64,000 nucleotides of DNA from Sabellastarte sp. h YS-2021. Its lineage: Eukaryota; Annelida; Polychaeta; Sabellida; Sabellidae. The notes below the pieces were generated by a model. It saw only the letters and a program-made list of their open reading frames with translations. It searched no databases and was not told the origin of the DNA. The position numbers were made by a program, and so were the translations under genes. Position 1 is the first letter of the stretch; the number at the start of each line of letters is the position of its first letter. Location of the stretch: contig OZ024936.1 of the NCBI GenBank assembly GCA_964017235.1, forward strand, positions 9,400,496 to 9,464,495, given 5' to 3'. Shown one piece after another: positions 1 to 64,000 of the stretch.

Positions 1-663
1 CACTGACCAAGTCATCTGGCCATTGTGGTGGACACAGACTTTTTGGCACAGGTGGGGAGGTGGTGACCCCACGATCTTATACAATACAACAGGGTATGGG
101 TTAAGTGGTTTATTTTTTGAGATACAGACATAAGCAACATTCCCCATTAATTTTAGTTGGGAGATTTCTGTAGCATGGGTACGTACCTTACACGAGCCAA
201 ACTTTGGTCCGACAAAAAGGTCTGGATTTTTCTCCAGAAATAGCAAGGTCAGGCCGCCACAAACTGATGCAATATAACAGGGTTGGGTGTTTGGCGCTGG
301 GTTACAGAGAATCGGCCAAAAGGAATATTTCCCATTGACTTTAGTTGGGAGATTTCCTGATGCATTTATAGCTACCTGATGTCACCGACGACCAAGCCGG
401 CCGAAACGGCGGACACAGATTTTTTTGCACAGGTGGGGAGGGGGTGACCCCACGATCTTATACAATGCAACAGGGTATGGGTTAAGTGGTTTAATTTTTG
501 AGATACAGACATAAGCAACATTCCCCATTAATTTTAGTTGGGAGATTTCTGTAGCATGGGTACGTACCTTACACGAATAAAATTTTGGTCGGGCAAAAAG
601 GTCTGGATTTTTCTCCAGAAATAGCAAGGTCAGGCCACCACAAACTGATGCAATATAACAGGG
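1..663. repeat. Left window edge: partial h monomer and one a monomer
   Basis: Bases 1-282 are the tail of an h-like monomer: the CACTGACCAAGTCATCTGG module, GGAGGTGGTGACC, and the h-type marker GGTCCGACAAAA. Bases 283-663 are an a monomer (GGGAGATTTCCTGATGCATTT, CTACCTGATG, ACAATGCAAC, GGTCGGGCAAAA). They run into b at 664 and c at 1045, so the order h-a-b-c of the 3024-bp unit also exists here, about 29 kb from the homogeneous array. This h lacks the TATACTATAC variant found in the HOR, and the a monomer carries CGAATAAAA where other a copies have CGAACAAAA. Confidence 0.85.
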
Positions 664-842
664 TTGGGTGTTTGGCGCTGGGTTACAGAGAATCGGCCAA
701 AAGGAACATTTCCCATTGACTTTAGTTGGGGGATTTCCAGATGCATGTATAGCTACCTGTTGTCACCGACGACCAAGCCGGCCGAAGTGGAGGACACAGA
801 TTGTTTTGCACAGGTGGGGAGGGGGTGGCCCCACGATCTTAT
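650..842. repeat. Half-unit B of the monomer (193 bp)
   Basis: The sequence starting GCAATATAACAGGG at 650 aligns with the sequence starting ACAATACAACAGGG at 843. Over the first 68 bases, with no gap, 43 positions match (about 63%). The following CATT..A.TTTAGTTGGG..GATTTC stretch matches at 21 of 24 positions. More distal correspondences include ATGCATGTATAGCTACCT with GCATGGGTACGTACCT, and the paired T-rich tracts before the next start. The 381-bp monomer is therefore a diverged dimer of two ~190-bp units. Confidence 0.85.
814..834. other. G-rich interrupted dyad (GTGGGG...CCCCAC), once per monomer
   Basis: GTGGGG at 814-819 is the reverse complement of CCCCAC at 829-834, separated by nine bases that are mostly G. 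The motif is present in nearly every monomer. The main variants are GTGACCCC versus GTGGCCCC in the right arm region, GGGATGGGG in k and n types, GGAGGTGGTG in g and h types, and GTTACCCC at about 7300 and 17565. It could form a small stem or a local G-rich structure. No function is implied. Confidence 0.6.
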
Positions 843-939
843 ACAATACAACAGGGTATGGGTTAAGTGGTTTATTTTTTGAGATACAGACATAAGCAAC
901 ATTCCCCATTAATTTTAGTTGGGAGATTTCTGTAGCATG

Positions 940-949
940 GGTACGTACC
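940..949. other. Perfect 10-bp palindrome GGTACGTACC, once per monomer
   Basis: GGTACGTACC reads the same on both strands. It recurs once per monomer except in the 374-bp monomers, where its seven-base core TACGTAC is deleted, and in k and o types, where it is GGTACATACC and no longer palindromic. It lies in half-unit A opposite the TAGCTACC segment of half-unit B. Confidence 0.8.
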
Positions 950-983
950 TTACACGAACAAAATTTTGGTCGGGGGAAAAGGT

Positions 984-999
984 CTGGATTTTTCTCCAG
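984..999. other. Short hairpin CTGGA-TTTTTC-TCCAG, once per monomer
   Basis: A five-base stem (CTGGA/TCCAG) encloses a six-base loop. It is present in almost all monomers. Rare changes include a C-to-G change in the right arm at 41507 and 44531 (making CTCGAG), CTCTAG at about 60412, a T-to-C change in the m-type loop (for example near 10133), and CCGGA in the left arm near 60780 and 63022. There is no evidence for a role as a terminator or RNA. Confidence 0.6.
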
Positions 1000-3148
1000 A
1001 AATAGCAAGGTCAGGCCGCCACAAACTGATGCAATATAACAGGGTTGGGTGTTTGGCGCTGGGTTACAGAGAATTGGCCAAAAGGAATATTTCCCATTGA
1101 CTTTAGTCGGGGGATTTCCTGATGCAGGTATAGCTACCTGCTGTCACCGACGACCAAGCCGGCCGAAACGGCGGACACAGATTGTTTTGCACAGGTGGGG
1201 AGGGGGTGACCCCACGATCTTATACAATACAACAGGGTATGGGTTAAGTGGTTTATTTTTTGAGATGCAGACATAAGCAACATTCCCCATTAATTTTAGT
1301 TGGGAGATTTCTGTAGCATGGGTACGTACCTTACACGAGCCAAACTTTGGTCGGGGAAAAAGGTCTGGATTTTTCTCCAGAAATAGCAAGGTCAGGCCGC
1401 CACAAACTGATGCAATATAACAGGGTTGGGTGTTTGGCGCTGGGTTACAGAGAATCGGCCAAAAGGAACATTTCCCATTGACTTTAGTTGGGGGATTTCC
1501 AGATGCATGTATAGCTACCTGTTGTCACCGACGACCAAGCCGGCCGAAGCGGAGGACACAGATTTTTTTGCACAGGTGGGGAGGGGGTGGCCCCACAATC
1601 TTATACAATACAACAGGGTATGGGTTAAGTGGTTTATTTTTTGAGATACAGACATAGGCAACATTCCCCATTAATTTTAGTTGGGAGATTTCTGTAGCAT
1701 GGGTACGTACCTTACACGAACAAAATTTTGGTCGGGGGAAAAGGTCTGGATTTTTCTCCAGAAATAGCAAGGTCAGGCCGCCACAAACTGATGCAATATA
1801 ACAGGGTTGGGTGTTTGGCGCTGGGTTACAGAGAATCGGCCAAAAGGAACATTTCCCATTGACTTTAGTTGGGGGATTTCCAGATGCATGTATAGCTACC
1901 TGTTGTCACCGACGACCAAGCCGGCCGAAGCGGAGGACACAGATTTTTTTGCACAGGTGGGGAGGGGGTGGCCCCACAATCTTATACAATACAACAGGGT
2001 ATGGGTTAAGTGGTTTATTTTTTGAGATACAGACATAAGCAACATTCCCCATTAATTTTAGTTGGGAGATTTCTGTAGCATGGGTACGTACCTTACACGA
2101 GCCAAACTTTGGTCGGGGAAAAAGGTCTGGATTTTTCTCCAGAAATAGCAAGGTCAGGCCGCCACAAACTGATGCAATATAACAGGGTTGGGTGTTCGGG
2201 GCTTGCTTACAGAGAATCGGCCAAACGGAATATTTCCCATTCACTTTAGTTGGGGGATTTCCAGATGCATGTATAGCTACCTGTTGTCACCGACGACCAA
2301 GCCGGCCGAAGCGGAGGACACAGATTTTTTTGCACAGGTGGGGAGGGGGTGACCCCACGATCTTATACAATACAACAGGGTATGGGTTAAGTGGTTTATT
2401 TTTTGAGATACAGACATAAGCAACATTCCCCATTAATTTTAGTTGGGAGATTTCTGTAGCATGGGTACGTACCTTACACGAGCCAAACTTTGGTCGGGGA
2501 AAAAGGTCTGGATTTTTCTCCAGAAATAGCAAGGTCAGGCCGCCACAAACTGATGCAATATAACAGGGTTGGGTGTTTAGCGCTGGGTTACAGAGAATCG
2601 GCCAAAAGGAATATTTCCCATTCACTTTAGTTGGGGGATTTCCAGATGCATGTATAGCTACCTGTTGTCACCGACGACCAAGCCGGCCGAAGCGGAGGAC
2701 ACAGATTTTTTTGCACAGGTGGGGAGGGGGTGACCCCACGATCTTATACAATACAACAGGGTATGGGTTAAGTGGTTTATTTTTTGAGATACAGACATAA
2801 GCAACATTCCCCATTAATTTTAGTTGGGAGATTTATGTAGCATGGGTACGTACCTTACACGAGCCAAACTTTGGTCGAGGAAAAAGGTCTGGATTTTTCT
2901 CCAGAAATAGCAAGGTCAGGCCGCCACAAACTGATGCAATACAACAGGGTTGGGTGTTTAGCGCTGGGTTACAGAGAATCGGCCAAAAGGAATATTTCCC
3001 ATTGACTTTAGTTGGGGGATTTCCAGATGCATGTATAGCTACCTGTTGTCACCGACGACCAAGCCAGCCGAAGCGGAGGACACAGATTTTTTTGCACAGG
3101 TGGGGATGGGGTGGCCCCACGATCTTATACAATACAACAGGGTATGGG

Positions 3149-3176
3149 TTAAGTGTTTTTTTTTTGAGATACAGAC
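3149..3176. other. Variable poly-T site (k-type form)
   Basis: In k and n monomers and their chimeras the site reads AAGTG followed by 9, 10 or 11 T: ten at 3155, nine near 10372, ten near 22141, eleven near 24762 and 28513, nine near 26284, ten near 59887. Most other monomers have GTGGTTTATTTTTTGAG or GTGGTTTAATTTTTGAG. The site accounts for the 1-2 bp differences among the 378-382 and 360-362 bp length classes. Confidence 0.75.
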
Positions 3177-3909
3177 ATAAGCAACATTCCCCATTAATTT
3201 TAGTTGGGAGATTTCTGTAGCATGGGTACATACCTTACACAAACAAAATTTTGGTCGGGGTAAAAGGTCTGGATTTTTCTCCAGAAATAGCAAGGTCAGG
3301 CCGCCACAAACTGATGCAATATAACAGGGTTGGGTGTTTGGCGCTGGGTTACAGAGAATCGGCCAAAAGGAATATTTCCCATTGACTTTAGTTGGGAGAT
3401 TTCCTGATGCATTTATAGCTACCTGATGTCACCGACGACCAAGCCGGCCGAAACGGCGGACACAGATTTTTTTGCACAGGTGGGGAGGGGGTGACCCCAC
3501 GATCTTATACAATGCAACAGGGCATGGGTTAAGTGGTTTAATTTTTGAGATACAGACATAAGCAACATTCCCCATTAATTTTAGTTGGGAGATTTCTGTA
3601 GCATGGGTACGTACCTTACACGAACAAAATTTTGGTCGGGCAAAAAGGTCTGGATTTTTCTCCAGAAATAGCAAGGTCAGGCCACCACAAACTGATGCAA
3701 TATAACAGGGTTGGGTGTTTGGCACTGGGTTACAGAGAATCGGCCAAAAGGAACATTTCCCATTGACTTTAGTTGGGGGATTTCCAGATGCATGTATAGC
3801 TACCTGTTGTCACCGACGACCAAGCCGGCCGAAGTGGAGGACACAGATTGTTTTGCACAGGTGGGGAGGGGGTGGCCCCACGATCTTATACAATACAACA
3901 GGGTATGGG
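3149..3909. repeat. 761-bp local tandem duplication, first copy
   Basis: This runs from the k-type tail (the long T-tract of the monomer starting 2950), through the a monomer at 3330, to the b-type head of the monomer at 3711. The following 761 bp repeats it. The a monomers at 3330 and 4091 look identical, including the rare GGGCATGGG. Edges are approximate because the flanking sequence is also repetitive. Confidence 0.8.
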
Positions 3910-4090
3910 TTAAGTGTTTTTTTTTTGAGATACAGACATAAGCAACATTCCCCATTAATTTTAGTTGGGAGATTTCTGTAGCATGGGTACATACCTTACA
4001 CAAACAAAATTTTGGTCGGGGTAAAAGGTCTGGATTTTTCTCCAGAAATAGCAAGGTCAGGCCGCCACAAACTGATGCAATATAACAGGG
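3711..4090. repeat. Chimeric monomer b/k
   Basis: The head is type b (GGCACTGGG, GGAACATTTC, GAAGTGGAGG, TTGTTTTG). From the T-tract onward it is type k: AAGTG followed by ten T, GGGTACATACC, CACAAACAAAA, GGGGTAAAAGG. The switch lies in the shared stretch before about 3910. It marks the junction of the 761-bp tandem duplication. Confidence 0.8.
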
Positions 4091-4670
4091 TTGGGTGTTT
4101 GGCGCTGGGTTACAGAGAATCGGCCAAAAGGAATATTTCCCATTGACTTTAGTTGGGAGATTTCCTGATGCATTTATAGCTACCTGATGTCACCGACGAC
4201 CAAGCCGGCCGAAACGGCGGACACAGATTTTTTTGCACAGGTGGGGAGGGGGTGACCCCACGATCTTATACAATGCAACAGGGCATGGGTTAAGTGGTTT
4301 AATTTTTGAGATACAGACATAAGCAACATTCCCCATTAATTTTAGTTGGGAGATTTCTGTAGCATGGGTACGTACCTTACACGAACAAAATTTTGGTCGG
4401 GCAAAAAGGTCTGGATTTTTCTCCAGAAATAGCAAGGTCAGGCCACCACAAACTGATGCAATATAACAGGGTTGGGTGTTTGGCACTGGGTTACAGAGAA
4501 TCGGCCAAAAGGAACATTTCCCATTGACTTTAGTTGGGGGATTTCCAGATGCATGTATAGCTACCTGTTGTCACCGACGACCAAGCCGGCCGAAGTGGAG
4601 GACACAGATTGTTTTGCACAGGTGGGGAGGGGGTGGCCCCACGATCTTATACAATACAACAGGGTATGGG
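3910..4670. repeat. 761-bp local tandem duplication, second copy
   Basis: This repeats 3149-3909: the k-type tail of the chimeric monomer at 3711, the a monomer at 4091, and the b head at 4472. The second long block (12070-22015) has only one version of this segment, so the duplication either arose after the long duplication or was lost from copy 2. Confidence 0.8.
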
Positions 4671-7517
4671 TTAAGTGGTTTATTTTTTGAGATACAGACA
4701 TAAGCAACATTCCCCATTAATTTTAGTTGGGAGATTTCTGTAGCATGGGTACGTACCTTACACGAACAAAATTTTGGTCGGGGGAAAAGGTCTGGATTTT
4801 TCTCCAGAAATAGCAAGATCAGGCCGCCACAAACTGATGCAATATAACAGGGTTGGGTGTTTGGCGCTGGGTTACAGAGAATTAGCCAAAAGGAATATTT
4901 CCCATTGACTTTAGTCGGGGGATTTCCTGATGCATGTATAGCTACCTGCTGTCACCGACGACCAAGCCGGCCGAAACGGCGGACACAGATTGTTTTGCAC
5001 AGGTGGGGAGGGGGTGACCCCACGATCTTATACAATACAACAGGGTATGGGTTAAGTGGTTTATTTTTTGAGATACAGACATAAGCAACATTCCCCATTA
5101 ATTTTAGTTGGGAGATTTCGGTAGCATGGGTACGTACCTTACACGAGCCAAACTTTGGTCGGGGAAAAAGGTCTGGATTTTTCTCCAGAAATAGCAAGGT
5201 CAGGCCGCCACAAACTGATGCAATATAACAGGGTTGGGTGTTTGGCGCTGGGTTACAGAGAATCGGCCAAAAGGAACATTTCCCATTGACTTTAGTTGGG
5301 GGATTTCCAGATGCATGTATAGCTACCTGTTGTCACCGACGACCAAGCCGGCCGAAGCGGAGGACACAGATTTTTTTGCACAGGTGGGGAGGGGGTGGCC
5401 CCACAATCTTATACAATACAACAGGGTATGGGTTAAGTGGTTTATTTTTTGAGATACAGACATAAGCAACATTCCCCATTAATTTTAGTTGGGAGATTTC
5501 TGTAGCATGGGTACGTACCTTACACGAACAAAATTTTGGTCGGGGGAAAAGGTCTGGATTTTTCTCCAGAAATAGCAAGGTCAGGCCGCCACAAACTGAT
5601 GCAATATAACAGGGTTGGGTGTTTGGCGGTGGGTTACAGAGAATCGGCCAAAAGGAATATTTCCCATTGACTTTAGTCGGGGGATTTCCTGATGCATGTA
5701 TAGCTACCTGCTGTCACCGACGACCAAGCCGGCCAAAACGGCGGACACAGATTTTTTTGCACAGGTGGGGAGGGGGTGACCCCACGATCTTATACAATAC
5801 AACAGAGTATGGGTTAAGTGGTTTATTTTTTGAGATACAGACATAAGCAACATTCCCCATTAATTTTAGTTGGGAGATTTCTGTAGCATGGGTACGTACC
5901 TTACACGAGCCAAACTTTGGTCGGGGAAAAAGGTCTGGATTTTTCTCCAGAAATAGCAAGGTCAGGCCGCCACAAACTGATGCAATATAACAGGGTTGGG
6001 TGTTTGGGGCTTGCTTACAGAGAATCGGCCAAACGGAATATTTCCCATTCACTTTAGTTGGGGGATTTCCAGATGCATGTATAGCTACCTGTTGTCACCG
6101 ACGACCAAGCCGGCCGAAGCGGAGGACACAGATTTTTTTGCACAGGTGGGGAGGGGGTGACCCCACGATCTTATACAATACAACAGGGTATGGGTTAAGT
6201 GGTTTATTTTTTGAGATACAGACATAAGCAACATTCCCCATTAATTTTAGTTGGGAGATTTCTGTAGCATGGGTACGTACCTTACACGAGCCAAACTTTG
6301 GTCGGGGAAAAAGGTCTGGATTTTTCTCCAGAAATAGCAAGGTCAGGCCGCCACAAACTGATGCAATATAACAGGGTTGGGTGTTTAGCGCTGGGTTACA
6401 GAGAATCGGCCAAAAGGAATATTTCCCATTCACTTTAGTTGGGGGATTTCCAGATGCATGTATAGCTACCTGTTGTCACCGACGACCAAGCCGGCCGAAG
6501 CGGAGGACACAGATTTTTTTGCACAGGTGGGGAGGGGGTGACCCCACGATCTTATACAATACAACAGGGTATGGGTTAAGTGGTTTATTTTTTGAGATAC
6601 AGACATAAGCAACATTCCCCATTAATTTTAGTTGGGAGATTTATGTAGCATGGGTACGTACCTTACACGAGCCAAACTTTGGTCGGGGAAAAAGGTCTGG
6701 ATTTTTCTCCAGAAATAGCAAGGTCAGGCCGCCACAAACTGATGCAATATAACAGGGTTGGATGTTTAGCGCTGGGTTACAGAGAATCGGCCAAAAGGAA
6801 TATTTCCCATTGACTTAGTTGGGGGATTTCCAGATGCATGTATAGCTACCTGTTGTCACCGACGACCAAGCCAGCCGAAGCGGAGGACACAGATTTTTTT
6901 GCACAGGTGGGGATGGGGTGGCCCCACGATCTTATACAATACAACAGGGTATGGGTTAAGTGTTTTTTTTTTGAGATACAGACATAAGAAACATTGCCCA
7001 TTAATTTTAGTTGGGAGATTTCTGTAGCATGGGTACGTACCTTACACGAGCCAAACTTTGGTCGGGGAAAAAGGTCTGGATTTTTCTCCAGAAAAAGCAA
7101 GGTCAGGCCGCCACAAACTGATGCAATATAACAGGGTTGGGTGTTTGGGGCTTGCTTACAGAGAATCGGCCAAACGGAATATTTCCCATTCACTTTAGTT
7201 GGGGGATTTCCAGATGCATGTATAGCTACCTGTTGTCACCGACGACCAAGCCGGCCGAAGCGGAGGACACAGACTTTTTTGCACAGGTGGGGAGGGGGTT
7301 ACCCCACGATCTTATACAATACAACAGGGTATGGGTTAAGTGGTTTATTTTTTGAGATACAGACATAAGCAACATTCCCCATTAATTTTAGTTGGGAGAT
7401 TTCTGTAGCATGGGTACGTACCTTACACGAGCCAAACTTTGGTCCGGCAAAAAGGTCTGGATTTTTCTCCAGAAATAGCAAGGTCAGGCCGCCACAAACT
7501 GATGCAATATAACAGGG
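4091..7517. repeat. Nine-monomer unit a-b-c-i-d-e-j-k-e/g (3427 bp)
   Basis: Starts are 4091, 4472, 4853, 5234, 5615, 5996, 6377, 6758 and 7137. The order a-b-c-i-d begins again at 7518, giving a 3427-bp period for five monomers before the tail switches to g type at about 9350. This is an older, longer relative of the 3024-bp unit: it has an extra i monomer between c and d, and j-k where the 3024-bp unit has f-g-h. The monomer at 6758 carries a one-base deletion (TTGACTTAGTTG) and a second 379-bp length. Confidence 0.75.
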
Positions 7518-9422
7518 TTGGGTGTTTGGCGCTGGATTACAGAGAATCGGCCAAAAGGAATATTTCCCATTGACTTTAGTTGGGAGATTTCCTGATGCAT
7601 TTATAGCTACCTGATGTCACCGACGACCAAGCCGGCCGAAACGGCGGACACAGATTTTTTTGCACAGGTGGGGAGGGGGTGACCCCACGATCTTATACAA
7701 TGCAACAGGGCATGGGTTAAGTGGTTTAATTTTTGAGATACAGACATAAGCAACATTCCCCATTAATTTTAGTTGGGAGATTTCTGTAGCATGGGTACGT
7801 ACCTTACACGAACAAAATTTTGGTCGGGCAAAAAGGTCTGGATTTTTCTCCAGAAATAACAAGGTCAGGCCGCCACAAACTGATGCAATATAACAGGGTT
7901 GGGTGTTTGGCGCTGGGTTACAGAGAATCGGCCAAAAGGAACATTTCCCATTGACTTTAGTTGGGGGATTTCCAGATGCATGTATAGCTACCTGTTGTCA
8001 CCGACGACCAAGCCGGCCGAAGTGGAGGACACAGATTGTTTTGCACAGGTGGGGAGGGGGTGGCCCCACGATCTTATACAATACAACAGGGTATGGGTTA
8101 AGTGGTTTATTTTTTGAGATACAGACATAAGCAACATTCCCCATTAATTTTAGTTGGGAGATTTCTGTAGCATGGGTACGTACCTTACACGAACAAAATT
8201 TTGGTCGGGGGAAAAGGTCTGGATTTTTCTCCAGAAATAGCAAGGTCAGGCCGCCACAAACTGATGCAATATAACAGGGTTGGGTGTTTGGCGCTGGGTT
8301 ACAGAGAATTGGCCAAAAGGAATATTTCCCATTGACTTTAGTCGGGGGATTTCCTGATGCATGTATAGCTACCTGCTGTCACCGACGACCAAGCCGGCTG
8401 AAACGGCGGACACAGATTGTTTTGCACAGGTGGGGAGGGGGTGACCCCACGATCTTATACAATACAACAGGGTATGGGTTAAGTGGTTTATTTTTTGAGA
8501 TACAGACATAAGCAACATTCCCCATTAATTTTAGTTGGGAGATTTCTGTAGCATGGGTACGTACCTTACACGAGCCAAACTTTGGTCGGGGAAAAAGGTC
8601 TGGATTTTTCTCCAGAAATAGCAAGGTCAGGCCGCCACAAACTGATGCAATATAACAGAGTTGGGTGTTTGGCGCTGGGTTACAGAGAATCGGCCAAAAG
8701 GAACATTTCCCATTGACTTTAGTTGGGGGATTTCCAGATGCATGTATAGCTACCTGTTGTCACCGACGACCAAGCCGGCCGAAGCGGAGGACACAGATTT
8801 TTTTGCACAGGTGGGGAGGGGGTGGCCCCACAATCTTATACAATACAACAGGGTATGGGTTAAGTGGTTTATTTTTTGAGATACAGACATAAGCAACATT
8901 CCCCATTAATTTTAGTTGGGAGATTTCTGTAGCATGGGTACGTACCTTACACGAACAAAATTTTGGTCGGGGGAAAAGGTCTGGATTTTTCTCCAGAAAT
9001 AGCAAGGTCAGGCCGCCACAAACTGATGCAATATAACAGGGTTGGGTGTTTGGCGGTGGGTTACAGAGAATCGGCCAAAAGGAATATTTCCCATTGACTT
9101 TAGTCGGGGGATTTCCTGATGCATGTATAGCTACCTGCTGTCACCGACGACCAAGCCGGCCAAAACGGCGGACACAGATTTTTTTGCACAGGTGGGGAGG
9201 GGGTGACCCCACGATCTTATACAATACAACAGAGTATGGGTTAAGTGGTTTATTTTTTGAGATACAGACATAAGCAACATTCCCCATTAATTTTAGTTGG
9301 GAGATTTCTGTAGCATGGGTACGTACCTTACACGAGCCAAACTTTGGTCCGGCAAAAAGGTCTGGATTTTTCTCCAGAAATAGCAAGGTCAGGCCGCCAC
9401 AAACTGATGCAATATAACAGGG
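7518..9422. repeat. Second, truncated a-b-c-i-d unit ending in a g-type tail
   Basis: Starts are 7518 a, 7899 b, 8280 c, 8661 i and 9042 d. The d monomer ends in GGTCCGGCAAAA, the g-type tail, so the unit switches to the l-m-n-o-p-g series at 9423. The c monomer ends in CAGAGTTGGG, a variant also found after c in every copy of the 3024-bp HOR. Confidence 0.75.
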
Positions 9423-11688
9423 TTGGGTGTTTGGCGCTGGATTACAGAGAATCGGCCAAAAGGAATATTTCCCATTGACTTTAGTTGGGAGATTTCCTGA
9501 TGCATTTATAGCTACCTGTTGTCACCGACGACCAAGCCGGCCGAAACGGCGGACACAGATTTTTTTTGCACAGGTGGGGAGGGGGTGACCCCACGATCTT
9601 ATACAATACAACAGGGTATGGGTTAAGTGGTTTATTTTTTAAGATACAGACATAAGCAACATTCCCCATTAATTTTAGTTGGGAGATTTCTGTAGCATGG
9701 GTACGTACCTTACACGAACAAAATTTTGGTCGGGCAAAAAGGTCTGGATTTTTCTCCAGAAATAGCAAGGTCAGGCCACCACAAACTGATGCAATATAAC
9801 AGGGTTGGGTGTTTGGCGCTGGGTTACAGAGAATCGGCCAAAAGGAACATTTCCCATTGACTTTAGTTGGCGGATTTCCAGATGCATGTATAGCTACCTG
9901 TTGTCACCGACGACCAAGCCGGCCGAAGCGGAGGACACAGATTGTTTTGCACAGGTGGGGAGGGAGTGACCCCACGATCTTATACAATACAACAGGGTAT
10001 GGGTTAAGTGGTTTAATTTTTGAGATACAGACATAAGCAACATTCCCCATTAATTTTAGTTGGGAGATTTCTGTAGCATGGGTACGTACCTTACACGAAC
10101 AAAATTTGGTCGGGGAAAAAGGTCTGGATTCTTCTCCAGAAATAGCAAGGTCAGGCCGCCACAAACTGATGCAATATAACAGGGTTGGGTGTTTGGCGCT
10201 GGGTTACAGAGAATCGGCCAAAAGGAATATTTCCCATTGACTTTAGTTGGGGGATTTCTGATGTCACTGACCATGTCATCTAGACATTGTGGTGGACACA
10301 GATTTTTTTGCACAGGTGGGGATGGGGTGGCCCCACGATCTTATACAATACAACAGGGTATGGGTTAAGTGTTTTTTTTTGAGATACAGACATAAGCAAC
10401 ATTCCCCATTAATTTTAGTTGGGAGATTTCTGTAGCATGGGTACGTACCTTACACGAACAAAATTTAGATCGGGGTAAAAGGTCTGGATTTTTCTCCAGA
10501 AATAGCAAGGTCAGGCCGCCACAAACTGATGCAATATAACAGGGTTGGGTGTTTGGCGCTGGGTTACAGAGAATCGGCCAAAAGGAATATTTCCCATTGA
10601 CTTTAGTTGGGGGATTTCCAGATGCATGTATAGCTACCTGTTGTCACCGACGACCAAGCCGGCCGAAGCGGAGGACACAGATTTTTTTGCACAGGTGGGG
10701 AGGGGGTGGCCCCACGATCTTATACAATACAACAGGGTATGGGTTAAGTGGTTTATTTTTTGAGATACAGACATAAGCAACATTCCCCATTAATTTTAGT
10801 TGGGAGATTTCTGTAGCATGGGTACATACCTTACACAAACAAAATTTTGGTCGGGGTAAAAGGTCTGGATTTTTCTCCAGAAATAGCAAGGTCAGGCCGC
10901 CACAAACTGATGCAATATAACAGGGTTGGGTGTTTGGCGCTGGGTTACAGAGAATCGGCCAAAAGGAATATTTCCCATTAACTTTAGTTGGGGCATTTCC
11001 TGATGCATGTATAGCTAGCTGTTGTCACCGACGACCAAGCCGGCCGAAATGGCGGACACAGATTTTTTTGCACAGGTGGAGAGGGGGTGACCCCACGATC
11101 TTATACAATACAACAGGGTATGGGTTAAGTGGTTTAATTTTTGAGATACAGACATAAGCAACATTCCCCATTAATTTTAGTTGGGAGATTTCTGTAGCAT
11201 GGGTACGTACCTTGCACGAGCCAAATTTTGGTCAGGGAAAAAGGTCTGGATTTTTCTCCAGAAATAGCAAGGTCAGGCTGCCAAAAACTGATGCAATATA
11301 ACAGGGTTGGGTGTTTGGTGCTTGCTTACAGAGAATCGGCCAAACGGAATATTTCCCATTGACTTTAGTTTGGGAATTTCCAGATGAATGTATAGCTACC
11401 TGATGTCACTGACCAAGTCATCTGGCCATTGTGGTGGACACAGACTTTTTGGCACAGGTGGGGAGGTGGTGACCCCACGATCTTATACAATACAACAGGG
11501 TATGGGTTAAGTGGTTTATTTTTTGAGATACAGACATAAGCATCATTCCCCATTAATTTTAGTTGGGAGATTTCTGTAGCATGGGTACGTACCTCACACG
11601 AGCCAAACTTTGGTCCGGCAAAAAGGTCTGGATTTTTCTCCAGAAATAGCAAGGTCAGGCCGCCACAAACTGATGCAATATAACAGGG
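9423..11688. repeat. Six-monomer series l-m-n-o-p-g (2266 bp)
   Basis: Starts are 9423 l, 9805 m, 10185 n (360 bp), 10545 o, 10926 p and 11307 g. l has GATGCATTT with CTGTTG and TTTTTTAAGATA. m has GTTGGCGGATTTCC, GGGAGTGACC and GGATTCTTCTCC. n has the deleted CTGATGTCACTGACC module and AATTTAGATCGGGG. o has GTGGCCCC with GGGTACATACC. p has GAAATGGCGG and CCTTGCACGAGCC. g has the CACTGACCAAGTCATCTGG module. The series recurs in copy 2 (19688-21953) and, with p' and f in place of p, at 22696-28697. Confidence 0.8.
10926..11306. repeat. Type p monomer, apparent p'/f fusion
   Basis: The head matches the 374-bp p' monomers at 22696 and 26457: CCCATTAACTTTAG, GAAATGGCGG and the unusual GTGGAGAGGG. 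From about 11130 the tail matches type f at 23070 and 26831: TTTAATTTTTGAG, CCTTGCACGAGCC, GGTCAGGGAAAA and a CCAAAAACTG end. Elsewhere p' and f are adjacent. A single unequal exchange between neighbouring p' and f would give this 381-bp monomer. The copy at 21191 is the same. The reverse order of events is possible. Confidence 0.65.
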
Positions 11689-12069
11689 TTGGGTGTTTGG
11701 CGCTGGATTACAGAGAATCGGCCAAAAGGAATATTTCCCATTGACTTTAGTTGGGAGATTTCCTGATGCATTTATAGCTACCTGTTGTCACCGACGACCA
11801 AGCCGGCCGAAACGGCGGACACAGATTTTTTTGCACAGGTGGGGAGGGGGTGACCCCACGATCTTATACAATACAACAGGGTATGGGTTAAGTGGTTTAT
11901 TTTTTAAGATACAGACATAAGCAACATTCCCCATTAATTTTAGTTGGGAGATTTCTGTAGCATGGGTACGTACCTTACACGAACAAAATTTTGGTCGGGC
12001 AAAAAGGTCTGGATTTTTCTCCAGAAATAGCAAGGTCAGGCCACCACAAACTGATGCAATATAACAGGG

Positions 12070-15000
12070 TTGGGTGTTTGGCGCTGGGTTACAGAGAATC
12101 GGCCAAAAGGAACATTTCCCATTGACTTTAGTTGGGGGATTTCCAGATGCATGTATAGCTACCTGTTGTCACCGACGACCAAGCCGGCCGAAGTGGAGGA
12201 CACAGATTGTTTTGCACAGGTGGGGAGGGGGTGGCCCCACGATCTTATACAATACAACAGGGTATGGGTTAAGTGGTTTATTTTTTGAGATACAGACATA
12301 AGCAACATTCCCCATTAATTTTAGTTGGGAGATTTCTGTAGCATGGGTACGTACCTTACACGAACAAAATTTTGGTCGGGGGAAAAGGTCTGGATTTTTC
12401 TCCAGAAATAGCAAGGTCAGGCCGCCACAAACTGATGCAATATAACAGGGTTGGGTGTTTGGCGCTGGGTTACAGAGAATTGGCCAAAAGGAATATTTCC
12501 CATTGACTTTAGTCGGGGGATTTCCTGATGCAGGTATAGCTACCTGCTGTCACCGACGACCAAGCCGGCCGAAACGGCGGACACAGATTGTTTTGCACAG
12601 GTGGGGAGGGGGTGACCCCACGATCTTATACAATACAACAGGGTATGGGTTAAGTGGTTTATTTTTTGAGATGCAGACATAAGCAACATTCCCCATTAAT
12701 TTTAGTTGGGAGATTTCTGTAGCATGGGTACGTACCTTACACGAGCCAAACTTTGGTCGGGGAAAAAGGTCTGGATTTTTCTCCAGAAATAGCAAGGTCA
12801 GGCCGCCACAAACTGATGCAATATAACAGGGTTGGGTGTTTGGCGCTGGGTTACAGAGAATCGGCCAAAAGGAACATTTCCCATTGACTTTAGTTGGGGG
12901 ATTTCCAGATGCATGTATAGCTACCTGTTGTCACCGACGACCAAGCCGGCCGAAGCGGAGGACACAGATTTTTTTGCACAGGTGGGGAGGGGGTGGCCCC
13001 ACAATCTTATACAATACAACAGGGTATGGGTTAAGTGGTTTATTTTTTGAGATACAGACATAGGCAACATTCCCCATTAATTTTAGTTGGGAGATTTCTG
13101 TAGCATGGGTACGTACCTTACACGAACAAAATTTTGGTCGGGGGAAAAGGTCTGGATTTTTCTCCAGAAATAGCAAGGTCAGGCCGCCACAAACTGATGC
13201 AATATAACAGGGTTGGGTGTTTGGCGCTGGGTTACAGAGAATCGGCCAAAAGGAACATTTCCCATTGACTTTAGTTGGGGGATTTCCAGATGCATGTATA
13301 GCTACCTGTTGTCACCGACGACCAAGCCGGCCGAAGCGGAGGACACAGATTTTTTTGCACAGGTGGGGAGGGGGTGGCCCCACAATCTTATACAATACAA
13401 CAGGGTATGGGTTAAGTGGTTTATTTTTTGAGATACAGACATAAGCAACATTCCCCATTAATTTTAGTTGGGAGATTTCTGTAGCATGGGTACGTACCTT
13501 ACACGAGCCAAACTTTGGTCGGGGAAAAAGGTCTGGATTTTTCTCCAGAAATAGCAAGGTCAGGCCGCCACAAACTGATGCAATATAACAGGGTTGGGTG
13601 TTTGGGGCTTGCTTACAGAGAATCGGCCAAACGGAATATTTCCCATTCACTTTAGTTGGGGGATTTCCAGATGCATGTATAGCTACCTGTTGTCACCGAC
13701 GACCAAGCCGGCCGAAGCGGAGGACACAGATTTTTTTGCACAGGTGGGGAGGGGGTGACCCCACGATCTTATACAATACAACAGGGTATGGGTTAAGTGG
13801 TTTATTTTTTGAGATACAGACATAAGCAACATTCCCCATTAATTTTAGTTGGGAGATTTCTGTAGCATGGGTACGTACCTTACACGAGCCAAACTTTGGT
13901 CGGGGAAAAAGGTCTGGATTTTTCTCCAGAAATAGCAAGGTCAGGCCGCCACAAACTGATGCAATATAACAGGGTTGGGTGTTTAGCGCTGGGTTACAGA
14001 GAATCGGCCAAAAGGAATATTTCCCATTCACTTTAGTTGGGGGATTTCCAGATGCATGTATAGCTACCTGTTGTCACCGACGACCAAGCCGGCCGAAGCG
14101 GAGGACACAGATTTTTTTGCACAGGTGGGGAGGGGGTGACCCCACGATCTTATACAATACAACAGGGTATGGGTTAAGTGGTTTATTTTTTGAGATACAG
14201 ACATAAGCAACATTCCCCATTAATTTTAGTTGGGAGATTTCTGTAGCATGGGTACATACCTTACACAAACAAAATTTTGGTCGGGGTAAAAGGTCTGGAT
14301 TTTTCTCCAGAAATAGCAAGGTCAGGCCGCCACAAACTGATGCAATATAACAGGGTTGGGTGTTTGGCGCTGGGTTACAGAGAATCGGCCAAAAGGAATA
14401 TTTCCCATTGACTTTAGTTGGGAGATTTCCTGATGCATTTATAGCTACCTGATGTCACCGACGACCAAGCCGGCCGAAACGGCGGACACAGATTTTTTTG
14501 CACAGGTGGGGAGGGGGTGACCCCACGATCTTATACAATGCAACAGGGCATGGGTTAAGTGGTTTAATTTTTGAGATACAGACATAAGCAACATTCCCCA
14601 TTAATTTTAGTTGGGAGATTTCTGTAGCATGGGTACGTACCTTACACGAACAAAATTTTGGTCGGGCAAAAAGGTCTGGATTTTTCTCCAGAAATAGCAA
14701 GGTCAGGCCACCACAAACTGATGCAATATAACAGGGTTGGGTGTTTGGCACTGGGTTACAGAGAATCGGCCAAAAGGAACATTTCCCATTGACTTTAGTT
14801 GGGGGATTTCCAGATGCATGTATAGCTACCTGTTGTCACCGACGACCAAGCCGGCCGAAGTGGAGGACACAGATTGTTTTGCACAGGTGGGGAGGGGGTG
14901 GCCCCACGATCTTATACAATACAACAGGGTATGGGTTAAGTGGTTTATTTTTTGAGATACAGACATAAGCAACATTCCCCATTAATTTTAGTTGGGAGAT

Positions 15001-18000
15001 TTCTGTAGCATGGGTACGTACCTTACACGAACAAAATTTTGGTCGGGGGAAAAGGTCTGGATTTTTCTCCAGAAATAGCAAGATCAGGCCGCCACAAACT
15101 GATGCAATATAACAGGGTTGGGTGTTTGGCGCTGGGTTACAGAGAATTAGCCAAAAGGAATATTTCCCATTGACTTTAGTCGGGGGATTTCCTGATGCAT
15201 GTATAGCTACCTGCTGTCACCGACGACCAAGCCGGCCGAAACGGCGGACACAGATTGTTTTGCACAGGTGGGGAGGGGGTGACCCCACGATCTTATACAA
15301 TACAACAGGGTATGGGTTAAGTGGTTTATTTTTTGAGATACAGACATAAGCAACATTCCCCATTAATTTTAGTTGGGAGATTTCGGTAGCATGGGTACGT
15401 ACCTTACACGAGCCAAACTTTGGTCGGGGAAAAAGGTCTGGATTTTTCTCCAGAAATAGCAAGGTCAGGCCGCCACAAACTGATGCAATATAACAGGGTT
15501 GGGTGTTTGGCGCTGGGTTACAGAGAATCGGCCAAAAGGAACATTTCCCATTGACTTTAGTTGGGGGATTTCCAGATGCATGTATAGCTACCTGTTGTCA
15601 CCGACGACCAAGCCGGCCGAAGCGGAGGACACAGATTTTTTTGCACAGGTGGGGAGGGGGTGGCCCCACAATCTTATACAATACAACAGGGTATGGGTTA
15701 AGTGGTTTATTTTTTGAGATACAGACATAAGCAACATTCCCCATTAATTTTAGTTGGGAGATTTCTGTAGCATGGGTACGTACCTTACACGAACAAAATT
15801 TTGGTCGGGGGAAAAGGTCTGGATTTTTCTCCAGAAATAGCAAGGTCAGGCCGCCACAAACTGATGCAATATAACAGGGTTGGGTGTTTGGCGGTGGGTT
15901 ACAGAGAATCGGCCAAAAGGAATATTTCCCATTGACTTTAGTCGGGGGATTTCCTGATGCATGTATAGCTACCTGCTGTCACCGACGACCAAGCCGGCCA
16001 AAACGGCGGACACAGATTTTTTTGCACAGGTGGGGAGGGGGTGACCCCACGATCTTATACAATACAACAGAGTATGGGTTAAGTGGTTTATTTTTTGAGA
16101 TACAGACATAAGCAACATTCCCCATTAATTTTAGTTGGGAGATTTCTGTAGCATGGGTACGTACCTTACACGAGCCAAACTTTGGTCGGGGAAAAAGGTC
16201 TGGATTTTTCTCCAGAAATAGCAAGGTCAGGCCGCCACAAACTGATGCAATATAACAGGGTTGGGTGTTTGGGGCTTGCTTACAGAGAATCGGCCAAACG
16301 GAATATTTCCCATTCACTTTAGTTGGGGGATTTCCAGATGCATGTATAGCTACCTGTTGTCACCGACGACCAAGCCGGCCGAAGCGGAGGACACAGATTT
16401 TTTTGCACAGGTGGGGAGGGGGTGACCCCACGATCTTATACAATACAACAGGGTATGGGTTAAGTGGTTTATTTTTTGAGATACAGACATAAGCAACATT
16501 CCCCATTAATTTTAGTTGGGAGATTTCTGTAGCATGGGTACGTACCTTACACGAGCCAAACTTTGGTCGGGGAAAAAGGTCTGGATTTTTCTCCAGAAAT
16601 AGCAAGGTCAGGCCGCCACAAACTGATGCAATATAACAGGGTTGGGTGTTTAGCGCTGGGTTACAGAGAATCGGCCAAAAGGAATATTTCCCATTCACTT
16701 TAGTTGGGGGATTTCCAGATGCATGTATAGCTACCTGTTGTCACCGACGACCAAGCCGGCCGAAGCGGAGGACACAGATTTTTTTGCACAGGTGGGGAGG
16801 GGGTGACCCCACGATCTTATACAATACAACAGGGTATGGGTTAAGTGGTTTATTTTTTGAGATACAGACATAAGCAACATTCCCCATTAATTTTAGTTGG
16901 GAGATTTATGTAGCATGGGTACGTACCTTACACGAGCCAAACTTTGGTCGGGGAAAAAGGTCTGGATTTTTCTCCAGAAATAGCAAGGTCAGGCCGCCAC
17001 AAACTGATGCAATATAACAGGGTTGGATGTTTAGCGCTGGGTTACAGAGAATCGGCCAAAAGGAATATTTCCCATTGACTTAGTTGGGGGATTTCCAGAT
17101 GCATGTATAGCTACCTGTTGTCACCGACGACCAAGCCAGCCGAAGCGGAGGACACAGATTTTTTTGCACAGGTGGGGATGGGGTGGCCCCACGATCTTAT
17201 ACAATACAACAGGGTATGGGTTAAGTGTTTTTTTTTTGAGATACAGACATAAGCAACATTGCCCATTAATTTTAGTTGGGAGATTTCTGTAGCATGGGTA
17301 CGTACCTTACACGAGCCAAACTTTGGTCGGGGAAAAAGGTCTGGATTTTTCTCCAGAAAAAGCAAGGTCAGGCCGCCACAAACTGATGCAATATAACAGG
17401 GTTGGGTGTTTGGGGCTTGCTTACAGAGAATCGGCCAAACGGAATATTTCCCATTCACTTTAGTTGGGGGATTTCCAGATGCATGTATAGCTACCTGTTG
17501 TCACCGACGACCAAGCCGGCCGAAGCGGAGGACACAGACTTTTTTGCACAGGTGGGGAGGGGGTTACCCCACGATCTTATACAATACAACAGGGTATGGG
17601 TTAAGTGGTTTATTTTTTGAGATACAGACATAAGCAACATTCCCCATTAATTTTAGTTGGGAGATTTCTGTAGCATGGGTACGTACCTTACACGAGCCAA
17701 ACTTTGGTCCGGCAAAAAGGTCTGGATTTTTCTCCAGAAATAGCAAGGTCAGGCCGCCACAAACTGATGCAATATAACAGGGTTGGGTGTTTGGCGCTGG
17801 ATTACAGAGAATCGGCCAAAAGGAATATTTCCCATTGACTTTAGTTGGGAGATTTCCTGATGCATTTATAGCTACCTGATGTCACCGACGACCAAGCCGG
17901 CCGAAACGGCGGACACAGATTTTTTTGCACAGGTGGGGAGGGGGTGACCCCACGATCTTATACAATGCAACAGGGCATGGGTTAAGTGGTTTAATTTTTG

Positions 18001-21000
18001 AGATACAGACATAAGCAACATTCCCCATTAATTTTAGTTGGGAGATTTCTGTAGCATGGGTACGTACCTTACACGAACAAAATTTTGGTCGGGCAAAAAG
18101 GTCTGGATTTTTCTCCAGAAATAACAAGGTCAGGCCGCCACAAACTGATGCAATATAACAGGGTTGGGTGTTTGGCGCTGGGTTACAGAGAATCGGCCAA
18201 AAGGAACATTTCCCATTGACTTTAGTTGGGGGATTTCCAGATGCATGTATAGCTACCTGTTGTCACCGACGACCAAGCCGGCCGAAGTGGAGGACACAGA
18301 TTGTTTTGCACAGGTGGGGAGGGGGTGGCCCCACGATCTTATACAATACAACAGGGTATGGGTTAAGTGGTTTATTTTTTGAGATACAGACATAAGCAAC
18401 ATTCCCCATTAATTTTAGTTGGGAGATTTCTGTAGCATGGGTACGTACCTTACACGAACAAAATTTTGGTCGGGGGAAAAGGTCTGGATTTTTCTCCAGA
18501 AATAGCAAGGTCAGGCCGCCACAAACTGATGCAATATAACAGGGTTGGGTGTTTGGCGCTGGGTTACAGAGAATTGGCCAAAAGGAATATTTCCCATTGA
18601 CTTTAGTCGGGGGATTTCCTGATGCATGTATAGCTACCTGCTGTCACCGACGACCAAGCCGGCTGAAACGGCGGACACAGATTGTTTTGCACAGGTGGGG
18701 AGGGGGTGACCCCACGATCTTATACAATACAACAGGGTATGGGTTAAGTGGTTTATTTTTTGAGATACAGACATAAGCAACATTCCCCATTAATTTTAGT
18801 TGGGAGATTTCTGTAGCATGGGTACGTACCTTACACGAGCCAAACTTTGGTCGGGGAAAAAGGTCTGGATTTTTCTCCAGAAATAGCAAGGTCAGGCCGC
18901 CACAAACTGATGCAATATAACAGAGTTGGGTGTTTGGCGCTGGGTTACAGAGAATCGGCCAAAAGGAACATTTCCCATTGACTTTAGTTGGGGGATTTCC
19001 AGATGCATGTATAGCTACCTGTTGTCACCGACGACCAAGCCGGCCGAAGCGGAGGACACAGATTTTTTTGCACAGGTGGGGAGGGGGTGGCCCCACAATC
19101 TTATACAATACAACAGGGTATGGGTTAAGTGGTTTATTTTTTGAGATACAGACATAAGCAACATTCCCCATTAATTTTAGTTGGGAGATTTCTGTAGCAT
19201 GGGTACGTACCTTACACGAACAAAATTTTGGTCGGGGGAAAAGGTCTGGATTTTTCTCCAGAAATAGCAAGGTCAGGCCGCCACAAACTGATGCAATATA
19301 ACAGGGTTGGGTGTTTGGCGGTGGGTTACAGAGAATCGGCCAAAAGGAATATTTCCCATTGACTTTAGTCGGGGGATTTCCTGATGCATGTATAGCTACC
19401 TGCTGTCACCGACGACCAAGCCGGCCAAAACGGCGGACACAGATTTTTTTGCACAGGTGGGGAGGGGGTGACCCCACGATCTTATACAATACAACAGAGT
19501 ATGGGTTAAGTGGTTTATTTTTTGAGATACAGACATAAGCAACATTCCCCATTAATTTTAGTTGGGAGATTTCTGTAGCATGGGTACGTACCTTACACGA
19601 GCCAAACTTTGGTCCGGCAAAAAGGTCTGGATTTTTCTCCAGAAATAGCAAGGTCAGGCCGCCACAAACTGATGCAATATAACAGGGTTGGGTGTTTGGC
19701 GCTGGATTACAGAGAATCGGCCAAAAGGAATATTTCCCATTGACTTTAGTTGGGAGATTTCCTGATGCATTTATAGCTACCTGTTGTCACCGACGACCAA
19801 GCCGGCCGAAACGGCGGACACAGATTTTTTTTGCACAGGTGGGGAGGGGGTGACCCCACGATCTTATACAATACAACAGGGTATGGGTTAAGTGGTTTAT
19901 TTTTTAAGATACAGACATAAGCAACATTCCCCATTAATTTTAGTTGGGAGATTTCTGTAGCATGGGTACGTACCTTACACGAACAAAATTTTGGTCGGGC
20001 AAAAAGGTCTGGATTTTTCTCCAGAAATAGCAAGGTCAGGCCACCACAAACTGATGCAATATAACAGGGTTGGGTGTTTGGCGCTGGGTTACAGAGAATC
20101 GGCCAAAAGGAACATTTCCCATTGACTTTAGTTGGCGGATTTCCAGATGCATGTATAGCTACCTGTTGTCACCGACGACCAAGCCGGCCGAAGCGGAGGA
20201 CACAGATTGTTTTGCACAGGTGGGGAGGGAGTGACCCCACGATCTTATACAATACAACAGGGTATGGGTTAAGTGGTTTAATTTTTGAGATACAGACATA
20301 AGCAACATTCCCCATTAATTTTAGTTGGGAGATTTCTGTAGCATGGGTACGTACCTTACACGAACAAAATTTGGTCGGGGAAAAAGGTCTGGATTCTTCT
20401 CCAGAAATAGCAAGGTCAGGCCGCCACAAACTGATGCAATATAACAGGGTTGGGTGTTTGGCGCTGGGTTACAGAGAATCGGCCAAAAGGAATATTTCCC
20501 ATTGACTTTAGTTGGGGGATTTCTGATGTCACTGACCATGTCATCTAGACATTGTGGTGGACACAGATTTTTTTGCACAGGTGGGGATGGGGTGGCCCCA
20601 CGATCTTATACAATACAACAGGGTATGGGTTAAGTGTTTTTTTTTGAGATACAGACATAAGCAACATTCCCCATTAATTTTAGTTGGGAGATTTCTGTAG
20701 CATGGGTACGTACCTTACACGAACAAAATTTAGATCGGGGTAAAAGGTCTGGATTTTTCTCCAGAAATAGCAAGGTCAGGCCGCCACAAACTGATGCAAT
20801 ATAACAGGGTTGGGTGTTTGGCGCTGGGTTACAGAGAATCGGCCAAAAGGAATATTTCCCATTGACTTTAGTTGGGGGATTTCCAGATGCATGTATAGCT
20901 ACCTGTTGTCACCGACGACCAAGCCGGCCGAAGCGGAGGACACAGATTTTTTTGCACAGGTGGGGAGGGGGTGGCCCCACGATCTTATACAATACAACAG

Positions 21001-22015
21001 GGTATGGGTTAAGTGGTTTATTTTTTGAGATACAGACATAAGCAACATTCCCCATTAATTTTAGTTGGGAGATTTCTGTAGCATGGGTACATACCTTACA
21101 CAAACAAAATTTTGGTCGGGGTAAAAGGTCTGGATTTTTCTCCAGAAATAGCAAGGTCAGGCCGCCACAAACTGATGCAATATAACAGGGTTGGGTGTTT
21201 GGCGCTGGGTTACAGAGAATCGGCCAAAAGGAATATTTCCCATTAACTTTAGTTGGGGCATTTCCTGATGCATGTATAGCTAGCTGTTGTCACCGACGAC
21301 CAAGCCGGCCGAAATGGCGGACACAGATTTTTTTGCACAGGTGGAGAGGGGGTGACCCCACGATCTTATACAATACAACAGGGTATGGGTTAAGTGGTTT
21401 AATTTTTGAGATACAGACATAAGCAACATTCCCCATTAATTTTAGTTGGGAGATTTCTGTAGCATGGGTACGTACCTTGCACGAGCCAAATTTTGGTCAG
21501 GGAAAAAGGTCTGGATTTTTCTCCAGAAATAGCAAGGTCAGGCTGCCAAAAACTGATGCAATATAACAGGGTTGGGTGTTTGGTGCTTGCTTACAGAGAA
21601 TCGGCCAAACGGAATATTTCCCATTGACTTTAGTTTGGGAATTTCCAGATGAATGTATAGCTACCTGATGTCACTGACCAAGTCATCTGGCCATTGTGGT
21701 GGACACAGACTTTTTGGCACAGGTGGGGAGGTGGTGACCCCACGATCTTATACAATACAACAGGGTATGGGTTAAGTGGTTTATTTTTTGAGATACAGAC
21801 ATAAGCATCATTCCCCATTAATTTTAGTTGGGAGATTTCTGTAGCATGGGTACGTACCTCACACGAGCCAAACTTTGGTCCGGCAAAAAGGTCTGGATTT
21901 TTCTCCAGAAATAGCAAGGTCAGGCCGCCACAAACTGATGCAATATAACAGGGTTGGGTGTTTGGCGCTGGATTACAGAGAATCGGCCAAAAGGAATATT
22001 TCCCATTGACTTTAG
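12070..22015. repeat. Long block duplication, copy 2 (~9.9 kb)
   Basis: Monomer starts and types: 12070 b, 12451 c, 12832 i, 13213 i/d, 13594 e, 13975 j/k, 14356 a, 14737 b, 15118 c, 15499 i, 15880 d, 16261 e, 16642 j, 17023 k, 17402 e/g, 17783 a, 18164 b, 18545 c, 18926 i, 19307 d/g, 19688 l, 20070 m, 20450 n, 20810 o, 21191 p, 21572 g, and the head of 21954. It matches copy 1 almost base for base. One difference I noticed is ATAAGAAACATT near 6985 versus ATAAGCAACATT near 17250. It lacks 1141 bp relative to copy 1, equal to the monomers at 2950, 3330 and 3711. The match ends inside the monomer at 21954, where an l head switches to an n body. Confidence 0.9.
13975..14355. repeat. Chimeric monomer j/k at the site of the 1141-bp difference
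   Basis: The head and body are type j (TTTAGCGCTGGG, CCCATTCACTTT, GTGACCCC, TTTATTTTTTGAG). The end is type k (GGGTACATACC, CACAAACAAAA, GGGGTAAAAGG). In copy 1 the equivalent place holds a full j (2569) followed by a full k (2950). The switch lies between about 14177 and 14262 and removes one monomer. Confidence 0.8.
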
Positions 22016-22314
22016 TTGGGGGATTTCTGATGTCACTGACCATGTCATCTAGACATTGTGGTGGACAAAGATTTTTTTGCACAGGTGGGGATGGGGTGGC
22101 CCCACGATCTTATACAATACAACAGGGTATGGGTTAAGTGTTTTTTTTTTGAGATACAGACATAAGCAACATTCCCCATTAATTTTAGTTGGGAGATTTC
22201 TGTAGCATGGGTACGTACCTTACACGAACAAAATTTAGATCGGGGTAAAAGGTCTGGATTTTTCTCCAGAAATAGCAAGGTCAGGCCGCCACAAACTGAT
22301 GCAATATAACAGGG
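21954..22314. repeat. Chimeric monomer l/n ending the long duplication
   Basis: The head is type l (GGCGCTGGATTACAG). Inside the TTTAGTTGGG stretch at about 22015 it becomes type n: GGATTTCTGATGTCACTGACC, TCATCTAGACATTGTGG, a ten-T tract, AATTTAGATCGGGG. Relative to the l-m-n order seen at 9423-10544, the m monomer and most of l are missing. GGACAAAG replaces GGACACAG here, a private change. Confidence 0.75.
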
Positions 22315-22695
22315 TTGGGTGTTTGGCGCTGGGTTACAGAGAATCGGCCAAAAGGAATATTTCCCATTGACTTTAGTTGGGGGATTTCCAGATGCATGTA
22401 TAGCTACCTGTTGTCACCGACGACCAAGCCGGCCGAAGCGGAGGACACAGATTTTTTTGCACAGGTGGGGAGGGGGTGGCCCCACGATCTTATACAATAC
22501 AACAGGGTATGGGTTAAGTGGTTTATTTTTTGAGATACAGACATAAGCAACATTCCCCATTAATTTTAGTTGGGAGATTTCTGTAGCACGGGTACATACC
22601 TTACACAAACAAAATTTTGGTCAGGGTAAAAGGTCTGGATTTTTCTCCAGAAATAGCAAGGTCAGGCCGCCACAAACTGATGCAATATAACAGGG
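22315..22695. repeat. Type o monomer linking the long block to the mosaic region
   Basis: This is an o monomer as at 10545 and 20810: GTGGCCCC, then GGTACATACC and CACAAACAAAA. It has private changes GTAGCACGGG near 22585 and GGTCAGGGTAAAA near 22621. A p' monomer follows. Confidence 0.75.
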
Positions 22696-24935
22696 TTGGG
22701 TGTTTGGCGCTGGGTTACAGAGAATCGGCCAAAAGGAATATTTCCCATTAACTTTAGTTGGGGGATTTCCTGATGCATGTATAGCTACCTGTTGTCACCG
22801 ACGACCAAGCCGGCCGAAATGGCGGACACAGATTTTTTTGCACAGGTGGAGAGGGGGTGACCCCACGATCTTATACAATACAACAGGGTATGGGTTAAGT
22901 GGTTTATTTTTTGAGATACAGACATAAGCAACATTCCCCATTAATTTTAGTTGGGAGATTTCTGTAGCATGGGCTTACACGAGCCAAATTTTGGTTGGGG
23001 AAATAGGTCTGGATTTTTCTCCAGAAATAGCAAGGTCAGACCGCCACAAACTGATGCAATATAACAGGGTTGGGTGTTTGGGGCTTGCTTACAGAGAATC
23101 GGCCAAACAGAATATTTCCCATTGACTTTAGTTGGGGGATTTCTGATGTCACTGACCATGTCATCTTGACATTGTGGTGGACACAGATTTTTTTGCACAG
23201 GTGGGGAGGGGGTGACCCCACGATCTTATACAATACAACAGGGTATGGGTTAAGTGGTTTAATTTTTGAGATACAGACATAAGCAACATTCCCCATTAAT
23301 TTTAGTTGGGAGATTTCTGTAGCATGGGTACGTACCTTGCACGAGCCAAATTTTGGTCAGGGAAAAAGGTCTGGATTTTTCTCCAGAAATAGCAAGGTCA
23401 GGCCGCCAAAAACTGATGCAATATAACACGGTTGGGTGTTTGGTGCTTGCTTACAGAGAATCGGCCAAACGGAATATTTCCCATTGACTTTAGTTTGGGA
23501 ATTTCCAGATGAATGTATAGCTACCTGATGTCACTGACCAAGTCATCTGGCCATTATGGTGGACACAGACTTTTTGGTACAGGTGGGGAGGTGGTGACCC
23601 CACGATCTTATACAATACAACAGGGTATGGGTTAAGTGGTTTATTTTTTGAGATACAGACATAAGCAACATTCCCCATTAATTTTAGTTGGGAGATTTCT
23701 GTAGCATGGGTACGTACCTTACACGAGCCAAACTTTGGTCCGGCAAAAAGGTCTGGATTTTTCTCCAGAAATAGCAAGGTCAGGCCGCCACAAACTGATG
23801 CAATATAACAGGGTTGGGTGTTTGGCGCTGGATTACAGAGAATCGGCCAAAAGGAATATTTCCCATTGACTTTAGTTGGGAGATTTCCTGATGCATTTAT
23901 AGCTACCTGTTGTCACCGACGACCAAGCCGGCCGAAACGGCGGACACAGATTTTTTTGCACAGGTGGGGAGGGGGTGACCCCACGATCTTATACAATACA
24001 ACAGGGTATGGGTTAAGTGGTTTATTTTTTAAGATACAGACATAAGCAACATTCCCCATTAATTTTAGTTGGGAGATTTCTGTAGCATGGGTACGTACCT
24101 TACACGAACAAAATTTTGGTCGGGCAAAAAGGTCTGGATTTTTCTCCAGAAATAGCAAGGTCAGGCCACCACAAACTGATGCAATATAACAGGGTTGGGT
24201 GTTTGGCGCTGGGTTACAGAGAATCGGCCAAAAGGAACATTTCCCATTGACTTTAGTTGGCGGATTTCCAGATGCATGTATAGCTACCTGCTGTCACCGA
24301 CGACCAAGCCGGCCGAAGCGGAGGACACAGATTGTTTTGCACAGGTGGGGAGGGAGTGACCCCACGATCTTATACAATACAACAGGGTATGGGTTAAGTG
24401 GTTTAATTTTTGAGATACAGACATAAGCAACATTCCCCATTAATTTTAGTTGGGAGATTTCTGTAGCATGGGTACGTACCTTACACGAACAAAATATGGT
24501 CGGGGAAAAAGGTCTGGATTCTTCTCCAGAAATAGCAAGGTCAGGCCGCCACAAACTGATGCAATATAACAGGGTTGGGTGTTTGGCGCTGGGTTACAGA
24601 GAATCGGCCAAAAGGAATATTTCCCATTGACTTTAGTTGGGGGATTTCTGATGTCACTGACCATGTCATCTAGACATTGTGGTGGACACAGATTTTTTTG
24701 CACAGGTGGGGATGGGGTGGCCCCACGATCTTATACAATACAACAGGGTATGGGTTAAGTGTTTTTTTTTTTAGATACAGACATAAGCAACATTCCCCAT
24801 TAATTTTAGTTGGGAGATTTCTGTAGCATGGGTACGTACCTTACACGAACAAAATTTAGATCGGGGTAAAAGGTCTGGATTTTTCTCCAGAAATAGCAAG
24901 GTCAGGCCGCCACAAACTGATGCAATATAACAGGG
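22696..24935. repeat. Six-monomer block p'-f-g-l-m-n, copy 1 (2240 bp)
   Basis: Starts are 22696 p' (374 bp, palindrome core deleted), 23070 f (362 bp), 23432 g, 23814 l, 24195 m and 24575 n (361 bp). The same order and shared rare variants (for example GGGGAAATAGGTC in p' and TCATCTTGACATTG in f) recur 3761 bp downstream. Private changes here include CCATTATGGTGG near 23550 and AAAATATGGTC near 24490. Confidence 0.85.
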
Positions 24936-26456
24936 TTGGGTGTTTGGCGCTGGGTTACAGAGAATCGGCCAAAAGGAATATTTCCCATTGACTTTAGTCG
25001 GGGGATTTCCTGATGCATGTATAGCTACCTGCTGTCACCGACGACCAAGCCGGCCAAAACGGCGGACACAGATTTTTTTGCACAGGTGGGGAGGGGGTGA
25101 CCCCACGATCTTATACAATACAACAGAGTATGGGTTAAGTGGTTTATTTTTTGAGATACAGACATAAGCAACATTCCCCATTAATTTTAGTTGGGAGATT
25201 TCTGTAGCATGGGTACGTACCTTACACGAGCCAAACTTTGGTTGGGGAAAAAGGTCTGGATTTTTCTCCAGAAATAGCAAGATCAGGCCGCCACAAACTG
25301 ATGCAATATAACAGGGTTGGGTGTTTGGGGCTTACTTACAGAGAATCGGCCAAACGGAATATTTCCCATTCACTTTAGTTGGGGGATTTCCAGATGCATG
25401 TATAGCTACCTGTTGTCACCGACGACCAAGCCGGCCGAAGCGGAGGACACAGATTTTTTTGCACAGGTGGGGAGGGGGTGACCCCACGATCTTATACAAT
25501 ACAACAGGGTATGGGTTAAGTGGTTTATTTTTTGAGATACAGACATAAGCAACATTCCCCATTAATTTTAGATGGGAGATTTCTGTAGCATGGGTACGTA
25601 CCTTACACGAGCCAAACTTTGGTCGGGGAAAAAGGTCTGGATTTTTCTCCAGAAATAGCAAGGTCAGGCCACCACAAACTGATGCAATATAACAGGGTTG
25701 GGTGTTTAGCGCTGGGTTACAGAGAATCGGCCAAAAGGAATATTTCCCATTCACTTTAGTTGGGGGATTTCCAGATGCATGTATAGCTACCTGTTGTCAC
25801 CGACGACCAAGCCGGCCGAAGCGGAGGACACAGATTTTTTTGCACAGGTGGGGAGGGGGTGACCCCACGATCTTATACAATACAACAGGGTATGGGTTAA
25901 GTGGTTTATTTTTTGAGATACAGACATAAGCAACATTCCCCATTAATTTTAGTTGGGAGATTTATGTAGCATGGGTACGTACCTTACACGAGCCAAACTT
26001 TGGTCGAGGAAAAAGGTCTGGATTTTTCTCCAGAAATAGCAAGGTCAGGCCGCCACAAACTGATGCAATATAACAGGGTTGGGTGTTTAGCGCTGGGTTA
26101 CAGAGAATCGGCCAAAAGGAATATTTCCCATTGACTTTAGTTGGGGGATTTCCAGATGCATGTATAGCTACCTGTTGTCACCGACGACCAAGCCAGCCGA
26201 AGCGGAGGACACAGATTTTTTTGCACAGGTGGGGATGGGTGGCCCCACGATCTTATACAATACAACAGGGTATGGGTTAAGTGTTTTTTTTTGAGATACA
26301 GACATAAGCAACATTCCCCATTAATTTTAGTTGGGAGATTTCTGTAGCATGGGTACATACCTTACACAAACAAAATTTTGGTCGGGGTAAAAGGTCTGGA
26401 TTTTTCTCCAGAAATAGCAAGGTCAGGCCGCCACAAACTGATGCAATATAACAGGG
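24936..26456. repeat. Four monomers d-e-j-k between the two p'-to-n blocks
   Basis: Starts are 24936 d, 25317 e, 25698 j and 26079 k. They match the d-e-j-k run of the long blocks (5615-7136, 15880-17401). The k monomer is 378 bp because its G-rich segment is shortened (GGGGATGGGTGGCCCC) and its T-tract has nine T. Together with the preceding block they form a ten-monomer, 3761-bp period. Confidence 0.8.
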
Positions 26457-28697
26457 TTGGGTGTTTGGCGCTGGGTTACAGAGAATCGGCCAAAAGGAAT
26501 ATTTCCCATTAACTTTAGTTGAGGAATTTCCTGATGCATGTATAGCTACCTGTTGTCACCGACGACCAAGCCGGCCGAAATGGCGGACACAGATTTTTTT
26601 GCACAGGTGGAGAGGGGGTGACCCCACGATCTTATACAATACAACAGGGTATGGGTTAAGTGGTTTATTTTTTGAGATACAGACATAAGCAACCTTCCCC
26701 ATTAATTTTAGTTGGGAGATTTCTGTAGCATGGGCTTACACGAGCCAAATTTTGGTTGGGGAAATAGGTCTGGATTTTTCTCCAGAAATAGCAAGGTCAG
26801 ACCGACACAAACTGATGCAATATAACAGGGTTGGGTGTTTGGGGCTTGCTTACAGAGAATCGGCCAAACAGAATATTTCCCATAGACTTTAGTTGGGGGA
26901 TTTCTGATGTCACTGACCATGTCATCTTGACATTGTGGTGGACACAGATTTTTTTGCACAGGTGGGGAGGGGGTGACCCCACGATCTTATACAATACAAC
27001 AGGGTATGGGTTAAGTGGTTTAATTTTTGAGATACAGACATAAGCAACATTCCCCATTAATTTTAGTTGGGAGATTTCTGTAGCATGGGTACGTACCTTG
27101 CACGAGCCAAATTTTGGTCAGGGAAAAAGGTCTGGATTTTTCTCCAGAAATAGCAAGGTCAGGCCGCCAAAAACTGATGCAATATAACAGGGTTGGGTGT
27201 TTGGTGCTTGCTTACAGAGAATCGGCCAAACGGAATATTTCCCATTGACTTTAGTTTGGGAATTTCCAGATGAATGTATAGCTACCTGATGTCACTGACC
27301 AAGTCATCTGGCCATTGTGGTGGACACAGACTTTTTGGCACAGGTGGGGAGGTGGTGACCCCACGATCTTATACAATACAACAGGGTATGGGTTAAGTGG
27401 TTTATTTTTTGAGATACAGACATAAGCAACATTCCCCATTAATTTTAGTTGGGAGATTTCTGTAGCATGGGTACGTACCTTACACGAGCCAAACTTTGGT
27501 CCGGCAAAAAGGTCTGGATTTTTCTCCAGAAATAGCAAGGTCAGGCCGCCACAAACTGATGCAATATAACAGGGTTGGGTGTTTGGCGCTGGATTACAGA
27601 GAATCGGCCAAAAGGAATATTTCCCATTGACTTTAGTTGGGAGATTTCCTGATGCATTTATAGCTACCTGTTGTCACCGACGACCAAGCCGGCCGAAACG
27701 GCGGACACAGATTTTTTTGCACAGGTGGGGAGGGGGTGACCCCACGATCTTATACAATACAACAGGGTATGGGTTAAGTGGTTTATTTTTTAAGATACAG
27801 ACATAAGCAACATTCCCCATTAATTTTAGTTGGGAGATTTCTGTAGCATGGGTACGTACCTTACACGAACAAAATTTTGGTCGGGCAAAAAGGTCTGGAT
27901 TTTTCTCCAGAAATAGCAAGGTCAGGCCACCACAAACTGATGCAATATAACAGGGTTGGGTGTTTGGCGCTGGGTTACAGAGAATCGGCCAAAAGGAACA
28001 TTTCCCATTGACTTTAGTTGGCGGATTTCCAGATGCATGTATAGCTACCTGCTGTCACCGACGACCAAGCCGGCCGAAGCGGAGGACACAGATTGTTTTG
28101 CACAGGTGGGGAGGGAGTGACCCCACGATCTTATACAATACAACAGGGTATGGGTTAAGTGGTTTAATTTTTGAGATACAGACATAAGCAACATTCCCCA
28201 TTAATTTTAGTTGGGAGATTTCTGTAGCATGGGTACGTACCTTACACGAACAAAATTTGGTCGGGGAAAAAGGTCTGGATTCTTCTCCAGAAATAGCAAG
28301 GTCAGGCCGCCACAAACTGATGCAATATAACAGGGTTGGGTGTTTGGCGCTGGGTTACAGAGAATCGGCCAAAAGGAATATTTCCCATTGACTTTAGTTG
28401 GGGGATTTCTGATGTCACTGACCATGTCATCTAGACATTGTGGTGGACACAGATTTTTTTGCACAGGTGGGGATGGGGTGGCCCCACGATCTTATACAAT
28501 ACAACAGGGTATGGGTTAAGTGTTTTTTTTTTTGAGATACAGACATAAGCAACATTCCCCATTAATTTTAGTTGGGAGATTTCTGTAGCATGGGTACGTA
28601 CCTTACACGAACAAAATTTAGATCGGGGTAAAAGGTCTGGATTTTTCTCCAGAAATAGCAAGGTCAGGCCGCCACAAACTGATGCAATATAACAGGG
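26457..28697. repeat. Six-monomer block p'-f-g-l-m-n, copy 2 (2241 bp)
   Basis: Starts are 26457 p' (374 bp), 26831 f, 27193 g, 27575 l, 27956 m and 28336 n (362 bp, eleven-T tract). It aligns with 22696-24935 at an offset of 3761 bp. Differences noticed include GTTGAGGAATTTCC near 26520, CAACCTTCCCC near 26692 and CCCATAGACTTT near 26880. After n, this copy continues with o at 28698 whereas copy 1 continues with d at 24936. Confidence 0.85.
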
Positions 28698-29970
28698 TTG
28701 GGTGTTTGGCGCTGGGTTACAGAGAATCGGCCAAAAGGAATATTTCCCATTGACTTTAGTTGGGGGATTTCCAGATGCATGTATAGCTACCTGTTGTCAC
28801 CGACGACCAAGCCGGCCGAAGCGGAGGACACAGATTTTTTTGCACAGGTGGGGAGGGGGTGGCCCCACGATCTTATACAATACAACAGGGTATGGGTTAA
28901 GTGGTTTATTTTTTGAGATACAGACATAAGCAACATTCCCCATTAATTTTAGTTGGGAGATTTCTGTAGCATGGGTACGTACCTTACACGAACAAAATTT
29001 TGGTCGAGGGAAAAGGTCTGGATTTTTCTCCAGAAATAGCAAGGTCAGGCCGCCACAAACTGATGCAATATAACAGGGTTGGGTGTTTGGCGCTGGGTTA
29101 CAGAGAATGGGCCAAAAGGAATATTTCCCATTGACTTTAGTCGGGGGATTTCCTGATGCATGTATAGCTACCTGCTGTCACCGACGACCAAGCCGGCCGA
29201 AACGGCGGACACAGATTTTTTTGCACAGGTGGGGAGGGGGTGACCCCACGATCTTATACAATACAACAGAGTATGGGTTAAGTGGTTTATTTTTTGAGAT
29301 ACAGACATAAGCAACATTCCCCATTAATTTTAGTTGGGAGATTTCTGTAGCATGGGTACGTACCTTACACGAGCCAAACTTTGGTCGGGGAAAAAGGTCT
29401 GGATTTTTCTCCAGAAATAGCAAGGTCAGGCCGCCACAAACTGATGCAATATAACAGGGTTGGGTGTTTGGTGCTTGCTTACAGAGAATCGGCCAAACGG
29501 AATATTTCCCATTCACTTTAGTTGGGGGATTTCCAGATGCATGTATAGCTACCTGTTGTCACCGACGACCAAGCCGGCCGAAGCGGAGGACACAGATTTT
29601 TTTGCACAGGTGGGGAGGGGGTGACCCCACGATCTTATACAATACAACAGAGTATGGGTTAAGTGGTTTATTTTTTGAGATACAGACATAAGCAACATTC
29701 CCCATTAATTTTAGATGGGAGATTTCTGTAGCATGGGTACGTACCTTACACGAGCCAAACTTTGGTCGGGGAAAAAGGTCTGGATTTTTCTCCAGAAATA
29801 GCAAGGTCAGGCCGCCACAAACTGATGCAATATAACAGGGTTGGGTGTTTAGCGCTGGGTTACAGAGAATCGGCCAAAAGGAATATTTCCCATTGACTTT
29901 AGTTGGGGGATTTCCTGATGCATGTATAGCTACCTGTTGTCACCGACGACCAAGCCGGCCGAAATGGCGG
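28698..29970. repeat. Left flank of the homogeneous HOR array: o-d'-e-(j/p')
   Basis: Starts are 28698 o, 29079 d', 29460 e and 29841 j/p'. Markers are GGTCGAGGGAAAA at the end of o, GAGAATGGGCC in d', and CAGAGTATGG with TTTTAGATGGG in e. The same markers recur on the other side of the HOR array at 60079, 60460 and 63083, so the two flanks are homologous. Confidence 0.8.
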
Positions 29971-30214
29971 ACACAGATTTTTTTGCACAGGTGGGGAGGG
30001 GGTGACCCCACGATCTTTTACAATACAACAGGGTATGGGTTAAGTGGTTTATTTTTTGAGATACAGACATAAGCAACATTCCCCATTAATTTTAGTTGGG
30101 AGATTTCTGTAGCATGGGCTTACACGAGCCAAATTTTGGTTGGGGAAAAAGGTCTGGATTTTTCTCCAGAAATAGCAAGGTCAGGCCGCCACAAACTGAT
30201 GCAATATAACAGGG
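29841..30214. repeat. Boundary monomer with j/k-type head, p'-type body and HOR-type tail (374 bp)
   Basis: The head TTTAGCGCTGGG is j or k type, and CCTGATGCATGT with GAAATGGCGG is p' type. From GATCTTTTAC (near 30012) onward it matches the e* monomer of the 3024-bp unit, including the seven-base deletion GCATGGGCTTACACG and GGTTGGGGAAAA. GATCTTTTAC is otherwise seen only in e*. The HOR array therefore begins inside this monomer, between about 29971 and 30015. Confidence 0.75.
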
Positions 30215-31340
30215 TTGGGTGTTTGGGGCTTGCTTACAGAGAATCGGCCAAACAGAATATTTCCCATTGACTTTAGTTGGGGGATTTCTGATGTCACTGA
30301 CCACGTCATCTAGACATTGTGGTGGACACAGATTTTTTTGCACAGGTGGGGAGGGGGTGACCCCACGATCTTATACAATACAACAGGGTATGGGTTAAGT
30401 GGTTTAATTTTTGAGATACAGACATAAGCAACATTCCCCATTAATTTTAGTTGGGAGATTTCTGTAGCATGGGTACGTACCTTGCACGAGCAAAATTTTG
30501 GTCGGGGAAAAAGGTCTGGATTTTTCTCCAGAAATAGCAAGGTCAGGCCGCCAAAAACTGATGCAATATAACAGGGTTGGGTGTTTGGGGCTTGCTTACA
30601 AAGAATCGGCCAAACGGAATATTTCCCATTGACTTTAGTTTGGGAATTTCCAGATGAATGTATAGCTACCTGATGTCACTGACCAAGTCATCTGGCCATT
30701 GTGGTGGACACAGACTTTTTGGCACAGGTGGGGAGGTGGTGACCCCACGATCTTATACAATACAACAGGGTATGGGTTAAGTGGTTTATTTTTTGAGATA
30801 CAGACATAAGCAACATTCCCCATTAATATTAGTTGGGAGATTTCTGTAGCATGGGTACGTACCTTACACGAGCCAAACTTTGGTCCGGCAAAAAGGTCTG
30901 GATTTTTCTCCAGAAATAGCAAGGTCAGGCCGCCACAAACTGATGCAATATAACAGGGTTGGGTGTTTGGGGCTTGCTTACAGAGAATCGGCCAAACGGA
31001 ATATTTCCCATTGACTTTAGTTTGGGAATTTCCAGATGAATGTATAGCTACCTGATGTCACTGACCAAGTCATCTGGCCATTGTGGTGGACACAGACTTT
31101 TTGGCACAGGTGGGGAGGTGGTGACCCCACGATCTTATACTATACAACAGGGTATGGGTTAAGTGGTTTATTTTTTGAGATACAGACATAAGCAACATTC
31201 CCCATTAATTTTAGTTGGGAGATTTCTGTAGCATGGGTACGTACCTTACACGAGCCAAACTTTGGTCCGACAAAAAGGTCTGGATTTTTCTCCAGAAATA
31301 GCAAGGTCAGGCCGCCACAAACTGATGCAATATAACAGGG
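29971..31340. repeat. HOR copy 0 (partial: e* tail, f, g, h)
   Basis: Starts are the e* tail from about 29971, f at 30215, g at 30577 and h at 30959. h carries TATACTATAC and GGTCCGACAAAA as in the full units. The a, b, c, d and e* head portions are absent because of the boundary chimera. Confidence 0.85.
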
Positions 31341-31721
31341 TTGGGTGTTTGGCGCTGGGTTACAGAGAATCGGCCAAAAGGAATATTTCCCATTGACTTT
31401 AGTTGGGAGATTTCCTGATGCATTTATAGCTACCTGATGTCACCGACGACCAAGCCGGCCGAAACGGCGGACACAGATTTTTTTGCACAGGTGGGGAGGG
31501 GGTGACCCCACGATCTTATACAATGCAACAGGGTATGGGTTAAGTGGTTTAATTTTTGAGATACAGACATAAGCAACATTCCCCATTAATTTTAGTTGGG
31601 AGATTTCTGTAGCATGGGTACGTACCTTACACGAACAAAATTTTGGTCGGGCAAAAAGGTCTGGATTTTTCTCCAGAAATAGCAAGGTCAGGCCACCACA
31701 AACTGATGCAATATAACAGGG
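31341..31721. repeat. HOR monomer a (381 bp)
   Basis: Markers are GGGAGATTTCCTGATGCATTT, CTACCTGATGTCACC, GAAACGGCGG, ACAATGCAAC, TTTAATTTTTGAG, GGTCGGGCAAAA and a CCACCACAAA end. It carries the CpG-rich module. Confidence 0.9.
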
Positions 31722-32102
31722 TTGGGTGTTTGGCGCTGGGTTACAGAGAATCGGCCAAAAGGAACATTTCCCATTGACTTTAGTTGGGGGATTTCCAGAT
31801 GCATGTATAGCTACCTGTTGTCACCGACGACCAAGCCGGCCGAAGTGGAGGACACAGATTGTTTTGCACAGGTGGGGAGGGGGTGGCCCCACGATCTTAT
31901 ACAATACAACAGGGTATGGGTTAAGTGGTTTATTTTTTGAGATACAGACATAAGCAACATTCCCCATTAATTTTAGTTGGGAGATTTCTGTAGCATGGGT
32001 ACGTACCTTACACGAACAAAATTTTGGTCGGGGGAAAAGGTCTGGATTTTTCTCCAGAAATAGCAAGGTCAGGCCGCCACAAACTGATGCAATATAACAG
32101 GG
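31722..32102. repeat. HOR monomer b (381 bp)
   Basis: Markers are GGAACATTTC, CCAGATGCATG, GAAGTGGAGG, TTGTTTTGCAC, GTGGCCCC and CGAACAAAATTTT with GGTCGGGGG. It carries the CpG-rich module. Confidence 0.9.
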
Positions 32103-32483
32103 TTGGGTGTTTGGCGCTGGGTTACAGAGAATTGGCCAAAAGGAATATTTCCCATTGACTTTAGTCGGGGGATTTCCTGATGCATGTATAGCTACCTGCT
32201 GTCACCGACGACCAAGCCGGCCGAAACGGCGGACACAGATTGTTTTGCACAGGTGGGGAGGGGGTGACCCCACGATCTTATACAATACAACAGGGTATGG
32301 GTTAAGTGGTTTATTTTTTGAGATACAGACATAAGCAACATTCCCCATTAATTTTAGTTGGGAGATTTCTGTAGCATGGGTACGTACCTTACACGAGCCA
32401 AACTTTGGTCGGGGGAAAAGGTCTGGATTTTTCTCCAGAAATAGCAAGGTCAGGCCGCCACAAACTGATGCAATATAACAGAG
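32103..32483. repeat. HOR monomer c (381 bp)
   Basis: Markers are GAGAATTGGCC, TTTAGTCGGGGG, CCTGATGCATG, CTGCTG, GAAACGGCGG, TTGTTTTG and CGAGCCAAACTTTGG. The junction to d reads CAGAGTTGGG. In the older blocks an i monomer follows c; in the HOR, d follows directly. Confidence 0.9.
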
Positions 32484-32864
32484 TTGGGTGTTTGGCGGTG
32501 GGTTACAGAGAATCGGCCAAAAGGAATATTTCCCATTGACTTTAGTCGGGGGATTTCCTGATGCATGTATAGCTACCTGCTGTCACCGACGACCAAGCCG
32601 GCCAAAACGGCGGACACAGATTTTTTTGCACAGGTGGGGAGGGGGTGACCCCACGATCTTATACAATACAACAGAGTATGGGTTAAGTGGTTTATTTTTT
32701 GAGATACAGACATAAGCAACATTCCCCATTAATTTTAGTTGGGAGATTTCTGTAGCATGGGTACGTACCTTACACGAGCCAAACTTTGGTCGTGGAAAAA
32801 GGTCTGGATTTTTCTCCAGAAATAGCAAGGTCAGGCCGCCACAAACTGATGCAATATAACAGGG
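32484..32864. repeat. HOR monomer d (381 bp)
   Basis: Markers are GGCGGTGGG, TTTAGTCGGGGG, CTGCTG, GCCAAAACGGCGG, CAGAGTATGG and the HOR-specific GGTCGTGGAAAA at about 32789. It carries the CpG-rich module. Confidence 0.9.
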
Positions 32865-33238
32865 TTGGGTGTTTGGGGCTTGCTTACAGAGAATCGGCCA
32901 AACGGAATATTTCCCATTCACTTTAGTTGGGGGATTTCCAGATGCATGTATAGCTACCTGTTGTCACCGACGACCAAGCCGGCCGAAGCGGAGGACACAG
33001 ATTTTTTTGCACAGGTGGGGAGGGGGTGACCCCACGATCTTTTACAATACAACAGGGTATGGGTTAAGTGGTTTATTTTTTGAGATACAGACATAAGCAA
33101 CATTCCCCATTAATTTTAGTTGGGAGATTTCTGTAGCATGGGCTTACACGAGCCAAATTTTGGTTGGGGAAAAAGGTCTGGATTTTTCTCCAGAAATAGC
33201 AAGGTCAGGCCGCCACAAACTGATGCAATATAACAGGG
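32865..33238. repeat. HOR monomer e* (374 bp, e head with palindrome-deleted tail)
   Basis: The head is type e (GGGGCTTGC, CCAAACGG, CCCATTCACTTT, CCAGATGCATG, GAAGCGGAGG). The tail, from GATCTTTTAC, matches the boundary monomer at 29841 and the p' family, with the seven-base core of the palindrome missing (GCATGGGCTTACACG) and GGTTGGGGAAAA. Full-length e monomers (381 bp, palindrome intact) are at 2188, 5996, 13594, 16261 and 59318. e* is therefore a chimera fixed in the HOR. Confidence 0.85.
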
Positions 33239-33600
33239 TTGGGTGTTTGGGGCTTGCTTACAGAGAATCGGCCAAACAGAATATTTCCCATTGACTTTAG
33301 TTGGGGGATTTCTGATGTCACTGACCACGTCATCTAGACATTGTGGTGGACACAGATTTTTTTGCACAGGTGGGGAGGGGGTGACCCCACGATCTTATAC
33401 AATACAACAGGGTATGGGTTAAGTGGTTTAATTTTTGAGATACAGACATAAGCAACATTCCCCATTAATTTTAGTTGGGAGATTTCTGTAGCATGGGTAC
33501 GTACCTTGCACGAGCAAAATTTTGGTCGGGGAAAAAGGTCTGGATTTTTCTCCAGAAATAGCAAGGTCAGGCCGCCAAAAACTGATGCAATATAACAGGG
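33239..33600. repeat. HOR monomer f (362 bp, 20-bp deletion)
   Basis: After GGGGGATTTC the sequence goes directly to TGATGTCACTGACC. The 20 bases present at this place in g (CAGATG...CTACC) are missing. It carries the CpG-poor module CACTGACC...TCATCTAGACATTGTGG and ends CCAAAAACTG. A CCTTGCACGAGC variant marks the palindrome region. Confidence 0.9.
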
Positions 33601-33982
33601 TTGGGTGTTTGGGGCTTGCTTACAAAGAATCGGCCAAACGGAATATTTCCCATTGACTTTAGTTTGGGAATTTCCAGATGAATGTATAGCTACCTGATGT
33701 CACTGACCAAGTCATCTGGCCATTGTGGTGGACACAGACTTTTTGGCACAGGTGGGGAGGTGGTGACCCCACGATCTTATACAATACAACAGGGTATGGG
33801 TTAAGTGGTTTATTTTTTGAGATACAGACATAAGCAACATTCCCCATTAATATTAGTTGGGAGATTTCTGTAGCATGGGTACGTACCTTACACGAGCCAA
33901 ACTTTGGTCCGGCAAAAAGGTCTGGATTTTTCTCCAGAAATAGCAAGGTCAGGCCGCCACAAACTGATGCAATATAACAGGG
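33601..33982. repeat. HOR monomer g (382 bp)
   Basis: Markers are GCTTGCTTACAAAGAATC, TTTAGTTTGGGAATTTCC, CCAGATGAATG, CTGATGTCACTGACCAAG, TCATCTGGCCATTGTGG, CAGACTTTTTGGCAC, GGAGGTGGTG, TTAATATTAG and GGTCCGGCAAAA. It carries the CpG-poor module. Confidence 0.9.
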
Positions 33983-34364
33983 TTGGGTGTTTGGGGCTTG
34001 CTTACAGAGAATCGGCCAAACGGAATATTTCCCATTGACTTTAGTTTGGGAATTTCCAGATGAATGTATAGCTACCTGATGTCACTGACCAAGTCATCTG
34101 GCCATTGTGGTGGACACAGACTTTTTGGCACAGGTGGGGAGGTGGTGACCCCACGATCTTATACTATACAACAGGGTATGGGTTAAGTGGTTTATTTTTT
34201 GAGATACAGACATAAGCAACATTCCCCATTAATTTTAGTTGGGAGATTTCTGTAGCATGGGTACGTACCTTACACGAGCCAAACTTTGGTCCGACAAAAA
34301 GGTCTGGATTTTTCTCCAGAAATAGCAAGGTCAGGCCGCCACAAACTGATGCAATATAACAGGG
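33983..34364. repeat. HOR monomer h (382 bp)
   Basis: Very close to g but with TTACAGAGAATC, TTAATTTTAG, TATACTATAC and GGTCCGACAAAA. g and h look like a recent adjacent duplication of one type. h is the monomer missing from HOR copy 2. Confidence 0.9.
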
Positions 34365-37006
34365 TTGGGTGTTTGGCGCTGGGTTACAGAGAATCGGCCA
34401 AAAGGAATATTTCCCATTGACTTTAGTTGGGAGATTTCCTGATGCATTTATAGCTACCTGATGTCACCGACGACCAAGCCGGCCGAAACGGCGGACACAG
34501 ATTTTTTTGCACAGGTGGGGAGGGGGTGACCCCACGATCTTATACAATGCAACAGGGTATGGGTTAAGTGGTTTAATTTTTGAGATACAGACATAAGCAA
34601 CATTCCCCATTAATTTTAGTTGGGAGATTTCTGTAGCATGGGTACGTACCTTACACGAACAAAATTTTGGTCGGGCAAAAAGGTCTGGATTTTTCTCCAG
34701 AAATAGCAAGGTCAGGCCACCACAAACTGATGCAATATAACAGGGTTGGGTGTTTGGCGCTGGGTTACAGAGAATCGGCCAAAAGGAACATTTCCCATTG
34801 ACTTTAGTTGGGGGATTTCCAGATGCATGTATAGCTACCTGTTGTCACCGACGACCAAGCCGGCCGAAGTGGAGGACACAGATTGTTTTGCACAGGTGGG
34901 GAGGGGGTGGCCCCACGATCTTATACAATACAACAGGGTATGGGTTAAGTGGTTTATTTTTTGAGATACAGACATAAGCAACATTCCCCATTAATTTTAG
35001 TTGGGAGATTTCTGTAGCATGGGTACGTACCTTACACGAACAAAATTTTGGTCGGGGGAAAAGGTCTGGATTTTTCTCCAGAAATAGCAAGGTCAGGCCG
35101 CCACAAACTGATGCAATATAACAGGGTTGGGTGTTTGGCGCTGGGTTACAGAGAATTGGCCAAAAGGAATATTTCCCATTGACTTTAGTCGGGGGATTTC
35201 CTGATGCATGTATAGCTACCTGCTGTCACCGACGACCAAGCCGGCCGAAACGGCGGACACAGATTGTTTTGCACAGGTGGGGAGGGGGTGACCCCACGAT
35301 CTTATACAATACAACAGGGTATGGGTTAAGTGGTTTATTTTTTGAGATACAGACATAAGCAACATTCCCCATTAATTTTAGTTGGGAGATTTCTGTAGCA
35401 TGGGTACGTACCTTACACGAGCCAAACTTTGGTCGGGGGAAAAGGTCTGGATTTTTCTCCAGAAATAGCAAGGTCAGGCCGCCACAAACTGATGCAATAT
35501 AACAGAGTTGGGTGTTTGGCGGTGGGTTACAGAGAATCGGCCAAAAGGAATATTTCCCATTGACTTTAGTCGGGGGATTTCCTGATGCATGTATAGCTAC
35601 CTGCTGTCACCGACGACCAAGCCGGCCAAAACGGCGGACACAGATTTTTTTGCACAGGTGGGGAGGGGGTGACCCCACGATCTTATACAATACAACAGAG
35701 TATGGGTTAAGTGGTTTATTTTTTGAGATACAGACATAAGCAACATTCCCCATTAATTTTAGTTGGGAGATTTCTGTAGCATGGGTACGTACCTTACACG
35801 AGCCAAACTTTGGTCGTGGAAAAAGGTCTGGATTTTTCTCCAGAAATAGCAAGGTCAGGCCGCCACAAACTGATGCAATATAACAGGGTTGGGTGTTTGG
35901 GGCTTGCTTACAGAGAATCGGCCAAACGGAATATTTCCCATTCACTTTAGTTGGGGGATTTCCAGATGCATGTATAGCTACCTGTTGTCACCGACGACCA
36001 AGCCGGCCGAAGCGGAGGACACAGATTTTTTTGCACAGGTGGGGAGGGGGTGACCCCACGATCTTTTACAATACAACAGGGTATGGGTTAAGTGGTTTAT
36101 TTTTTGAGATACAGACATAAGCAACATTCCCCATTAATTTTAGTTGGGAGATTTCTGTAGCATGGGCTTACACGAGCCAAATTTTGGTTGGGGAAAAAGG
36201 TCTGGATTTTTCTCCAGAAATAGCAAGGTCAGGCCGCCACAAACTGATGCAATATAACAGGGTTGGGTGTTTGGGGCTTGCTTACAGAGAATCGGCCAAA
36301 CAGAATATTTCCCATTGACTTTAGTTGGGGGATTTCTGATGTCACTGACCACGTCATCTAGACATTGTGGTGGACACAGATTTTTTTGCACAGGTGGGGA
36401 GGGGGTGACCCCACGATCTTATACAATACAACAGGGTATGGGTTAAGTGGTTTAATTTTTGAGATACAGACATAAGCAACATTCCCCATTAATTTTAGTT
36501 GGGAGATTTCTGTAGCATGGGTACGTACCTTGCACGAGCAAAATTTTGGTCGGGGAAAAAGGTCTGGATTTTTCTCCAGAAATAGCAAGGTCAGGCCGCC
36601 AAAAACTGATGCAATATAACAGGGTTGGGTGTTTGGGGCTTGCTTACAAAGAATCGGCCAAACGGAATATTTCCCATTGACTTTAGTTTGGGAATTTCCA
36701 GATGAATGTATAGCTACCTGATGTCACTGACCAAGTCATCTGGCCATTGTGGTGGACACAGACTTTTTGGCACAGGTGGGGAGGTGGTGACCCCACGATC
36801 TTATACAATACAACAGGGTATGGGTTAAGTGGTTTATTTTTTGAGATACAGACATAAGCAACATTCCCCATTAATATTAGTTGGGAGATTTCTGTAGCAT
36901 GGGTACGTACCTTACACGAGCCAAACTTTGGTCCGGCAAAAAGGTCTGGATTTTTCTCCAGAAATAGCAAGGTCAGGCCGCCACAAACTGATGCAATATA
37001 ACAGGG
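34365..37006. repeat. HOR copy 2 (2642 bp, 7-mer lacking h)
   Basis: Starts are a 34365, b 34746, c 35127, d 35508, e* 35889, f 36263 and g 36625; the next a is at 37007. The last monomer has the g markers ACAAAGAATC, TTAATATTAG and GGTCCGGCAAAA and is followed directly by a. Exactly one 382-bp monomer is absent. Confidence 0.95.
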
Positions 37007-40000
37007 TTGGGTGTTTGGCGCTGGGTTACAGAGAATCGGCCAAAAGGAATATTTCCCATTGACTTTAGTTGGGAGATTTCCTGATGCATTTATAGCTACC
37101 TGATGTCACCGACGACCAAGCCGGCCGAAACGGCGGACACAGATTTTTTTGCACAGGTGGGGAGGGGGTGACCCCACGATCTTATACAATGCAACAGGGT
37201 ATGGGTTAAGTGGTTTAATTTTTGAGATACAGACATAAGCAACATTCCCCATTAATTTTAGTTGGGAGATTTCTGTAGCATGGGTACGTACCTTACACGA
37301 ACAAAATTTTGGTCGGGCAAAAAGGTCTGGATTTTTCTCCAGAAATAGCAAGGTCAGGCCACCACAAACTGATGCAATATAACAGGGTTGGGTGTTTGGC
37401 GCTGGGTTACAGAGAATCGGCCAAAAGGAACATTTCCCATTGACTTTAGTTGGGGGATTTCCAGATGCATGTATAGCTACCTGTTGTCACCGACGACCAA
37501 GCCGGCCGAAGTGGAGGACACAGATTGTTTTGCACAGGTGGGGAGGGGGTGGCCCCACGATCTTATACAATACAACAGGGTATGGGTTAAGTGGTTTATT
37601 TTTTGAGATACAGACATAAGCAACATTCCCCATTAATTTTAGTTGGGAGATTTCTGTAGCATGGGTACGTACCTTACACGAACAAAATTTTGGTCGGGGG
37701 AAAAGGTCTGGATTTTTCTCCAGAAATAGCAAGGTCAGGCCGCCACAAACTGATGCAATATAACAGGGTTGGGTGTTTGGCGCTGGGTTACAGAGAATTG
37801 GCCAAAAGGAATATTTCCCATTGACTTTAGTCGGGGGATTTCCTGATGCATGTATAGCTACCTGCTGTCACCGACGACCAAGCCGGCCGAAACGGCGGAC
37901 ACAGATTGTTTTGCACAGGTGGGGAGGGGGTGACCCCACGATCTTATACAATACAACAGGGTATGGGTTAAGTGGTTTATTTTTTGAGATACAGACATAA
38001 GCAACATTCCCCATTAATTTTAGTTGGGAGATTTCTGTAGCATGGGTACGTACCTTACACGAGCCAAACTTTGGTCGGGGGAAAAGGTCTGGATTTTTCT
38101 CCAGAAATAGCAAGGTCAGGCCGCCACAAACTGATGCAATATAACAGAGTTGGGTGTTTGGCGGTGGGTTACAGAGAATCGGCCAAAAGGAATATTTCCC
38201 ATTGACTTTAGTCGGGGGATTTCCTGATGCATGTATAGCTACCTGCTGTCACCGACGACCAAGCCGGCCAAAACGGCGGACACAGATTTTTTTGCACAGG
38301 TGGGGAGGGGGTGACCCCACGATCTTATACAATACAACAGAGTATGGGTTAAGTGGTTTATTTTTTGAGATACAGACATAAGCAACATTCCCCATTAATT
38401 TTAGTTGGGAGATTTCTGTAGCATGGGTACGTACCTTACACGAGCCAAACTTTGGTCGTGGAAAAAGGTCTGGATTTTTCTCCAGAAATAGCAAGGTCAG
38501 GCCGCCACAAACTGATGCAATATAACAGGGTTGGGTGTTTGGGGCTTGCTTACAGAGAATCGGCCAAACGGAATATTTCCCATTCACTTTAGTTGGGGGA
38601 TTTCCAGATGCATGTATAGCTACCTGTTGTCACCGACGACCAAGCCGGCCGAAGCGGAGGACACAGATTTTTTTGCACAGGTGGGGAGGGGGTGACCCCA
38701 CGATCTTTTACAATACAACAGGGTATGGGTTAAGTGGTTTATTTTTTGAGATACAGACATAAGCAACATTCCCCATTAATTTTAGTTGGGAGATTTCTGT
38801 AGCATGGGCTTACACGAGCCAAATTTTGGTTGGGGAAAAAGGTCTGGATTTTTCTCCAGAAATAGCAAGGTCAGGCCGCCACAAACTGATGCAATATAAC
38901 AGGGTTGGGTGTTTGGGGCTTGCTTACAGAGAATCGGCCAAACAGAATATTTCCCATTGACTTTAGTTGGGGGATTTCTGATGTCACTGACCACGTCATC
39001 TAGACATTGTGGTGGACACAGATTTTTTTGCACAGGTGGGGAGGGGGTGACCCCACGATCTTATACAATACAACAGGGTATGGGTTAAGTGGTTTAATTT
39101 TTGAGATACAGACATAAGCAACATTCCCCATTAATTTTAGTTGGGAGATTTCTGTAGCATGGGTACGTACCTTGCACGAGCAAAATTTTGGTCGGGGAAA
39201 AAGGTCTGGATTTTTCTCCAGAAATAGCAAGGTCAGGCCGCCAAAAACTGATGCAATATAACAGGGTTGGGTGTTTGGGGCTTGCTTACAAAGAATCGGC
39301 CAAACGGAATATTTCCCATTGACTTTAGTTTGGGAATTTCCAGATGAATGTATAGCTACCTGATGTCACTGACCAAGTCATCTGGCCATTGTGGTGGACA
39401 CAGACTTTTTGGCACAGGTGGGGAGGTGGTGACCCCACGATCTTATACAATACAACAGGGTATGGGTTAAGTGGTTTATTTTTTGAGATACAGACATAAG
39501 CAACATTCCCCATTAATATTAGTTGGGAGATTTCTGTAGCATGGGTACGTACCTTACACGAGCCAAACTTTGGTCCGGCAAAAAGGTCTGGATTTTTCTC
39601 CAGAAATAGCAAGGTCAGGCCGCCACAAACTGATGCAATATAACAGGGTTGGGTGTTTGGGGCTTGCTTACAGAGAATCGGCCAAACGGAATATTTCCCA
39701 TTGACTTTAGTTTGGGAATTTCCAGATGAATGTATAGCTACCTGATGTCACTGACCAAGTCATCTGGCCATTGTGGTGGACACAGACTTTTTGGCACAGG
39801 TGGGGAGGTGGTGACCCCACGATCTTATACTATACAACAGGGTATGGGTTAAGTGGTTTATTTTTTGAGATACAGACATAAGCAACATTCCCCATTAATT
39901 TTAGTTGGGAGATTTCTGTAGCATGGGTACGTACCTTACACGAGCCAAACTTTGGTCCGACAAAAAGGTCTGGATTTTTCTCCAGAAATAGCAAGGTCAG

Positions 40001-40030
40001 GCCGCCACAAACTGATGCAATATAACAGGG
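37007..40030. repeat. HOR copy 3 (3024 bp, full 8-mer)
   Basis: Starts are a 37007, b 37388, c 37769, d 38150, e* 38531, f 38905, g 39267 and h 39649. No private change was noticed. Confidence 0.95.
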
Positions 40031-43000
40031 TTGGGTGTTTGGCGCTGGGTTACAGAGAATCGGCCAAAAGGAATATTTCCCATTGACTTTAGTTGGGAGA
40101 TTTCCTGATGCATTTATAGCTACCTGATGTCACCGACGACCAAGCCGGCCGAAACGGCGGACACAGATTTTTTTGCACAGGTGGGGAGGGGGTGACCCCA
40201 CGATCTTATACAATGCAACAGGGTATGGGTTAAGTGGTTTAATTTTTGAGATACAGACATAAGCAACATTCCCCATTAATTTTAGTTGGGAGATTTCTGT
40301 AGCATGGGTACGTACCTTACACGAACAAAATTTTGGTCGGGCAAAAAGGTCTGGATTTTTCTCCAGAAATAGCAAGGTCAGGCCACCACAAACTGATGCA
40401 ATATAACAGGGTTGGGTGTTTGGCGCTGGGTTACAGAGAATCGGCCAAAAGGAACATTTCCCATTGACTTTAGTTGGGGGATTTCCAGATGCATGTATAG
40501 CTACCTGTTGTCACCGACGACCAAGCCGGCCGAAGTCTAGGACACAGATTGTTTTGCACAGGTGGGGAGGGGGTGGCCCCACGATCTTATACAATACAAC
40601 AGGGTATGGGTTAAGTGGTTTATTTTTTGAGATACAGACATAAGCAACATTCCCCATTAATTTTAGTTGGGAGATTTCTGTAGCATGGGTACGTACCTTA
40701 CACGAACAAAATTTTGGTCGGGGGAAAAGGTCTGGATTTTTCTCCAGAAATAGCAAGGTCAGGCCGCCACAAACTGATGCAATATAACAGGGTTGGGTGT
40801 TTGGCGCTGGGTTACAGAGAATTGGCCAAAAGGAATATTTCCCATTGACTTTAGTCGGGGGATTTCCTGATGCATGTATAGCTACCTGCTGTCACCGACG
40901 ACCAAGCCGGCCGAAACGGCGGACACAGATTGTTTTGCACAGGTGGGGAGGGGGTGACCCCACGATCTTATACAATACAACAGGGTATGGGTTAAGTGGT
41001 TTATTTTTTGAGATACAGACATAAGCAACATTCCCCATTAATTTTAGTTGGGAGATTTCTGTAGCATGGGTACGTACCTTACACGAGCCAAACTTTGGTC
41101 GGGGGAAAAGGTCTGGATTTTTCTCCAGAAATAGCAAGGTCAGGCCGCCACAAACTGATGCAATATAACAGAGTTGGGTGTTTGGCGGTGGGTTACAGAG
41201 AATCGGCCAAAAGGAATATTTCCCATTGACTTTAGTCGGGGGATTTCCTGATGCATGTATAGCTACCTGCTGTCACCGACGACCAAGCCGGCCAAAACAG
41301 CGGACACAGATTTTTTTGCACAGGTGGGGAGGGGGTGACCCCACGATCTTATACAATACAACAGAGTATGGGTTAAGTGGTTTATTTTTTGAGATACAGA
41401 CATAAGCAACATTCCCCATTAATTTTAGTTGGGAGATTTCTGTAGCATGGGTACGTACCTTACACGAGCCAAACTTTGGTCGTGGAAAAAGGTCTGGATT
41501 TTTCTCGAGAAATAGCAAGGTCAGGCCGCCACAAACTGATGCAATATAACAGGGTTGGGTGTTTGGGGCTTGCTTACAGAGAATCGGCCAAACGGAATAT
41601 TTCCCATTCACTTTAGTTGGGGGATTTCCAGATGCATGTATAGCTACCTGTTGTCACCGACGACCAAGCCGGCCGAAGCGGAGGACACAGATTTTTTTGC
41701 ACAGGTGGGGAGGGGGTGACCCCACGATCTTTTACAATACAACAGGGTATGGGTTAAGTGGTTTATTTTTTGAGATACAGACATAAGCAACATTCCCCAT
41801 TAATTTTAGTTGGGAGATTTCTGTAGCATGGGCTTACACGAGCCAAATTTTGGTTGGGGAAAAAGGTCTGGATTTTTCTCCAGAAATAGCAAGGTCAGGC
41901 CGCCACAAACTGATGCAATATAACAGGGTTGGGTGTTTGGGGCTTGCTTACAGAGAATCGGCCAAACAGAATATTTCCCATTGACTTTAGTTGGGGGATT
42001 TCTGATGTCACTGACCACGTCATCTAGACATTGTGGTGGACACAGATTTTTTTGCACAGGTGGGGAGGGGGTGACCCCACGATCTTATACAATACAACAG
42101 GGTATGGGTTAAGTGGTTTAATTTTTGAGATACAGACATAAGCAACATTCCCCATTAATTTTAGTTGGGAGATTTCTGTAGCATGGGTACGTACCTTGCA
42201 CGAGCAAAATTTTGGTCGGGGAAAAAGGTCTGGATTTTTCTCCAGAAATAGCAAGGTCAGGCCGCCAAAAACTGATGCAATATAACAGGGTTGGGTGTTT
42301 GGGGCTTGCTTACAAAGAATCGGCCAAACGGAATATTTCCCATTGACTTTAGTTTGGGAATTTCCAGATGAATGTATAGCTACCTGATGTCACTGACCAA
42401 GTCATCTGGCCATTGTGGTGGACACAGACTTTTTGGCACAGGTGGGGAGGTGGTGACCCCACGATCTTATACAATACAACAGGGTATGGGTTAAGTGGTT
42501 TATTTTTTGAGATACAGACATAAGCAACATTCCCCATTAATATTAGTTGGGAGATTTCTGTAGCATGGGTACGTACCTTACACGAGCCAAACTTTGGTCC
42601 GGCAAAAAGGTCTGGATTTTTCTCCAGAAATAGCAAGGTCAGGCCGCCACAAACTGATGCAATATAACAGGGTTGGGTGTTTGGGGCTTGCTTACAGAGA
42701 ATCGGCCAAACGGAATATTTCCCATTGACTTTAGTTTGGGAATTTCCAGATGAATGTATAGCTACCTGATGTCACTGACCAAGTCATCTGGCCATTGTGG
42801 TGGACACAGACTTTTTGGCACAGGTGGGGAGGTGGTGACCCCACGATCTTATACTATACAACAGGGTATGGGTTAAGTGGTTTATTTTTTGAGATACAGA
42901 CATAAGCAACATTCCCCATTAATTTTAGTTGGGAGATTTCTGTAGCATGGGTACGTACCTTACACGAGCCAAACTTTGGTCCGACAAAAAGGTCTGGATT

Positions 43001-43054
43001 TTTCTCCAGAAATAGCAAGGTCAGGCCGCCACAAACTGATGCAATATAACAGGG
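40031..43054. repeat. HOR copy 4 (3024 bp, full 8-mer)
   Basis: Starts are a 40031, b 40412, c 40793, d 41174, e* 41555, f 41929, g 42291 and h 42673. Private changes: a GG-to-CT dinucleotide at 40537-40538 in b, and G-to-A at 41299 in d (CAAAACAGCGG). C-to-G at 41507 in d (making CTCGAG) is shared with copy 5 only. Confidence 0.95.
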
Positions 43055-46000
43055 TTGGGTGTTTGGCGCTGGGTTACAGAGAATCGGCCAAAAGGAATAT
43101 TTCCCATTGACTTTAGTTGGGAGATTTCCTGATGCATTTATAGCTACCTGATGTCACCGACGACCAAGCCGGCCGAAACGGCGGACACAGATTTTTTTGC
43201 ACAGGTGGGGAGGGGGTGACCCCACGATCTTATACAATGCAACAGGGTATGGGTTAAGTGGTTTAATTTTTGAGATACAGACATAAGCAACATTCCCCAT
43301 TAATTTTAGTTGGGAGATTTCTGTAGCATGGGTACGTACCTTACACGAACAAAATTTTGGTCGGGCAAAAAGGTCTGGATTTTTCTCCAGAAATAGCAAG
43401 GTCAGGCCACCACAAACTGATGCAATATAACAGGGTTGGGTGTTTGGCGCTGGGTTACAGAGAATCGGCCAAAAGGAACATTTCCCATTGACTTTAGTTG
43501 AGGGATTTCCAGATGCATGTATAGCTACCTGTTGTCACCGACGACCAAGCCGGCCGAAGTGGAGGACACAGATTGTTTTGCACAGGTGGGGAGGGGGTGG
43601 CCCCACGATCTTATACAATACAACAGGGTATGGGTTAAGTGGTTTATTTTTTGAGATACAGACATAAGCAACATTCCCCATTAATTTTAGTTGGGAGATT
43701 TCTGTAGCATGGGTACGTACCTTACACGAACAAAATTTTGGTCGGGGGAAAAGGTCTGGATTTTTCTCCAGAAATAGCAAGGTCAGGCCGCCACAAACTG
43801 ATGCAATATAACAGGGTTGGGTGTTTGGCGCTGGGTTACAGAGAATTGGCCAAAAGGAATATTTCCCATTGACTTTAGTCGGGGGATTTCCTGATGCATG
43901 TATAGCTACCTGCTGTCACCGACGACCAAGCCGGCCGAAACGGCGGACACAGATTGTTTTGCACAGGTGGGGAGGGGGTGACCCCACGATCTTATACAAT
44001 ACAACAGGGTATGGGTTAAGTGGTTTATTTTTTGAGATACAGACATAAGCAACATTCCCCATTAATTTTAGTTGGGAGATTTCTGTAGCATGGGTACGTA
44101 CCTTACACGAGCCAAACTTTGGTCGGGGGAAAAGGTCTGGATTTTTCTCCAGAAATAGCAAGGTCAGGCCGCCACAAACTGATGCAATATAACAGAGTTG
44201 GGTGTTTGGCGGTGGGTTACAGAGAATCGGCCAAAAGGAATATTTCCCATTGACTTTAGTCGGGGGATTTCCTGATGCATGTATAGCTACCTGCTGTCAC
44301 CGACGACCAAGCCGGCCAAAACGGCGGACACAGATTTTTTTGCACAGGTGGGGAGGGGGTGACCCCACGATCTTATACAATACAACAGAGTATGGGTTAA
44401 GTGGTTTATTTTTTGAGATACAGACATAAGCAACATTCCCCATTAATTTTAGTTGGGAGATTTCTGTAGCATGGGTACGTACCTTACACGAGCCAAACTT
44501 TGGTCGTGGAAAAAGGTCTGGATTTTTCTCGAGAAATAGCAAGGTCAGGCCGCCACAAACTGATGCAATATAACAGGGTTGGGTGTTTGGGGCTTGCTTA
44601 CAGAGAATCGGCCAAACGGAATATTTCCCATTCACTTTAGTTGGGGGATTTCCAGATGCATGTATAGCTACCTGTTGTCACCGACGACCAAGCCGGCCGA
44701 AGCGGAGGACACAGATTTTTTTGCACAGGTGGGGAGGGGGTGACCCCACGATCTTTTACAATACAACAGGGTATGGGTTAAGTGGTTTATTTTTTGAGAT
44801 ACAGACATAAGCAACATTCCCCATTAATTTTAGTTGGGAGATTTCTGTAGCATGGGCTTACACGAGCCAAATTTTGGTTGGGGAAAAAGGTCTGGATTTT
44901 TCTCCAGAAATAGCAAGGTCAGGCCGCCACAAACTGATGCAATATAACAGGGTTGGGTGTTTGGGGCTTGCTTACAGAGAATCGGCCAAACAGAATATTT
45001 CCCATTGACTTTAGTTGGGGGATTTCTGATGTCACTGACCACGTCATCTAGACATTGTGGTGGACACAGATTTTTTTGCACAGGTGGGGAGGGGGTGACC
45101 CCACGATCTTATACAATACAACAGGGTATGGGTTAAGTGGTTTAATTTTTGAGATACAGACATAAGCAACATTCCCCATTAATTTTAGTTGGGAGATTTC
45201 TGTAGCATGGGTACGTACCTTGCACGAGCAAAATTTTGGTCGGGGAAAAAGGTCTGGATTTTTCTCCAGAAATAGCAAGGTCAGGCCGCCAAAAACTGAT
45301 GCAATATAACAGGGTTGGGTGTTTGGGGCTTGCTTACAAAGAATCGGCCAAACGGAATATTTCCCATTGACTTTAGTTTGGGAATTTCCAGATGAATGTA
45401 TAGCTACCTGATGTCACTGACCAAGTCATCTGGCCATTGTGGTGGACACAGACTTTTTGGCACAGGTGGGGAGGTGGTGACCCCACGATCTTATACAATA
45501 CAACAGGGTATGGGTTAAGTGGTTTATTTTTTGAGATACAGACATAAGCAACATTCCCCATTAATATTAGTTGGGAGATTTCTGTAGCATGGGTACGTAC
45601 CTTACACGAGCCAAACTTTGGTCCGGCAAAAAGGTCTGGATTTTTCTCCAGAAATAGCAAGGTCAGGCCGCCACAAACTGATGCAATATAACAGGGTTGG
45701 GTGTTTGGGGCTTGCTTACAGAGAATCGGCCAAACGGAATATTTCCCATTGACTTTAGTTTGGGAATTTCCAGATGAATGTATAGCTACCTGATGTCACT
45801 GACCAAGTCATCTGGCCATTGTGGTGGACACAGACTTTTTGGCACAGGTGGGGAGGTGGTGACCCCACGATCTTATACTATACAACAGGGTATGGGTTAA
45901 GTGGTTTATTTTTTGAGATACAGACATAAGCAACATTCCCCATTAATTTTAGTTGGGAGATTTCTGTAGCATGGGTACGTACCTTACACGAGCCAAACTT

Positions 46001-46078
46001 TGGTCCGACAAAAAGGTCTGGATTTTTCTCCAGAAATAGCAAGGTCAGGCCGCCACAAACTGATGCAATATAACAGGG
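43055..46078. repeat. HOR copy 5 (3024 bp, full 8-mer)
   Basis: Starts are a 43055, b 43436, c 43817, d 44198, e* 44579, f 44953, g 45315 and h 45697. It shares the CTCGAG change (44531) with copy 4 and a G-to-A in b (43501, GTTGAGGGATTT) with copy 6. It is thus intermediate between its two neighbours. Confidence 0.95.
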
Positions 46079-48721
46079 TTGGGTGTTTGGCGCTGGGTTA
46101 CAGAGAATCGGCCAAAAGGAATATTTCCCATTGACTTTAGTTGGGAGATTTCCTGATGCATTTATAGCTACCTGATGTCACCGACGACCAAGCCGGCCGA
46201 AACGGCGGACACAGATTTTTTTGCACAGGTGGGGAGGGGGTGACCCCACGATCTTATACAATGCAACAGGGTATGGGTTAAGTGGTTTAATTTTTGAGAT
46301 ACAGACATAAGCAACATTCCCCATTAATTTTAGTTGGGAGATTTCTGTAGCATGGGTACGTACCTTACACGAACAAAATTTTGGTCGGGCAAAAAGGTCT
46401 GGATTTTTCTCCAGAAATAGCAAGGTCAGGCCACCACAAACTGATGCAATATAACAGGGTTGGGTGTTTGGCGCTGGGTTACAGAGAATCGGCCAAAAGG
46501 AACATTTCCCATTGACTTTAGTTGAGGGATTTCCAGATGCATGTATAGCTACCTGTTGTCACCGACGACCAAGCCGGCCGAAGTGGAGGACACAGATTGT
46601 TTTGCACAGGTGGGGAGGGGGTGGCCCCACGATCTTATACAATACAACAGGGTATGGGTTAAGTGGTTTATTTTTTGAGATACAGACATAAGCAACATTC
46701 CCCATTAATTTTAGTTGGGAGATTTCTGTAGCATGGGTACGTACCTTACACGAACAAAATTTTGGTCGGGGGAAAAGGTCTGGATTTTTCTCCAGAAATA
46801 GCAAGGTCAGGCCGCCACAAACTGATGCAATATAACAGGGTTGGGTGTTTGGCGCTGGGTTACAGAGAATTGGCCAAAAGGAATATTTCCCATTGACTTT
46901 AGTCGGGGGATTTCCTGATGCATGTATAGCTACCTGCTGTCACCGACGACCAAGCCGGCCGAAACGGCGGACACAGATTGTTTTGCACAGGTGGGGAGGG
47001 GGTGACCCCACGATCTTATACAATACAACAGGGTATGGGTTAAGTGGTTTATTTTTTGAGATACAGACATAAGCAACATTCCCCATTAATTTTAGTTGGG
47101 AGATTTCTGTAGCATGGGTACGTACCTTACACGAGCCAAACTTTGGTCGGGGGAAAAGGTCTGGATTTTTCTCCAGAAATAGCAAGGTCAGGCCGCCACA
47201 AACTGATGCAATATAACAGAGTTGGGTGTTTGGCGGTGGGTTACAGAGAATCGGCCAAAAGGAATATTTCCCATTGACTTTAGTCGGGGGATTTCCTGAT
47301 GCATGTATAGCTACCTGTTGTCACCGACGACCAAGCCGGCCGAAGCGGAGGACACAGATTTTTTTGCACAGGTGGGGAGGGGGTGACCCCACGATCTTTT
47401 ACAATACAACAGGGTATGGGTTAAGTGGTTTATTTTTTGAGATACAGACATAAGCAACATTCCCCATTAATTTTAGTTGGGAGATTTCTGTAGCATGGGC
47501 TTACACGAGCCAAATTTTGGTTGGGGAAAAAGGTCTGGATTTTTCTCCAGAAATAGCAAGGTCAGGCCGCCACAAACTGATGCAATATAACAGGGTTGGG
47601 TGTTTGGGGCTTGCTTACAGAGAATCGGCCAAACAGAATATTTCCCATTGACTTTAGTTGGGGGATTTCTGATGTCACTGACCACGTCATCTAGACATTG
47701 TGGTGGACACAGATTTTTTTGCACAGGTGGGGAGGGGGTGACCCCACGATCTTATACAATACAACAGGGTATGGGTTAAGTGGTTTAATTTTTGAGATAC
47801 AGACATAAGCAACATTCCCCATTAATTTTAGTTGGGAGATTTCTGTAGCATGGGTACGTACCTTGCACGAGCAAAATTTTGGTCGGGGAAAAAGGTCTGG
47901 ATTTTTCTCCAGAAATAGCAAGGTCAGGCCGCCAAAAACTGATGCAATATAACAGGGTTGGGTGTTTGGGGCTTGCTTACAAAGAATCGGCCAAACGGAA
48001 TATTTCCCATTGACTTTAGTTTGGGAATTTCCAGATGAATGTATAGCTACCTGATGTCACTGACCAAGTCATCTGGCCATTGTGGTGGACACAGACTTTT
48101 TGGCACAGGTGGGGAGGTGGTGACCCCACGATCTTATACAATACAACAGGGTATGGGTTAAGTGGTTTATTTTTTGAGATACAGACATAAGCAACATTCC
48201 CCATTAATATTAGTTGGGAGATTTCTGTAGCATGGGTACGTACCTTACACGAGCCAAACTTTGGTCCGGCAAAAAGGTCTGGATTTTTCTCCAGAAATAG
48301 CAAGGTCAGGCCGCCACAAACTGATGCAATATAACAGGGTTGGGTGTTTGGGGCTTGCTTACAGAGAATCGGCCAAACGGAATATTTCCCATTGACTTTA
48401 GTTTGGGAATTTCCAGATGAATGTATAGCTACCTGATGTCACTGACCAAGTCATCTGGCCATTGTGGTGGACACAGACTTTTTGGCACAGGTGGGGAGGT
48501 GGTGACCCCACGATCTTATACTATACAACAGGGTATGGGTTAAGTGGTTTATTTTTTGAGATACAGACATAAGCAACATTCCCCATTAATTTTAGTTGGG
48601 AGATTTCTGTAGCATGGGTACGTACCTTACACGAGCCAAACTTTGGTCCGACAAAAAGGTCTGGATTTTTCTCCAGAAATAGCAAGGTCAGGCCGCCACA
48701 AACTGATGCAATATAACAGGG
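46079..48721. repeat. HOR copy 6 (2643 bp, 7-mer with d/e* fusion)
   Basis: Starts are a 46079, b 46460, c 46841, d/e* 47222, f 47596, g 47958 and h 48340. One 381-bp monomer equivalent is missing because d and e* are joined within one monomer. The G-to-A change at 46525 in b is shared with copy 5. Confidence 0.95.
47222..47595. repeat. Chimeric monomer d/e* (374 bp)
   Basis: The head is d (GGCGGTGGG, TTTAGTCGGGGG, TCCTGATG). The rest is e* (CTGTTGTCACC, GAAGCGGAGG, GATCTTTTAC, palindrome core deleted). The last d-specific base is the T at 47297 and the first e*-specific base is the T at 47318. The exchange therefore fell within the 20-base tract at 47298-47317, identical in d and e*. The parental monomers are adjacent in all other units, so one in-register slip of a single monomer explains it. 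Confidence 0.9.
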
Positions 48722-51700
48722 TTGGGTGTTTGGCGCTGGGTTACAGAGAATCGGCCAAAAGGAATATTTCCCATTGACTTTAGTTGGGAGATTTCCTGAT
48801 GCATTTATAGCTACCTGATGTCACCGACGACCAAGCCGGCCGAAACGGCGGACACAGATTTTTTTGCACAGGTGGGGAGGGGGTGACCCCACGATCTTAT
48901 ACAATGCAACAGGGTATGGGTTAAGTGGTTTAATTTTTGAGATACAGACATAAGCAACATTCCCCATTAATTTTAGTTGGGAGATTTCTGTAGCATGGGT
49001 ACGTACCTTACACGAACAAAATTTTGGTCGGGCAAAAAGGTCTGGATTTTTCTCCAGAAATAGCAAGGTCAGGCCACCACAAACTGATGCAATATAACAG
49101 GGTTGGGTGTTTGGCGCTGGGTTACAGAGAATCGGCCAAAAGGAACATTTCCCATTGACTTTAGTTGGGGGATTTCCAGATGCATGTATAGCTACCTGTT
49201 GTCACCGACGACCAAGCCGGCCGAAGTGGAGGACACAGATTGTTTTGCACAGGTGGGGAGGGGGTGGCCCCACGATCTTATACAATACAACAGGGTATGG
49301 GTTAAGTGGTTTATTTTTTGAGATACAGACATAAGCAACATTCCCCATTAATTTTAGTTGGGAGATTTCTGTAGCATGGGTACGTACCTTACACGAACAA
49401 AATTTTGGTCGGGGGAAAAGGTCTGGATTTTTCTCCAGAAATAGCAAGGTCAGGCCGCCACAAACTGATGCAATATAACAGGGTTGGGTGTTTGGCGCTG
49501 GGTTACAGAGAATTGGCCAAAAGGAATATTTCCCATTGACTTTAGTCGGGGGATTTCCTGATGCATGTATAGCTACCTGCTGTCACCGACGACCAAGCCG
49601 GCCGAAACGGCGGACACAGATTGTTTTGCACAGGTGGGGAGGGGGTGACCCCACGATCTTATACAATACAACAGGGTATGGGTTAAGTGGTTTATTTTTT
49701 GAGATACAGACATAAGCAACATTCCCCATTAATTTTAGTTGGGAGATTTCTGTAGCATGGGTACGTACCTTACACGAGCCAAACTTTGGTCGGGGGAAAA
49801 GGTCTGGATTTTTCTCCAGAAATAGCAAGGTCAGGCCGCCACAAACTGATGCAATATAACAGAGTTGGGTGTTTGGCGGTGGGTTACAGAGAATCGGCCA
49901 AAAGGAATATTTCCCATTGACTTTAGTCGGGGGATTTCCTGATGCATGTATAGCTACCTGCTGTCACCGACGACCAAGCCGGCCAAAACGGCGGACACAG
50001 ATTTTTTTGCACAGGTGGGGAGGGGGTGACCCCACGATCTTATACAATACAACAGAGTATGGGTTAAGTGGTTTATTTTTTGAGATACAGACATAAGCAA
50101 CATTCCCCATTAATTTTAGTTGGGAGATTTCTGTAGCATGGGTACGTACCTTACACGAGCCAAACTTTGGTCGTGGAAAAAGGTCTGGATTTTTCTCCAG
50201 AAATAGCAAGGTCAGGCCGCCACAAACTGATGCAATATAACAGGGTTGGGTGTTTGGGGCTTGCTTACAGAGAATCGGCCAAACGGAATATTTCCCATTC
50301 ACTTTAGTTGGGGGATTTCCAGATGCATGTATAGCTACCTGTTGTCACCGACGACCAAGCCGGCCGAAGCGGAGGACACAGATTTTTTTGCACAGGTGGG
50401 GAGGGGGTGACCCCACGATCTTTTACAATACAACAGGGTATGGGTTAAGTGGTTTATTTTTTGAGATACAGACATAAGCAACATTCCCCATTAATTTTAG
50501 TTGGGAGATTTCTGTAGCATGGGCTTACACGAGCCAAATTTTGGTTGGGGAAAAAGGTCTGGATTTTTCTCCAGAAATAGCAAGGTCAGGCCGCCACAAA
50601 CTGATGCAATATAACAGGGTTGGGTGTTTGGGGCTTGCTTACAGAGAATCGGCCAAACAGAATATTTCCCATTGACTTTAGTTGGGGGATTTCTGATGTC
50701 ACTGACCACGTCATCTAGACATTGTGGTGGACACAGATTTTTTTGCACAGGTGGGGAGGGGGTGACCCCACGATCTTATACAATACAACAGGGTATGGGT
50801 TAAGTGGTTTAATTTTTGAGATACAGACATAAGCAACATTCCCCATTAATTTTAGTTGGGAGATTTCTGTAGCATGGGTACGTACCTTGCACGAGCAAAA
50901 TTTTGGTCGGGGAAAAAGGTCTGGATTTTTCTCCAGAAATAGCAAGGTCAGGCCGCCAAAAACTGATGCAATATAACAGGGTTGGGTGTTTGGGGCTTGC
51001 TTACAAAGAATCGGCCAAACGGAATATTTCCCATTGACTTTAGTTTGGGAATTTCCAGATGAATGTATAGCTACCTGATGTCACTGACCAAGTCATCTGG
51101 CCATTGTGGTGGACACAGACTTTTTGGCACAGGTGGGGAGGTGGTGATCCCACGATCTTATACAATACAACAGGGTATGGGTTAAGTGGTTTATTTTTTG
51201 AGATACAGACATAAGCAACATTCCCCATTAATATTAGTTGGGAGATTTCTGTAGCATGGGTACGTACCTTACACGAGCCAAACTTTGGTCCGGCAAAAAG
51301 GTCTGGATTTTTCTCCAGAAATAGCAAGGTCAGGCCGCCACAAACTGATGCAATATAACAGGGTTGGGTGTTTGGGGCTTGCTTACAGAGAATCGGCCAA
51401 ACGGAATATTTCCCATTGACTTTAGTTTGGGAATTTCCAGATGAATGTATAGCTACCTGATGTCACTGACCAAGTCATCTGGCCATTGTGGTGGACACAG
51501 ACTTTTTGGCACAGGTGGGGAGGTGGTGACCCCACGATCTTATACTATACAACAGGGTATGGGTTAAGTGGTTTATTTTTTGAGATACAGACATAAGCAA
51601 CATTCCCCATTAATTTTAGTTGGGAGATTTCTGTAGCATGGGTACGTACCTTACACGAGCCAAACTTTGGTCCGACAAAAAGGTCTGGATTTTTCTCCAG

Positions 51701-51745
51701 AAATAGCAAGGTCAGGCCGCCACAAACTGATGCAATATAACAGGG
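48722..51745. repeat. HOR copy 7 (3024 bp, full 8-mer)
   Basis: Starts are a 48722, b 49103, c 49484, d 49865, e* 50246, f 50620, g 50982 and h 51364. A private C-to-T change lies at 51148 in the G-rich dyad of g (GGTGATCCCAC). Confidence 0.95.
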
Positions 51746-54700
51746 TTGGGTGTTTGGCGCTGGGTTACAGAGAATCGGCCAAAAGGAATATTTCCCATTG
51801 ACTTTAGTTGGGAGATTTCCTGATGCATTTATAGCTACCTGATGTCACCGACGACCAAGCCGGCCGAAACGGCGGACACAGATTTTTTTGCACAGGTGGG
51901 GAGGGGGTGACCCCACGATCTTATACAATGCAACAGGGTATGGGTTAAGTGGTTTAATTTTTGAGATACAGACATAAGCAACATTCCCCATTAATTTTAG
52001 TTGGGAGATTTCTGTAGCATGGGTACGTACCTTACACGAACAAAATTTTGGTCGGGCAAAAAGGTCTGGATTTTTCTCCAGAAATAGCAAGGTCAGGCCA
52101 CCACAAACTGATGCAATATAACAGGGTTGGGTGTTTGGCGCTGGGTTACAGAGAATCGGCCAAAAGGAACATTTCCCATTGACTTTAGTTGGGGGATTTC
52201 CAGATGCATGTATAGCTACCTGTTGTCACCGACGACCAAGCCGGCCGAAGTGGAGGACACAGATTGTTTTGCACAGGTGGGGAGGGGGTGGCCCCACGAT
52301 CTTATACAATACAACAGGGTATGGGTTAAGTGGTTTATTTTTTGAGATACAGACATAAGCAACATTCCCCATTAATTTTAGTTGGGAGATTTCTGTAGCA
52401 TGGGTACGTACCTTACACGAACAAAATTTTGGTCGGGGGAAAAGGTCTGGATTTTTCTCCAGAAATAGCAAGGTCAGGCCGCCACAAACTGATGCAATAT
52501 AACAGGGTTGGGTGTTTGGCGCTGGGTTACAGAGAATTGGCCAAAAGGAATATTTCCCATTGACTTTAGTCGGGGGATTTCCTGATGCATGTATAGCTAC
52601 CTGCTGTCACCGACGACCAAGCCGGCCGAAACGGCGGACACAGATTGTTTTGCACAGGTGGGGAGGGGGTGACCCCACGATCTTATACAATACAACAGGG
52701 TATGGGTTAAGTGGTTTATTTTTTGAGATACAGACATAAGCAACATTCCCCATTAATTTTAGTTGGGAGATTTCTGTAGCATGGGTACGTACCTTACACG
52801 AGCCAAACTTTGGTCGGGGGAAAAGGTCTGGATTTTTCTCCAGAAATAGCAAGGTCAGGCCGCCACAAACTGATGCAATATAACAGAGTTGGGTGTTTGG
52901 CGGTGGGTTACAGAGAATCGGCCAAAAGGAATATTTCCCATTGACTTTAGTCGGGGGATTTCCTGATGCATGTATAGCTACCTGCTGTCACCGACGACCA
53001 AGCCGGCCAAAACGGCGGACACAGATTTTTTTGCACAGGTGGGGAGGGGGTGACCCCACGATCTTATACAATACAACAGAGTATGGGTTAAGTGGTTTAT
53101 TTTTTGAGATACAGACATAAGCAACATTCCCCATTAATTTTAGTTGGGAGATTTCTGTAGCATGGGTACGTACCTTACACGAGCCAAACTTTGGTCGTGG
53201 AAAAAGGTCTGGATTTTTCTCCAGAAATAGCAAGGTCAGGCCGCCACAAACTGATGCAATATAACAGGGTTGGGTGTTTGGGGCTTGCTTACAGAGAATC
53301 GGCCAAACGGAATATTTCCCATTCACTTTAGTTGGGGGATTTCCAGATGCATGTATAGCTACCTGTTGTCACCGACGACCAAGCCGGCCGAAGCGGAGGA
53401 CACAGATTTTTTTGCACAGGTGGGGAGGGGGTGACCCCACGATCTTTTACAATACAACAGGGTATGGGTTAAGTGGTTTATTTTTTGAGATACAGACATA
53501 AGCAACATTCCCCATTAATTTTAGTTGGGAGATTTCTGTAGCATGGGCTTACACGAGCCAAATTTTGGTTGGGGAAAAAGGTCTGGATTTTTCTCCAGAA
53601 ATAGCAAGGTCAGGCCGCCACAAACTGATGCAATATAACAGGGTTGGGTGTTTGGGGCTTGCTTACAGAGAATCGGCCAAACAGAATATTTCCCATTGAC
53701 TTTAGTTGGGGGATTTCTGATGTCACTGACCACGTCATCTAGACATTGTGGTGGACACAGATTTTTTTGCACAGGTGGGGAGGGGGTGACCCCACGATCT
53801 TATACAATACAACAGGGTATGGGTTAAGTGGTTTAATTTTTGAGATACAGACATAAGCAACATTCCCCATTAATTTTAGTTGGGAGATTTCTGTAGCATG
53901 GGTACGTACCTTGCACGAGCAAAATTTTGGTCGGGGAAAAAGGTCTGGATTTTTCTCCAGAAATAGCAAGGTCAGGCCGCCAAAAACTGATGCAATATAA
54001 CAGGGTTGGGTGTTTGGGGCTTGCTTACAAAGAATCGGCCAAACGGAATATTTCCCATTGACTTTAGTTTGGGAATTTCCAGATGAATGTATAGCTACCT
54101 GATGTCACTGACCAAGTCATCTGGCCATTGTGGTGGACACAGACTTTTTGGCACAGGTGGGGAGGTGGTGACCCCACGATCTTATACAATACAACAGGGT
54201 ATGGGTTAAGTGGTTTATTTTTTGAGATACAGACATAAGCAACATTCCCCATTAATATTAGTTGGGAGATTTCTGTAGCATGGGTACGTACCTTACACGA
54301 GCCAAACTTTGGTCCGGCAAAAAGGTCTGGATTTTTCTCCAGAAATAGCAAGGTCAGGCCGCCACAAACTGATGCAATATAACAGGGTTGGGTGTTTGGG
54401 GCTTGCTTACAGAGAATCGGCCAAACGGAATATTTCCCATTGACTTTAGTTTGGGAATTTCCAGATGAATGTATAGCTACCTGATGTCACTGACCAAGTC
54501 ATCTGGCCATTGTGGTGGACACAGACTTTTTGGCACAGGTGGGGAGGTGGTGACCCCACGATCTTATACTATACAACAGGGTATGGGTTAAGTGGTTTAT
54601 TTTTTGAGATACAGACATAAGCAACATTCCCCATTAATTTTAGTTGGGAGATTTCTGTAGCATGGGTACGTACCTTACACGAGCCAAACTTTGGTCCGAC

Positions 54701-54769
54701 AAAAAGGTCTGGATTTTTCTCCAGAAATAGCAAGGTCAGGCCGCCACAAACTGATGCAATATAACAGGG
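51746..54769. repeat. HOR copy 8 (3024 bp, full 8-mer)
   Basis: Starts are a 51746, b 52127, c 52508, d 52889, e* 53270, f 53644, g 54006 and h 54388. No private change was noticed. Confidence 0.95.
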
Positions 54770-57700
54770 TTGGGTGTTTGGCGCTGGGTTACAGAGAATC
54801 GGCCAAAAGGAATATTTCCCATTGACTTTAGTTGGGAGATTTCCTGATGCATTTATAGCTACCTGATGTCACCGACGACCAAGCCGGCCGAAACGGCGGA
54901 CACAGATTTTTTTGCACAGGTGGGGAGGGGGTGACCCCACGATCTTATACAATGCAACAGGGTATGGGTTAAGTGGTTTAATTTTTGAGATACAGACATA
55001 AGCAACATTCCCCATTAATTTTAGTTGGGAGATTTCTGTAGCATGGGTACGTACCTTACACGAACAAAATTTTGGTCAGGCAAAAAGGTCTGGATTTTTC
55101 TCCAGAAATAGCAAGGTCAGGCCACCACAAACTGATGCAATATAACAGGGTTGGGTGTTTGGCGCTGGGTTACAGAGAATCGGCCAAAAGGAACATTTCC
55201 CATTGACTTTAGTTGGGGGATTTCCAGATGCATGTATAGCTACCTGTTGTCACCGACGACCAAGCCGGCCGAAGTGGAGGACACAGATTGTTTTGCACAG
55301 GTGGGGAGGGGGTGGCCCCACGATCTTATACAATACAACAGGGTATGGGTTAAGTGGTTTATTTTTTGAGATACAGACATAAGCAACATTCCCCATTAAT
55401 TTTAGTTGGGAGATTTCTGTAGCATGGGTACGTACCTTACACGAACAAAATTTTGGTCGGGGGAAAAGGTCTGGATTTTTCTCCAGAAATAGCAAGGTCA
55501 GGCCGCCACAAACTGATGCAATATAACAGGGTTGGGTGTTTGGCGCTGGGTTACAGAGAATTGGCCAAAAGGAATATTTCCCATTGACTTTAGTCGGGGG
55601 ATTTCCTGATGCATGTATAGCTACCTGCTGTCACCGACGACCAAGCCGGCCGAAACGGCGGACACAGATTGTTTTGCACAGGTGGGGAGGGGGTGACCCC
55701 ACGATCTTATACAATACAACAGGGTATGGGTTAAGTGGTTTATTTTTTGAGATACAGACATAAGCAACATTCCCCATTAATTTTAGTTGGGAGATTTCTG
55801 TAGCATGGGTACGTACCTTACACGAGCCAAACTTTGGTCGGGGGAAAAGGTCTGGATTTTTCTCCAGAAATAGCAAGGTCAGGCCGCCACAAACTGATGC
55901 AATATAACAGAGTTGGGTGTTTGGCGGTGGGTTACAGAGAATCGGCCAAAAGGAATATTTCCCATTGACTTTAGTCGGGGGATTTCCTGATGCATGTATA
56001 GCTACCTGCTGTCACTGACGACCAAGCCGGCCAAAACGGCGGACACAGATTTTTTTGCACAGGTGGGGAGGGGGTGACCCCACGATCTTATACAATACAA
56101 CAGAGTATGGGTTAAGTGGTTTATTTTTTGAGATACAGACATAAGCAACATTCCCCATTAATTTTAGTTGGGAGATTTCTGTAGCATGGGTACGTACCTT
56201 ACACGAGCCAAACTTTGGTCGTGGAAAAAGGTCTGGATTTTTCTCCAGAAATAGCAAGGTCAGGCCGCCACAAACTGATGCAATATAACAGGGTTGGGTG
56301 TTTGGGGCTTGCTTACAGAGAATCGGCCAAACGGAATATTTCCCATTCACTTTAGTTGGGGGATTTCCAGATGCATGTATAGCTACCTGTTGTCACCGAC
56401 GACCAAGCCGGCCGAAGCGGAGGACACAGATTTTTTTGCACAGGTGGGGAGGGGGTGACCCCACGATCTTTTACAATACAACAGGGTATGGGTTAAGTGG
56501 TTTATTTTTTGAGATACAGACATAAGCAACATTCCCCATTAATTTTAGTTGGGAGATTTCTGTAGCATGGGCTTACACGAGCCAAATTTTGGTTGGGGAA
56601 AAAGGTCTGGATTTTTCTCCAGAAATAGCAAGGTCAGGCCGCCACAAACTGATGCAATATAACAGGGTTGGGTGTTTGGGGCTTGCTTACAGAGAATCGG
56701 CCAAACAGAATATTTCCCATTGACTTTAGTTGGGGGATTTCTGATGTCACTGACCACGTCATCTAGACATTGTGGTGGACACAGATTTTTTTGCACAGGT
56801 GGGGAGGGGGTGACCCCACGATCTTATACAATACAACAGGGTATGGGTTAAGTGGTTTAATTTTTGAGATACAGACATAAGCAACATTCCCCATTAATTT
56901 TAGTTGGGAGATTTCTGTAGCATGGGTACGTACCTTGCACGAGCAAAATTTTGGTCGGGGAAAAAGGTCTGGATTTTTCTCCAGAAATAGCAAGGTCAGG
57001 CCGCCAAAAACTGATGCAATATAACAGGGTTGGGTGTTTGGGGCTTGCTTACAAAGAATCGGCCAAACGGAATATTTCCCATTGACTTTAGTTTGGGAAT
57101 TTCCAGATGAATGTATAGCTACCTGATGTCACTGACCAAGTCATCTGGCCATTGTGGTGGACACAGACTTTTTGGCACAGGTGGGGAGGTGGTGACCCCA
57201 CGATCTTATACAATACAACAGGGTATGGGTTAAGTGGTTTATTTTTTGAGATACAGACATAAGCAACATTCCCCATTAATATTAGTTGGGAGATTTCTGT
57301 AGCATGGGTACGTACCTTACACGAGCCAAACTTTGGTCCGGCAAAAAGGTCTGGATTTTTCTCCAGAAATAGCAAGGTCAGGCCGCCACAAACTGATGCA
57401 ATATAACAGGGTTGGGTGTTTGGGGCTTGCTTACAGAGAATCGGCCAAACGGAATATTTCCCATTGACTTTAGTTTGGGAATTTCCAGATGAATGTATAG
57501 CTACCTGATGTCACTGACCAAGTCATCTGGCCATTGTGGTGGACACAGACTTTTTGGCACAGGTGGGGAGGTGGTGACCCCACGATCTTATACTATACAA
57601 CAGGGTATGGGTTAACTGGTTTATTTTTTGAGATACAGACATAAGCAACATTCCCCATTAATTTTAGTTGGGAGATTTCTGTAGCATGGGTACGTACCTT

Positions 57701-57793
57701 ACACGAGCCAAACTTTGGTCCGACAAAAAGGTCTGGATTTTTCTCCAGAAATAGCAAGGTCAGGCCGCCACAAACTGATGCAATATAACAGGG
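54770..57793. repeat. HOR copy 9 (3024 bp, full 8-mer)
   Basis: Starts are a 54770, b 55151, c 55532, d 55913, e* 56294, f 56668, g 57030 and h 57412. Private changes: G-to-A at 55078 in a, C-to-T at 56016 in d (loss of a CpG), and G-to-C at 57616 in h. It has the most private changes seen among the full units and lies next to the array edge. Confidence 0.95.
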
Positions 57794-59493
57794 TTGGGTG
57801 TTTGGCGCTGGGTTACAGAGAATCGGCCAAAAGGAATATTTCCCATTGACTTTAGTTGGGAGATTTCCTGATGCATTTATAGCTACCTGATGTCACCGAC
57901 GACCAAGCCGGCCGAAACGGCGGACACAGATTTTTTTGCACAGGTGGGGAGGGGGTGACCCCACGATCTTATACAATGCAACAGGGTATGGGTTAAGTGG
58001 TTTAATTTTTGAGATACAGACATAAGCAACATTCCCCATTAATTTTAGTTGGGAGATTTCTGTAGCATGGGTACGTACCTTACACGAACAAAATTTTGGT
58101 CGGGCAAAAAGGTCTGGATTTTTCTCCAGAAATAGCAAGGTCAGGCCACCACAAACTGATGCAATATAACAGGGTTGGGTGTTTGGCGCTGGGTTACAGA
58201 GAATCGGCCAAAAGGAACATTTCCCATTGACTTTAGTTGGGGGATTTCCAGATGCATGTATAGCTACCTGTTGTCACCGACGACCAAGCCGGCCGAAGTG
58301 GAGGACACAGATTGTTTTGCACAGGTGGGGAGGGGGTGGCCCCACGATCTTATACAATACAACAGGGTATGGGTTAAGTGGTTTATTTTTTGAGATACAG
58401 ACATAAGCAACATTCCCCATTAATTTTAGTTGGGAGATTTCTGTAGCATGGGTACGTACCTTACACGAACAAAATTTTGGTCGGGGGAAAAGGTCTGGAT
58501 TTTTCTCCAGAAATAGCAAGGTCAGGCCGCCACAAACTGATGCAATATAACAGGGTTGGGTGTTTGGCGCTGGGTTACAGAGAATTGGCCAAAAGGAATA
58601 TTTCCCATTGACTTTAGTCGGGGGATTTCCTGATGCATGTATAGCTACCTGCTGTCACCGACGACCAAGCCGGCCGAAACGGCGGACACAGATTGTTTTG
58701 CACAGGTGGGGAGGGGGTGACCCCACGATCTTATACAATACAACAGGGTATGGGTTAAGTGGTTTATTTTTTGAGATACAGACATAAGCAACATTCCCCA
58801 TTAATTTTAGTTGGGAGATTTCTGTAGCATGGGTACGTACCTTACACGAGCCAAACTTTGGTCGGGGGAAAAGGTCTGGATTTTTCTCCAGAAATAGCAA
58901 GGTCAGGCCGCCACAAACTGATGCAATATAACAGAGTTGGGTGTTTGGCGGTGGGTTACAGAGAATCGGCCAAAAGGAATATTTCCCATTGACTTTAGTC
59001 GGGGGATTTCCTGATGCATGTATAGCTACCTGCTGTCACCGACGACCAAGCCGGCCAAAACGGCGGACACAGATTTTTTTGCACAGGTGGGGAGGGGGTG
59101 ACCCCACGATCTTATACAATACAACAGAGTATGGGTTAAGTGGTTTATTTTTTGAGATACAGACATAAGCAACATTCCCCATTAATTTTAGTTGGGAGAT
59201 TTCTGTAGCATGGGTACGTACCTTACACGAGCCAAACTTTGGTCGTGGAAAAAGGTCTGGATTTTTCTCCAGAAATAGCAAGGTCAGGCCGCCACAAACT
59301 GATGCAATATAACAGGGTTGGGTGTTTGGGGCTTGCTTACAGAGAATCGGCCAAACGGAATATTTCCCATTCACTTTAGTTGGGGGATTTCCAGATGCAT
59401 GTATAGCTACCTGTTGTCACCGACGACCAAGCCGGCCGAAGCGGAGGACACAGATTTTTTTGCACAGGTGGGGAGGGGGTGACCCCACGATCT
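57794..59493. repeat. HOR copy 10 (partial: a, b, c, d, e head)
   Basis: Starts are a 57794, b 58175, c 58556, d 58937 and e 59318. d still has the HOR marker GGTCGTGGAAAA. The e monomer then reads GATCTTATAC, keeps the palindrome and ends GGTCGGGGAAAA, which is the full-length old e type. The HOR therefore ends between about 59244 and 59494. Confidence 0.85.
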
Positions 59494-60459
59494 TATACAA
59501 TACAACAGGGTATGGGTTAAGTGGTTTATTTTTTGAGATACAGACATAAGCAACATTCCCCATTAATTTTAGTTGGGAGATTTCTGTAGCATGGGTACGT
59601 ACCTTACACGAGCCAAACTTTGGTCGGGGAAAAAGGTCTGGATTTTTCTCCAGAAATAGCAAGGTCAGGCCGCCACAAACTGATGCAATATAACAGGGTT
59701 GGGTCTTTAGCGCTGGGTTACAGAGAATCGGCCAAAAGGAATATTTCCCATTGACTTTAGTTGGGGGATTTCCAAATGCATGTATAGCTATCTGTTGTCA
59801 CCGACGACCAAGCCAGCCGAAGCGGAGGACACAGATTTTTTTGCACAGGTGGGGATGGGGTGGCCCCACGATCTTATACAATACAACAGGGTATGGGTTA
59901 AGTGTTTTTTTTTTGAGATACAGACATAAGCAACATTCCCCATTAATTTTAGTTGGGAGATTTCTGTAGCATGGGTACGTACCTTACACGAACAAAATTT
60001 TGATCGGGGTAAAAGGTCTGGATTTTTCTCCAGAAATAGCAAGGTCAGGCCGCCACAAACTGATGCAATATAACAGGGTTGGGTGTTTGGCGCTGGGTTA
60101 CAGAGAATCGGCCAAAAGGAATATTTCCCATTGACTTTAGTTGGGGGATTTCCAGATGCATGTATAGCTACCTGTTGTCACCGACGACCAAGCCGGCCGA
60201 AGCGGAGGACACAGATTTTTTTGCACAGGTGGGGAGGGGGTGGCCCCACGATCTTATACAATACAACAGGGTATGGGTTAAGTGGTTTATTTTTTGAGAT
60301 ACAGACATAAGCAACATTCCCCATTAATTTTAGTTGGGAGATTTCTGTAGCATGGGTACGTACCTTACACGAACAAAATTTTGGTCGAGGGAAAAGGTCT
60401 GGATTTTTCTCTAGAAATAGCAAGGTCAGGCCGCCACAAACTGATGCAATATAACAGGG

Positions 60460-62701
60460 TTGGGTGTTTGGCGCTGGGTTACAGAGAATGGGCCAAAAGG
60501 AATATTTCCCATTGACTTTAGTCGGGGGATTTCCTGATGCATGTATAGCTACCTGCTGTCACCGACGAGCAAGCCGGCCGAAACGGCGGACACAGATTTT
60601 TTTGCACAGGTGGGGAGGGGGTGACCCCACGATCTTATACAATACAACAGAGTATGGGTTAAGTGGTTTATTTTTTGAGATACAGACATAAGCAACATTC
60701 CCCATTAATTTTAGTTGGGAGATTTCTGTAGCATGGGTACGTACCTTACACGAGCCAAACTTTGGTCGGGGAAAAAGGTCCGGATTTTTCTCCAGAAATA
60801 GCAAGGTCAGGCCGCCACAAACTGATGCAATATAACAGGGTTGGGTGTTTGGGGCTTGCTTACAGAGAATCGGCCAAACGGAATATTTCCCATTCACTTT
60901 AGTTGGGGGATTTCCAGATGCATGTATAGCTACCTGTTGTCACCAACGACCAAGCCGGCCGAAGCGGAGGACACAGATTTTTTTGCACAGGTGGGGAGGG
61001 GGTGACCCCACGATCTTATACAATACAACAGAGTATGGGTTAAGTGTTGTTTTTTTTGAGATACAGACATAAGCAACATTCCCCATTAATTTTAGTTGGG
61101 AGATTTCTGTAGCATGGGTACGTACCTTACACGAACAAAATTTTGGTCGGGGTAAAAGGTCTGGATTTTTCTCCAGAAATAGCAAGGTCAGGCCGCCACA
61201 AACTGATGCAATATAACAGGGTTGGGTGTTTGGTGCTGGGTTACAGAGAATCGGCCAAAAGGAATATTTCCCATTGACTTTAGTTGGGGGATTTCCTGAT
61301 GCATGTATAGCTACCTGTTGTCACCGACGACCAAGCCGGCCGAAATGGCGGACACAGATTTTTTTGCACAGGTGGGGAGGGGGTGACCCCACGATCTTAT
61401 ACAATACAACAGGGTATGGGTTAAGTGGTTTATTTTTTGAGATACAGACATAAGCAACATTCCCCATTAATTTTAGTTGGGAGATTTCTGTAGCATGGGC
61501 TTACACGAGCCAAATTTTGGTTGGGGAAAAAGGTCTGGATTTTTCTCCAGAAATAGCAAGGTCAGGCCGCCACAAACTGATGCAATATAACAGGGTTGGG
61601 TGTTTGGGGCTTGCTTACAGAGAATCGGCCAAACAGAATATTTCCCATTGACTTTAGTTGGGGGATTTCTGATGTCACTGACCACGTCATCTAGACATTG
61701 TGGTGGACACAGATTTTTTTGCACAGGTGGGGAGGGGGTGACCCCACGATCTTATACAATACAACAGGGTATGGGTTAAGTGGTTTAATTTTTGAGATAC
61801 AGACATAAGCAACATTCCCCATTAATTTTAGTTGGGAGATTTCTGTAGCATGGGTACGTACCTTGCACGAGCAAAATTTTGGTCGGGGAAAAAGGTCTGG
61901 ATTTTTCTCCAGAAATAGCAAGGTCAGGCCGCCAAAAACTGATGCAATATAACAGGGTTGGGTGTTTGGGGCTTTCTTACAAAGAATCGACCAAACGGAA
62001 TATTTCCCATTGACTTTAGTTTGGGAATTTCCAGATGAATGTATAGCTACCTGATGTCACTGACCAAGTCATCTGGCCATTGTGGTGGACACAGACTTTT
62101 TGGCACAGGTGGGGAGGTGGTGACCCCACGATCTTATACAATACAACAGGGTATGGGTTAAGTGGTTTATTTTTTGAGATACAGACATAAGCAACATTCC
62201 CCATTAATATTAGTTGGGAGATTTCTGTAGCATGGGTACGTACCTTACACGAGCCAAACTTTGGTCCGGCAAAAAGGTCTGGATTTTTCTCCAGAAATAG
62301 CAAGGTCAGGCCGCCACAAACTGATGCAATATAACAGGGTTGGGTGTTTGGGGCTTGCTTACAGAGAATCGGCCAAACAGAATATTTCCCATTGACTTTA
62401 GTTGGGGGATTTCTGATGTCACTGACCACGTCATCTAGACATTGTGGTGGACACAGATTTTTTTGCACAGGTGGGGAGGGGGTGGCCCCACGATCTTATA
62501 CAATACAACAGGGTATGGGTTAAGTGGTTTATTTTTTGAGATACAGACATAAGCAACATTCCCCATTAATTTTAGTTGGGAGATTTCTGTAGCATGGGTA
62601 CGTACCTTACACGAACAAAATTTTGGTCGAGGGAAAAGGTCTGGATTTTTCTCCAGAAATAGCAAGGTCAGGCCGCCACAAACTGATGCAATATAACAGG
62701 G
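60460..62701. repeat. Six-monomer unit d'-(e/k)-p'-f-g-(f/o), 2242 bp
   Basis: Starts are 60460, 60841, 61222, 61596, 61958 and 62340. The series restarts with d' at 62702, followed by e (63083), k (63464) and p' (63845). Shared unusual variants in the two series are GAGAATGGGCC, CACCGACGAGCAAG and GGTCCGGATTTTT. This is a short secondary HOR or a single duplication; the window ends before it can be told which. Confidence 0.75.
62340..62701. repeat. Chimeric monomer f/o (362 bp)
   Basis: The head is type f: GGGGCTTGC, CCAAACAG, and the deleted module CTGATGTCACTGACCACG. From GTGGCCCC onward it is type o as at 60079: TTTATTTTTTGAG, CGAACAAAA and GGTCGAGGGAAAA. The exchange lies in the shared GGGGAGGGGGTG segment near 62475, or just upstream of it. 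It forms the junction that brings the second d' series into place. Confidence 0.75.
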
Positions 62702-64000
62702 TTGGGTGTTTGGCGCTGGGTTACAGAGAATGGGCCAAAAGGAATATTTCCCATTGACTTTAGTCGGGGGATTTCCTGATGCATGTATAGCTACCTGCTG
62801 TCACCGACGAGCAAGCCGGCCGAAATGGCGGACACAGATTTTTTTGCACAGGTGGGGAGGGGGTGACCCCACGATCTTATACAATACAACAGAGTATGGG
62901 TTAAGTGGTTTATTTTTTGAGATACAGACATAAGCAACATTCCCCATTAATTTTAGTTGGGAGATTTCTGTAGCATGGGTACGTACCTTACACGAGCCAA
63001 ACTTTGGTCGGGGAAAAAGGTCCGGATTTTTCTCCAGAAATAGCAAGGTCAGGCCGCCACAAACTGATGCAATATAACAGGGTTGGGTGTTTGGGGCTTG
63101 CTTACAGAGAATCGGCCAAACGGAATATTTCCCATTCACTTTAGTTGGGGGATTTCCAGATGCATGTATAGCTACCTGTTGTCACCGACGACCAAGCCGG
63201 CCGAAGCGGAGGACACAGATTTTTTTGCACAGGTGGGGAGGGGGTGACCCCACGATCTTATACAATACAACAGAGTATGGGTTAAGTGGTTTATTTTTTG
63301 AGATACAGACATAAGCAACATTCCCCATTAATTTTAGATGGGAGATTTCTGTAGCATGGGTACGTACCTTACACGAGCCAAACTTTGGTCGGGGAAAAAG
63401 GTCTGGATTTTTCTCCAGAAATAGCAAGGTCAGGCCGCCACAAACTGATGCAATATAACAGGGTTGGGTGTTTAGCGCTGGGTTACAGAGAATCGGCCAA
63501 AAGGAATATTTCCCATTGACTTTAGTTGGGGGATTTCCAGATGCATGTATAGCTACCTGTTGTCACCGACGACCAAGCCAGCCGAAGCGGAGAACACAGA
63601 TTTTTTTGCACAGGTGGGGATGGGGTGGCCCCACGATCTTATACAATACAACAGGGTATGGGTTAAGTGTTGTTTTTTTTGAGATACAGACATAAGCAAC
63701 ATTCCCCATTAATTTTAGTTGGGAGATTTCTGTAGCATGGGTACGTACCTTACACGAACAAAATTTTGGTCGGGGTAAAAGGTCTGGATTTTTCTCCAGA
63801 AATAGCAAGGTCAGGCCGCCACAAACTGATGCAATATAACAGGGTTGGGTGTTTGGTGCTGGGTTACAGAGAATCGGCCAAAAGGAATATTTCCCATTGA
63901 CTTTAGTTGGGGGATTTCCTGATGCATGTATAGCTACCTGTTGTCACCGACGACCAAGCCGGCCGAAATGGCGGACACAGATTTTTTTGCACAGGTGGGG

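What the first reader, a model, noticed from the sequence alone, without database searches (positions are those of the whole stretch)
29971..59493. Homogeneous 8-monomer higher-order repeat inside a diverged satellite
A 3024-bp unit of eight distinguishable monomers repeats nine times between partial copies, with only scattered substitutions. Both sides are occupied by older mosaic arrangements of the same monomer types. Seen directly: spacings of 3024 bp and HOR-specific markers. Established knowledge: this layout (young homogeneous HOR core, diverged flanks) is known from centromeric satellites such as human alpha satellite. Inference: this could be the youngest, possibly functional, core of a centromere or another heterochromatic block.
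Basis: partly seen in the sequence, partly recalled or inferred. Interest (0 to 1): 0.75.

Follow-up and report, generated by a model that had tools for sequence, protein, structure and literature searches.

The report
Young eight-monomer repeat block in satellite
This is a stretch of repetitive chromosome DNA (a 381-base satellite) in which blocks of 8 and of about 30 repeats were copied side by side recently; such patterns are common in plants and animals and do not by themselves show that this is a centromere.

Summary
The 64 kb are one head-to-tail satellite (381-bp monomer, 169 monomers). From 29969 to 59494 an octamer HOR (3024 bp) occurs ten times: eight full units and two 7-monomer units, each explained by one monomer-register deletion. 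Units differ by 0.07% on average; monomers inside a unit differ by 3-10%. The claim that both sides are older is wrong for the left side: 579-11755 and 11985-22020 are a tandem duplication of a 30-monomer block (11,406-bp shift; copy 2 lacks 3 monomers) with 2 mismatches in 10,036 bp, at least as young as the core. Next to the core lies a 10-monomer pair (98.6%). So the window shows several block duplications, not one young core in old flanks. The likely mechanism is repeated out-of-register exchange or copying. No kinetochore mark was found (CENP-B box, dyads, 10-bp rhythm), but these tests are weak. CpG sites are decayed, as in methylated DNA. HORs also occur off centromeres (rye pSc200: subtelomeric, octamers of ~3 kb). 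Host and locus unknown. A known kind; low to moderate interest.

The parts
1..64000 (+). one head-to-tail satellite array, monomer 381 bp (169 monomers of 354-385 bp decomposed between 26 and the last anchor)
   Evidence: TRF one row 30-64000, period 381, 169.1 copies; 170 anchors; no Rfam match at gathering score
29969..59494 (+). homogeneous octamer HOR core, monomer order S-R-T-A-B-C-U-F, ten units
29963..32986 (+). HOR unit 1 (3024 bp; unit positions 2, 3 and 6 carry the left-edge differences)
32987..36010 (+). HOR unit 2 (3024 bp, equals consensus)
36011..38652 (+). HOR unit 3, seven monomers (2642 bp); T/A hybrid left by a 382-bp deletion, breakpoint at unit position 926-1008
   Evidence: 0 mismatches to unit 2 with this deletion
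38653..41676 (+). HOR unit 4 (3024 bp, 4 differences from consensus)
41677..44700 (+). HOR unit 5 (3024 bp, 2 differences, one shared with U4, one with U6)
44701..47343 (+). HOR unit 6, seven monomers (2643 bp); U/F hybrid left by a 381-bp deletion, breakpoint at unit position 2597-2617
   Evidence: 1 mismatch to unit 2 with this deletion
47344..50367 (+). HOR unit 7 (3024 bp, equals consensus)
50368..53391 (+). HOR unit 8 (3024 bp, 1 difference)
53392..56415 (+). HOR unit 9 (3024 bp, 2 differences)
56416..59439 (+). HOR unit 10 (3024 bp, 1 difference)
579..11755 (+). left flank, copy 1 of a tandem duplication of a 30-monomer block (11,406-bp shift); includes 1141 bp, 3 monomers, absent from copy 2 (deletion starts between 2779 and 2834)
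   Evidence: 2 mismatches after base 578; 7835-bp part
11985..22020 (+). left flank, copy 2 of the duplication, lacking 3 monomers
   Evidence: 3921-11755 vs 14186-22020 has 1 mismatch in 7835 bp
22437..26200 (+). ten-monomer block, copy 1
   Evidence: 98.56% to copy 2 over 3761 aligned bp with small gaps; cluster string
26201..29962 (+). ten-monomer block, copy 2, ends at the core
59905..62403 (+). right flank segment matching 28524-31022, which spans the left junction of the core
   Evidence: 2499 bp, 20 mismatches, 99.20%

Best explanation
This is a piece of a long eukaryotic satellite array kept moving by repeated out-of-register homologous exchange or copying between sister chromatids or neighbouring repeats. 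Blocks of whole monomers (8, 10 and 30) are duplicated in tandem, and now and then one or three monomers are lost in register. The octamer block has been amplified furthest here (ten units), and the 30-mer block was duplicated at least as recently. Shown: block sizes, copy numbers, near-identity, monomer-register deletions, variants shared by neighbouring units. Inferred: the exchange mechanism, the eukaryotic host, and that the array sits in CpG-methylated chromatin (CpG decay). Not shown: any kinetochore role. This mechanism does not exclude either location named among the rivals.
For: Core units are 99.80-100% identical from unit position 7 onward while monomers inside unit 2 are 90.1-96.9% identical. 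U3 and U6 are reproduced with 0 and 1 mismatches by a single deletion of 382 or 381 bp, one monomer length. Neighbours U4/U5 share 2855 C>G and U5/U6 share 1825 G>A, as expected if adjacent units were copied from each other. The 30-mer pair shows the same signature: a 1141-bp (3-monomer) deletion and 2 mismatches in 10,036 bp. At 6 of the 9 variant sites in the core the variant base is seen in none of 91 flank monomers, so most look like fresh mutations rather than conversion from the flanks seen here. The stretch across the core's left edge recurs in the right flank at 99.2%. CpG sites carry transitions at 18 of 24 sites against 35 of 151 other C/G sites (counts, Fisher p 1.4e-6); outside the most variable part 11 of 14 against 25 of 124.
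Against: Exchange cannot be told from replication-based amplification (break-induced replication, rolling circles) with one haplotype. Human work argues that simple unequal crossover is not enough for some new HORs (PMC11062924 passages). At 3 of 9 variant sites the variant base also occurs in flank monomers (1825: 1, 1687: 5, 2625: 14 of 91), so conversion is possible there. Some variants or block counts could be sequencing or assembly errors; no reads were available. CHG sites show no excess of transitions (7 of 36 against 28 of 115 CHH, p 0.65), so the methylation signature is CpG only.
Confidence: 0.88

Rival explanations
1. The octamer core is the functional centromere: the youngest HOR layer, carrying CENH3/CENP-A, inside older pericentromeric satellite.
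For: A long satellite array with a homogeneous HOR, as at primate centromeres, where the most identical repeats lie centrally and become more divergent outwards (PMC11062924 passages). The monomer is made of two ~190-bp halves, 69% identical, each about one nucleosome repeat long (recalled).
Against: The left flank contains an equally recent 30-mer duplication, so identity does not single out this core. No CENP-B box with at most one mismatch, though 185 of 200 shuffled monomers also lack one. No dyad or WW-periodicity excess. Genome share and position could not be checked because no genome is held. HORs also occur outside centromeres (PMC4857426 passages).
Confidence: 0.3
2. The array is a non-centromeric heterochromatic block (subtelomeric, knob-like or sex-chromosomal) whose HORs arise by the same exchange process with no kinetochore role.
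For: Rye pSc200 is a subtelomeric satellite with 379-bp monomers, two clades (4% average difference within, 11% between) and multimers up to a ~3-kb octamer lying centrally in the arrays (PMC4857426 passages): the same architecture as here (381 bp, two monomer types, 3024-bp octamer).
Against: The sequence is not pSc200: its 58-base probe and both PCR primers score like shuffled controls. No telomere-type repeat in the window (six motifs).
Confidence: 0.5
3. Assembly artefact: repeat count or the near-identical 11.4-kb and 3-kb copies come from graph loops or duplicate haplotype joins.
For: Four of ten core units equal the consensus over the bases they have from position 7 onward and the 30-mer pair has 2 mismatches in 10,036 bp; such stretches are hard to assemble.
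Against: The copies carry private variants, two different 7-mer units and a 3-monomer deletion, which a simple loop would not create.
Confidence: 0.08

Closest known systems
Human alpha-satellite HOR arrays (e.g. D8Z2)
   Same: Tandem units of several distinguishable monomers; [quoted passage not shown]
   Different: Monomer 381 bp, not 171; no CENP-B box; monomers within a unit 90-97% identical here, against typically ~70% quoted for alpha HORs (PMC8122249 passages); no simple layering in the 64 kb seen; centromere role untested.
Rye subtelomeric satellite pSc200
   Same: 379-bp monomer, two monomer clades, HOR multimers up to an octamer of ~3 kb lying centrally in arrays (PMC4857426 passages).
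   Different: No sequence similarity of the window to the published pSc200 probe or primers; species of the window unknown.
HOR satellites in plants and animals in general
   Same: Clear HOR structure in 76 of 171 species with Sanger data (PMC4053949 passages).
   Different: HORs of three or more monomers were rarely identified there because of read length; here an octamer, a decamer and a 30-mer sit in one 64-kb stretch.

Membership tests
Higher-order repeat satellite | units of several distinguishable monomers repeat in tandem | tested here: met
   ten units S-R-T-A-B-C-U-F, two of them lacking one monomer
Higher-order repeat satellite | identity between units clearly above identity between monomers within a unit | tested here: met
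   99.80-100% from unit position 7 onward against 90.1-96.9% in unit 2
Layered primate-type centromere array | most identical repeats in one central layer, increasingly divergent outwards | tested here: not met
   left flank holds a tandem duplication with 2 mismatches in 10,036 bp, not above the core mean difference; only 64 kb seen, so the larger layout is unknown
Functional centromere satellite | CENH3/CENP-A enrichment, local methylation dip | not testable with these tools
   no ChIP or methylation reads available
Human alpha satellite | 171-bp monomer with CENP-B box in part of the monomers | tested here: not met
   monomer 381 bp; TTCGNNNNANNCGGG with up to 1 mismatch: 0 matches (motif recalled)
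Rye pSc200 | sequence of the pSc200 monomer | tested here: not met
   58-base probe score 17 (60 shuffles mean 18.1, perfect 116); primers 14 and 14 (shuffles 15.0, 14.7), searched in window 29901-36100; probe and primers cover at most 99 of 379 bases
Rye pSc200 | ~380-bp monomer with octamer HOR of ~3 kb | tested here: met
   381 bp and 3024 bp here; 379 bp and ~3 kb in PMC4857426 passages

The most novel reading that the evidence does not exclude
In this unidentified species several HOR registers (8-mer, 10-mer, 30-mer) of one satellite are being amplified in the same period at neighbouring places of one array. The array would then grow by saltatory multi-site block copying rather than from a single central generator, and would be a test case, possibly outside primates, for how centromere-like arrays renew themselves.
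Probability: 0.25. Interest if true: 0.45.

Novelty: new member of a known kind. Interest (0 to 1): 0.27.

Why it matters
It is a clear, base-level record of how a satellite array renews itself: monomer-register deletions, block duplications of three sizes, and private variants shared by neighbours. It cautions against reading 'homogeneous HOR core' as 'centromere', because an equally young duplication sits in what was taken for the old flank. If the array proved centromeric it would help to ask whether kinetochore position follows the most homogeneous or the most mixed repeats.

Tried and rejected
Centromere-type sequence marks. CENP-B motif: 0 matches with up to one mismatch; in the 23 monomer types the best match has 2 mismatches in 9 types and 3 in 14, while 126 of 200 shuffled monomers reach 2 or fewer, so its absence says little. 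Dyads: stem 5, 7 against 6.8 expected; stem 6, 4 against 1.7 (p 0.145); stem 7, 0 against 0.5. WW 10-bp periodicity p 0.85. Six telomere-type motifs: 0 each. All. Single-strand DNA folding of one monomer: z -0.01. Rhythm of variable positions at half-monomer spacing: correlation 0.10-0.15 at lags 180-193, not special.

Host identification. Exact patterns in viral contigs: 0 and 0 matches. In prokaryote genome contigs one 20-mer pattern gave 2 matches; similarity to the window reaches only 22 and 32 bp there, judged chance. Plasmids and phages with one octamer unit, distant mode: no match. Literature searches aimed at the repeat: 0 papers, 1 paper (UHRF1, unrelated, listing only), 421 papers of which 25 were listed and only some looked into; (six sequence strings), 2 papers, both on Oxytricha. 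Searches were for pSc200 and for HOR context (25, 15 and 12 listed). None led to a named match, but the library holds open-licence papers only and no supplements were read. Oxytricha 380-bp satellite: no sequence in the passages seen (PMC6765146); not tested. Rye pSc200, the best lead, was rejected by sequence. Six other cereal repeat probes also scored like shuffles (lowest p 0.10, pAs1); the name pSc119.2 on one of them is my reading of a table row whose label was cut off.

Method failures. A self-BLAST returned only the trivial self-match and was replaced by a diagonal scan (output cut in the middle). Gap placement for U3 and for the 30-mer pair is not trusted; replace them. A claim that the left duplication is younger than the core was dropped: 2 mismatches against 7.0 expected gives p 0.03 on non-independent pairs, so only 'at least as young' is kept.

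Full report
What is there. The window is one tandem satellite. TRF gives a single row from 30 to 64000, period 381, 169.1 copies, and an anchor scan splits it into 169 monomers of 354-385 bp. There is no Rfam match at gathering score. All 25 ORFs of 100 aa or more lie on the minus strand and recur with the repeat (21 of 112 aa, 2 of 115, 2 of 150); I did not search them. No genome is held for the window. GC is 44-46%. With no match in plasmids or phages or viral contigs, a eukaryotic origin is inferred; the species is unknown.

The octamer core. Clustering monomers at 2% distance gives 23 types, and the core reads S-R-T-A-B-C-U-F ten times, with T missing once and F missing once. Eight units are 3024 bp, U3 is 2642 and U6 is 2643 bp. 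U3 equals unit 2 with one 382-bp deletion and no other change, U6 with one 381-bp deletion and one change. From the monomer lengths the two ends of each deletion fall at the same monomer phase to within a base, which leaves a T/A and a U/F hybrid monomer. From unit position 7 onward U1, U2, U3 and U7 equal the consensus over the bases they have. The ten units carry 11 differing bases at 9 sites, of which 2855 is shared by U4 and U5 and 1825 by U5 and U6. Positions 2, 3 and 6 of U1 also differ and belong to the left edge. Mean pairwise difference is 0.070%, maximum 0.199%. Monomers within unit 2 are 90.1-96.9% identical. Lag-8 monomer identity is 0.988 against a maximum of 0.950 in 1000 order shuffles, so the HOR is far beyond chance.

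The left flank is not simply old. A scan of diagonals found 3921-11755 against 14186-22020 with 1 mismatch in 7835 bp. Read with a 1141-bp deletion, bases 1-11755 and 11407-22020 align with 11 mismatches; 9 of these lie in the first 578 bp, which leaves 2 (2197 and 6989) in 10,036 bp. This is a tandem duplication of a 30-monomer block (11,406-bp shift) whose second copy has lost three monomers in register. Monomer identity in the left part peaks at lag 27 (0.983), with 0.962 at lag 30 and 0.946-0.960 at the other lags from 1 to 35. At the core's mean difference 7.0 mismatches would be expected; 2 gives p 0.03, but the pairs are not independent, so the safe statement is 'at least as young as the core'. 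Next to the core lies a ten-monomer pair (22437-26200 and 26201-29962; 98.56%; 99.51% over 2247 bp). To the right, 59905-62403 matches 28524-31022, the stretch that spans the core's left edge, at 99.2%; that arrangement probably existed in more than one copy before the octamer expanded (inference).

How it most likely works. These marks fit out-of-register homologous exchange or copying in whole monomers: duplications of 8, 10 and 30 monomers, losses of 1, 1 and 3 monomers, hybrids at the breakpoints, private variants shared between neighbours. At 6 of the 9 variant sites in the core the variant base is found in none of the 91 flank monomers; at three it is found in 1 (1825), 5 (1687) and 14 (2625) of 91. 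Most are thus probably fresh mutations, and conversion is possible for the rest.

Monomer anatomy. The monomer is an old dimer: its halves align at 69% identity (125 of 180 aligned pairs). The score of 75 is the best of 38 offsets; 500 base shuffles at that offset had mean -48 and maximum -9. Variation is concentrated at 326-381 and 1-6 (mean 0.21 against 0.04 elsewhere). Two monomer types (126 and 43 of 169) differ at 12 diagnostic columns, 10 of them within 363-380. Around that cassette type I carries 4.79 CpG on average and type II 0.28, with more TpG/CpA in type II (9.33 against 3.39). Across the monomer, CpG sites show transitions at 18 of 24 sites against 35 of 151 other C/G sites, and outside the most variable part at 11 of 14 against 25 of 124; CHG sites do not differ from CHH (7 of 36, 28 of 115, p 0.65). 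This points to CpG methylation in the germ line (inference); the lack of a CHG signal gives no support for a plant host.

Centromere or not. The window gives no sequence mark for a kinetochore: no CENP-B box with up to one mismatch (expected for most shuffled monomers too), no clear dyad excess, no WW rhythm. None of these is decisive; passages of PMC8122249 state that the CENP-B box is not needed for CENP-A chromatin. HORs occur in many taxa (76 of 171 species in PMC4053949 passages), and the closest architectural match that I found is subtelomeric: rye pSc200, 379-bp monomers, octamers of ~3 kb (PMC4857426 passages). The sequence is not pSc200 as far as its probe and primers can tell. In human chromosome 8 CENP-A is enriched over a hypomethylated stretch of diverse HORs (PMC8099727 passages), so a homogeneous block would not by itself be the predicted site.

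Papers. For PMC4857426, PMC4440213, PMC9036760, PMC9017042, PMC4783937, PMC8099727, PMC8122249, PMC11062924, PMC4053949 and PMC6765146 I saw passages returned by term searches; other papers only as search listings.

Verdict. A real HOR, correctly spotted, with the unit count and the age of the left flank corrected. It is a new member of a known kind; the centromere reading stays open.

Noticed in passing
579-11755 and 11985-22020: Tandem duplication of a 30-monomer (11.4-kb) block with 2 mismatches in 10,036 bp and a 3-monomer deletion in copy 2; it may continue to the left of the window as a second, long-period HOR.
   Followed up: yes
monomer positions 363-380, e.g. monomers at 31084 (type I) and 30702 (type II): Two monomer types differ mainly in an 18-column cassette; type II looks like a CpG-decayed form of type I (0.28 against 4.79 CpG). 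It recalls the short box that separates A and B types of alpha satellite (recalled), but no protein site is known here.
   Followed up: partly
40537-40538 (U4): Two adjacent substitutions in one unit, with bases seen in no other monomer of the window at these columns; a double-base mutation or a sequencing error.
   Followed up: partly
59905-62403 and 28524-31022: The right flank carries a 99.2% copy of the stretch that spans the left edge of the core.
   Followed up: partly
whole window, minus strand, e.g. 1906-2244, 2287-2625: 25 open frames of 112-150 aa on the minus strand that recur with the repeat; probably a by-product of the repeat, not searched.
   Followed up: no
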